In this document: one piece after another, positions 1 through 64,000 of the stretch
How the letters are laid out: each line of letters begins with the position of its first letter
Numbering within the stretch: the first letter of the stretch is position 1
DNA from: Plumapathes pennacea
Taxonomy: Eukaryota > Cnidaria > Anthozoa > Antipatharia > Myriopathidae
Length of the DNA stretch: 64,000 nt
Assembly (NCBI GenBank): GCA_964036295.1
Contig: OZ038468.1
Location: 9,064,848-9,128,847, forward strand
Direction: 5' to 3'
The notes under the pieces: model-generated
The model's input: the letters and a program-made list of their open reading frames with translations, nothing else
What the model was told of the DNA's origin: nothing
The model's database searches: none
Program-made: the position numbers and the translations under genes

Positions 1-121
1 TTCCCAAAGTCTCCAAAACCGAGGATGTGTCGAAAGGGGACCACTGAAGCTTTTGGCACTTCCCTTTGGACAGCACCGAGGACAAATTTTTTTTCCAAAA
101 ACTTTCTTTTATAACCTAGGC
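1..121 (+). repeat. Partial long monomer at the left edge
   Basis: This is the 3' part of a long (e''-type) monomer, cut by the window edge inside the CCCAAAG following the A/T core. It has the 27-bp block with GTGTCGAAAG and a HindIII-type CTGAAGCTT, and ends in the ATAACCTAGG haplotype. It carries CCAAAAACTTTC where most monomers have CCAAAGTCTTTC. That variant recurs at about 11932-11943, which links the left edge to the sequence 11,836 bp downstream. Confidence 0.9.
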
Positions 122-312
122 ATGTGGCGTGCTCTTAAAACTGGTTACAAACATTTTCCAAGAGGTAGGGAAGGATATAGGACCATTTGGAGAAAAAAAA
201 AAATTTTTGAAAAATTTTTTCCCAAAGGGGACCACTGCAGCTTTTGACACTTCCCTTTGGACAGCTCCGAGGACAAATTTTTTTTCCAAAGTCTTTCTTT
301 TATACCCTAGTC

Positions 313-504
313 ATGTGGCGTGCTCTTAAAAGTGGTTACGGACATTTTCCAAGAGGTAGGGAAGAATATAGGACCATTTGGAGAAAAAAAAAATTTTTTT
401 GGAAAATTTTTTCCCAAAGGGGACCACTGCAGCTTTTGGCACTTCCCTTTGGACAGCACCGAGGAGAAATTTTTTTTCCAAAGTCTTTCTTTTATACCCT
501 AGTC
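313..504 (+). repeat. Representative short monomer (type b, 192 bp)
   Basis: A short-class unit without the 27-bp block: CCCAAAG at 413-419 runs straight into GGGACCACTGCAG, giving a PstI site. The A/T core is A10-T7 followed by GGAAAA-TT-TTTTCC at 401-414. The second T-tract is T8 after GAGGAGAAA, and the G replacing C in GAGGACAAA is the mark of type b. It ends TTTTATACCCTAGTC. Length variation among short monomers (189-193) comes almost entirely from the A and T homopolymers in the core. Confidence 0.92.
401..414. other. Standard core inverted repeat GGAAAA-TT-TTTTCC
   Basis: Representative of the dyad found in most monomers just downstream of the A10-T7 run: 6-bp complementary arms with a 2-bp spacer. 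With one bulged C the outer TTT and AAA also pair, extending the symmetry to TTTGG...CCCAAA. The spacer differs by subfamily: TT here, TG in type c (591-604), CT in type f (1216-1229) and TC at 44835-44848. The arms stay complementary in all four. Confidence 0.8.
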
Positions 505-695
505 ATGTGGCGTGCTCTTAAAAGTGGTTACGGACATTTTCCAAGAGGTAGGGAAGGATATAGGACCATTTGGAGAAAAAAAAATTTTTTGGAAAATGTT
601 TTCCCAAAGGGGACCACTGCAGCTTTTGGCACTTCCCTTTGGACAGCACCGAGGACAAATTTTTTTTTCCAAAGTCTTTCTTTTATACCCTAGTC

Positions 696-911
696 ATGTG
701 GCGTGCTCTTAAAAGTGGTTATGGATATTTTCCAAGAGGTAGGGAAGGATATAGGACCATTTGGAGGAAAACAAATATTTCGAAAATTTTTTCGCAAAGC
801 CTCCAAAACCGAGGATGCGTCAGAAGGGGACCACTGCAGCTTTTGGCACTTCCCTTTGGACAGCACCGAGGACAAATTTTTTTTCCAAAGTCTTTCTTTT
901 ACACCCAAGTC
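696..911 (+). repeat. Representative d-type long monomer (216 bp)
   Basis: The d subfamily replaces the usual A-run with GGAGGAAAACAAATATTTCG and has CG where other types have GG and CC: CGAAAA-TT-TTTTCG at 781-794, followed by CAAAG and the 27-bp block. I count about 30 d-type monomers, the last starting at 62116. The block here reads GATGCGTCAGAAG, while the d' variant has GATGCGTCCAAAG after GCCCCC. It ends in the ACACCCAAG haplotype and is almost always followed by an e-type monomer. Its length of 216 is divisible by three, so long frames pass through it. Confidence 0.9.
781..794. other. d-type core inverted repeat CGAAAA-TT-TTTTCG
   Basis: At the position of the standard dyad both arms are changed together (GG to CG on the left, CC to CG on the right), so complementarity is kept. 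The same pair is present in essentially all d-type monomers. A d copy near 32353 has spacer CT with intact arms. Confidence 0.8.
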
Positions 912-1724
912 ATGTGGGGTGCTCTTAAAAATGGTTATGGATATTTTCCAAGAGGTAGGGAAGGATAAAGGACCATTTCGAGAAAAAAAAATTTTTTGGA
1001 AAATTTTTTCCCAAAGTCTCCAAAACCGAGGATGTGTCGAAAGGGGACCACTGAAGCTTTTGGCACTTCCCTTTGGACAACACCGAGGACAAAATTTTTT
1101 TCCAAAGTCTTTCTTTTATAACCTAGGCATGTGGCGTGCTCTTAAAACTGGTTACAGACATTTTCCAAGAGGTAGGGAAGGATATAGGATCATTTGGAGA
1201 AAAAAAAAAATTTTTGGAAAACTTTTTCCCAAAGGGGACCACTGCAGCTTTTGACACTTCCCTTTGGACAGCTCCGAGGACAAATTTTTTTTCCAAAGTC
1301 TTTCTTTTATACCCTAGTCATGTGGCGTGCTCTTAAAAGTGGTTACGGACATTTTCCAAGAGGTAGGGAAGAATATAGGACCATTTGGAGAAAAAAAATT
1401 TTTTGAAAAATGTTTTCCCAAAGGGGACCACTGCAGCTTTTGGCACTTCCCTTTGGACAGCACCGAGGACAAATTTTTTTTCCAAAGTCTTTCTTTTATA
1501 CCCTAGTCATGTGGCGTGCTCTTAAAAGTGGTTATGGATATTTTCCAAGAGGTAGGGAAGGATATAGGACCATTTGGAGGAAAACAAATATTTCGAAAAT
1601 TTTTTCGCAAAGCCCCCAAAACCGAGGATGCGTCCAAAGGGGACCACTGCAGCTTTTGGCACTTCCCTTTGGACAGCACCGAGGACAAATTTTTTTTCCA
1701 AAGTCTTTCTTTTACACCCAAGTC

Positions 1725-1941
1725 ATGTGGCGTGCTCTTAAAAGTGGTTATGGATATTTTCCAAGAGGTAGGGAAGGATAAAGGACCATTTGGAGAAAAA
1801 AAAAATTTTTGGAAAATTTTTTCCCAAAGTCTCCAAAACCGAGGATGTGTCGAAAGGGGACCACTGAAGCTTTTGGCACTTCCCTTTGGACAACACCGAG
1901 GACAAATTTTTTTTCCAAAGTCTTTCTTTTATAACCTAGGC
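1725..1941 (+). repeat. Representative e-type long monomer (217 bp)
   Basis: A long-class unit with TCTCCAAAACCGAGGATG then TGTCGAAAG inserted between CCCAAAG and GGGACC. It has GGATAAAGG instead of GGATATAGG. CTGAAGCTT makes a HindIII site where short monomers have the PstI site CTGCAG. It usually has GGACAACACC in place of GGACAGCACC, and it ends in ATAACCTAGG (AvrII site CCTAGG). The next monomer then usually carries AAACTGGTTAC. This block of linked variants makes e-type monomers easy to trace through the array. Confidence 0.9.
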
Positions 1942-2157
1942 ATGTGGCGTGCTCTTAAAACTGGTTACAGACATTTTCCAAGAGGTAGGGAAGGATATAG
2001 GACCATTTAGAGAAAAAAAAAATTTTTGGAAAATTTTTTCCCAAAGTCTCCAAAACCGAGGATGTGTCGAAAGGGGACCACTGAAGCTTTTGGCACTTCC
2101 CTTTGGACAACACCGAGGACAAAATTTTTTCCAAAGTCTTTCTTTTATACCCTAGTC

Positions 2158-2374
2158 ATGTGGCGTGCTCTTGAAAGTGGTTATGGATATTTTCCAAGAG
2201 GTAGGGAAGGATATAGGACCATTTGGAGAAAAAAAAATATTTGGGAAAATTTTTTCCCAAAGCCTCCAAAACCGAGGATGTGTCCAAAGGGGACCACTGC
2301 AGCTTTTGACACTTCCCTTTGGACAGCACCGAGGACAAATTTTTTTTCCAAAGTCTTTCTTTTATACCCTAGTC
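2158..2374 (+). repeat. Representative i-type long monomer (217 bp) with perfect dyad
   Basis: The i type starts with CTTGAAAGTGG, has AAATATTTGGG at the core, and carries GTGTCCAAAG in the 27-bp block with a PstI-type CTGCAG and CTTTTGACAC. The single G gained on the left side of the core makes it match CCC on the right. The result is a perfect 10-bp inverted repeat at 2240-2261. It recurs at about 5505, 7755, 10415, 13080, 17335, 20000, 39730, 46870 and 58535. The i monomers at 43742 and 62548 have ATTTTTGGG instead but keep GGGAAAA. Confidence 0.88.
2240..2261. other. Perfect 10-bp inverted repeat at the i-type core
   Basis: The left arm TTTGGGAAAA (2240-2249), spacer TT and right arm TTTTCCCAAA (2252-2261) are fully complementary. 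It could form a short cruciform or act as a symmetric binding site. No protein is indicated by the sequence. Confidence 0.85.
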
Positions 2375-2782
2375 ATGTGGCGTGCTCTTAAAAGTGGTTA
2401 CGGTCATTTTCCAAGAGGTAGGGGAGGATATAGGACCATTTGGAGAAAAAAAAAATTTTTTGGAAAATTTTTTCCCAAAGGGGACCACTGCAGCTTTTGG
2501 CACTTCCCTTTGGACAGCACCGAGGACAAATTTTTTTTCCAAAGTCTTTCTTTTACACCCAAGTCATGTGGCGTGCTCTTAAAAGTGGTTATGGATATTT
2601 TCCAAGAGGTAGGGAAGGATAAAGGACCATTTCGAGAAAAAAAAAATTTTTGGAAAATTTTTTCCCAAAGTCTCCAAAACCGAGGATGTGTCGAAAGGGG
2701 ACCACTGAAGCTTTTGGCACTTCCCTTTGGACAGCACCGAGGACAAATTTATTTTCCAAAATCTTTCTTTTATAACCTAGGC

Positions 2783-5700
2783 ATGTGGCGTGCTCTTAAA
2801 ACTGGTTACAAACATTTTCCAAGAGGTAGGGAAGGATATAGGACCATTTGGAGAAAAAAAAAAATTTTTGGAAAATTTTTTCCCAAAGGGGACCACTGCA
2901 GCTTTTGACACTTCCCTTTGGACAGCTCCGAGGACAAATTTTTTTTCCAAAGTCTTTCTTTTATACCCTAGTCATGTGGCGTGCTCTTAAAACTGGTTAC
3001 GGACATTTTCCAAGAGGTAGGGAAGAATATAGGACCATATGGAGAAAAAAAAAATTTTTTTGGAAAATTTTTTCCCAAAGGGGACCACTGCAGCTTTTGG
3101 CACTTCCCTTTGGACAGCACCGAGGAGAAATTTTTTTTCCAAAGTCTTTCTTTTATACCCTAGTCATGTGGCGTGCTCTTAAAAGCGGTTACGGACATTT
3201 TCCAAGAGGTAGGGAAGGATATAGGACCATTTGGAGAAAAAAAAATTTTTTGGAAAATGTTTTCCCAAAGGGGACCACTGCAGCTTTTGGCACTTCCCTT
3301 TGGACAGCACCGAGGACAAATTTTTTTTCCAAAGTCTTTCTTTTATACCCTAGTCATGTGGCGTGCTCTTAAAAGTGGTTATGGATATTTTCCAAGAGGT
3401 AGGGAAGGATATAGGACCATTTGGAGGAAAACAAATATTTCGAAAATTTTTTCGCAAAGCCTCCAAAACTGAGGATGCGTCAGAAGGGGACCACTGCAGC
3501 TTTTGGCACTTCCCTTTGGACAACACCGAGGACAAATTTTTTTTCCAAAGTCTTTCTTTTACACCCAAGTCATGTGGCGTGCTCTTAAAAATGGTTATGG
3601 ATATTTTCCAAGAAGTAGGGAAGGATAAAGGACCATTTGGAGAAAAAAAAAATTTTTGGAAAATTTTTTCCCAAAGTCTCCAAAACCGAGGATGTGTCGA
3701 AAGGGGACCACTGAAGCTTTTGGCACTTCCCTTTGGACAACACCGAGGACAAATTTTTTTTCCAAAGTCTTTCTTTTATAACCTAGGCATGTGGCGTGCT
3801 CTTAAAAGTGGTTACAGACATTTTCCAAGAGGTAGGGAAGGATATAGGATCATTTGGAGAAAAAAAAAAATTTTTGGAAAACTTTTTCCCAAAGGGGACC
3901 ACTGCAGCTTTTGACACTTCCCTTTGGACAGCACCGAGGACAAATTTTTTTTCCAAAGTCTTTCTTTTATACCCTAGTCATGTGGCGTGCTCTTAAAAGT
4001 GGTTACGGACATTTTCCAAGAGGTAGGGAAGGATATAGGACTATTTGGAGAAAAAAAATTTTTTGGAAAATGTTTTCCCAAAGGGGACCACTGCAGCTTT
4101 TGGCACTTCCTTTTGGACAGCACCGAGGACAAATTTTTTTTCCAAAGTCTTTCTTTTATACCCTAGTCATGTGGCTTGCTCTTAAAAGTGGTTATGGATA
4201 TTTTCCAAGAGGTAGGGAAGGATATAGGACCATTTGGAGGAAAACAAATATTTCGAAAATTTTTTCGCAAAGCCTCCAAAACCGAGGATGCGTCAGAAGG
4301 GGACCACTGCAGCTTTTGGCACTTCCCTTTGGACAGCACCGAGGACAAATTTTTTTTCCAAAGTCTTTCTTTTACACCCAAGTCATGTGGGGTGCTCTTA
4401 AAAATGGTTATGGATATTTTCCAAGAGGTAGGGAAGGATAAAGGACCATTTCGAGAAAAAAAAAATTTTTGGAAAATTTTTTCCCAAAGTCTCCAAAACC
4501 GAGGATGTGTCGAAAGGGGACCACTGAAGCTTTTGGCACTTCCCTTTGGACAACACCGAGGACAAATTTTTTTTCCAAAGTCTTTCTTTTATAACCTAGG
4601 CATGTGGCGTGCTCTTAAAACTGGTTACAGACATTTTCCAAGAGGTAGGAAAGGATATAGGATCATTTGGAGAAAAAAAAAAATTTTTGGAAAACTTTTT
4701 CCCAAAGGGGACCACTGCAGCTTTTGACACTTCCCTTTGGACAGCTCCGAGGACAAATTTTTTTTCCAAAGTCTTTCTTTTATACCCTAGTCATGTGGCG
4801 TGCTCTTAAAAGTGGTTACGGACATTTTCCAAGAGGTAGGGAAGAATATAGGACCATTTGGAGAAAAAAAAAATTTTTTTGGAAAATTTTTTCCCAAAGG
4901 GGACCACTGCAGCTTTTGGCACTTCCCTTTGGACAGCACCGAGGACAAATTTTTTTCGAAAGTCTTTCTTTTTTACCCTAGTCATGTGGCGTGATCTTAA
5001 AAGTGGATATGGATATTTTCCAAGAGGTAGGGAAGGATATAGGACCATTTGGAGGAAAACAAATATTTCGAAAATTTTTTCGCAAAGCCTCCAAAACCGA
5101 GGATGCGTCCAAAGGGGACCACTGCAGCTTTTGGCACTTCCCTTTGGACAGCACCGAGGACAAATTTTTTTTCCAAAGTCTTTCTTTTACACCCAAGTCA
5201 TGTGGCGTGCTCTTTAAAGTGGTTATGGATATTTTCCAAGAGGTAGGGAAGGATAAAGGACCATTTGGAGAAAAAAAAAATTTTTGGAAAATTTTTTCCC
5301 AAAGTCTCCAAAACCGAGGATGTGTCGAAAGGGGACCACTGAAGCTTTTGGCACTTCCCTTTGGACAACACCGAGGACAAATTTTTTTCCAAAGTCTTTC
5401 TTTTATACCCTAGTCATGTGGCGTGCTCTTGAAAGTGGTTATGGATATTTTCCAAGCGGTAGGGAAGGATATAGGACCATTTGGAGAAAAAAAAATATTT
5501 GGGAAAATTTTTTCCCAAAGCCTCCAAAACCGAGGATGTGTCCAAAGGGGACCACTGCAGCTTTTGAAACTTCCCTTTGGACAGCACCGAGGACAAATTT
5601 TTTTTCCAAAGTCTTTCTTTTATACCCTAGTCATGTGGCGTGCTCTTAAAAGTGGTTACGGTCATTTTCCAAGAGGTAGGGAAGGATATAGGACCATTTG

Positions 5701-6040
5701 GAGAAAAAAAACATTTTTTGGAAAATTTTTTCCCAAAGGGGACCACTGCAGCTTTTGGCACTTCCCTTTGGACAGCACCGAGGACAAATTTTTTTTCCAA
5801 AGTCTTTCTTTTACACCCAAGTCATGTGGCGTGCTCTTAAAAGTGGTTATGGATATTTTCCAAGAGGTAGGGAAGGATAAAGGACCATTTCGAGAAAAAA
5901 AAAATTTTTGGAAAATTTTTTCCCAAAGTCTCCAAAACCGAGGATGTGTCGAAAGGGGACCACTGAAGCTTTTGGCACTTCCCTTTGGACAGCACCGAGG
6001 ACAAATTTTTTTTCCAAAATCTTTCTTTTATAACCTAGGC
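2783..6040 (+). repeat. HOR copy 2, expanded (16 monomers, 3,258 bp)
   Basis: The order is a, b, c, d, e, f, g, d, e, f, b/d fusion region, d, e'/h fusion, i, j, e''. Compared with the 13-mer, a d-e-f module is repeated (at 3356, 4169 and 4984). The e' and h monomers are merged into one 216-bp unit at 5200-5415. The unusual AAAAGCGGTTAC at about 3180 and AAAACTGAGG at about 3467 are shared with copy 6 (about 14013 and 14300). Copy 2 and copy 6 are therefore closer relatives here than neighbouring copies. Confidence 0.82.
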
Positions 6041-8290
6041 ATGTGGCGTGCTCTTAAAACTGGTTACAAACATTTTCCAAGAGGTAGGGAAGGATATAGG
6101 ACCATTTGGAGAAAAAAAAAAATTTTTGAAAAATTTTTTCCCAAAGGGGACCACTGCACCTTTTGACACTTCCCTTTGGACAGCTCCGAGGACAAATTTT
6201 TTTTCCAAAGTCTTTCTTTTATACCCTAGTCATGTGGCGTGCTCTTAAAAGTGGTTACGGACATTTTCCAAGAGGTAGGGAAGGATATAGGACCATTTGG
6301 AGAAAAAAAAATTTTTTGGAAAATGTTTTCCCAAAGGGGACCACTGCAGCTTTTGGCACTTCCTTTTGGACAGCACCGAGGACAAATTTTTTTTCCAAAG
6401 TCTTTCTTTTATACCCTAGTCATGTGGCGTGCTCTTAAAAGTGGTTATGGATATTTTCCAAGAGGTAGGGAAGGATATAGGACCATTTGGAGGAAAACAA
6501 ATATTTCGAAAATTTTTTCGCAAAGCCTCCAAAACCGAGGATGCGTCAGAAGGGGACCACTGCAGCTTTTGGCACTTCCCTTTGGACAGCACCGAGGACA
6601 AATTTTTTTTCCAAAGTCTTTCTTTTACACCCAAGTCATGTGGGGTGCTCTTAAAAATGGTTATGGATATTTTCCAAGAGGTAGGGAAGGATAAAGGACC
6701 ATTTCGAGAAAAAAAAAATTTTTGGAAAATTTTTTCCCAAAGTCTCCAAAACCGAGGATGTGTCGAAAGGGGACCACTGAAGCTTTTGGCACTTCCCTTT
6801 GGACAACACCGAGGACAAATTTTTTTTCCAAAGTCTTTCTTTTATAACCTAGGCATGTGGCGTGCTCTTAAAACTGGTTACAGACATTTTCCAAGAGGTA
6901 GGGAAGGATATAGGATCATTTGGAGAAAAAAAAAAATTTTTGGAAAACTTTTTCCCAAAGGGGACCACTGCAGCTTTTGACACTTCCCTTTGGACAGCTC
7001 CGAGGACAAATTTTTTTTCCAAAGTCTTTCTTTTATACCCTAGTCATGTGGCGTGCTTTTAAAAGTGGTTACGGACATTTTCCAAGAGGTAGGGAAGAAT
7101 ATAGGACCATTTGGAGAAAAAAAATTTTTTGGAAAATGTTTTCCCAAAGGGGACCACTGCAGCTTTTGGCACTTCCCTTTGGACAGCACCGAGGACAAAT
7201 TTTTTTTCCAAAGTCTTTCTTTTATACCCTAGTCATGTGGCGTGCTTTAAAAGTGGTTATGGATATTTTCCAAGAGGTAGGGAAGGATATAGGACCATTT
7301 GGAGGAAAACAAATATTTCGAAAATTTTTTCGCAAAGCCCCCAAAACCGAGGATGCGTCCAAAGGGGACCACTGCAGCTTTTGGCACTTCCCTTTGGACA
7401 GCACCGAGGACAAATTTTTTTTCCAAAGTCTTTCTTTTACACCCAAGTCATGTGGCGTGCTCTTAAAAGTGGTTATGGATATTTTCCAAGAGGTAGGGAA
7501 GGATAAAGGACCAATTGGAGAAAAAAAAAATTTTTGGAAAATTTTTTCCCAAAGTCTCCAAAACCGAGGATGTGTCGAAAGGGGACCACTGAAGCTTTTG
7601 GCACTTCCCTTTGGACAACACCGAGGACAAATTTTTTTCCAAAGTCTTTCTTTTATACCCTAGTCATGTGGCGTGCTCTTGAAAGTGGTTATGGATATTT
7701 TCCAAGCGGTAGGGAAGGATATAGGACCATTTGGAGAAAAAAAAATATTTGGGAAAATTTTTTCCCAAAGCCTCCAAAACCGAGGATGTGTCCAAAGGGG
7801 ACCACTGCAGCTTTTGAAACTTCCCTTTGGACAGCACCGAGGACAAATTTTTTTTCCAAAGTCTTTCTTTTATACCCTAGTCATGTGGCGTGCTCTTAAA
7901 AGTGGTTACGGTCATTTTCCAAGAGGTAGGGAAGGATATAGGACCATTTGGAGAAAAAAAACATTTTTTGGAAAATTTTTTCCCAAAGGGGACCACTGCA
8001 GTTTTTGGCACTTCCCTTTGGACAGCACCGAGGACAAATTTTTTTTCCAAAGTCTTTCTTTTACACCCAAGTCATGTGGCGTGCTCTTAAAAGTGGTTAT
8101 GGATATTTTCCAAGAGGTAGGGAAGGATAAAGGACCATTTCGAGAAAAAAAAAATTTTTGGAAAATTTTTTCCCAAAGTCTCCAAAACCGAGGATGTGTC
8201 GAAAGGGGACCACTGAAGCTTTTGGCACTTCCCTTTGGACAGCACCGAGGACAAATTTTTTTTCCAAAATCTTTCTTTTATAGCCTAGGC
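6041..8290 (+). repeat. HOR copy 3, contracted (11 monomers, 2,250 bp)
   Basis: The order is a, c, d, e, f, g, d', e'/h, i, j, e''. Relative to the 13-mer, b is missing and e' and h are merged into one 216-bp monomer at 7450-7665. The segment 5200-6230 repeats at 7450-8480 (offset 2,250) with the same private variants, such as CCAAGCGGTAGGG and AAAAAACATTTTTTGG. Copies 2 and 3 thus share a recent right half. The d' monomer at 7235 lost one base (GTGCTTTAAAAG). Confidence 0.83.
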
Positions 8291-10951
8291 ATGTGGCGTG
8301 CTCTTAAAACTGGTTACAAACATTTTCCAAGAGGTAGGGAAGGATATAGGACCATTTGGAGAAAAAAAAAAATTTTTGAAAAATTTTTTCCCAAAGGGGA
8401 CCACTGCAGCTTTTGACACTTCCCTTTGGACAGCTCCGAGGACAAATTTTTTTTCCAAAGTCTTTCTTTTATACCCTAGTCATGTGGCGTGCTCTTAAAA
8501 GTGGATACGGACATTTTCCAAGAGGTAGGGAAGAATATAGGACCATTTGGAGAAAAAAAAAATTTTTTTGGAAAATTTTTTCCCAAAGGGGACCACTGCA
8601 GCTTTTGGCACTTCCCTTTGGACAGCACCGAGGAGAAATTTTTTTTCCAAAGTCTTTCTTTTATACCCTAGTCATGTGGCGTGCTCTTAAAAGTGGTTAC
8701 GGACATTTTCCAAGAGGTAGGGAAGGATATAGGACCATTTGGAGAAAAAAAAATTTTTTGGAAAATGTTTTCCCAAAGGGGACCACTGCAGCTTTTGGCA
8801 CTTCCCTTTGGACAGCACCGAGGACAAATTTTTTTTTCCAAAGTCTTTCTTTTATACCCTAGTCATGTGGCGTGCTCTTAAAAGTGGTTATGGATATTTT
8901 CCAAGAGGTAGGGAAGGATATAGGACCATTTGGAGGAAAACAAATATTTCGAAAATTTTTTCGCAAAGCCTCCAAAACCGAGGATGCGTCAGAAGGGGAC
9001 CACTGCAGCTTTTGGCACTTCCCTTTGGACAGCACCGAGGACAAATTTTTTTTCCAAAGTCTTTCTTTTACACCCAAGTCATGTGGGGTGCTCTTAAAAA
9101 TGGTTATGGATATTTTCCAAGAGGTAGGGAAGGATAAAGGACCATTTCGAGAAAAAAAAAATTTTTGGAAAATTTTTTCCCAAAGTCTCCAAAACCGAGG
9201 ATGTGTCGAAAGGGGACCACTGAAGCTTTTGGCACTTCCCTTTGGACAACACCGAGGACAAAATTTTTTTCCAAAGTCTTTCTTTTATAACCTAGGCATG
9301 TGGCGTGCTCTTAAAACTGGTTACAGACATTTTCCAAGAGGTAGGGAAGGATATAGGATCATTTGGAGAAAAAAAAAAATTTTTGGAAAACTTTTTCCCA
9401 AAGGGGACCACTGCAGCTTTTGACACTTCCCTTTGGACAGCTCCGAGGACAAATTTTTTTTCCAAAGTCTTTCTTTTATACCCTAGTCATGTGGCGTGCT
9501 CTTAAAAGTGGTTACGGACATTTTCCAAGAGGTAGGGAAGAATATAGGACCATTTGGAGAAAAAAAATTTTTTGAAAAATGTTTTCCCAAAGGGGACCAC
9601 TGCAGCTTTTGGCACTTCCCTTTGGACAGCACCGAGGACAAATTTTTTTTCCAAAGTCTTTCTTTTATACCCTAGTCATGTGGCGTGCTCTTAAAAGTGG
9701 TTATGGATATTTTCCAAGAGGTAGGGAAGGATATAGGACCATTTGGAGGAAAACAAATATTTCGAAAATTTTTTCGCAAAGCCCCCAAAACCGAGGATGC
9801 GTCCAAAGGGGACCACTGCAGCTTTTGGCACTTCCCTTTGGACAGCACCGAGGACAAATTTTTTTTCCAAAGTCTTTCTTTTACACCCAAGTCATGTGGC
9901 GTGCTCTTAAAAGTGGTTATGGATATTTTCCAAGAGGTAGGGAAGGATAAAGGACCATTTGGAGAAAAAAAAAATTTTTGGAAAATTTTTTCCCAAAGTC
10001 TCCAAAACCGAGGATGTGTCGAAAGGGGACCACTGAAGCTTTTGGCACTTCCCTTTGGACAACACCGAGGACAAATTTTTTTTCCAAAGTCTTTCTTTTA
10101 TAACCTAGGCATGTGGCGTGCTCTTAAAACTGGTTACAGACATTTTCCAAGAGGTAGGGAAGGATATAGGACCATTTGGAGAAAAAAAAAATTTTTGGAA
10201 AATTTTTTCCCAAAGTCTCCAAAACCGAGGATGTGTCGAAAGGGGACCACTGAAGCTTTTGGCACTTCCCTTTGGACAACACCGAGGACAAATTTTTTTC
10301 CAAAGTCTTTCTTTTATACCCTAGTCATGTGGCGTGCTCTTGAAAGTGGTTATGGATATTTTCCAAGAGGTAGGGAAGGATATAGGACCATTTGGAGAAA
10401 AAAAAATATTTGGGAAAATTTTTTCCCAAAGCCTCCAAAACCGAGGATGTGTCCAAAGGGGACCACTGCAGCTTTTGACACTTCCCTTTGGACAGCACCG
10501 AGGACAAATTTTTTTTCCAAAGTCTTTCTTTTATACCCTAGTCATGTGGCGTGCTCTTAAAAGTGGTTACGGTCATTTTCCAAGAGGTAGGGGAGGATAT
10601 AGGACCATTTGGAGAAAAAAAAAATTTTTTGGAAAATTTTTTCCCAAAGGGGACCACTGCAGCTTTTGGCACCTCCCTTTGGACAGCACCGAGGACAAAT
10701 TTTTTTTCCAAAGTCTTTCTTTTACACCCAAGTCATGTGGCGTGCTCTTAAAAGTGGTTATGGATATTTTCCAAGAGGTAGGGAAGGATAAAGGACCATT
10801 TCGAGAAAAAAAAAATTTTTGGAAAATTTTTTCCCAAAGTCTCCAAAACCGAGGATGTGTCGAAAGGGGACCACTGAAGCTTTTGGCACTTCCCTTTGGA
10901 CAGCACCGAGGACAAATTTATTTTCCAAAATCTTTCTTTTATAACCTAGGC
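8291..10951 (+). repeat. HOR copy 4, canonical 13-mer (2,661 bp)
   Basis: Same monomer order and anchor spacing as copy 1 at an offset of 8,169 bp. The correspondence continues rightwards to about 11.7 kb. Shared rare states include GGACAAAATTTTTTTCC in the e monomer (about 1085 and 9255) and the T9 tract of the c monomer (about 660 and 8830). Single-base differences include CACCTCCC near 10671. The i and j monomers at 10327 and 10544 carry GGTAGGGGAGG in j, as in copies 1 and 5. Confidence 0.88.
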
Positions 10952-13614
10952 ATGTGGCGTGCTCTTAAAACTGGTTACAAACATTTTCCAAGAGGTAGGG
11001 AAGGATATAAGACCATTTGGAGAAAAAAAAAAATTTTTGGAAAATTTTTTCCCAAAGGGGACCACTGCAGCTTTTGACACTTCCCTTTGGACAGCTCCGA
11101 GGACAAATTTTTTTTCCAAAGTCTTTCTTTTATACCCTAGTCATGTGGCGTGCTCTTAAAACTGGTTACGGACATTTTCCAAGAGGTAGGGAAGAATATA
11201 GGACCATATGGAGAAAAAAAAAATTTTTTTGGAAAATTTTTTCCCAAAGGGGACCACTGCAGCTTTTGGCACTTCCCTTTGGACAGCACCGAGGAGAAAT
11301 TTTTTTTCCAAAGTCTTTCTTTTATACCCTAGTCATGTGGCGTGCTCTTAAAAGTGGTTACGGACATTTTCCAAGAGGTAGGGAAGGATATAGGACCATT
11401 TGGAGAAAAAAAAATTTTTTGGAAAATGTTTTCCCAAAGGGGACCACTGCAGCTTTTGGCACTTCCCTTTGGACAGCACCGAGGACAAATTTTTTTTCCA
11501 AAGTCTTTCTTTTATACCCTAGTCATGTGGCGTGCTCTTAAAAGTGGTTATGGATATTTTCCAAGAGGTAGGGAAGGATATAGGACCATTTGGAGGAAAA
11601 CAAATATTTCGAAAATTTTTTCGCAAAGCCTCCAAAACTGAGGATGCGTCAGAAGGGGACCACTGCAGCTTTTGGCACTTCCCTTTGGACAGCACCGAGG
11701 ACAAATTTTTTTTCCAAAGTCTTTCTTTTACACCCAAGTCATGTGGCGTGCTCTTAAAAGTGGTTATGGATATTTTCCAAGAGGTAGGGAAGGATAAAGG
11801 ACCATTTCGAGAAAAAAAAAATTTTTGGAAAATTTTTTCCCAAAGTCTCCAAAACCGAGGATGTGTCGAAAGGGGACCACTGAAGCTTTTGGCACTTCCC
11901 TTTGGACAGCACCGAGGACAAATTTTTTTTCCAAAAACTTTCTTTTATAACCTAGGCATGTGGCGTGCTCTTAAAACTGGTTACAAACATTTTCCAAGAG
12001 GTAGGGAAGGATATAGGACCATTTGGAGAAAAAAAAAAATTTTTGAAAAATTTTTTCCCAAAGGGGACCACTGCAGCTTTTGACACTTCCCTTTGGACAG
12101 CTCCGAGGACAAATTTTTTTTCCAAAGTCTTTCTTTTATACCCTAGTCATGTGGCGTGCTCTTAAAAGTGGTTACGGACATTTTCCAAGAGGTAGGGAAG
12201 AATATAGGACCATTTGGAGAAAAAAAAAATTTTTTTGGAAAATTTTTTCCCAAAGGGGACCACTGCAGCTTTTGGCACTTCCCTTTGGACAGCACCGAGG
12301 AGAAATTTTTTTTCCAAAGTCTTTCTTTTATACCCTAGTCATGTGGCGTGCTCTTAAAAGTGGTTATGGATATTTTCCAAGAGGTAGGGAAGGATATAGG
12401 ACCATTTGGAGGAAAACAAATATTTCGAAAATTTTTTCGCAAAGCCCCCAAAACCGAGAATGCGTCCAAAGGGGACCACTGCAGCTTTTGGCACTTCCCT
12501 TTGGACAGCACCGAGGACAAATTTTTTTTCCAAAGTCTTTCTTTTACACCCAAGTCATGTGGCGTGCTCTTAAAAGTGGTTATGGATATTTTCCAAGAGG
12601 TAGGGAAGGATAAAGGACCATTTGGAGAAAAAAAAAATTTTTGGAAAATTTTTTCCCAAAGTCTCCAAAACCGAGGATGTGTCGAAAGGGGACCACTGAA
12701 GCTTTTGGCACTTCCCTTTGGACAACACCGAGGACAAATTTTTTTTCCAAAGTCTTTCTTTTATAACCTAGGCATGTGGCGTGCTCTTAAAACTGGTTAC
12801 AGACATTTTCCAAGAGGTAGGGAAGGATATAGGACCATTTGGAGAAAAAAAAAATTTTTGGAAAATTTTTTCCCAAAGTCTCCAAAACCGAGGATGTGTC
12901 GAAAGGGGACCACTGAAGCTTTTGGCACTTCCCTTTGGACAACACCGAGGACAAATTTTTTTCCAAAGTCTTTCTTTTATACCCTAGTCATGTGGCGTGC
13001 TCTTGAAAGTGGTTATGGATATTTTCCAAGAGGTAGGGAAGGATATAGGACCATTTGGAGAAAAAAAAATATTTGGGAAAATTTTTTCCCAAAGCCTCCA
13101 AAACCGAGGATGTGTCCAAAGGGGACCACTGCAGCTTTTGACACTTCCCTTTGGACAGCACCGAGGACAAATTTTTTTTCCAAAGTCTTTCTTTTATACC
13201 CTAGTCATGTGGCGTGCTCTTAAAAGTGGTTACGGTCATTTTCCAAGAGGTAGGGGAGGATATAGGACCATTTGGAGAAAAAAAAAATTTTTTGGAAAAT
13301 TTTTTCCCAAAGGGGACCACTGCAGCTTTTGGCACTTCCCTTTGGACAGCACCGAGGACAAATTTTTTTTCCAAAGTCTTTCTTTTACACCCAAGTCATG
13401 TGGCGTGCTCTTAAAAGTGGTTATGGATATTTTCCAAGAGGTAGGGAAGGATAAAGGACCATTTCGAGAAAAAAAAAATTTTTGGAAAATTTTTTCCCAA
13501 AGTCTCCAAAACCGAGGATGTGTCGAAAGGGGACCACTGAAGCTTTTGGCACTTCCCTTTGGACAGCACCGAGGACAAATTTATTTTCCAAAATCTTTCT
13601 TTTATAACCTAGGC
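10952..13614 (+). repeat. HOR copy 5, 13-mer with an internal swap (2,663 bp)
   Basis: The order is a, b, c, d, e, a, b, d', e', h, i, j, e''. The f-g pair of the canonical unit is replaced by a second a-b pair at 11958-12340. That pair is close to the start of the window: positions 1 to about 500 match 11837 to about 12340 at offset 11,836, including the rare CCAAAAACTTTC. The total stays near 2.66 kb because the swapped pieces are about equal in length. The swap is therefore invisible in length but clear in sequence. Confidence 0.83.
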
Positions 13615-16600
13615 ATGTGGCGTGCTCTTAAAACTGGTTACAAACATTTTCCAAGAGGTAGGGAAGGATATAGGACCATTTGGAGAAAAAAAAAAATTTT
13701 TGGAAAATTTTTTCCCAAAGGGGACCACTGCAGCTTTTGACACTTCCCTTTGGACAGCTCCGAGGACAAATTTTTTTTCCAAAGTCTTTCTTTTATACCC
13801 TAGTCATGTGGCGTGCTCTTAAAACTGGTTACGGACATTTTCCAAGAGGTAGGGAAGAATATAGGACCATATGGAGAAAAAAAAAATTTTTTTTGGAAAA
13901 TTTTTTCCCAAAGGGGACCACTGCAGCTTTTGGCACTTCCCTTTGGACAGCACCGAGGAGAAATTTTTTTTCCAAAGTCTTTCTTTTATACCCTAGTCAT
14001 GTGGCGTGCTCTTAAAAGCGGTTACGGACATTTTCCAAGAGGTAGGGAAGGATATAGGACCATTTGGAGAAAAAAAAATTTTTTGGAAAATGTTTTCCCA
14101 AAGGGGACCACTGCAGCTTTTGGCACTTCCCTTTGGACAGCACCGAGGACAAATTTTTTTTCCAAAGTCTTTCTTTTATACCCTAGTCATGTGGCGTGCT
14201 CTTAAAAGTGGTTATGGATATTTTCCAAGAGGTAGGGAAGGATATAGGACCATTTGGAGGAAAACAAATATTTCGAAAATTTTTTCGCAAAGCCTCCAAA
14301 ACTGAGGATGCGTCAGAAGGGGACCACTGCAGCTTTTGGCACTTCCCTTTGGACAACACCGACGACAAATTTTTTTTCCAAAGTCTTTCTTTTACACCCA
14401 AGTCATGTGGCGTGCTCTTAAAAATGGTTATGGATATTTTCCAAGAGGTAGGGAAGGATAAAGGACCATTTGGAGAAAAAAAAAATTTTTGGAAAATTTT
14501 TTCCCAAAGTCTCCAAAACCGAGGATGTGTCGAAAGGGGACCACTGAAGCTTTTGGCACTTCCCTTTGGACAACACCGAGGACAAATTTTTTTTCCAAAG
14601 TCTTTCTTTTATAACCTAGGCATGTGGCGTGCTCTTAAAAGTGGTTACAGACATTTTCCAAGAGGTAGGGAAGGATATAGGATCATTTGGAGAAAAAAAA
14701 AAATTTTTGGAAAACTTTTTCCCAAAGGGGACCACTGCAGCTTTTGACACTTCCCTTTGGACAGCTCCGAGGACAAATTTTTTTTCCAAAGTCTTTCATT
14801 TATACCCTAGTCATGTGGCGTGCTCTTAAAAGTGGTTACGGACATTTTCCAAGAGGTAGGGAAGAATATAGGACCATTTGGAGAAAAAGAAAATTTTTTT
14901 GGAAAATTTTTTCCCAAAGGGGACCACTGCAGCTTTTGGCACTTCCCTTTGGACAGCACCGAGGAGAAATTTTTTTTCCAAAGTCTTTCTTTTATACCCT
15001 AGTCATGTGGCGTGCTCTTAAAAGTGGTTACGGACATTTTCCAAGAGGTAGGGAAGGATATAGGACCATTTGGAGAAAAAAAAAATTTTTGGAAAATTTT
15101 TTCCCAAAGGGGACCACTGCAGCTTTTGGCACTTCCCTTTGGACAGCACCCAGGACAAGTTTTTTTTCCAAAGTCTTTCTTTTATACCCTAGTCATGTGG
15201 CGTGCTCTTAAAAGTGGTTACGGACATTTTCCAAGAGGTAGGGAAGGATATAGGACCATTTGGAGAAAAAAAAATTTTTTGGAAAATTTTTTTCCAAAGG
15301 GGACCACTGCAGCTTTTGGCACTTTTCTTTGGTCAGCACCGAGGACAAATTTTTTTTCCAAAGTCTTTCTTTTATACCCTAGTCATGTGGCGTGCTCTTG
15401 AAAGTGGTTATGGATATTTTCCAAGAGGTAGGGAAGGATATAGGACCATTTGGAGAAAAAAAAATTTTTGGAAAATTTTTTCCCAAAGCCTCCAAAACCG
15501 AGGATGCGTCCAAAGGGGACCACTGCAGCTTTTGGCACTTCCCTTTGCACAGCACCGAGGACAAATTTTTTTTCCAAAGTCTTTCTTTTACACCCAAGTC
15601 ATGTGGCGTGCTCTTAAAAGTGGTTATGGATATTTCCCAAGAGGTAGGGAAGGATAAAGGACCATTTGGAGAAAAAAAAATTTTTGGAAAATTTTTTCCC
15701 AAAGTCTCCAAAACCGAGGATGTGTCCAAAGGGGACCACTGCAGCTTTTGACACTTCCCTTTGGACAGCACCGAGGACAAATTTTTTTTCCAAAGTCTTT
15801 CTTTTATACCCTAGTCATGTGGCGTGCTCTTAAAAGTGGTTACGGACATTTTCCAAGAGGTAGGGAAGGATATAGGACCATTTGGAGAAAAAAAATTTTT
15901 TGGAAAATGTTTTCCCAAAGGGGACCACTGCAGCTTTTGGCACTTCCTTTTGGACAGCACCGAGGACAAATTTTTTTTCCAAAGTCTTTCTTTTATACCC
16001 TAGTCATGTGGCGTGCTCTTAAAAGTGGTTATGGATATTTTCCAAGAGGTAGGGAAGGATATAGGACCATTTGGAGGAAAACAAATATTTCGAAAATTTT
16101 TTCGCAAAGCCTCCAAAACCGAGGATGCGTCAGAAGGGGACCACTGCAGCTTTTGGCACTTCCCTTTGGACAGCACCGAGGACAAATTTTTTTTCCAAAG
16201 TCTTTCTTTTACACCCAAGTCATGTGGGGTGCTCTTAAAAATGGTTATGGATATTTTCCAAGAGGTAGGGAAGGATAAAGGACCATTTCGAGAAAAAAAA
16301 AATTTTTGGAAAATTTTTTCCCAAAGTCTCCAAAACCGAGGATGTGTCGAAAGGGGACCACTGAAGCTTTTGGCACTTCCCTTTGGACAACACCGAGGAC
16401 AAATTTTTTTTCCAAAGTCTTTCTTTTATAACCTAGGCATGTGGCGTGCTCTTAAAACTGGTTACAGACATTTTCCAAGAGGTAGGGAAGGATATAGGAT
16501 CATTTGGAGAAAAAAAAAAATTTTTGGAAAACTTTTTCCCAAAGGGGACCACTGCAGCTTTTGACACTTCCCTTTGGACAGCTCCGAGGACAAATTTTTT

Positions 16601-17875
16601 TTCCAAAGTCTTTCTTTTATACCCTAGTCATGTGGCGTGCTCTTAAAAGTGGTTACGGACATTTTCCAAGAGGTAGGGAAGAATTTAGGACCATTTGGAG
16701 AAAAAAAATTTTTTGGAAAATGTTTTCCCAAAGGGGACCACTGCAGCTTTTGGCACTTCCCTTTGGACAGCACCGAGGACAAATTTTTTTTCCAAAGTCT
16801 TTCTTTTATACCCTAGTCATGTGGCGTGCTCTTAAAAGTGGTTATGGATATTTTCCAAGAGGTAGGGAAGGATATAGGACCATTTGGAGGAAAACAAATA
16901 TTTCGAAAATTTTTTCGCAAAGCCCCCAAAACCGAGGATGCGTCCAAAGGGGACCACTGCAGCTTTTGGCACTTCCCTTTGGACAGCACCGAGGACAAAT
17001 TTTTTTTCCAAAGTCTTTCTTTTACACCCAAGTCATGTGGCGTGCTCTTAAAAGTGGTTATGGATATTTTCCAAGAGGTAGGGAAGGATAAAGGACCATT
17101 TGGAGAAAAAAAAAATTTTTGGAAAATTTTTTCCCAAAGTCTCCAAAACCGAGGATGTGTCGAAAGGGGACCACTGAAGCTTTTGGCACTTCCCTTTGGA
17201 CAACACCGAGGACAAATTTTTTTCCAAAGTCTTTCTTTTATACCCTAGTCATGTGGCGTGCTCTTGAAAGTGGTTATGGATATTTTCCAAGCGGTAGGGA
17301 AGGATATAGGACCATTTGGAGAAAAAAAAATATTTGGGAAAATTTTTTCCCAAAGCCTCCAAAACTGAGGATGTGTCCAAAGGGGACCACTGCAGCTTTT
17401 GAAACTTCCCTTTGGACAGCACCGAGGACAAATTTTTTTTCCAAAGTCTTTCTTTTATACCCTAGTCATGTGGCGTGCTCTTAAAAGTGGTTACGGTCAT
17501 TTTCCAAGAGGTAGGGAAGGATATAGGACCATTTGGAGAAAAAAAACATTTTTTGGAAAATTTTTTCCCAAAGGGGACCACTGCAGCTTTTGGCACTTCC
17601 CTTTGGACAGCACCGAGGACAAATTTTTTTTCCAAAGTCTTTCTTTTACACCCGAGTCATGTGGCGTGCTCTTAAAAGTGGTTATGGATATTTTCCAAGA
17701 GGTAGGGAAGGATAAAGGACCATTTCGAGAAAAAAAAAATTTTTGGAAAATTTTTTCCCAAAGTCTCCAAAACCGAGGATGTGTCGAAAGGGGACCACTG
17801 AAGCTTTTGGCACTTCCCTTTGGACAGCACCGAGGACAAATTTTTTTTCCAAAATCTTTCTTTTATAACCTAGGC
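13615..17875 (+). repeat. HOR copy 6, expanded (21 monomers, 4,261 bp)
   Basis: The order is a, b, c, d, e, f, b, k, l, m, n, g, d, e, f, g, d', e'/h, i, j, e''. The extra k-l-m-n module (15005-15816) carries markers seen nowhere in the 13-mer: CACCCAGGACAAGTTT (k), TTTGGTCAGCACC (l), CCTTTGCACAGCACC (m) and GGATATTTCCCAAG (n). The stretch from about 13.6 to 16.0 kb recurs at offset 6,730 (20.35-22.75 kb), including GTCTTTCATTTATACC near 14795 and GAGAAAAAGAAAATTT near 14881. Confidence 0.83.
15005..15816 (+). repeat. k-l-m-n module, copy 1
   Basis: Four monomers (190, 190, 216 and 216 bp) that travel together; equivalents lie at 21735-22546 and 48196-49008. The l monomer is marked by a private GGTCAGCACC and CTTTTCTTTGG. 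The m and n monomers have CCTTTGCACAG and TATTTCCCAAGAGG. Related m/n-like monomers without the l marker occur at 31674-32080, 41466-41898 and 42305-42738. Confidence 0.85.
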
Positions 17876-20345
17876 ATGTGGCGTGCTCTTAAAACTGGTT
17901 ACAAACATTTTCCAAGAGGTAGGGAAGGATATAGGACCATTTGGAGAAAAAAAAAAATTTTTGAAAAATTTTTTCCCAAAGGGGACCACTGCAGCTTTTG
18001 ACACTTCCCTTTGGACAGCTCCGAGGACAAATTTTTTTTCCAAAGTCTTTCTTTTATACCCTAGTCATGTGGCGTGCTCTTAAAAGTGGTTACGGACATT
18101 TTCCAAGAGGTAGGGAAGAATATAGGACCATTTGGAGAAAAAAAAAATTTTTTTGGAAAATTTTTTCCCAAAGGGGACCACTGCAGCTTTTGGCACTTCC
18201 CTTTGGACAGCACCGAGGAGAAATTTTTTTTCCAAAGTCTTTCTTTTATACCCTAGTCATGTGGCGTGCTCTTAAAAGTGGTTACGGACATTTTCCAAGA
18301 GGTAGGGAAGGATATAGGACCATTTGGAGAAAAAAAAATTTTTTGGAAAATGTTTTCCCAAAGGGGACCACTGCAGCTTTTGGCACTTCCCTTTGGACAG
18401 CACCGAGGACAAATTTTTTTTTCCAAAGTCTTTCTTTTATACCCTAGTCATGTGGCGTGCTCTTAAAAGTGGTTATGGATATTTTCCAAGAGGTAGGGAA
18501 GGATATAGGACCATTTGGAGGAAAACAAATATTTCGAAAATTTTTTCGCAAAGCCTCCAAAACCGAGGATGCGTCAGAAGGGGACCACTGCAGCTTTTGG
18601 CACTTCCCTTTGGACAGCACCGAGGACAAATTTTTTTTCCAAAGTCTTTCTTTTACACCCAAGTCATGTGGGGTGCTCTTAAAAATGGTTATGGATATTT
18701 TCCAAGAGGTAGGGAAGGATAAAGGACCATTTCGAGAAAAAAAAAATTTTTGGAAAATTTTTTCCCAAAGTCTCCAAAACCGAGGATGTGTCGAAAGGGG
18801 ACCACTGAAGCTTTTGGCACTTCCCTTTGGACAACACCGAGGACAAAATTTTTTTCCAAAGTCTTTCTTTTATAACCTAGGCATGTGGCGTGCTCTTAAA
18901 ACTGGTTACAGACATTTTCCAAGAGGTAGGGAAGGATATAGGATCATTTGGAGAAAAAAAAAAATTTTTGGAAAACTTTTTCCCAAAGGGGACCACTGCA
19001 GCTTTTGACACTTCCCTTTGGACAGCTCCGAGGACAAATTTTTTTTCCAAAGTCTTTCTTTTATACCCTAGTCATGTGGCGTGCTCTTAAAAGTGGTTAC
19101 GGACATTTTCCAAGAGGTAGGGAAGAATATAGGACCATTTGGAGAAAAAAAATTTTTTGAAAAATGTTTTCCCAAAGGGGACCACTGCAGCTTTTGGCAC
19201 TTCCCTTTGGACAGCACCGAGGACAAATTTTTTTTCCAAAGTCTTTCTTTTATACCCTAGTCATGTGGCGTGCTCTTAAAAGTGGTTATGGATATTTTCC
19301 AAGAGGTAGGGAAGGATATAGGACCATTTGGAGGAAAACAAATATTTCGAAAATTTTTTCGCAAAGCCCCCAAAACCGAGGATGCGTCCAAAGGGGACCA
19401 CTGCAGCTTTTGGCACTTCCCTTTGGACAGCACCGAGGACAAATTTTTTTTCCAAAGTCTTTCTTTTACACCCAAGTCATGTGGCGTGCTCTTAAAAGTG
19501 GTTATGGATATTTTCCAAGAGGTAGGGAAGGATAAAGGACCATTTGGAGAAAAAAAAAATTTTTGGAAAATTTTTTCCCAAAGTCTCCAAAACCGAGGAT
19601 GTGTCGAAAGGGGACCACTGAAGCTTTTGGCACTTCCCTTTGGACAACACCGAGGACAAATTTTTTTTCCAAAGTCTTTCTTTTATAACCTAGGCATGTG
19701 GCGTGCTCTTAAAACTGGTTACAGACATTTTCCAAGAGGTAGGGAAGGATATAGGACCATTTGGAGAAAAAAAAAATTTTTGGAAAATTTTTTCCCAAAG
19801 TCTCCAAAACCGAGGATGTGTCGAAAGGGGACCACTGAAGCTTTTGGCACTTCCCTTTGGACAACACCGAGGACAAATTTTTTTCCAAAGTCTTTCTTTT
19901 ATACCCTAGTCATGTGGCGTGCTCTTGAAAGTGGTTATGGATATTTTCCAAGAGGTAGGGAAGGATATAGGACCATTTGGAGAAAAAAAAATATTTGGGA
20001 AAATTTTTTCCCAAAGCCTCCAAAACCGAGGATGTGTCCAAAGGGGACCACTGCAGCTTTTGACACTTCCCTTTGGACAGCACCGAGGACAAATTTTTTT
20101 TCCAAAGTCTTTCTTTTACACCCAAGTCATATGGCGTACTCTTAAAAGTGGTTATGGATATTTTCCAAGAGGTAGGGAAGGATAAAGGACCATTTCGAGA
20201 AAAAAAAAATTTTTGGAAAATTTTTTCCCAAAGTCTCCAAAACCGAGGATGTGTCGAAAGGGGACCACTGAAGCTTTTGGCACTTCCCTTTGGACAGCAC
20301 CGAGGACAAATTTATTTTCCATAATCTTTCTTTTATAACCTAGGC
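17876..20345 (+). repeat. HOR copy 7, contracted (12 monomers, 2,470 bp)
   Basis: It follows the 13-mer exactly (offset 9,585 from copy 4) through monomer i, then loses one 191-bp period. The i monomer is fused to the end of j, and the array resumes with e'' at 20129 (offset now 9,394). It shares the T9 tract and GGACAAAATTTT of copies 1 and 4. Confidence 0.86.
19912..20128 (+). repeat. i/j chimeric monomer marking a one-monomer deletion
   Basis: The start is i-type (CTTGAAAG, ATATTTGGG, CTTTTGACAC near 20060) but the end is j-type (TTACACCCAAGTC near 20117). The exchange point therefore lies between about 20063 and 20116, in the T-tract region. The following monomer has two private substitutions in the anchor (CATATGGCGTACTC). 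Confidence 0.85.
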
Positions 20346-23300
20346 ATGTGGCGTGCTCTTAAAACTGGTTACAAACATTTTCCAAGAGGTAGGGAAGGAT
20401 ATAGGACCATTTGGAGAAAAAAAAAAATTTTTGGAAAATTTTTTCCCAAAGGGGACCACTGCAGTTTTTGACACTTCCCTTTGGACAGCTCCGAGGACAA
20501 ATTTTTTTTCCAAAGTCTTTCTTTTATACCCTAGTCATGTGGCGTGCTCTTAAAACTGGTTACGGACATTTTCCAAGAGGTAGGGAAGAATATAGGACCA
20601 TATGGAGAAAAAAAAAATTTTTTTGGAAAATTTTTTCCCAAAGGGGACCACTGCAGCTTTTGGCACTTCCCTTTGGACAGCACCGAGGAGAAATTTTTTT
20701 TCCAAAGTCTTTCTTTTATACCCTAGTCATGTGGCGTGCTCTTAAAAGTGGTTACGGACATTTTCCAAGAGGTAGGGAAGGATATAGGACCATTTGGAGA
20801 AAAAAAAATTTTTTGGAAAATGTTTTCCCAAAGGGGACCACTGCAGCTTTTGGCACTTCCCTTTGGACAGCACCGAGGACAAATTTTTTTTCCAAAGTCT
20901 TTCTTTTATACCCTAGTCATGTGGCGTGCTCTTAAAAGTGGTTATGGATATTTTCCAAGAGATAGGGAAGGATATAGGACCATTTGGAGGAAAACAAATA
21001 TTTCGAAAATTTTTTCGCAAAGCCTCCAAAACTGAGGATGCGTCAGAAGGGGACCACTGCAGCTTTTGGCACTTCCCTTTGGACAGCACCGAGGACAAAT
21101 TTTTTTTCCAAAGTCTTTCTTTTACACCCAAGTCATGTGGCGTGCTCTTAAAAATGGTTATGGATATTTTCCAAGAGGTAGGGAAGGATAAAGGACCATT
21201 TGGAGAAAAAAAAAATTTTTGGAAAATTTTTTCCCAAAGTCTCCAAAACCGAGGATGTGTCGAAAGGGGACCACTGAAGCTTTTGGCACTTCCCTTTGGA
21301 CAACACCGAGGACAAATTTTTTTTCCAAAGTCTTTCTTTTATAACCTAGGCATGTGGCGTGCTCTTAAAAGTGGTTACAGACATTTTCCAAGAGGTAGGG
21401 AAGGATATAGGATCATTTGGAGAAAAAAAAAAATTTTTGGAAAACTTTTTCCCAAAGGGGACCACTGCAGCTTTTGACACTTCCCTTTGGACAGCTCCGA
21501 AGACAAATTTTTTTTCCAAAGTCTTTCATTTATACCCTAGTCATGTGGCGTGCTCTTAAAAGTGGTTACGGACATTTTCCAAGAGGTAGGGAAGAATATA
21601 GGACCATTTGGAGAAAAAGAAAATTTTTTTGGAAAATTTTTTCCCAAAGGGGACCACTGCAGCTTTTGGCACTTCCCTTTGGACAGCACCGAGGAGAAAT
21701 TTTTTTTCCAAAGTCTTTCTTTTATACCCTAGTCATGTGGCGTGCTCTTAAAAGTGGTTACGGACATTTTCCAAGAGGTAGGGAAGGATATAGGACCATT
21801 TGGAGAAAAAAAAAATTTTTGGAAAATTTTTTCCCAAAGGGGACCACTGCAGCTTTTGGCACTTCCCTTTGGACAGCACCCAGGACAAGTTTTTTTTCCA
21901 AAGTCTTTCTTTTATACCCTAGTCATGTGGCGTGCTCTTAAAAGTGGTTACGGACATTTTCCAAGAGGTAGGGAAGGATATAGGACCATTTGGAGAAAAA
22001 AAAATTTTTTGGAAAATTTTTTCCCAAAGGGGACCACTGCAGCTTTTGGCACTTTTCTTTGGTCAGCACCGAGGACAAATTTTTTTTCCAAAGTCTTTCT
22101 TTTATACCCTAGTCATGTGGCGTGCTCTTGAAAGTGGTTATGGATATTTTCCAAGAGGTAGGGAAGGATATAGGACCATTTGGAGAAAAAAAAATTTTTG
22201 GAAAATTTTTTCCCAAAGCCTCCAAAACCGAGGATGCGTCCAAAGGGGACCACTGCAGCTTTTGGCACTTCCCTTTGCACAGCACCGAGGACAAATTTTT
22301 TTTCCAAAGTCTTTCTTTTACACCCAAGTCATGTGGCGTGCTCTTAAAAGTGGTTATGGATATTTCCCAAGAGGTAGGGAAGGATAAAGGACCATTTGGA
22401 GAAAAAAAAATTTTTGGAAAATTTTTTCCCAAAGTCTCCAAAACCGAGGATGTGTCCAAAGGGGACCACTGCAGCTTTTGACACTTCCCTTTGGACAGCA
22501 CCGAGGACAAATTTTTTTTCCAAAGTCTTTCTTTCATACCCTAGTCATGTGGCGTGCTCTTAAAAGTGGTTACGGACATTTTCCAAGAGGTAGGGAAGGA
22601 TATAGGACCATTTGGAGAAAAAAAATTTTTTGGAAAATGTTTTCCCAAAGGGGACCACTGCAGCTTTTGGCACTTCCCTTTGGACAGCACCGAGGACAAA
22701 TTTTTTTTCCAAAGTCTTTCTTTTATACCCTAGTCATGTGGCGTGCTCTTAAAAGTGGTTATGGATATTTTCCAAGAGGTAGGGAAGGATATAGGACCAT
22801 TTGGAGGAAAACAAATATTTCGAAAATTTTTTCGCAAAGCCTCCAAAACCGAGGATGCGTCCAAAGGGGACCACTGCAGCTTTTGGCACTTCCCTTTGGA
22901 CAGCACCGAGGACAAATTTTTTTTCCAAAGTCTTTTTTTTACACCCACGTCATGTGGCGTGCTCTTAAAAGTGGTTATGGATATTTTCCAAGAAGTAGGG
23001 AAGGATAAAGGACCATTTGGAGAAAAAAAAAATTTTTGGAAAATTTTTTCCCAAAGTCTCCAAAACCGAGGATGTGTCGAAAGGGGACCACTGAAGCTTT
23101 TGGCACTTCCCTTTGGACAACACCGAGGACAAATTTTTTTTCCAAAGTCTTTCTTTTATAACCTAGGCATGTGGCGTGCTCTTAAAACTGGTTACAGACA
23201 TTTTCCAAGAAGTAGGGAAGGATATAGGACCATTTGGAGAAAAAAAAATTTTTTGGAAAATTTTTTCCCAAAGGGGACCACTGCAGCTTTTGACACTTCC

Positions 23301-23358
23301 CTTTGGACAGCTCCGAGGACAAATTTTTTTTCCAAAGTCTTTCTTTTATACCCTAGTC
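20346..23358 (+). repeat. HOR copy 8, incomplete, runs into the rearranged zone
   Basis: The order is a, b, c, d, e, f, b, k, l, m, n, g, d, e, f-like. It repeats copy 6 at an offset of 6,730 as far as about 22.9 kb. The end differs: TCTTTTTTTTACACCCACGTC near 22935, CCAAGAAGTAGGG at 22992 and 23207, and no d'-h-i-j-e'' completion. The last monomer leads directly into the 91-bp duplicated monomer. Confidence 0.82.
21735..22546 (+). repeat. k-l-m-n module, copy 2
   Basis: Equivalent to 15005-15816 at an offset of 6,730, with the same private GGTCAGCACC (about 22071). I noticed CTTTCATACC near 22531 as a difference. Confidence 0.85.
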
Positions 23359-23463
23359 ATGTGGCGTGCTCTTAAAAGTGGTTATGGATATTTTCCAAGA
23401 GGTAGGGAAGGATAAAGGACCATTTCGAGAAAAAGAAAATTTTTGGAAAATTTTTTCCCAAAG

Positions 23464-23645
23464 TCTCCAAAACCAAGGAGGTGTCGAAAGGGGACCACTG
23501 CAGCTTTTCACACTTCCCTTTGGACAGCACCGAGGACAAATTTTTTTTCCAAAGTCTCCAAAATCGAGGATGCGTCCAAAGGGGACCACCGCAGCTTTTG
23601 GCACTTCCCTTTGGACAGCACCGAGGACAAATTTTTTTTCCAAAG
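23464..23645 (+). repeat. 91-bp internal tandem duplication in a 308-bp monomer
   Basis: Two 91-bp units, 23464-23554 and 23555-23645, each run from TCTCCAAAA to the T8 tract and CCAAAG. The second begins where a normal monomer would continue TCTTTCTTTTAT. The shared TTTTCCAAAGTCT at both positions explains the join by misalignment between the two T-tract/CCAAAGTCT sites of one monomer. The inserted copy carries ACCACCGCAGC instead of ACCACTGCAGC and AAAATCGAGG. Confidence 0.9.
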
Positions 23646-23666
23646 TCTTTCTTTTATACCCTAGTC

Positions 23667-25380
23667 ATGTGGCGTGCTCTTAAAAGTGGTTACGGACATT
23701 TTCCAAGAGGTAGGGAAGGGTATAGGACCATTTGGAGAAAAAAAATTTTTTTGGAAAATTTTTTCCCAAAGGAGACCACTGCAGCTTTTCGCACTTCCCT
23801 TTGGACAGCACCGAGATCAAATTTTTTTTCCAAAGTCTTTCTTTTATACCCTAGTCATGTGGCGTGCTCTTAAAAGTGGTTACGGACATTTTCCAAGAGG
23901 TAGGGAAGGATATAGGACCATTTGGAGAAAAAAAAAAATTTTGGAAAATTTTTTCCCAAAGGTGACCACTGCAGCTTTTGGCACTTTCCTTTGGACAGCA
24001 CCGAGGACAAATTTTTTTTCCAAAGTCTTTCTTTTATACCCTAGTCATGTGGCGTGCTCTTAAAAGTGGTTATGGATATTTTCCAAGAGGTAGGGAAGGA
24101 TATAGGATCAATTGGAGAAAAAAAAAATTTTTTGGAAAATTTTTTCCCAAAGGGGACCACTGCAGCTTTTGGCACTTCCCTTTGGACAGCACCGAGATCA
24201 AATTTTTTTTCCAAAGTCTTTCTTTTATACCCTAGTCATGTGGCGTGCTCTTGAAAGTGGTTATGGACATTTTCCAAGAAGTAGGGAAGGATATAGAACC
24301 ATTTGGAGGAAAAAAAAATTTTTGGAAAATTTTTTCCCAAAGGGGACCACTGCAGCTTTTGGCACTTCCCTTTGGACAGCACCCAGGACAAGTTTTCTTT
24401 CCAAAGTCTTTCTTTTATACCCTAGTCATGTGGCGTGCTCTTAAAAGTGGTTACGGACATTTTCCAAGAGGTAGGGAAGGATATAGGACCATTTGGAGAA
24501 AAAAAAAAATTTTTGGAAAATTTTTTCCCAAAGGTGACCACTGCAGCTTTTGGCACTTTCCTTTGGACAGCACCGAGGACAAATTTTTTTTCCAAAGTTT
24601 TTCTTTTATACCCTAGTCATGTGGCGTGCTCTCAAAAGTGGTTATGGATATTTTCCAAGAGGTAGGGAAGGATATAGGACCATTTGGAGAAAAAGAAAAT
24701 TTTTTTTGAAAATTTTTTCCCAAAGGGGACCACTGCAGCTTTTCGCACTTTCCTTTGGACAGCACCGAGATCAAAATTTTTTTCCAAAGTCTTTCTTTTA
24801 TACCCTAGTCATGTGGCGTGCTCTTAAAAGTGGTTACGGACATTTTCCAAGAGGTAGGGAAGGATATAGGACCATTTGGAGAAAAAAAATTTTTTTGGAA
24901 AATTTTTTCCCAAAGGTGACCACTGCAGCTTTTGGCACTTTCCTTTGGACAGCACCGAGGACAAATTTTTTTTCCAAAGTCTTTCTTTTATACCCTAGTC
25001 ATGTGGCGTGCTCTTAAAAGTGGTTATGGATATTTTCCAAGAGGTAGGGAAGGATATAGGACCATTTGGAGAAAAAAAAAATTTTTTGGAAAATTTTTTC
25101 CGAAAGGGTACCACTGCAGCTTTTGGCACTTCCCTTTGGACAGCACCGAGATCAAATTTTTTTCCAAAGTCTTTCTTTTATACCCTAGTCATGTGGCGTG
25201 CTCTTAAAAGTGGTTACGGACATTTTCCAAGAGCTAGGGAAGGATATAGGACCATTTGGAGAAAAAAAAAATTTTTGGAAAATTTTTTCCCAAACGGGAA
25301 CAATGCAGCTTTTGGCACTTCCCTTAGGACAGCACCCAGGACAAGTTTTTTTTCCAAAGTCTTTCTTTTATACCCTAGTC
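23667..25380 (+). repeat. Run of nine consecutive short monomers
   Basis: Anchor spacings are 190, 190, 191, 190, 191, 192, 190, 190 and 190 with no long monomer, unlike the HOR. Many units carry CACCGAGATCAAA instead of CACCGAGGACAAA, CACTTTCCTTTGG, and GGTGACCACTG. Some carry CACCCAGGACAAGTTT (k-like). I see no fixed multi-monomer period. It looks like locally amplified monomers rather than part of the 13-mer. Confidence 0.85.
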
Positions 25381-27204
25381 ATGTGGCGTGCTCTTAAAAG
25401 TGGTTATGGATATTTTCCAAGAGGTAGGGAAGGATATAGGACCATTTGGAGAAAAAAAAATTTTTGGAAAATTTTTTTCCCAAAGCCTCCAAAACCGAGG
25501 ATGCGTCCAAAGGGGACCACTGCAGCTTTTGGCACTTCCCTTTGCACAGCACGGAGGACAATTGTTTTTTTCCAAAGTCTTTCTTTTACACCCAAGTCAT
25601 GTGGCGTGCTCTTAAAAGTGGTTATGGATATTTTCCAAGAGGTAGGGAAGGATAAAGGACCATTTGGAGAAAAAAAAAATTTTTGTAAAATTTTTTCCCA
25701 AAGTCTCCAAAACCGAGGATGTGTCCAAAGGGGACCACTGCAGCTTTTGACACTTCCCTTTGGACAGCACCGAGGACAAATTTTTTTTCCAAAGTCTTTC
25801 TTTTATACCCTAGTCATGTGGCGTGCTCTTAAAAGTGGTTACGGACATTTTACAAGAGGTAGGGAAGGATATAGGACCATTTGGAGAAAAAAAAAATTTT
25901 TTGGAAAATTTTTTCCCAAAGGGGACCACTGCAGCTTTTGGCACTTCCCTTTGGACAGCACCGAGGACAAATTTTTTTTCCAAAGTCTTTCTTTTACACC
26001 CAAGTCATGTGGCGTGCTCTTAAAAGTGGTTATGGATATTTTCCAAGAGGTAGGGAAGGATAAAGGACCATTTCGAGAAAAAGAAAATTTTTGGAAAATT
26101 TTTTCCCAAAGTCTCCCAAACCGAGGAGGTGTCGAAAGGGGACCACTGAAGCTTTTGGCACTTCCCTTTGGACAACACCGAGGACAAATTTTTTTTCCAA
26201 AGTCTTTCTTTTATAACCTAGGCATGTGGCGTGCTCTTAAAACTGGTTACAGACATTTTCCAAGAGGTAGGGAAGGATATAGGACCATTTGGAGAAAAAA
26301 AAAATTTTTGGAAAATTTTTTCCCAAAGGGGACCACTGCAGCTTTTGGCACTTCCCTTTGGACAGCACCGAGATCAAATTTTTTTTCCAAAGTCTTTCTT
26401 TTATACCCTAGTCATGTGGCGTGCTCTTGAAAGTGGTTATGGACATTTTCCAAGAGGTAGGGAAGAATATAGGACCATTTGGAGAAAAAAAAAATTTTTT
26501 TGGAAAATTTTTTCCCAAAGGGGACCACTGCAGCTTTTGGCACTTCCCTTTGGACAGCACCCAGGACAAGTTTTTTTTCCAAAGTCTTTCTTTTATACCC
26601 TAGTCATGTGGCGTGCTCTTAAAAGTGGTTACGGACATTTTCCAAGAGATAGGGAAGGATATAGGACCATTTGGAGAAAAAAAAAATTTTTTGGAAAATT
26701 TTTTCCCAAAGGGGACCACTGCAGCTTTTGGCACTTTCCTTTGGACAGCACCGAGGACAAATTTTTTTTCCAAAGTCTTTCTTTTACACCCAAGTCATGT
26801 GGCGTGCTCTTAAAAGTGGTTATGGATATTTTCCAAGAGGTAGGGAAGGATAAAGGACCATTTCGAGAAAAAGAAAATTTTTGGAAAATTTTTTCCCAAA
26901 GTCTCCAAAACCGAGGATGTGTCGAAAGGGGACCACTGAAGCTTTTGGCACTTCCCTTTGGACAACACCGAGGACAAATTTTTTTTCCAAAGTCTTTCTT
27001 TTATACCCTAGTCATGTGGCGTGCTCTTAAAAGTGGTTACGGACATTTTCCAAGAGGTAGGGAAGGATATAGGACCATTTGGAGAAAAAAAAAATGTTTT
27101 GGAAAATTTTTTCCCAAAGGGGACCACTGCAGCTTTTGGCACTTCCCTTTGGACAGCACCGAGGACAAATTTTTTTTCCAAAGTCTTTCTTTTACACCCA
27201 AGTC
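25381..27204 (+). repeat. Mixed block of long and short monomers
   Basis: Spacings are 218, 217, 191, 217, 190, 192, 191, 217 and 191. Order and markers do not match the 13-mer. An e-type monomer with GAGAAAAAGAAAATTT (rather than a pure A-run) follows PstI-type short monomers repeatedly. The monomer at 25381 is unusual, with GCACGGAGGACAATTG and T7 instead of CACCGAGGACAAA. The one at 25191 has several private changes, including CCCAAACGGGAACAATG and CCCTTAGGACAG. Confidence 0.8.
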
Positions 27205-27309
27205 ATGTGGCGTGCTCTTAAAAGTGGTTATGGATATTTTCCAAGAGGTAGGGAAGGATAAAGGACCATTTCGAGAAAAAGAAAATTTTTGGAAAATTTT
27301 TTCCCAGAG

Positions 27310-27491
27310 TCTCCAAAACCGAGGAGGTGTCGAAAGGGGACCACTGCAGCTTTTGACACTTCCCTTTTGACAGCACCGAGGACAAATTTTTTTTCCAAAG
27401 TCTCCAAAATCGAGGATGCGTCCAAAGGGGACCACCGCAGCTTTTGGCACTTCCCTTTGGACAGCACCGAGGACAAATTTTTTTTCCAAAG
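27310..27491 (+). repeat. 91-bp internal tandem duplication, second locus
   Basis: Units 27310-27400 and 27401-27491 lie in another 308-bp monomer (27205-27512). The join and the ACCACCGCAGC marker are the same as at 23464-23645. The first unit has CCCTTTTGACAGCACC, shared with the third locus near 36346. The monomers following it (27513 to about 28.7 kb) match those following the third locus at offset 8,980. Confidence 0.9.
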
Positions 27492-27512
27492 TCTTTCTTT
27501 TATACCCTAGTC

Positions 27513-29663
27513 ATGTGGCGTGCTCTTAAAAGTGGTTACGGACATTTTCCAAGAGGTAGGGAAGGATATAGGACCATTTGGAGAAAAAAAATTTTTTGGA
27601 AAATTTTTTCCCAAAGGGGACCACTGCAGCTTTTGGCACTTTCCTTTCGACAGCACCGAGGACAAATTTTTTTTCCAAAGTCTTTCTTTTATACCCTAGT
27701 CATGTGGCGTGCTCTTAAAAGTGGTTATGGATATTTTCCAAGAGGTAGGGAAGGATATAGGATCATTTGGAGAAAAAAAAAATTTTTTGGAAAATTTTTT
27801 CCCAAAGGGGACCACTGCAGCTTTTGGCACTTCCCTTTGGACAGCACCGAGATCAAATTTTTTTTCCAAAGTCTTTCTTTTATACCCTAGTCATGTGGCG
27901 TGCTCTTGAAAGTGGTTATGGACATTTTCCAAGAGGTAGGGAAGGATATAGGACCATTTGGAGGAGAAAAAAAATTTTTTTGAAAATTTTTTCCCAAAGG
28001 GGACCACTGCAGCTTTTGGCACTTCCCTTTGGACAGCACCGAGATCAAATTTTTTTTCCAAAGTCTTTCTTTTATACCCTAGTCATGTGGCGTGCTCTTA
28101 AAAGTGGTTACGGACATTTTCCAAGAGGTAGGGAAGGATATAGGACCATTTGGAGGAAAAAAAAATTTTTGGAAAATTTTTTCCCAAAGGGGACCACTGC
28201 AGCTTTTGGCACTTCCCTTTGGACAGCACCCAGGACAAGTTTTTTTTCCAAAGTCTTTCTTTTATACCCTAGTCATGTGGCGTGCTCTTAAAAGTGGTTA
28301 CGGACATTTTCCAAGAGGTAGGGAAGGATATAGGACCATTTGGAGAAAAAAAAAATTTTTTGGAAAATTTTTTCCCAAAGGGGACCACTGCAGCTTTTGG
28401 CACTTTCCTTTGGACAGCACCGAGGACAAATTTTTTTTCCAAAGTCTTTCTTTTACACCCAAGTCATGTGGCGTGCTCTTAAAAGTGGTTATGGATATTT
28501 TCCAAGAGGTAGGGAAGGATAAAGGACCATTTCGAGAAAAAGAAAATTTTTGGAAAATTTTTTCCCAAAGTCTCCAAAACCGAGGATGTGTCGAAAGGGG
28601 ACCACTGAAGCTTTTGGCACTTCCCTTTGGACAACACCGAGGACAAATTTTTTTTCCAAAGTCTTTCTTTTATACCCTAGTCATGTGGCGTGCTCTTAAA
28701 AGTGGTTACGGACATTTTCCAAGAGGTAGGGAAGGATATAGGACCATTTGGAGAAAAAAAAAATTTTTTGGAAAATTTTTTCCCAAAGGGGACCACTGCA
28801 GCTTTTGACACTTCCCTTTGGACAGCACCGAGGACAAATTTTTTTTCCAAAGTCTTTCTTTTATACCCTAGTCATGTGGCGTGCTCTTAAAAGTGGTTAC
28901 GGACATTTTCCAAGAGGTAGGGAAGGATATAGGACCATTTCGAGAAAAAAAAAAATTTTTTTGTAAATTTTTTCCCAAAGGGGACCACTGCAGCTTTTGG
29001 CACTTCCCTTTGGACAGCACCGAGATCAAATTTTTTTTCCAAAGTCTTTCTTTTATACCCTAGTCATGTGGCGTGCTCTTAAAAGTGGTTACGGACATTT
29101 TCCAAGAGGTAGGGAAGGATATAGGACCATTTGGAGGAAAAAAAAATTTTTGGAAAATTTTTTCCCAAAGGGGACCACTGCAGCTTTTGGCACTTCCCTT
29201 TGGACAGCACCCAGGACAAATTTTTTTTCCAAAGTCTTTCTTTTATACCCTAGTCATGTGGCGTGCTCTTAAAAGTGGTTACGGACAATTTCCAAGAGGT
29301 AGGGAAGGATATAGGACCATTTGGAGAAAAAAAAATTTTTTTGGAAAATTTTTTCCCAAAGGGGACCACTGCAGCTTTTGGCACTTTCCTTTGGACAGCA
29401 CCGAGGACAAATTTTTTTTCCAAAGTCTTTCTTTTACACCCAATTCATGTGGCGTGCTCTCAAAAGTGGTTATGGATAGTTTCCAAGAGGTAGGGAAGGA
29501 TAAAGGACCATTTCGAGAAAAAGAAAATTTTTGGAAAATTTTTTCCCAAAGTCTCCAAAACCGAGGATGTGTCCAAAGGGGACCACTGAAGCTTTTGGCA
29601 CTTCCCTTTGGACAACACCGAAGACAAATTTTTTTTCCAAAGTCTTTCTTTTATACCCTAGTC
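27513..29663 (+). repeat. Short-rich block with repeated short-e-short motif
   Basis: Spacings are 189, 191, 192, 190, 191, 217, 191, 192, 190, 191 and 217. The stretch 27513 to about 28.7 kb corresponds to 36493 to about 37.7 kb at offset 8,980-8,981, so it belongs to the same module as the 91-bp duplication. CACCGAGATCAAA and CACCCAGGACAAGTTT monomers dominate. The monomer at 28874 has GTAAATTTTTTCC, one of the few broken core arms. Confidence 0.8.
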
Positions 29664-31483
29664 ATGTGGCGTGCTCTTGAAAGTGGTTATGGATATTTTC
29701 CAAGAGGTAGGGAAGGATATAGGACCATTTGGAGAAAAAGAAATTTTTGGAAAATTTTTTTCCCAAAGCCTCCAAAACCGAGGATGCATCCAAAGGGGAC
29801 CAGTGCAGCTTTTGGCACTTCCCTTTGCACAGCACCGAGGACAAATTTTTTTTCCAAAGTCTTTCTTTTACACCCAAGTCATGTGGCGTGCTCTTAAAAG
29901 TGGTTATGGATATTTTCCAAGAGGTAGGGAAGGATAAAGGACCATTTCGAGAAAAAAAAAATTTTTGGAAAATTTTTTCCCAAAGTCTCCAAAACCGAGG
30001 ATGTGTCCAAAGGGGACCACTGCAGCTTTTGACACTTCTCTTTGGACAGCACCGAGGACAAATTTTTTTTCCAAAGTCTTTCTTTTATACCCTAGTCATG
30101 TGGCGTGCTCTTAAAAGTGGTTACGGACATTTTCCAAGAGGTAGGGAAGGATATAGGACCATTTGGAGAAAAAAAAAATTTTTTGGAAAATTTTTTCCCA
30201 AAGGGGACCACTGCAGCTTTTGGCACTTCCCTTTGGACAGCACCGAAGACAAATTTTTTTTCCAAAGTCTTTCTTTTACACCCAAGTCATGTGGCGTGCT
30301 CTTAAAAGTGGTTATGGATATTTTCCAAGAGGTAGGGAAGGATAAAGGACCATTTCGAGAAAAAAAAAATTTTTGGAAAATTTTTTCCCAAAGTCTCCAA
30401 AACCGAGGATGTGTCGAAAGGGGACCACTGAAGCTTTTGGCACTTCCCTTTGGACAACACCGAGGACAAATTTTTTTTCCAAAATCTTTCTTTTATAACC
30501 TAGGCATGTGGCGTGCTCTTAAAACTGGATATAGACATTTTCCAAGAGGTAGGGAAGGATATAGGACCATTTGGAGAAAAAAAAAATTTTTGGAAAATTT
30601 TTTCCCAAAGGGGGCCACTGCAGCTTTTGACACTTCCCTTTGGACAGCACCGAGGACAAATTTTTTTTCCAAAGTCTTTCTTTTATACCCTAGTCATGTG
30701 GCGTGCTCTTGAAAGTGGTTATGGATATTTTCCAAGAGGTAGGGAAGGATATAGGACCATTTGGAGAAAAAAAAATTTTTGGAAAATTTTTTCCCAAAGC
30801 CTCCAAAACCGAGGATGCGTCCAAAGGGGACCACTGCAGCTTATGGCACTTCCCTTTGCACAGCTCCGAGGACAATTTTTTTTTCCAAAGTCTTTCTTTT
30901 ATACCCTAGTCATGTGGCGTGCTCTTAAAACTGGTTACAGACATTTTCCAAGAGGTAGGGAAGGATATAGGATCATTTGGAGAAAAAAAAAATTTTCGGA
31001 AAACTTTTTCCCAAAGGGGACCACTGCAGCTTTTGACACTTCCCTTTGGACAGCTCCGAGGACAAATTTTTTTTCCAAAGTCTTTCTTTTATACCCTAGT
31101 CATGTGGCGTGCTCTTAAAAGTGGTTACGGACATTTTCCAAGAGGTAGGGAAGAATATAGGACCATTTGGAGAAAAAAAAAATTTTTTTGGAAAATTTTT
31201 TTCCAAAGGGGACCACTGCAGCTTTTGGCACTTCCCTTTGGACAGCACCGAGGAGAAATTTTTTTTCCAAAGTCTTTCTTTTATACCCTAGTCATGTGGC
31301 GTGCTCTTAAAAGTGGTTACGGACATTTTCCAAGAGGTAGGGAAGGATATAGGACCATTTGAAGAAAAAAAAAATTTTTGGAAAATTTTTTCCCAAAGGG
31401 GACCACTGCAGCTTTTGGCACTTCCCTTTGGACAGCACCCAGGACAAGTTTTTTTTCCAAAGTCTTTCTTTTATACCCTAGTC

Positions 31484-31863
31484 ATGTGGCGTGCTCTTAA
31501 AAGTGGTTACGGACATTTTCCAAGAGGTAGGGAAGGATATAGGACCATTTGGAGAAAAAAAAATTTTTTGGAAAATTTTTTCCCAAAGGGGACCACTGCA
31601 GCTTTTGGCACTTCCCTTTGCACAGCACCGAGGACAAATTTTTTTTCCAAAGTCTTTCTTTTACACCCAAGTCATGTGGCGTGCTCTTAAAAGTGGTTAT
31701 GGATATTTCCCAAGAGGTAGGGAAGGATATAGGAGCATTTGGAGAAAAAAAAATTTTTTGGAAAATTTTTTCCCAAAGGGGACCACTGCAGCTTTTGGCA
31801 CTTCCCTTTGCACAGCACCGAGGACAAATTTTTTTTCCAAAGTCTTTCTTTTACACCCAAGTC
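31484..31863 (+). repeat. Two adjacent near-identical 190-bp monomers
   Basis: Monomers at 31484-31673 and 31674-31863 are nearly the same from the core onward: A9-T6 core, CCTTTGCACAGCACC and the ACACCCAAG end. They differ mainly at GGTTACGGACATTTTCC versus GGTTATGGATATTTCCC and at AGGAGCATTTGG. This is the clearest single-monomer tandem duplication in the window. Confidence 0.82.
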
Positions 31864-33274
31864 ATGTGGCGTGCTCTTAAAAGTGGTTATGGATATTTCC
31901 CAAGAGGTAGGGAAGGATAAAGGACCATTTGGAGAAAAAAAAAATTTTTGGAAAATTTTTTCCCAAAGTCTCCAAAACCGAGGATGTGTCCAAAGGGGAC
32001 CACTGCAGCTTTTGACACTTCCCTTTGGACAGCACCGAGGACAAATTTTTTTTCCAAAGTCTTTCTTTTATACCCTAGTCATGTGGCGTGCTCTTAAAAG
32101 TGGTTACGGACATTTTCCAAGAGGTAGGGAAGGATATAGGACCATTTGGAGAAAAAAAATTTTTTGGAAAATGTTTTCCCAAAGGGGACCACTGCAGCTT
32201 TTGGCACTTCCCTTTGGACAGCACCGAGGACAAATTTTTTTTCCAAAGTCTTTCTTTTATACCCTAGTCATGTGGCGTGCTCTTAAAAGTGGTTATGGAT
32301 ATTTTCCAAGAGGTAGGGAAGGATATAGGACCATTTGGAGGAAAACAAATATTTCGAAAACTTTTTCGCAAAGCCTCCAAAACCGAGGATGCGTCCAAAG
32401 GGGACCACTGCAGCTTTTGGCACTTCCCTTTGGACAGCACCGACGACAAATTTTTTTTCCAAAGTCTTTCTTTTACACCCAAGTCATGTGGCGTGCTCTT
32501 GAAAGTGGTTATGGATATTTCCAAGAGGTAGGGAATTATAAAGGACCATATTCGAGAAAAAAAAAATTTTTGGAAAATTTTTTCCCAAAGCCTCCAAAAC
32601 CGAGGATGTGTCGAAAGGGGACAACTGAAGCTTTTGGCACTTCCCTTTGGACAACACCGAGGACAAATTTTTTTTCCAAAATCTTTCTTTTATAACCTAG
32701 GCATGTGGCGTGCTCTTAAAACTGGTTACAGACATTTTCCAAGAGGTAGGGAAGGATATAGGACCATTTGGAGAAAAAAAAAAATTTTTGGAAAATTTTT
32801 TCCCAAAGGGGACCACTGCAGCTTTTGGCACTTCCCTTTGGACAGCACCGAGGACTAATTTTTTTTCCAAAGTCTTTCTTTTATACCCTAGTTATGTGGC
32901 GTGCTCTCAAAAGTGGTTACGGACATTTTCCAAGAGGTAGGGAAGAATGTAGGACCATTTCGAGAAAAAAAAAATTTTTTTGGAAAAATTTTTCCCAAAG
33001 GGGACCACTGCAGCTTTTGGCACTTCCCTTTGGACAGCACCGAGGACAAATTTTTTTTCCAAAGTCTTTCTTTTATACCCTAGTCATGTGGCGTGCTCTT
33101 AAAAGTGGTTACGGACATTTTCCAAGAGGTAGGGAAGGATATAGGACCATTTGGAGAAAAAAAAAATTTTTGGAAAATTTTTTCCCAAAGGGGACCACTG
33201 CAGCTTTTGGCACTTCCCTTTGGACAGCACCGAGGACAAATTTTTTTCCAAAGTCTTTCTTTTATACCCTAGTC

Positions 33275-33489
33275 ATGTGGCGTGCTCTTAAAAGTGGTTA
33301 TGGATATTTTCCAAGAGGTAGGGAAGGATATAGGACCATTTGGAGGAAAAGAAATATTTCGAAAATTTTTTCCCAAAGTCTCCAAAACCGAGGATGTGTC
33401 GAAAGGGGACCACTGAAGCTTTTGGCACTTCCCTTTGGACAACACCGAGGACAAATTTTTTTCCAAAGTCTTTCTTTTATACCCTAGTC
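33275..33489 (+). repeat. d/e chimeric monomer with breakpoint in the core dyad
   Basis: The left half is d-type (GGAGGAAAAGAAATATTTCGAAAA). The right half is e/h-type (TTTTCCCAAAGTCTCC, GTGTCGAAAG, CTGAAGCTT). The switch happens inside the dyad, leaving mismatched arms CGAAAA and TTTTCC. The same chimera (with ACAAATATTTCG) is present at 39429-39643 and in its duplicate at 58234-58448. Confidence 0.85.
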
Positions 33490-33706
33490 ATGTGGCGTGC
33501 TCTTGAAAGTGGTTATGGATATTTTCCAAGAGGTAGGGAAGGATAAAGGACCATTTCGAGAAAAAGAAAACTTTTGGAAAATTTTTTCCCAAAGTCTCCA
33601 AAACCGAGGATGTGTCGAAAGGGGACCACTGAAGCTTTTGGCACTTCCCTTTGGACAACACCGACAACAAATTTTTTTTCCAAAGTCTTTCTTTTATACC
33701 CTTGTC

Positions 33707-35994
33707 ATGTGGCGTGCTCTAAAAGCTGGTTACGGACATTTTCCAACAGGTAGGGAAGGATATAGGACCATTTGGAGAAAAAAAAAATTTTTGGAAAATT
33801 TTTTCCCAAAGGGGACCACTGCAGCTTTTGGCACTTCCCTTTGGACAGCACCGAGGACAAATTTTTTTTCCAAAGTCTTTCTTTTATACCTTAGTGATGT
33901 GGCGTGCTCTTAAAAGTGGTTACGGACATTTTCCAAGAGGTAGGGAAGGATATAGGACCATTTGGAGAAAAAAAAATTTTTTGGAAAATTTTTTTCCAAA
34001 GGGGACTACTGCAGCTTTTTGCACTTCCCTTTGGACAGCACCGAGGACAAATTTTTTTTCCAAAGTCTTTCTTTTATACCCTAGTCATGTGGCGTGCTCT
34101 AAAAAGTGGTTATGGATATTTTCCAAGAGGTAGGGAAGGATATAGGACCATTTGGAGAAAAAAAAAAGTTTTTGGAAAATTTTTTTCCCAAAGGTGACCA
34201 CTGCAGCTTTTGGCACTTTCCTTTGGACAGCACCGAGGACAAATTTTTTTTCCAAAGTCTTTCTTTTATACCCTAGTCATGGGGCGCGCTCTTAAAAGTG
34301 GTTACGGACATTTTCCAAGAGGTAGGGAAGGATATAGGACCATTTGGAGAAAAAGAACATTTTTGGGAAAATTTTTTCCCAAAGGGGACCACTGCAGCTT
34401 TTCGCACTTCCCTTTGGACAGCACCGAGATCAAATTTTTTTTCCAAAGTCTTTCTTTTATACCCTAGTCATGTGGCGTGCTCTTAAAAGTGGTTACGGAC
34501 ATTTTCCAAGAGGTAGGGAAGGATATAGGACCATTTGGAGAAAAAAAAATTTTTTGGAAAATTTTTTCCCAAAGGTGACCACTGCAGCTTTTGGCACTTT
34601 CCTTTGGACAGCACCGAGGACAAATTTTTTTTCCAAAGTCTTTCTTTTATTCCCTAGTCATGTGGCGTGCTCTTAAAAGTGGTTATGGATATTTTCCAAG
34701 AGGTAGGGAAGGATATAGGACCATTTGGAGAAAAAAAAAATTTTTTGGAAAATTTTTTCCGAAAGGGTACCACTGCAGCTTTTGCCACTTCCCTTTGGAC
34801 AGCACCGAGATCAAATTTTTTTTCCAAAGTCTTTCTTTTATACCCTAGTCATGTGGCGTGCTCTTAAAAGTGGTTATGGATATTTTCCAAGAGGTAGGGA
34901 AGGATATAGGACCATTTGGAGAAAAAAAAATTTTTTTGCAAAAATTTTTTCCCAAAGGGGACCACTGCAGCTTTTGGCACTTCCCTTTGGACAGCACCGA
35001 GATCAAATTTTTTTTCCAAAGTCTTTCTTTTATACCCTAGTCATGTGGCGTGCTCTTAAAAGTGGTTACGGACATTTTCCAAGAGGTAGGGAAGGATAAA
35101 GGACCATTTGGAGAAAAAAAAATTTTTTGGAAAATTTTTTCCCAAAGAAGACCACTGCAGCTTTTGGCACTTTCCTTTGGACAGCACCGAGGACAAATTT
35201 TTTTTCCAAAGTCTTTCTTTTATACCCTAGTCATGTGGCGTGCTCTTAAAAGTGGTTATGGATATTTTCCAAGAGGTAGGGAAGGATATAGGACCATTTG
35301 GAGAAAAAAAAAATTTTTTGGAAAATTTTTTCCCAAAGGGTACCACTGCAGCTTTTGGCACTTCCCTTTGGACAGCACCGAGATCAAATTTTTTTTCCAA
35401 AGTCTTTCTTTTATACCCTAGTCATGTGGCGTGCTCTTAAAAGTGGTTATGGATATTTTCCAAGAGGTAGGGAAGGATATAGGACCATTTGGAGAAAAAA
35501 AAAATTTTTTGGAAAATTTTTTCCCAAAGGGGACCACTGCAGCTTTTGGCACTTCCCTTTGGACAGCACCGAGATCAAATTTTTTTTCCAAAGTCTTTCT
35601 TTTATACCCTAGTCATGTGGCGTGCTCTTAAAAGTGGTTACGGACATTTTCCAAGAGCTAGGGAAGGATTTAGGACCATTTGGAGAAAAAAAAAATTTTT
35701 GGAAAATTTTTTCCCAAAGGGGACCACTGCAGCTTTTGGCACTTCCCTTTGGACAGCACCCAGGACAAGTTTTTTTTCCAAAGTCTTTCTTTTATACCCT
35801 AGTCATGTGGCGTGCTCTTAAAAGTGGTTATGGATATTTTCCAAGAGGTAGGGAAGGATATGGGACCATTTGGAGAAAAAAAAATTTTTTGGAAAATTTT
35901 TTCCCAAAGGGGACCACTGCAGCTTTTGGCACTTCCCTTTGGACAGCACCGAGGACAAATTTTTTTTCCAAAGTCTTTCTTTTACACCCAAGTC
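33707..35994 (+). repeat. Run of twelve consecutive short monomers
   Basis: Anchor spacings are 190, 190, 192, 191, 190, 191, 192, 190, 191, 191, 190 and 190. Most carry CACCGAGATCAAA or CACTTTCCTTTGG, with GGTGACCACTG and GGTACCACTG variants. Monomers alternate between GGTTATGGATA and GGTTACGGACA starts without a strict period. The unit at 34279 has the unusual anchor ATGGGGCGCGCTC. With 23667-25380 this is the longest part lacking the 27-bp block. Confidence 0.85.
34279..34469 (+). repeat. Variant-anchor short monomer, family member 1
   Basis: It has ATGGGGCGCGCTC instead of ATGTGGCGTGCTC and AAAAAGAACATTTTTGGG at the core, plus CTTTTCGCACTT. Sister copies at 38857-39047 (offset 4,578) and 57662-57852 carry TTATGGGGCACGCTC and CTTTTCGCAGTT. 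The three following monomers also correspond at offset 4,578. Confidence 0.83.
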
Positions 35995-36211
35995 ATGTGG
36001 CGTGCTCTTAAAAGTGGTTATGGATATTTTCCAAGAGGTAGGGAAGGATAAAGGACCATTTCGAGAAAAAGAAAATTTTTGGAAAATTTTTTCCCAAAGT
36101 CTCCAAAACCGAGGATGTGTCGAAAGGGGACCACTGAAGCTTTTGGCACTTCCCTTTGGACAACACCGAGGACAAATTTTTTTTCCAAAGTCTTTCTTTT
36201 ATAACCTAGGC

Positions 36212-36492
36212 ATGTGGCGTGCTCTTAAAACTGGTTACAGACATTTTCCAAGAGGTAGGGAAGGATATAGGACCATTTGGAGAAAAAAAAAATTTTTGGA
36301 AAATTTTTTCCCAAAGGGGACCACTGCAGCTTTTGACACTTCCCTTTTGACAGCACCGAGGACAAATTTTTTTTCCAAAGTCTCCAAAACCGAGGATGCG
36401 TCCAAAGGGGACCACCGCAGCTTTTGGCACCTCCCTTTGGACAGCACCGAGGACAAATTTTTTTTCCAAAGTCTTTCTTTTATACCCTAGTC
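36212..36492 (+). repeat. 281-bp monomer with 91-bp insertion (36381-36471)
   Basis: A short-class monomer enlarged by one 91-bp piece at 36381-36471, joined at CCAAAGTCT as at the other two loci and carrying the same ACCACCGCAGC. The parent lacks the 27-bp block, so only one block is present and the length is 281 rather than 308. CCCTTTTGACAGCACC is shared with 27361-27376. Confidence 0.88.
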
Positions 36493-36769
36493 ATGTGGCG
36501 TGCTCTTAAAAGTGGTTACGGACATTTTCCAAGAGGTAGGGAAGGATATAGGACCATTTGGAGAAAAAAAAATTTTTTGGAAAATTTTTTCCCAAAGGGG
36601 ACCACTGCAGCTTTTGGCACTTTCCTTTCGACAGCACCGAGGACAAATTTTTTTTCCAAAGTCTTTCTTTTATACCCTAGTCATGTGGCGTGCTCTTAAA
36701 AGTGGTTATGGATATTTTCCAAGAGGAAGGGAAGGATATAGGATCATTTGGAGAAAAAAAAAATTTTTT

Positions 36770-39700
36770 GGAAAATTTTTTCCCAAAGGGGACCACTGCA
36801 GCTTTTGGCACTTCCCTTTGGACAGCACCGAGATCAAATTTTTTTTCCAAAGTCTTTCTTTTATACCCTAGTCATGTGGCGTGCTCTTGAAAGTGGTTAC
36901 GGACATTTTCCAAGAGGTAGGGAAGGATATAGGACCATTTGGAGGAAAAAAAAATTTTTTGGAAAATTTTTTCCCAAAAGGGACCACTGCAGCTTTTGGC
37001 ACTTCCCTTTGGACAGCACCGAGATCAAATTTTTTTTCCAAAGTCTTTCTTTTATACCCTAGTCATGTGGCGTGCTTTTAAAAGTGGTTACGGACATTTT
37101 CCAAGAGGTAGGGAAGGATATAGGACCATTTGGAGGAAAAAAAAATTTTTGGAAAATTTTTTCCCAAAGGGGACCACTGCAGCTTTTGGCACTTCCCTTT
37201 GGACAGCACGCAGGACAAGTTTTTTTTCCAAAGTCTTTCTTTTATACCCTAGTCATGTGGCGTGCTCTTAAAAGTGGTTACGGACATTTTCCAAGAGGTA
37301 GGGAAGGATATAGGACCATTTGGAGAAAAAAAAAATTTTTTGGAAAATTTTTTCCCAAAGGGGACCACTGCAGCTTTTGGCACTTTCCCTTGGACAGCAC
37401 CGAGGACAAATTTTTTTTCCAAAGTCTTTCTTTTACACCCAAGTCATGTGGCGTGCTCTTAAAAGTGGTTATGGATATTTTCCAAGAGGTAGGGAAGGAT
37501 AAAGGACCATTTCGAGAAAAAGAAAATTTTTGGAAAATTTTTTCCCAAAGTCTCCAAAACCGAGGATGTGTCGAAAGGGGACCACTGAAGCTTTTGGCAC
37601 TTCCCTTTGGACAACACCGAGGACAAATTTTTTTTCCAAAGTCTTTCTTTTATACCCTAGTCATGTGGCGTGCTCTTAAAAGTGGTTACGGACATTTTCC
37701 AAGAGGTAGGGAAGGATATAGGACCATTTGGAGAAAAAAAAAATTTTTTGGAAAATTTTTTCCCAAAGGGGACCACTGCAGCTTTTGGTACTTTCCTTTG
37801 GACAGCACCGAGGACAAATTTTTTTCCAAAGTCTTTCTTTTCTACCCTAGTCATGTGGCGTGCTCTTAAAAGTGGTTACGGACATTTTCCAAGAAGTAGG
37901 GAAGGATATAGGACCATTTGGAGAAAAAAAAATTTTTTGGAAAATTTTTTCCCAAAGGGGACCACTGCAGCTTTTGGCACTTTTCTTTGGACAGCACCGA
38001 GGACAAATTTTTTTTCCAAAGTCTTTCTTTTATACCCTAGTCATGTGGCGTGCTCTTGAAAGTGGTTATGGATATTTTCCAAGAGGTAGGGAAGGATATA
38101 GGACCATTTGGAGAAAAAAAAATTTTTGGAAAATTTTTTTCCCAAAGCCTCCAAAACCGAGGATGCGTCCAAAGGGGACCACTGCAGCTTTTGGCACTTC
38201 CCTTTGCACAGCACCGAGGACAAATTTTTTTCCAAAGTCTTTCTTTTATACCCTAGTCATGTGGCGTGCTCTTAAAAGTGGTTACGGACATTTTCCAAGA
38301 GGTAGGGAAGGATATAGGACCATTTGGAGAAAAAAAAAATTTTTTGGAAAATTTTTTCCCAAAGGGGACCACTGCAGCTTTTGGCACTTTCCTTTGGACA
38401 GCACCGAGGACAAATTTTTTTTCCAAAGTCTTTCTTTTACACCCAAGTCATGTGGCGTGCTCTTAAAAGTGGTTATGGATATTTTCCAAGAGGTAGGGAA
38501 GGATAAAGGACCATTTCGAGAAAAAGAAAATTTTTGGAAAATTTTTTCCCAAAGTCTCCAAAACCGAGGATGTGTCGAAAGGGGACCACTGAAGCTTTTG
38601 GCACTTCCCTTTGGACAACACCGAGGACAAATTTTTTTTCCAAAGTCTTTCTTTTATACCCTAGTCATGTGGCGTGCTCTTAAAAGTGGTTACGGACATT
38701 TTCCAAGAGGTAGGGAAGGATATAGGAACATTTGGAGAAAAAAAAAATTTTTTGGAAAATTTTTTCCCAAAGGGGACCACTGCAGCTTTTGTCACTTTCC
38801 TTTGGACAGCACCGAGGACAAATTTTTTTCCAAAGTCTTTCTTTTATACCCTAGTTATGGGGCACGCTCTTAAAAGTGGTTACGGACATTTTCCAAGAGG
38901 TAGGGAAGGAAATAGGACCATTTGGAGAAAAAGAACATTTTTGGGAAAATTTTTTCCCAAAGGGGACCACTGCAGCTTTTCGCAGTTCCCTTTGGACAGC
39001 ACCGAGATCAAATTTTTTTTCCAAAGTCTTTCTTTTATACCCTAGTCATGTGGCGTGCTCTTAAAAGTGGTTACGGACATTTTCCAAGAGGTAGGGAAGG
39101 ATATAGGACCATTTGGAGAAAAAAAAATTTTTTGGAAAATTTTTTCCCAAAGGTGACCACTGCAGCTTTTGGCACTTTCCTTTGGACAGCACCGAGGACA
39201 AATTTTTTTTCCAAAGTCTTTCTTTTATACCCTAGTCATGTGGCGTGCTCTTAAAAGTGGTTATGGATATTTCCCAAGAGGTAGGGAAGGATATAGGACC
39301 ATTTGGAGAAAAAAAACATTTTTTGGAAAATTTTTTCCGAAAGGGTACCACTGCAGCTTTTGGCACTTCCCTTTGGACAGCACCGAGATCAAATTTTTTT
39401 TCCAAAGTCTTTCTTTTATACCCTAGTCATGTGGCGTGCTCTTAAAAGTGGTTATGGATATTTTCCAAGAGGTAGGGAAGGATATAGGACCATTTGGAGG
39501 AAAACAAATATTTCGAAAATTTTTTCCCAAAGTCTCCAAAACCGAGGATGTGTCGAAAGGGGACCACTGAAGCTTTTGGCACTTCCCTTTGGACAACACC
39601 GAGGACAAATTTTTTTCCAAAGTCTTTCTTTTATACCCTAGTCATGTGGCGTGCTCTTGAAAGTGGTTATGGATATTTTCCAAGAGGTAGGGAAGGATAT

Positions 39701-42700
39701 AGGACCATTTGGAGAAAAAAAAATATTTGGGAAAATTTTTTCCCAAAGCCTCCAAAACCGAGGATGTGTCCAAAGGGGACCACTGCAGCTTTTGACACTT
39801 CCCTTTGGACAGCACCGAAGACAAATTTTTTTTCCAAAGTCTTTCTTTTATACCCTAGTCATGTGGCGTGCTCTTAAAAGTGGTTACGGTCATTTTCCAA
39901 GAGGTAGGGAAGGATATAGGACCATTTGGAGAAAAAAAAAATTTTTTGGAAAATTTTTTCCCAAAGGGGACCACTGCAGCTTTTGGCACTTCCCTTTGGA
40001 CAGCACCGAGGACAAATTTTTTTTCCAAAGTCTTTCTTTTACACCCAAGTCATGTGGCGTGCTCTTAAAAGTGGTTATGGATATTTTCCAAGAGGTAGGG
40101 AAGGATAAAGGACCATTTCGAGAAAAAAAAAATTTTTGGAAAATTTTTTCCCAAAGTCTCCAAAACCGAGGATGTGTCGAAAAGGGACCACTGAAGCTTT
40201 TGGCACTTCCCTTTGGACAGCACCGAGGACAATTTTTTTTTCCAAAATCTTTCTTTTATAACCTAGGCATGTGGCGTGCTCTTAAAAGTGGTTACGGACA
40301 TTTTCCAAGAGGTAGGGAAGGATATAGGACCATTTAGAGAAAAAAAAAATTTTTTGGAAAATTTTTTCCCAAAGGGGACCACTGCAGCTTTTGGCACTTC
40401 CCTTTGGACAGCACCGAGGACAAATTTTTTTTCCAAAGTCTTTCTTTTACACCCAAGTCATGTGGCGTGCTCTTAAAAGTGGTTATGGATATTTTCCAAG
40501 AGGTAGGGAAGGATATAGGACCATTTGGAGAAAAAAAAAATTTTTGGAAAATTTTTTCCCAAAGTCTCCAAAACCGAGGATGTGTCGAAAGGGGACCACT
40601 GAAGCTTTTGGCACTTCCCTTTGGACAACACCGAGGACAAATTTTTTTTCCAAAGTCTTTCTTTTATAACCTAGGCATGTGGCGTGCTCTTAGAACTGGT
40701 TACAGACATTTTCCAAGAGGTAGGGAAGGATATAGGACCATTTGGAGAAAAAAAAAATTTTTTGGAAAATTTTTTCCCAAAGGGGACCACTGCAGCTTTT
40801 GGCACTTCCCTTTGGACAGCTCCGAGGACAAATTTTTTTTCCAAAGTCTTTCTTTTACACCCAAGTCATGTGGCGTGCTCTTAAAAGTGGTTATGGATAT
40901 TTTCCAAGAGGTAGGGAAGGATAAAGAACCATTTCGAGAAAAAAAAAATTTTTGGAAAATTTTTTCCCAAAGTCTCCAAAACCGAGGATGTGTCGAAAGG
41001 GGACCACTGAAGCTTTTGGCACTTCCCTTTGGACAACACCGAGGACAAATTTTTTTTCCAAAATCTTTCTTTTATAACCTAGGCATGTGGCGTGCTTTTA
41101 AAACTGGTTACAGACATTTTCCAAGAGGTAGGGAAGGATATAAGACCATTTGGAGAAAAAAAAATTTTTTGGAAAATTTTTTCCCAAAGGGGACCACTGC
41201 AGCTTTTGACACTTCCCTTTGGACAGCACCGAGGACAAATTTTTTTTCCAAAGTCTTTCTTTTATACCCTAGTCATGTGGCGTGCTCTCAAAAGTGGTTA
41301 CGGACATTTTCCAAGAAGTAGGGAAGGATATAGGACCATTTGGAGAAAAAAAAATTTTTTTGGAAAATTTTTTCCCAAAGGGGACCACTGCAGCTTTTGG
41401 CACTTCCCTTTGGACAGCACCGAATACAAATTTTTTTTCCAAAGTCTTTCTTTTATACCCTAGTCATGTGGCGTGTTCTTAAAAGTGGTTATGGATATTT
41501 TCCAAGAGGTAGGGAAGGATATAGGACCATTTGGAGAAAAAAAAATTTTTGGAAAATTTTTTCCCAAAGCCTCCAAAACCGAGGATGCGTCCAAAGGGGA
41601 CCACTGCAGCTTTTGGCACTTCCCTTTGCACAGCACCGAGGACAATTTTTTTTTCCAAAGTCTTTCTTTTACACCCAAGTCATATGGCGTGCTCTTAAAA
41701 GTGGTTATGGATATTTCCCAAGAGGTAGGGAAGGATAAAGGACCATTTGGAGAAAAAAAAAATTTTTGGAAAATTTTTTCCCAAAGTCTCAAAAACCGAG
41801 GATGTGTCCAAAGGGGACCACTGCAGCTTTTGACACTTCCCTTTGGACAGCACCGAGGACAAATTTTTTTTCCAAAGTCTTTCTTTTATACCCTAGTCAT
41901 GTGGCGTGCTCTTAAAAGTGGTTACGGACATTTTCCAAGAAGTAGGGAAGGATATAGGACCATTTGGAGAAAAAAAAATTTTTTGGAAAATTTTTTCCCA
42001 AAGGGGACCACTGCAGCTTTTGGCACTTTTCTTTGGACAGCACCGAGGACAAATTTTTTTTCCAAAGTCTTTCTTTTATACCCTAGTCATGTGGCGTGCT
42101 CTTGAAAGTGGTTATGGATATTTTCCAGAAGGTAGGGAAGGATATAGGACCATTTGGAGAAAAAAAAATTTTTGGAAAATTTTTTCCCAAAGCCACCAAA
42201 ACCGAGGATGCGTCCAAAGGGGACCACTGCAGCTTTTGGCACTTCCCTTTGCACAGCACCGAGGACAAATTTTTTTTCCAAAGTCTTTCTTTTACACCCA
42301 AGTCATGTGGCGTGCTCTTAAAAGTGGTTATGGATATTTCCCAAGAGGTAGGGAAGGATAAAGGACCATTTGGAGAAAAAAAAAATTTTTGGAAAATTTT
42401 TTCCCAAAGCCTCCAAAACCGAGGATGCGTCCAAAGGGGACCACTGCAGCTTTTGGCACTTCCCTTTGCACAGCACCGAGGACAAATTTTTTTTCCAAAG
42501 TCTTTCTTTTACACCCAAGTCATGTGGCGTGCTCTTAAAAGTGGTTATGGATATTTTCCAAGAGGTAGGGAAGGATAAAGGACCATTTCGAGAAAAAAAA
42601 AATTTTTCGAAAATTTTTTCCCAAAGTCTCCAAAACCGAGGATGTGTCGAAAGCGGACCACTGAAGCTTTTGGCACTTCCCTTTGGACAACACCGAGGAC

Positions 42701-45194
42701 AAATTTTTTTTCCAAAATCTTTCTTTTATAACCTAGGCATGTGGCGTGCTCTTAAAACTGGTTACAGACATTTTCCAAGAGGTAGGGAAGGATATAGGAC
42801 CATTTGAAGAAAAAAAAAATTTTTGGAAAATTTTTTCCCAAAGGGGACCACTGCAGCTTTTGGCACTTCCCTTAGGACAGCACCGAGGACTAATTTTTTT
42901 TCCAAAGTCTTTCTTTTATACCCTAGTCATGTGGCGTGCTCTCAAAAGTGGTTACGGACATTTTCCAAGAGGTAGGGAAGAATGTAGGACCATTTGGAGA
43001 AAAAAAAAATTTTTTTGGAAAATTTTTTCCCAAAGGGGACCACTGCAGCTTTTGGCACTTCCCTTTGGACAGCACCGAGGACAAATTTTTTTTCCAAAGT
43101 CTTTCTTTTATACCCTAGTCATGTGGCGTGCTCTTAAAAGTGGTTACGGACATTTTCCAAGAGGTAGGGAAGGATATAGGACCATTTGGAGAAAAAAAAA
43201 ATTTTTCGAAAATTTTTTCCCAAAGGGGACCACTGCAGCTTTTGGCACTTCCTTTTGGACAGCACCGAGGACAAATTTTTTTCCAAAGTCTTTCTTTTAT
43301 ACCCTAGTCATGTGGAGTTCTCTTAAAAGTGGTTATGGATATTTTCCAAGAGGTAGGGAAGGATATAGGACCATTTGGAGGAAAACAAATGTTTCGAAAA
43401 TTTTTTCGCAAAGCCTCCAAAACCGAGGATGCCTCCAAAGGGGACCACTGCAGCTTTTGGCACTTCCCTTTGGACAGCACCGAGGACAAATTTTTTTTCC
43501 AAAGTCTTTCTTTTACACCCAAGTCATGTGGCGTGCTCTTAAAAGTGGTTATGGATATTTTCCAAGAGGTAGGGAAGGATAAAGGACCATTTGGAGAAAA
43601 AAAAAATTTTTGGAAAATTTTTTCCCAAAGTCTCCAAAACCGAGGATGTGTCGAAAGGGGACCACTGAAGCTTTTGGCACTTCCCTTTGGACAACACCGA
43701 GGACAAATTTTTTTCCAAAGTCTTTCTTTTATACCCTAGTCATGTGGCGTGCTCTTGAAAGTGGTTATGGATATTTTCCAAGCGGTAGGGAAGGATATAG
43801 GACCATTTGGAGAAAAAAAAATTTTTGGGAAAATTTTTTCCCAAAGCCTCCAAAACCGAGGATGTGTCCAAAGGGGACCACTGCAGCTTTTGACACTTCC
43901 CTTTGGACAGCACCGAGGACAAATTTTTTTTCCAAAGTCTTTCTTTTATACCCTAGTCATGTGGCGTGCTCTTAAAAGTGGTTACGGTCATTTTCCAAGA
44001 GGTAGGGAAGGATATAGGACCATTTGGAGAAAAAAAAAATTTTTTGGAAAATTTTTTCCCAAAGGGGACCACTGCAGCTTTTCGCACTTCCCTTTGGACA
44101 GCACCGAGGACAAATTTTTTTTCCAAAGTCTTTCTTTTACACCCAAGTCATGTGGCGTGCTCTTAAAAGTGGTTATGGATATTTTCCAAGAGGTAGGGAA
44201 AGATAAAGGACCATTTCGAGAAAAAAAAAATTTTTGGAAAATTTTTTCCCAAAGTCTCCAAAACCGAGGATGTGTCGAAAGGGGACCACTGAAGCTTTTG
44301 GCACTTCCCTTTGGACAGCACCGAGGACAAATTTTTTTTCCAAAATCTTTCTTTTATAACCTAGGCATGTGGCGTGCTCTTAAAACTGGTTACAAACATT
44401 GTCCAAGAGGTAGGGAAGGATATAGGACCATTTGGAGAAAAAAAAAATTTTTTGAAAAATTTTTTCCCAAAGGGGACCACTGCAGCTTTTGACACTTCCC
44501 TTTGGACAGCTCCGAGGACAAATTTTTTTTCCAAAGTCTTTCTTTTATACCCTAGTCATGTGGTGTGCTCTTAAAAGTGGTTACGGACATTTTCCAAGAG
44601 GTAGGGAAGAATATAGGACCATTTGGAGAAAAAAAAAATTTTTTTGGAAAATTTTTTCCCAAAGGGGACCACTGCAGCTTTTGGCACTTCCCTTTGGACA
44701 GCACCGAGGACAAATTTTTTTTCCAAAGTCTTTCTTTTATACCCTAGTCATGTGGCGTGCTCTTAAAAGTGGTTACGGACATTTTCCAAGAGGTAGGGAA
44801 GGATATAGGACCATTTGGAGAAAAAAAAATTTTTGGAAAATCTTTTCCCAAAGGGGACCACTGCAGCTTTTGACACTTCCCTTTGGACAGCTCCGAGGAC
44901 AAATTTTTTTTCCAAAGTCTTTCTTTTATACCCTAGTCATGTGGCGTGCTCTTAAAAGTGGTTACGGACATTTTCCAAGAGGTAGGGAAGAATATAGGAC
45001 CATTTGGAGAAAAAAAAAATTTTTTTGGAAAATTTTTTCCCAAAGGGGACCACTGCAGCTTTTGGCACTTCCCTTTGGACAGCACCGAGGAGAAATTTTT
45101 TTTCAAAAGTTTTTCTTTTATACCCTAGTCATGTGGCGTGCTCTTAAAAGTGGTTACGGACATTTTCCAAGAGGTAGGGAAGGATATAGGACCA
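36770..45194 (+). repeat. Large duplicated segment, copy 1 (about 8.4 kb seen)
   Basis: This stretch recurs at 55576-64000. Every monomer anchor from 36881 to 45138 has a partner 18,805-18,806 bp downstream. I found two differences: A10 versus A9 near 37330/56135, and A9 versus A10 near 41350/60155. Rare states are all shared, for example AGCACGCAGGACAAG (37207), GGTACTTTCC (37788), TTCTACCC (37840), GTTATGGGGCACGC (38855), CACCGAATACAAA (41419) and GTGGAGTTCTC (43312). It contains mixed monomers to about 42.9 kb, then d, e'/h, i, j, e'', a, b, with the usual order partly restored. Confidence 0.93.
38857..39047 (+). repeat. Variant-anchor short monomer, family member 2
   Basis: It has GTTATGGGGCACGCTC in place of GTCATGTGGCGTGCTC and GGAAATAGGACC. 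It descends from the same ancestor as 34279-34469 and is copied again at 57662-57852 within the 18.8-kb duplication. Confidence 0.83.
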
Positions 45195-46998
45195 TTTGGA
45201 GAAAAAAAAATTTTTTGGAAAATGTTTTCCCAAAGGGGACCACTGCAGCTTTTGGCACTTCCCTTTGGACAGCACCGAGGACAAATTTTTTTTCCAAAGT
45301 CTTTCTTTTATACCCTAGTCATGTGGCGTGCTCTTAAAAGTGGTTATGGATATTTTCCAAGAGGTAGGGAAGGATATAGGACCATTTGGAGGAAAACAAA
45401 TATTTCGAAAATTTTTTCGCAAAGCCTCCAAAACCGAGGATGCGTCAGAAGGGGACCACTGCAGCTTTTGGCACTTCCCTTTGGACAGCACCGAGGACAA
45501 ATTTTTTTTCCAAAGTCTTTCTTTTACACCCAAGTCATGTGGGGTGCTCTTAAAAATGGTTATGGATATTTTCCAAGAGGTAGGGAAGGATAAAGGACCA
45601 TTTGGAGAAAAAAAAAATTTTTGGAAAATTTTTTCCCAAAGTCTCCAAAACCGAGGATGTGTCGAAAGGGGACCACTGAAGCTTTTGGCACTTCCCTTTG
45701 GACAACACCGAGGACAAATTTTTTTTCCAAAGTCTTTCTTTTATAACCTAGGCATGTGGCGTGCTCTTAAAACTGGTTACAGACATTTTCCAAGAGGTAG
45801 GGAAGGATATAGGATCATTTGGAGAAAAAAAAAAATTTTTGGAAAACTTTTTCCCAAAGGAGACCACTGCAGCTTTTGACACTTCCCTTTGGACAGCTCC
45901 GAGGACAAATTTTTTTTCCAAAGTCTTTCTTTTATACCCTAGTCATGTGGCGTGCTCTTAAAAGTGGTTACGGACATTTTCCAAGAGGTAGGGAAGAATA
46001 TAGGACCATTTGGAGAAAAAAAATTTTTTGGAAAATGTTTTCCCAAAGGGGACCACTGCAGCTTTTGGCACTTCCCTTTGGACAGCACCGAGGACAAATT
46101 TTTTTTCCAAAGTCTTTCTTTTATACCCTAGTCATGTGGCGTGCTCTTAAAAGTGGTTATGGATATTTTCCGAGAGGTAGGGAAGGATATAGGACCATTT
46201 GGAGGAAAACAAATATTTCGAAAATTTTTTCGCAAAGCCCCCAAAACCGAGGATGCGTCCAAAGGGGACCACTGCAGCTTTTGGCACTTCCCTTTGGACA
46301 GCACCGGAACAAATTTTTTTTCCAAAGTCTTTCTTTTACACCCAAGTCATGTGGCGTGCTCTTAAAAGTGGTTATGGATATTTTCCAAGAGGTAGGGAAG
46401 GATAAAGGACCATTTGGAGAAAAAAAAAATTTTTGGAAAATTTTTTCCCAAAGTCTCCAAAACCGAGGATGTGTCGAAAGGGGACCACTGAAGCTTTTGG
46501 CACTTCCCTTTGGACAACACCGAGGACAAATTTTTTTTCCAAAGTCTTTCTTTTATAACCTAGGCATGTGGCGTGCTCTAAAAACTGGTTACAGACATTT
46601 TCCAAGAGGTAGGGAAGGATATAGGACCATTTGGAGAAAAAAAAAATTTTTGGAAAAATTTTTCCCAAAGTCTCCAAAACCGAGGATGTGTCGAAAGGGG
46701 ACCACTGAAGCTTTTGGCACTTCCCTTTGGACAACACCGAGGACAAATTTTTTTCCAAAGTCTTTCTTTTATACCCTAGTCATGTGGCGTGCTCTTGAAA
46801 GTGGTTATGGATATTTTCCAAGAGATAGGGAAGGATATAGGACCATTTGGAGAAAAAAAAATATTTGGGAAAATTTTTTCCCAAAGCCTCCAAAACCGAG
46901 GATGTGTCCAAAGGGGACCACTGCAGCTTTTGACACTTCCCTTTGGACAGCACCGAGGACAAATTTTTTTTCCAAAGTCTTTCTTTTATACCCTAGTC
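44367..46998 (+). repeat. HOR copy in the right part, 13 monomers (2,632 bp)
   Basis: The order is a, b, short (spacer TC), b, c, d, e, f, g, d', e', h, i. It re-establishes the HOR order after the 20-kb mixed zone, with one extra short-b pair and without j and e'' at the end. The d' monomer at 46134 has CCGAGAGGTAGGG and GCACCGGAACAAA (a one-base loss in CACCGAGGACAAA). Confidence 0.82.
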
Positions 46999-48195
46999 AT
47001 GTGGCGTGCTCTTAAAAGTGGCTACGGACATTTTCCAAGAGGTAGGGAAGGATATAGGACCAATTGGAGAAAAAAAAAATTTTTTGGAAAATGTTTTCCC
47101 AAAGGGGACCACTGCAGCTTTTGGCACTTCCCTTTGGACAGCACCGAGGACAAATTTTTTTTCCAAAGTCTTTCTTTTATACCCTAGTCATGTGGCGTGC
47201 TCTTAAAAGTGGTTACGGACATTTTCCAAGAGGTAGGGAAGGATATAGGACCATTTGGAGAAAAAAAAATTTTTTGGAAAATGTTTTCCCAAAGGGGACC
47301 ACTGCAGCTTTTGGCACTTCCCTTTGGACAGCACCGAGGACAAATTTTTTTTCCAAAGTCTTTCTTTTATACCCTAGTCATGTGGCGTGCTCTTAAAAGT
47401 GGTTATGGATATTTTCCAAGAGGTAGGGAAGGATATAGGACCATTTGGAGGAAAACAAATATTTCGAAAATTTTTTCGCAAAGCCTCCAAAACTGAGGAT
47501 GCGTCAGAAGGGGACCACTGCAGCTTTTGGCACTTCCCTTTGGACAGCACCGAGGACAAATTTTTTTTCCAAAGTCTTTCTTTTACACCCAAGTCATGTG
47601 GCGTGCTCTTAAAAATGGTTATGGATATTTTCCAAGAGGTAGGGAAGGATAAAGGACCATTTGGAGAAAAAAAAAATTTTTGGAAAATTTTTTCCCAAAG
47701 TCTCCAAAACCGAGGATGTGTCGAAAGGGGACCACTGAAGCTTTTGGCACTTCCCTTTGGACAACACCGAGGACAAATTTTTTTTCCAAAGTCTTTCTTT
47801 TATAACCTAGGCATGTGGCGTGCTCTTAAAAGTGGTTACAGACATTTTCCAAGAGGTAGGGAAGGATATAGGATCATTTGGAGAAAAAAAAAAATTTTTG
47901 GAAAACTTTTTCCCAAAGGGGACCACTGCAGCTTTTGACACTTCCCTTTGGACAGTTCCGAGGACAAATTTTTTTTCCAAAGTCTTTCTTTTATACCCTA
48001 GTCATGTGGCGTGCTCTTAAAAGTGGTTACGGACATTTTCCAAGAGGTAGGGAAGAATATAGGACCATTTGGAGAAAAAAAAAATTTTTTTGGAAAATTT
48101 TTTCCCAAAGGGGACCACTGCAGCTTTTGGCACTTCCCTTTGGACAGCACCGAGGACAAATTTTTTTTCCAAAGTCTTTCTTTTATACCCTAGTC

Positions 48196-49008
48196 ATGTG
48201 GCGTGCTCTTAAAAGTGGTTACGGACATTTTCCAAGAGGTAGGGAAGGATATAGGACCATTTGGAGAAAAAAAAAATTTTTGGAAAATTTTTTCCCAAAG
48301 GGGACCACTGCAGCTTTTGGCACTTCCCTTTGGACAGCACCCAGGACAAGTTTTTTTTCCAAAGTCTTTCTTTTATACCCTAGTCATGTGGCGTGCTCTT
48401 AAAAGTGGTTACGGACATTTTCCAAGAGGTAGGGAAGGATATAGGACCATTTGGAGAAAAAAAAATTTTTTGGAAAATTTTTTCCCAAAGGGGACCACTG
48501 CAGCTTTTGGCACTTTTCTTTGGTCAGCACCGAGGACAAATTTTTTTTCCAAAGTCTTTCTTTTATACCCTAGTCATGTGGCGTGCTCTTGAAAGTGGTT
48601 ATGGATATTTTCCAAGAGGTAGGGAAGGATATAGGACCATTTGGAGAAAAAAAAATTTTTGGAAAATTTTTTCCCAAAGCCTCCAAAACCGAGGATGCGT
48701 CCAAAGGGGACCACTGCAGCTTTTGGCACTTCCCTTTGCACAGCACCGAGGACAAATTTTTTTTCCAAAGTCTTTCTTTTACACCCAAGTCATGTGGCGT
48801 GCTCTTAAAAGTGGTTATGGATATTTCCCAAGAGGTAGGGAAGGATAAAGGACCATTTGGAGAAAAAAAAAATTTTTGGAAAATTTTTTCCCAAAGTCTC
48901 CAAAACCGAGGATGTGTCCAAAGGGGACCACTGCAGCTTTTGACACTTCCCTTTGGACAGCACCGAGGACAAATTTTTTTTCCAAAGTCTTTCTTTTATA
49001 CCCTAGTC
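48196..49008 (+). repeat. k-l-m-n module, copy 3
   Basis: Same four-monomer module as at 15005 and 21735, with the l marker GGTCAGCACC near 48521. It sits after an f-b pair and before a g-d pair, as in the other two copies. Confidence 0.84.
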
Positions 49009-51912
49009 ATGTGGCGTGCTCTTAAAAGTGGTTACGGACATTTTCCAAGAGGTAGGGAAGGATATAGGACCATTTGGAGAAAAAAAATTTTTTGGAAAAT
49101 GTTTTCCCAAAGGGGACCACTGCAGCTTTTGGCACTTCCCTTTGGACAGCACCGAGGACAAATTTTTTTTCCAAAGTCTTTCTTTTATACCCTAGTCATG
49201 TGGCGTGCTCTTAAAAGTGGTTATGGATATTTTCCAAGAGGTAGGGAAAGATATAGGACCATTTGGAGGAAAACAAATATTTCGAAAATTTTTTCGCAAA
49301 GCCTCCAAAACCGAGGATGTTTCCAAAGGGGACCACTGCAGCTTTTGGCACTTCCCTTTGGACAGCACCGAGGACAAATTTTTTTTCCAAAGTCTTTCTT
49401 TTACACCCAAGTCATGTGGCGTGCTCTTAAAAGTGGTTATGGATATTTTCCAAGAGGTAGGGAAGGATAAAGGACCATTTGGAGAAAAAAAAAATTTTTG
49501 GAAAATTTTTTCCCAAAGTCTCCAAAACCGAGGATGTGTCGAAAGGGGACCACTGAAGCTTTTGGCACTTCCCTTTGGACAACACCGAGGACAAATTTTT
49601 TTTCCAAAGTCTTTCTTTTATAACCTAGGCATGTGGCGTGCTCTTAAAACTGGTTACAGACATTTTCCAAGAGGTAGGGAAGGATATAGGACCATTTGGA
49701 GAAAAAAAACATTTTTTGGAAAATTTTTTCCCAAAGGGGACCACTGCAGCTTTTGGCACTTCCCTTTGGACAGCACCGAGGACAAATTTTTTTTCCAAAG
49801 TCTTTCTTTTACACCCAAGTCATGTGGCGTGCTCTTAAAAGTGGTTATGGATATTTTCCAAGAGGTAGGGAAGGATAAAGGACCATTTCGAGAAAAAAAA
49901 AATTTTTGGAAAATTTTTTCCCAAAGTCTCCAAAACCGAGGATGTGTCCAAAGGGGACCACTGCAGCTTTTGACACTTCCCTTTGGACAGCACCGAGGAC
50001 AAATTTTTTTTCCAAAGTCTTTCTTTTATACCCTAGTCATGTGGCGTGCTCTTAAAAGTGGTTACGGACATTTTCCAAGAGGTAGGGAAGGATAAAGGAC
50101 CATTTGGAGAAAAAAAATTTTTTGGAAAATGTTTTCCCAAAGGGGACCACTGCAGCTTTTGGCACTTCCCTTTGGACAGCACCGAGGAGAAACTTTTTTT
50201 CCAAAGTCTTTCTTTTATACCCTAGTCATGTGGCGTGCTCTTAAAAGTGGTTACGGACATTTTCCAAGAGGTAGGGAAGGATATAGGACCATTTGGAGAA
50301 AAAAAAATTTTTTTGAAAATTTTTTCCCAAAGGGGGCCACTGCAGCTTTTGGCACTTCCCTTTGGACAGCACCCAGGACAAGTTTTTTTCCCAAAGTCTT
50401 TTTTTTATACCCTAGTCATGTGCCGTGCTCTTAAAAGTGGTTACGGACATTTTCCAAGAGGTAGGGAAGGATATAGGACCATTTGGAGAAAAAAAAAATT
50501 TTTGGAAAATTTTTTCCCAAAGGGGACCACTGCAGCTTTTGGCACTTCCCTTTGGACAGCACCCAGGACAAGTTTTTTTTCCAAAGTCTTTCTTTTATAC
50601 CCTAGTCATGTGGCGTGCTCTTAAAAGTGGTTACGGACATTTTCCAAGAGGTAGGGAAGGATATAGGACCATTTGGAGAAAAAAAAATTTTTTGGAAAAT
50701 TTTTTCCCAAAGGGGACCACTGCAGCTTTTGGCACTTCCCTTTGGACAGCACCGAGGACAAATTTTTTTTCCAAAGTCTTTCTTTTATACCCTAGTCATG
50801 TGGCGTGCTCTTAAAAGTGGTTACGGACATTTTCCAAGAGGTAGGGAAGGATATAGGACCATTTGGAGAAAAAAAAATTTTTTGGAAAATTTTTTCCCAA
50901 AGGGGACCACTGCAGCTTTTGGCACTTCCCTTTGGACAGCACCGAAGACAAATTTTTTTTCCAAAGTCTTTCTTTTATACCCTAGTCATGTGGCGTGCTC
51001 TTAAAAGTGGTTATGGATATTTTCCGAGAGGTAGGGAAGGATATAGGACCATTTGGAGGAAAACAAATATTTCGAAAATTTTTTCGCAAAGCCCCCAAAA
51101 CCGAGGATGCGTCCAAAGGGGACCACTGAAGCTTTTGGCACTTCCCTTTGGACAGCACCGAGGACAAATTTTTTTTCCAAAGTCTTTCTTTTACACCCAA
51201 GTCATGTGGCGTGCTCTTAAAAGTGGTTATGGATATTTTCCAAGAGGTAGGGAAGGATAAAGGACCATTTGGAGAAAAAAAAAATTTTTGGAAAATTTTT
51301 TCCCAAAGTCTCCAAAACCGAGGATGTGTCGAAAGGGGACCACTGAAGCTTTTGGCACTTCCCTTTGGACAACACCGAGGACAAATTTTTTTTCCAAAGT
51401 CTTTCTTTTATAACCTAGGCATGTGGCGTGCTCTTAAAACTGGTTACAGACATTTTCCAAGAGGTAGGGAAGGATATAGGACCATTTGGAGAAAAAAAAA
51501 ATTTTTGGAAAATTTTTTCCCAAAGCCTCCAAAACCGAGGATGTGTCCAAAGGGGACCACTGCAGCTTTTGACACTTCCCTTTGGACAGCACCGAGGACA
51601 AATTTTTTTTCCAAAGTCTTTCTTTTATACCCTAGTCATGTGGCGTGCTCTTAAAAGTGGTTACGGACATTTTCCAAGAGGTAGCGAAGGATATAGGACC
51701 ATTTGGAGAAAAAAAAATTTTTTTGAAAATGTTTTCCCAAAGGGGACCACTGCAGCTTTTGGCACTTCCCTTTGGACAGCACCGAGGACAAATTTTTTTT
51801 CCAAAGTCTTTCTTTTATACCCTAGTCATGTGGCGTGCTCTTAAAAGTGGTTATGGATATTTTCCAAGAGGTAGGGAAGGATATAGGACCATTTGGAGGA
51901 AAACAAATAATT

Positions 51913-51926
51913 CGAAAAATTTTTCG
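51913..51926. other. Perfect 14-bp palindrome at a d-type core
   Basis: CGAAAAATTTTTCG is fully self-complementary with no spacer. In this d-type monomer (51828-52043), TATTTCG became TAATTCG and A4-T6 became A5-T5. One T-to-A change at the centre turns the spaced dyad into a perfect palindrome. Confidence 0.85.
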
Positions 51927-52367
51927 CAAAGCCTCCAAAACCGAGGATGCGTCCAAAGGGGACCACTGCAGCTTTTGGCACTTCCCTTTGCACAGCACCG
52001 AAGACAAATTTTTTTTCCAAAGTCTTTCTTTTACACCCAAGTCATGTGGCGTGCTCTTAAAAGTGGTTATGGATATTTCCCAAGAGGTAGGGAAGGATAA
52101 AGGACCATTTGGAGAAAAAAAAAATTTTTGGAAAATTTTTTCCCAAAGTCTCCAAAACCGAGGATGTGTTCAAAGGGGACCACTGCAGCTTTTGACACTT
52201 CCCTTTGGACAGCACCGAGGACAAATTTTTTTTCCAAAGTCTTTCTTTTATACCCTAGTCATGTGGAGTGCTCTTAAAAGTGGTTACGGACATTTTCCAA
52301 GAGGTAGGGAAGGATATAGGACCATTTGGAGAAAAAAAATTTTTTGGAAAATGTTTTCCCAAAGGGA

Positions 52368-53778
52368 ACCACTGCAGCTTTTGGCACTTCCCTTTGGACA
52401 GCACCGAGGACAAATTTTTTTTCCAAAGTCTTTCTTTTATACCCTAGTCATGTGGCGTGCTCTTAAAAGTGGTTATGGATATTTTCCAAGAGGTAGGGAA
52501 GGATATAGGACCATTTGGAGGAAAACAAATATTTCGAAAATTTTTTCGCAAAGCCTCCAAAACCGAGGATGCGTCCAAAGGGGACCACTGCAGCTTTTGG
52601 CACTTCCCTTTGGACAGCCCGAGGACAAATTTTTTTTCCAAAGTCTTTCTTTTACACCCAAGTCATGTGGCGTGCTCTTAAAAGTGGTTATGGATATTTT
52701 CCAAGAGGTAGGGAAGAATAAAGGACCATTTGGAGAAAAAAAAAATTTTTGGAAAATTTTTTCCCAAAGTCTCCAAAACCGAGGATGTGTCGAAAGGGGA
52801 CCACTGAAGCTTTTGGCACTTCCCTTTGGACAACACCGAGGACAAATTTTTTTTCCAAAGTCTTTCTTTTATAACCTAGGCATGTGGCGTGCTCTTAAAA
52901 CTGGTTACAGACATTTTCCAAGAGGTAGGGAAGGATATAGGACCATTTGGAGAAAAAAAAAAATTTTGGAAAATTTTTTCCCAAAGGGGACCACTGCAGC
53001 TTTTGACACTTCCCTTTGGACAGCTCCGAGGACAAATTTTTTTTCCAAAGTCTTTCTTTTATACCCTAGTCATGTGGCGTGCTCTTAAAAGTGGTTACGG
53101 ACATTTTCCAAGAGGTAGGGAAGAATATAGGACCATTTGGAGAAAAAAAAATTTTTTTTGGAAAATTTTTTACCAAAGGGGACCACTGCAGCTTTTGGCA
53201 CTTCCCTTTGGACAGCACCGAGGAGAAATTTTTTTTCCAAAGTCTTTCTTTTATACCCTAGTCATGTGGCGTGCTCTTAAAAGTGGTTACGGACATTTTC
53301 CAAGAGGTAGGGAAGGATATAGGACCATTTGGAGAAAAAAAACATTTTTTGGAAAATTTTTTCCCAAAGGGGACCACTGCAGCTTTTGGCACTTCCCTTT
53401 GGACAGCACCGAGGACAAATTTTTTTTCCAAAGTCTTTCTTTTACACCCAAGTCATGTGGCGTGCTCTTAAAAGTGGTTATGGATATTTTCCAAGAGGTA
53501 GGGAAGGATAAAGGACCATTTCGAGAAAAAAAAAATTTTTGGAAAATTTTTTCCCAAAGTCTCCAAAACCGAGGATGTGTCCAAAGGGGACCACTGCAGC
53601 TTTTGACACTTCCCTTTGGACAGCACCGAGGACAAATTTTTTTTCCAAAGTCTTTCTTTTAAACCCTAGTCATGTGGCGTGCTCTTAAAAGTGGTTACGG
53701 ACATTTTCCAAGAGGTAGGGAAGGATAAAGGACCATTTGGAGAAAAAAAATTTTTTGGAAAATGTTTTCCCAAAGGGG
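52368..53778 (+). repeat. 1,411-bp seven-monomer unit, copy 1
   Basis: Seven monomer periods (189, 215, 217, 190, 192, 191 and 217 between anchors 52268 and 53679, offset 1,411) recur at once downstream. Markers are GGACAGCCCGAGG (2-bp loss, about 52614), GGGAAGAATAAAGG (about 52711), a short A11-T4 core (about 52962), TTTTTTACCAAAGG (about 53168), A8CATTTTTTGG (about 53337) and TTTAAACCCTAG (about 53660). Confidence 0.92.
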
Positions 53779-55189
53779 ACCACTGCAGCTTTTGGCACTT
53801 CCCTTTGGACAGCACCGAGGACAAATTTTTTTTCCAAAGTCTTTCTTTTATACCCTAGTCATGTGGCGTGCTCTTAAAAGTGGTTATGGATATTTTCCAA
53901 GAGGTAGGGAAGGATATAGGACCATTTGGAGGAAAACAAATATTTCGAAAATTTTTTCGCAAAGCCTCCAAAACCGAGGATGCGTCCAAAGGGGACCACT
54001 GCAGCTTTTGGCACTTCCCTTTGGACAGCCCGAGGACAAATTTTTTTTCCAAAGTCTTTCTTTTACACCCAAGTCATGTGGCGTGCTCTTAAAAGTGGTT
54101 ATGGATATTTTCCAAGAGGTAGGGAAGAATAAAGGACCATTTGGAGAAAAAAAAAATTTTTGGAAAATTTTTTCCCAAAGTCTCCAAAACCGAGGATGTG
54201 TCGAAAGGGGACCACTGAAGCTTTTGGCACTTCACTTTGGACAACACCGAGGACAAATTTTTTTTCCAAAGTCTTTCTTTTATAACCTAGGCATGTGGCG
54301 TGCTCTTAAAACTGGTTACAGACATTTTCCAAGAGGTAGGGAAGGATATAGGACCATTTGGAGAAAAAAAAAAATTTTGGAAAATTTTTTCCCAAAGGGG
54401 ACCACTGCAGCTTTTGACACTTCCCTTTGGACAGCTCCGAGGACAAATTTTTTTTCCAAAGTCTTTCTTTTATACCCTAGTCATGTGGCGTGCTCTTAAA
54501 AGTGGTTACGGACATTTTCCAAGAGGTAGGGAAGAATATAGGACCATTTGGAGAAAAAAAAATTTTTTTTGGAAAATTTTTTACCAAAGGGGACCACTGC
54601 AGCTTTTGGCACTTCCCTTTGGACAGCACCGAGGAGAAATTTTTTTTCCAAAGTCTTTCTTTTATACCCTAGTCATGTGGCGTGCTCTTAAAAGTGGTTA
54701 CGGACATTTTCCAAGAGGTAGGGAAGGATATAGGACCATTTGGAGAAAAAAAACATTTTTTGGAAAATTTTTTCCCAAAGGGGACCACTGCAGCTTTTGG
54801 CACTTCCCTTTGGACAGCACCGAGGACAAATTTTTTTTCCAAAGTCTTTCTTTTACACCCAAGTCATGTGGCGTGCTCTTAAAAGTTGTTATGGATATTT
54901 TCCAAGAGGTAGGGAAGGATAAAGGACCATTTCGAGAAAAAAAAAATTTTTGGAAAATTTTTTCCCAAAGTCTCCAAAACCGAGGATGTGTCCAAAGGGG
55001 ACCACTGCAGCTTTTGACACTTCCCTTTGGACAGCACCGAGGACAAATTTTTTTTCCAAAGTCTTTCTTTTAAACCCTAGTCATGTGGCGTGCTCTTAAA
55101 AGTGGTTACGGACATTTTCCAAGAGGTAGGGAAGGATAAAGGACCATTTGGAGAAAAAAAATTTTTTGGAAAATGTTTTCCCAAAGGGG
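53779..55189 (+). repeat. 1,411-bp seven-monomer unit, copy 2
   Basis: Matches 52368-53778 at an offset of 1,411. I noticed CTTCACTTTGG (about 54231, for CTTCCCTTTGG) and AAAGTTGTTATGG (about 54884, for AAAGTGGTTATGG). The match continues to about 55430 as a partial third copy. There the third copy has the ordinary CAGCACCGAGG and CCACTTCAGC (about 55191). Confidence 0.92.
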
Positions 55190-55487
55190 ACCACTTCAGC
55201 TTTTGGCACTTCCCTTTGGACAGCACCGAGGACAAATTTTTTTTCCAAAGTCTTTCTTTTATACCCTAGTCATGTGGCGTGCTCTTAAAAGTGGTTATGG
55301 ATATTTTCCAAGAGGTAGGGAAGGATATAGGACCATTTGGAGGAAAACAAATATTTCGAAAATTTTTTCGCAAAGCCTCCAAAACCGAGGATGCGTCCAA
55401 AGGGGACCACTGCAGCTTTTGGCACTTCCCTTTGGACAGCACCGAGGACAAATTTTTTTTCCAAAGTCTTTCTTTTACACCCAAGTC

Positions 55488-55679
55488 ATGTGGCGTGCTC
55501 TTAAAACTGGTTACAGACATTTTCCAAGAGGTAGGGAAGAATATAGGACCATTTGGAGAAAAAAAAATTTTTTTCGGAAAATTTTTTCCCAAAGGGGACC
55601 ACTGCAGCTTTTGGCACTTCCCTTTGGACAGCACCGAGATCAAATTTTTTTTCCAAAGTCTTTCTTTTATACCCTAGTC
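55488..55679 (+). repeat. Chimeric monomer at the junction of the 18.8-kb duplication
   Basis: The left part is AAACTGGTTACAGACA with GGGAAGAATATAGG (f/b-like), then T7-8 and CGGAAAA. The right part, from 55576, matches 36770 onward with CACCGAGATCAAA. The switch lies in the T-tract just before GGAAAA. This is where the 18.8-kb copy begins, so it is the tandem-duplication join. Confidence 0.85.
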
Positions 55680-57661
55680 ATGTGGCGTGCTCTTGAAAGT
55701 GGTTACGGACATTTTCCAAGAGGTAGGGAAGGATATAGGACCATTTGGAGGAAAAAAAAATTTTTTGGAAAATTTTTTCCCAAAAGGGACCACTGCAGCT
55801 TTTGGCACTTCCCTTTGGACAGCACCGAGATCAAATTTTTTTTCCAAAGTCTTTCTTTTATACCCTAGTCATGTGGCGTGCTTTTAAAAGTGGTTACGGA
55901 CATTTTCCAAGAGGTAGGGAAGGATATAGGACCATTTGGAGGAAAAAAAAATTTTTGGAAAATTTTTTCCCAAAGGGGACCACTGCAGCTTTTGGCACTT
56001 CCCTTTGGACAGCACGCAGGACAAGTTTTTTTTCCAAAGTCTTTCTTTTATACCCTAGTCATGTGGCGTGCTCTTAAAAGTGGTTACGGACATTTTCCAA
56101 GAGGTAGGGAAGGATATAGGACCATTTGGAGAAAAAAAAATTTTTTGGAAAATTTTTTCCCAAAGGGGACCACTGCAGCTTTTGGCACTTTCCCTTGGAC
56201 AGCACCGAGGACAAATTTTTTTTCCAAAGTCTTTCTTTTACACCCAAGTCATGTGGCGTGCTCTTAAAAGTGGTTATGGATATTTTCCAAGAGGTAGGGA
56301 AGGATAAAGGACCATTTCGAGAAAAAGAAAATTTTTGGAAAATTTTTTCCCAAAGTCTCCAAAACCGAGGATGTGTCGAAAGGGGACCACTGAAGCTTTT
56401 GGCACTTCCCTTTGGACAACACCGAGGACAAATTTTTTTTCCAAAGTCTTTCTTTTATACCCTAGTCATGTGGCGTGCTCTTAAAAGTGGTTACGGACAT
56501 TTTCCAAGAGGTAGGGAAGGATATAGGACCATTTGGAGAAAAAAAAAATTTTTTGGAAAATTTTTTCCCAAAGGGGACCACTGCAGCTTTTGGTACTTTC
56601 CTTTGGACAGCACCGAGGACAAATTTTTTTCCAAAGTCTTTCTTTTCTACCCTAGTCATGTGGCGTGCTCTTAAAAGTGGTTACGGACATTTTCCAAGAA
56701 GTAGGGAAGGATATAGGACCATTTGGAGAAAAAAAAATTTTTTGGAAAATTTTTTCCCAAAGGGGACCACTGCAGCTTTTGGCACTTTTCTTTGGACAGC
56801 ACCGAGGACAAATTTTTTTTCCAAAGTCTTTCTTTTATACCCTAGTCATGTGGCGTGCTCTTGAAAGTGGTTATGGATATTTTCCAAGAGGTAGGGAAGG
56901 ATATAGGACCATTTGGAGAAAAAAAAATTTTTGGAAAATTTTTTTCCCAAAGCCTCCAAAACCGAGGATGCGTCCAAAGGGGACCACTGCAGCTTTTGGC
57001 ACTTCCCTTTGCACAGCACCGAGGACAAATTTTTTTCCAAAGTCTTTCTTTTATACCCTAGTCATGTGGCGTGCTCTTAAAAGTGGTTACGGACATTTTC
57101 CAAGAGGTAGGGAAGGATATAGGACCATTTGGAGAAAAAAAAAATTTTTTGGAAAATTTTTTCCCAAAGGGGACCACTGCAGCTTTTGGCACTTTCCTTT
57201 GGACAGCACCGAGGACAAATTTTTTTTCCAAAGTCTTTCTTTTACACCCAAGTCATGTGGCGTGCTCTTAAAAGTGGTTATGGATATTTTCCAAGAGGTA
57301 GGGAAGGATAAAGGACCATTTCGAGAAAAAGAAAATTTTTGGAAAATTTTTTCCCAAAGTCTCCAAAACCGAGGATGTGTCGAAAGGGGACCACTGAAGC
57401 TTTTGGCACTTCCCTTTGGACAACACCGAGGACAAATTTTTTTTCCAAAGTCTTTCTTTTATACCCTAGTCATGTGGCGTGCTCTTAAAAGTGGTTACGG
57501 ACATTTTCCAAGAGGTAGGGAAGGATATAGGAACATTTGGAGAAAAAAAAAATTTTTTGGAAAATTTTTTCCCAAAGGGGACCACTGCAGCTTTTGTCAC
57601 TTTCCTTTGGACAGCACCGAGGACAAATTTTTTTCCAAAGTCTTTCTTTTATACCCTAGTT

Positions 57662-57852
57662 ATGGGGCACGCTCTTAAAAGTGGTTACGGACATTTTCCA
57701 AGAGGTAGGGAAGGAAATAGGACCATTTGGAGAAAAAGAACATTTTTGGGAAAATTTTTTCCCAAAGGGGACCACTGCAGCTTTTCGCAGTTCCCTTTGG
57801 ACAGCACCGAGATCAAATTTTTTTTCCAAAGTCTTTCTTTTATACCCTAGTC
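57662..57852 (+). repeat. Variant-anchor short monomer, family member 3
   Basis: Copy of 38857-39047 within the 18.8-kb duplication. It has the same TATGGGGCACGCTC anchor and AACATTTTTGGG core. Confidence 0.83.
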
Positions 57853-60800
57853 ATGTGGCGTGCTCTTAAAAGTGGTTACGGACATTTTCCAAGAGGTAGG
57901 GAAGGATATAGGACCATTTGGAGAAAAAAAAATTTTTTGGAAAATTTTTTCCCAAAGGTGACCACTGCAGCTTTTGGCACTTTCCTTTGGACAGCACCGA
58001 GGACAAATTTTTTTTCCAAAGTCTTTCTTTTATACCCTAGTCATGTGGCGTGCTCTTAAAAGTGGTTATGGATATTTCCCAAGAGGTAGGGAAGGATATA
58101 GGACCATTTGGAGAAAAAAAACATTTTTTGGAAAATTTTTTCCGAAAGGGTACCACTGCAGCTTTTGGCACTTCCCTTTGGACAGCACCGAGATCAAATT
58201 TTTTTTCCAAAGTCTTTCTTTTATACCCTAGTCATGTGGCGTGCTCTTAAAAGTGGTTATGGATATTTTCCAAGAGGTAGGGAAGGATATAGGACCATTT
58301 GGAGGAAAACAAATATTTCGAAAATTTTTTCCCAAAGTCTCCAAAACCGAGGATGTGTCGAAAGGGGACCACTGAAGCTTTTGGCACTTCCCTTTGGACA
58401 ACACCGAGGACAAATTTTTTTCCAAAGTCTTTCTTTTATACCCTAGTCATGTGGCGTGCTCTTGAAAGTGGTTATGGATATTTTCCAAGAGGTAGGGAAG
58501 GATATAGGACCATTTGGAGAAAAAAAAATATTTGGGAAAATTTTTTCCCAAAGCCTCCAAAACCGAGGATGTGTCCAAAGGGGACCACTGCAGCTTTTGA
58601 CACTTCCCTTTGGACAGCACCGAAGACAAATTTTTTTTCCAAAGTCTTTCTTTTATACCCTAGTCATGTGGCGTGCTCTTAAAAGTGGTTACGGTCATTT
58701 TCCAAGAGGTAGGGAAGGATATAGGACCATTTGGAGAAAAAAAAAATTTTTTGGAAAATTTTTTCCCAAAGGGGACCACTGCAGCTTTTGGCACTTCCCT
58801 TTGGACAGCACCGAGGACAAATTTTTTTTCCAAAGTCTTTCTTTTACACCCAAGTCATGTGGCGTGCTCTTAAAAGTGGTTATGGATATTTTCCAAGAGG
58901 TAGGGAAGGATAAAGGACCATTTCGAGAAAAAAAAAATTTTTGGAAAATTTTTTCCCAAAGTCTCCAAAACCGAGGATGTGTCGAAAAGGGACCACTGAA
59001 GCTTTTGGCACTTCCCTTTGGACAGCACCGAGGACAATTTTTTTTTCCAAAATCTTTCTTTTATAACCTAGGCATGTGGCGTGCTCTTAAAAGTGGTTAC
59101 GGACATTTTCCAAGAGGTAGGGAAGGATATAGGACCATTTAGAGAAAAAAAAAATTTTTTGGAAAATTTTTTCCCAAAGGGGACCACTGCAGCTTTTGGC
59201 ACTTCCCTTTGGACAGCACCGAGGACAAATTTTTTTTCCAAAGTCTTTCTTTTACACCCAAGTCATGTGGCGTGCTCTTAAAAGTGGTTATGGATATTTT
59301 CCAAGAGGTAGGGAAGGATATAGGACCATTTGGAGAAAAAAAAAATTTTTGGAAAATTTTTTCCCAAAGTCTCCAAAACCGAGGATGTGTCGAAAGGGGA
59401 CCACTGAAGCTTTTGGCACTTCCCTTTGGACAACACCGAGGACAAATTTTTTTTCCAAAGTCTTTCTTTTATAACCTAGGCATGTGGCGTGCTCTTAGAA
59501 CTGGTTACAGACATTTTCCAAGAGGTAGGGAAGGATATAGGACCATTTGGAGAAAAAAAAAATTTTTTGGAAAATTTTTTCCCAAAGGGGACCACTGCAG
59601 CTTTTGGCACTTCCCTTTGGACAGCTCCGAGGACAAATTTTTTTTCCAAAGTCTTTCTTTTACACCCAAGTCATGTGGCGTGCTCTTAAAAGTGGTTATG
59701 GATATTTTCCAAGAGGTAGGGAAGGATAAAGAACCATTTCGAGAAAAAAAAAATTTTTGGAAAATTTTTTCCCAAAGTCTCCAAAACCGAGGATGTGTCG
59801 AAAGGGGACCACTGAAGCTTTTGGCACTTCCCTTTGGACAACACCGAGGACAAATTTTTTTTCCAAAATCTTTCTTTTATAACCTAGGCATGTGGCGTGC
59901 TTTTAAAACTGGTTACAGACATTTTCCAAGAGGTAGGGAAGGATATAAGACCATTTGGAGAAAAAAAAATTTTTTGGAAAATTTTTTCCCAAAGGGGACC
60001 ACTGCAGCTTTTGACACTTCCCTTTGGACAGCACCGAGGACAAATTTTTTTTCCAAAGTCTTTCTTTTATACCCTAGTCATGTGGCGTGCTCTCAAAAGT
60101 GGTTACGGACATTTTCCAAGAAGTAGGGAAGGATATAGGACCATTTGGAGAAAAAAAAAATTTTTTTGGAAAATTTTTTCCCAAAGGGGACCACTGCAGC
60201 TTTTGGCACTTCCCTTTGGACAGCACCGAATACAAATTTTTTTTCCAAAGTCTTTCTTTTATACCCTAGTCATGTGGCGTGTTCTTAAAAGTGGTTATGG
60301 ATATTTTCCAAGAGGTAGGGAAGGATATAGGACCATTTGGAGAAAAAAAAATTTTTGGAAAATTTTTTCCCAAAGCCTCCAAAACCGAGGATGCGTCCAA
60401 AGGGGACCACTGCAGCTTTTGGCACTTCCCTTTGCACAGCACCGAGGACAATTTTTTTTTCCAAAGTCTTTCTTTTACACCCAAGTCATATGGCGTGCTC
60501 TTAAAAGTGGTTATGGATATTTCCCAAGAGGTAGGGAAGGATAAAGGACCATTTGGAGAAAAAAAAAATTTTTGGAAAATTTTTTCCCAAAGTCTCAAAA
60601 ACCGAGGATGTGTCCAAAGGGGACCACTGCAGCTTTTGACACTTCCCTTTGGACAGCACCGAGGACAAATTTTTTTTCCAAAGTCTTTCTTTTATACCCT
60701 AGTCATGTGGCGTGCTCTTAAAAGTGGTTACGGACATTTTCCAAGAAGTAGGGAAGGATATAGGACCATTTGGAGAAAAAAAAATTTTTTGGAAAATTTT

Positions 60801-63800
60801 TTCCCAAAGGGGACCACTGCAGCTTTTGGCACTTTTCTTTGGACAGCACCGAGGACAAATTTTTTTTCCAAAGTCTTTCTTTTATACCCTAGTCATGTGG
60901 CGTGCTCTTGAAAGTGGTTATGGATATTTTCCAGAAGGTAGGGAAGGATATAGGACCATTTGGAGAAAAAAAAATTTTTGGAAAATTTTTTCCCAAAGCC
61001 ACCAAAACCGAGGATGCGTCCAAAGGGGACCACTGCAGCTTTTGGCACTTCCCTTTGCACAGCACCGAGGACAAATTTTTTTTCCAAAGTCTTTCTTTTA
61101 CACCCAAGTCATGTGGCGTGCTCTTAAAAGTGGTTATGGATATTTCCCAAGAGGTAGGGAAGGATAAAGGACCATTTGGAGAAAAAAAAAATTTTTGGAA
61201 AATTTTTTCCCAAAGCCTCCAAAACCGAGGATGCGTCCAAAGGGGACCACTGCAGCTTTTGGCACTTCCCTTTGCACAGCACCGAGGACAAATTTTTTTT
61301 CCAAAGTCTTTCTTTTACACCCAAGTCATGTGGCGTGCTCTTAAAAGTGGTTATGGATATTTTCCAAGAGGTAGGGAAGGATAAAGGACCATTTCGAGAA
61401 AAAAAAAATTTTTCGAAAATTTTTTCCCAAAGTCTCCAAAACCGAGGATGTGTCGAAAGCGGACCACTGAAGCTTTTGGCACTTCCCTTTGGACAACACC
61501 GAGGACAAATTTTTTTTCCAAAATCTTTCTTTTATAACCTAGGCATGTGGCGTGCTCTTAAAACTGGTTACAGACATTTTCCAAGAGGTAGGGAAGGATA
61601 TAGGACCATTTGAAGAAAAAAAAAATTTTTGGAAAATTTTTTCCCAAAGGGGACCACTGCAGCTTTTGGCACTTCCCTTAGGACAGCACCGAGGACTAAT
61701 TTTTTTTCCAAAGTCTTTCTTTTATACCCTAGTCATGTGGCGTGCTCTCAAAAGTGGTTACGGACATTTTCCAAGAGGTAGGGAAGAATGTAGGACCATT
61801 TGGAGAAAAAAAAAATTTTTTTGGAAAATTTTTTCCCAAAGGGGACCACTGCAGCTTTTGGCACTTCCCTTTGGACAGCACCGAGGACAAATTTTTTTTC
61901 CAAAGTCTTTCTTTTATACCCTAGTCATGTGGCGTGCTCTTAAAAGTGGTTACGGACATTTTCCAAGAGGTAGGGAAGGATATAGGACCATTTGGAGAAA
62001 AAAAAAATTTTTCGAAAATTTTTTCCCAAAGGGGACCACTGCAGCTTTTGGCACTTCCTTTTGGACAGCACCGAGGACAAATTTTTTTCCAAAGTCTTTC
62101 TTTTATACCCTAGTCATGTGGAGTTCTCTTAAAAGTGGTTATGGATATTTTCCAAGAGGTAGGGAAGGATATAGGACCATTTGGAGGAAAACAAATGTTT
62201 CGAAAATTTTTTCGCAAAGCCTCCAAAACCGAGGATGCCTCCAAAGGGGACCACTGCAGCTTTTGGCACTTCCCTTTGGACAGCACCGAGGACAAATTTT
62301 TTTTCCAAAGTCTTTCTTTTACACCCAAGTCATGTGGCGTGCTCTTAAAAGTGGTTATGGATATTTTCCAAGAGGTAGGGAAGGATAAAGGACCATTTGG
62401 AGAAAAAAAAAATTTTTGGAAAATTTTTTCCCAAAGTCTCCAAAACCGAGGATGTGTCGAAAGGGGACCACTGAAGCTTTTGGCACTTCCCTTTGGACAA
62501 CACCGAGGACAAATTTTTTTCCAAAGTCTTTCTTTTATACCCTAGTCATGTGGCGTGCTCTTGAAAGTGGTTATGGATATTTTCCAAGCGGTAGGGAAGG
62601 ATATAGGACCATTTGGAGAAAAAAAAATTTTTGGGAAAATTTTTTCCCAAAGCCTCCAAAACCGAGGATGTGTCCAAAGGGGACCACTGCAGCTTTTGAC
62701 ACTTCCCTTTGGACAGCACCGAGGACAAATTTTTTTTCCAAAGTCTTTCTTTTATACCCTAGTCATGTGGCGTGCTCTTAAAAGTGGTTACGGTCATTTT
62801 CCAAGAGGTAGGGAAGGATATAGGACCATTTGGAGAAAAAAAAAATTTTTTGGAAAATTTTTTCCCAAAGGGGACCACTGCAGCTTTTCGCACTTCCCTT
62901 TGGACAGCACCGAGGACAAATTTTTTTTCCAAAGTCTTTCTTTTACACCCAAGTCATGTGGCGTGCTCTTAAAAGTGGTTATGGATATTTTCCAAGAGGT
63001 AGGGAAAGATAAAGGACCATTTCGAGAAAAAAAAAATTTTTGGAAAATTTTTTCCCAAAGTCTCCAAAACCGAGGATGTGTCGAAAGGGGACCACTGAAG
63101 CTTTTGGCACTTCCCTTTGGACAGCACCGAGGACAAATTTTTTTTCCAAAATCTTTCTTTTATAACCTAGGCATGTGGCGTGCTCTTAAAACTGGTTACA
63201 AACATTGTCCAAGAGGTAGGGAAGGATATAGGACCATTTGGAGAAAAAAAAAATTTTTTGAAAAATTTTTTCCCAAAGGGGACCACTGCAGCTTTTGACA
63301 CTTCCCTTTGGACAGCTCCGAGGACAAATTTTTTTTCCAAAGTCTTTCTTTTATACCCTAGTCATGTGGTGTGCTCTTAAAAGTGGTTACGGACATTTTC
63401 CAAGAGGTAGGGAAGAATATAGGACCATTTGGAGAAAAAAAAAATTTTTTTGGAAAATTTTTTCCCAAAGGGGACCACTGCAGCTTTTGGCACTTCCCTT
63501 TGGACAGCACCGAGGACAAATTTTTTTTCCAAAGTCTTTCTTTTATACCCTAGTCATGTGGCGTGCTCTTAAAAGTGGTTACGGACATTTTCCAAGAGGT
63601 AGGGAAGGATATAGGACCATTTGGAGAAAAAAAAATTTTTGGAAAATCTTTTCCCAAAGGGGACCACTGCAGCTTTTGACACTTCCCTTTGGACAGCTCC
63701 GAGGACAAATTTTTTTTCCAAAGTCTTTCTTTTATACCCTAGTCATGTGGCGTGCTCTTAAAAGTGGTTACGGACATTTTCCAAGAGGTAGGGAAGAATA

Positions 63801-63936
63801 TAGGACCATTTGGAGAAAAAAAAAATTTTTTTGGAAAATTTTTTCCCAAAGGGGACCACTGCAGCTTTTGGCACTTCCCTTTGGACAGCACCGAGGAGAA
63901 ATTTTTTTTCAAAAGTTTTTCTTTTATACCCTAGTC

Positions 63937-64000
63937 ATGTGGCGTGCTCTTAAAAGTGGTTACGGACATTTTCCAAGAGGTAGGGAAGGATATAGGACCA
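63937..64000 (+). repeat. Partial monomer at the right edge
   Basis: The first 64 bases of a c-like short monomer, ending within GGATATAGGACCA. The copy-1 counterpart starts at 45131. Confidence 0.9.

Follow-up and report, generated by a model that had tools for sequence, protein, structure and literature searches.

The window, meaning the whole stretch of Plumapathes pennacea DNA analyzed here, comprises 64,000 bases (C7:9064848-9128847). The genome to which it belongs totals 290,015,204 bases, assembled in 24 contigs. Two long, nearly identical pieces of a satellite array lie in tandem within it, which raises the question of whether the array was recently duplicated at this place, and by what route, or whether one unit was written twice during assembly. 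The window was examined together with 100 kb of flank on each side, giving 264,000 bases, 12,700 of which read N.

A single array of 190- and 217-bp monomers

The window consists throughout of one satellite array whose 190- and 217-bp monomers all share a single orientation.

1..64000, plus strand: satellite array with monomer classes of ~190 bp (A), 217 bp (B), and 91 bp (s), delimited by motif spacing and class consensus

Monomers are mostly 189 to 192 bp or 215 to 218 bp long, and 33 monomers of 91 bp are present in the window and flanks. Between a point 99.8 kb left of the window and window coordinate 80.8 kb, successive monomer starts are never more than 407 bp apart; the array fills the 100-kb left flank and on the right extends at least 6.4 kb beyond the second copy described below. 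The counts of identical monomer pairs given below refer to 919 monomers in ~181 kb of array. Removing the 27 bp between two copies of CCAAAG from the 217-bp consensus yields 190 bp, and removing the 126 bp between two copies of CCAAAGTCT yields 91 bp, so that the length classes fit losses between short direct repeats. Randomly drawn monomers of the same class are ~95% alike by a rough edit distance (0.949 and 0.951, 120 pairs per class), and the mean difference across all monomer classes is 13.7%, with gaps counted and A/T-run columns excluded.

Across the genome, a conserved 31-mer of the satellite is matched exactly 1,037 times in forward and 483 times in reverse orientation, and the matches listed all lie on C7, from 6.88 to 7.28 Mb; the 181 kb around the window contains 296 forward and 0 reverse matches. 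Another 38 listed matches (5 of 127 candidates scored) are likewise on C7, as are 6 of 6 from a further search. The GAGATCAAAT monomer variant, a 37-mer with 150 exact matches, all forward, occupies C7 8.837-9.012 Mb among the matches listed (from C7:8837206 onward) and may mark a sub-family at this end of the block. Exact searches of both strands of the ~181 kb with the CENP-B-box consensus gave 0 matches, a result that excludes nothing where species do not use the box. Among the papers listed in a literature search by monomer length, none named a satellite that could be tied to this array.

A unit of 93 monomers is doubled in tandem in the assembly

In the assembly, a unit of 18,806 bp, equal to 93 satellite monomers, is present twice in direct succession, and we refer to the pair as the doublet.

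36770..55575, plus strand: copy 1, 93 monomers
55576..64000, plus strand: first 8,425 bp of copy 2, whose remainder lies beyond the window and ends at 74381 (74444 with the shared tract)

An earlier, sequence-only reading had described positions 36770-45194 and 55576-64000 as nearly identical apart from two single-A differences, at a period of about 18.8 kb. Gapped alignment returned exactly two 1-base A indels, and the measured period is 18,806 bp. The same reading predicted that the right flank would repeat 45195-55575, which was borne out in the same assembly: positions 45195-55638 recur at 64001-74444 with 7 substitutions and 0 indels. Over the full 18,869 bp, 7 substitutions and 2 one-base indels thus separate the copies. 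The unit spans whole monomers (n = 93), from the monomer start at 36783 to that at 55589. Leftward of 36770 and 55576, the match decays: the first 450 bp already contain substitutions as well as gaps of 26 and 91 bp. When the region was aligned to itself by BLAST (pieces of at least 2,500 bp and at least 98% identity), ten pieces were recovered, of which the doublet measures 19.8 kb including its diverged edges and the next 5.2 kb.

This agreement is far from what monomer pairs in the array otherwise present. In register at lag 93, 84/93 monomer pairs are letter-identical, versus 0.24% among all monomer pairs, and up to 30 monomers in a row are identical at lag 93, versus at most 9 at the next best lags. 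Of the unit's 93 monomers, 47 were found only in the two copies within the ~181 kb.

Edges and junction of the doublet

The left edge, the junction between the copies, and the right edge share an identical tract of 63 bp.

36770..36832, plus strand: left-edge tract of 63 bp, with the same sequence as the junction and right-edge tracts
55576..55638, plus strand: 63-bp tract joining the copies, the candidate place of exchange; the sequence across the junction (55568-55645) is present a single time genome-wide
74382-74444, outside the window, plus strand: 63-bp tract at the right edge, identical to the left-edge and junction tracts

Past these 63 bp, the right edge diverges from the left edge and the junction; before them, the left edge diverges from the junction and the right edge. 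When the two outer sites were compared directly, identity among aligned bases was 95.3% across the 800 bp to the left, where 186 columns are gaps, and 94.9% across the 800 bp to the right, where 68 are, values that resemble the identity of random same-class monomers (0.949 and 0.951). Where inspected, the gaps between the outer sites have the size of the monomer length classes (26 and 91 bp). As read from the sequence, such a pattern is the mark that exchange between misaligned monomers would leave.

Recombination between misaligned repeats is an ordinary growth route of satellite arrays. We favor, with a probability of roughly three in four (0.77), a single recent tandem duplication of 93 monomers (18,806 bp) by homologous recombination between misaligned places of one array. 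Two such places would have paired and been joined at the same monomer point, presumably by a crossover within the 63-bp tract; unequal exchange of this kind, between sister chromatids or homologues, would double the 93-monomer block and leave the array longer by 93 monomers, with the seven substitutions probably arising afterward. The 63-bp shared tract, the ~95% homology on both sides of it, and the whole number of monomers support exchange between misaligned monomers, as do the single junction and two copies counted genome-wide and the other collinear duplications of the array (both described below), and the doublet has the features expected of unequal exchange, namely, a single homologous junction at the same monomer point and a whole monomer number. 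Against unequal exchange, the homology on the left is gap-rich, with a 91-bp shift ~350 bp left of the edge. No function of the 18,806-bp unit is implied. As to the partners, a human pedigree study (PMC12240836) reports that 0 of 27 new euchromatic structural changes lay at meiotic crossovers and speaks against exchange between homologues for those changes; if this euchromatic result applied here, sister exchange would be the likelier of the two.

The duplication could also have been replicative, through break-induced replication or the reinsertion of an excised circle, with no crossover. The homology at the junction would be usable by that route too, and break-induced replication and rolling-circle copies are both named as sources of satellite growth in a review (PMC8122249). 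However, a rolling circle would be expected to often leave several copies, whereas the assembly has two, and the copies differ at only one of the 800 bases left of the junction, so that no mutation burden is seen there. We regard a replicative origin as quite unlikely, while noting that a crossover and a single round of replicative copying look the same from sequence by itself.

Copy number and the assembly

Two unit-private patterns, chosen from k-mers present exactly twice in the 264 kb, have 2 matches each genome-wide, 18,806 and 18,805 bases apart, and the junction pattern has 1 match. The assembly therefore contains two copies and one junction. (An earlier candidate for a private pattern, the GAGATCAAAT 37-mer, was rejected for its 150 matches genome-wide.) As in a higher-order repeat (HOR), the similarity of the copies (7 substitutions and 2 indels in 18,869 bp) far exceeds that of random same-class monomers (~5% different), but the unit is not repeated many times as a regular period. 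The doublet is one duplication in this assembly, not an amplified higher-order array, and is at most an HOR seed. The sequence-only reading had left a choice between a recent amplification of a super-unit and an artefact; the recency and the duplication stand as the favored side of that choice, and the term amplification does not, given private patterns found twice and a junction found once.

The organism might nevertheless carry more than two copies, collapsed to two by the assembly, a situation compatible with the origin by unequal exchange. The known copies are nearly identical, but any collapsed copy would presumably need to agree with one or the other of them at every distinguishing site along a stretch longer than a read, and we consider additional copies very unlikely.

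In the opposite error, one unit would have been written twice because haplotypes were laid end to end, a graph loop was walked twice, or an error-tolerant overlap between similar monomers was accepted. The identity of the copies is very high and lies inside a long satellite, both indels fall at A-runs, as consensus noise would, and the edges are ~95% alike, so that a noise-tolerant assembler could misjoin them and leave the picture of an unequal exchange. HiFi reads of 15 to 20 kb fail to span many satellites, and a misassembled (collapsed) tandem duplication is described, according to a HiFi study (PMC12400953). Yet the outer sites are exactly identical over only 63 bp, and an exact-overlap assembler would presumably need a molecule bearing the junction. 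The copies are also separable: the largest intervals free of any separating substitution or edge are 11,459 bp (54887-66346) and 10,771 bp (36769-47540), both shorter than reads of 15 to 20 kb, the median HiFi length given in the same study (PMC12400953). None of the 12,700 N letters in the 264,000 bases falls within the duplicated stretch. On balance, an assembly artefact appears unlikely.

Differences between the copies

The substitutions and indels that separate the copies are located as follows.

47540..54887, plus strand: part of copy 1 with all seven substitutions (47540, 47723, 52002, 52170, 52367, 54631, 54887)
37335 (versus 56141), plus strand: 1-base A in copy 1, absent from copy 2, at the end of an A-run
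41355 (versus 60160), plus strand: site where copy 2 alone has one extra A, at the end of an A-run

The seven substitutions each set a base common in the array against a less frequent one, which belongs to copy 1 at four sites and to copy 2 at three. The odd bases of copy 2 are each the sole occurrence among matched contexts in the ~181 kb; for those of copy 1, the occurrences number 2, 2, 5, and 19, out of 308 to 569 contexts. Position 47723 has two frequent states, of which the common base is one. The odd base at 52002 is less unusual (19/529) and could have been copied from a neighbor. The pattern suggests that most of the substitutions are point mutations that followed the duplication.

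None of the seven substitutions falls outside the right 43% of the unit (P = 0.0027 if placement were uniform, computed after the pattern had been seen), and this confinement raises the possibility that a second event is overlaid on the first. Small numbers would account for it, as would a conversion tract laid down later or an exchange whose partners were two slightly different homologues. In one elaboration, the doublet would be a newborn 93-monomer proto-higher-order unit before amplification, and a second homogenizing tract of up to ~10.8 kb would, once the duplication had occurred, have overwritten one copy on its left side, an event recorded by the restriction of substitutions to the right 43%; we hold this combination to be unlikely.

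The divergence of the copies is 7/18,869 sites, or 3.7e-4. An insect-like mutation rate is 3e-9 per site and generation; at this rate, with two lineages, the age would be on the order of 60,000 generations, if the differences do not predate the event. The human centromere mutation rates of 1.01e-7 and 3.27e-8 given in PMC12240836 would yield ~1,800 or ~5,700 generations under the same proviso. Since the differences may predate the duplication, we claim no date for it.

Other duplications in the array and on the contig

The array contains other collinear duplications as well: a scan for a mean difference of at most 2% in 12-monomer windows (A/T-run columns excluded) gave 63 segments. Among the 40 of these 63 that were listed, the next longest after the doublet has lag 53 and extends over 45 monomers, which differ by 0.84%; another spans 26 monomers at lag 24 (0.82%). 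Window positions 1-15000 and the 5 kb to their left hold overlapping older duplications, e.g., 45 monomers at a 10.8-kb lag (0.84%), as well as a 13-monomer period of ~2.66 kb. The doublet is surrounded by older kilobase-scale duplications.

Elsewhere on C7, satellite spacings among the matches listed are exactly 10,226 bp four consecutive times at C7:7160132-7201036, where the readable parts repeat without difference at lag 10,226, and 12,396 to 12,397 bp three consecutive times at C7:7109949-7147329. By their spacing, both are apparently other long-period amplifications.

Comparison with known systems

The doublet corresponds to the unequal crossover model of Smith (1976), as presented in PMC8122249, in that an out-of-register exchange doubles a block and leaves a homologous junction; no tested feature of the doublet conflicts with the model as given there. 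In the human pedigree study (PMC12240836), 18 new structural changes were observed in 150 centromere transmissions, 13 of them in alpha-satellite HOR arrays, where they involved whole HOR units of 680 to 12,228 bp. The likeness lies in the kilobase-scale gain or loss of whole monomers in a satellite array; unlike those changes, which affected established HORs and were seen from parent to child, the doublet is a two-copy, 93-monomer unit of 18,806 bp known from its assembled end state alone. The Drosophila histone cluster, for which unequal sister chromatid exchange is treated in PMC12400953, shares the change in tandem-unit copy number and the risk of misassembly, but it is a gene cluster, whereas the doublet is satellite DNA without recognized genes. 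The doublet is larger than the HOR changes of the pedigree, yet of a known kind, and represents ordinary satellite dynamics, cleanly resolved. As a base-resolved example of satellite array growth, it directly displays both edges, the tract where exchange probably took place, and the positions at which the copies differ; it is one datable event and opens no new mechanism.

Open reading frames, RNA, and the right flank

The window contains 142 open reading frames of at least 120 aa, 137 of them on the plus strand, a bias that is probably compositional, the satellite being stop-poor on one strand. A Pfam scan of 2 of the 142 gave no match at the cut-off (Tau95_N reached 16.6 bits versus 23.1), and the frames were set aside as genes and taken to be accidents of the repeat. 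An Rfam search of the window, one of 7 sequences searched in all, gave no match at the gathering score. Three stretches of the right flank contain 1, 0, and 0 open frames of at least 150 aa; the one frame (L015:1598-2125, plus strand, 175 aa) has no Pfam match.

Right of the array lie two pieces of rRNA sequence, one at L014:1807-2275 (minus strand) with 5.8S and the start of 28S and a long 28S piece at L018:1-2656 (minus strand). They are ~35 and 73 to 76 kb past the last satellite letters seen (Rfam; LSU_rRNA_eukarya match), and the array may adjoin a nucleolar organizer. The long 28S piece ends abruptly at the conserved TCTCTTAAGGT motif, a known place for R2-type insertions.
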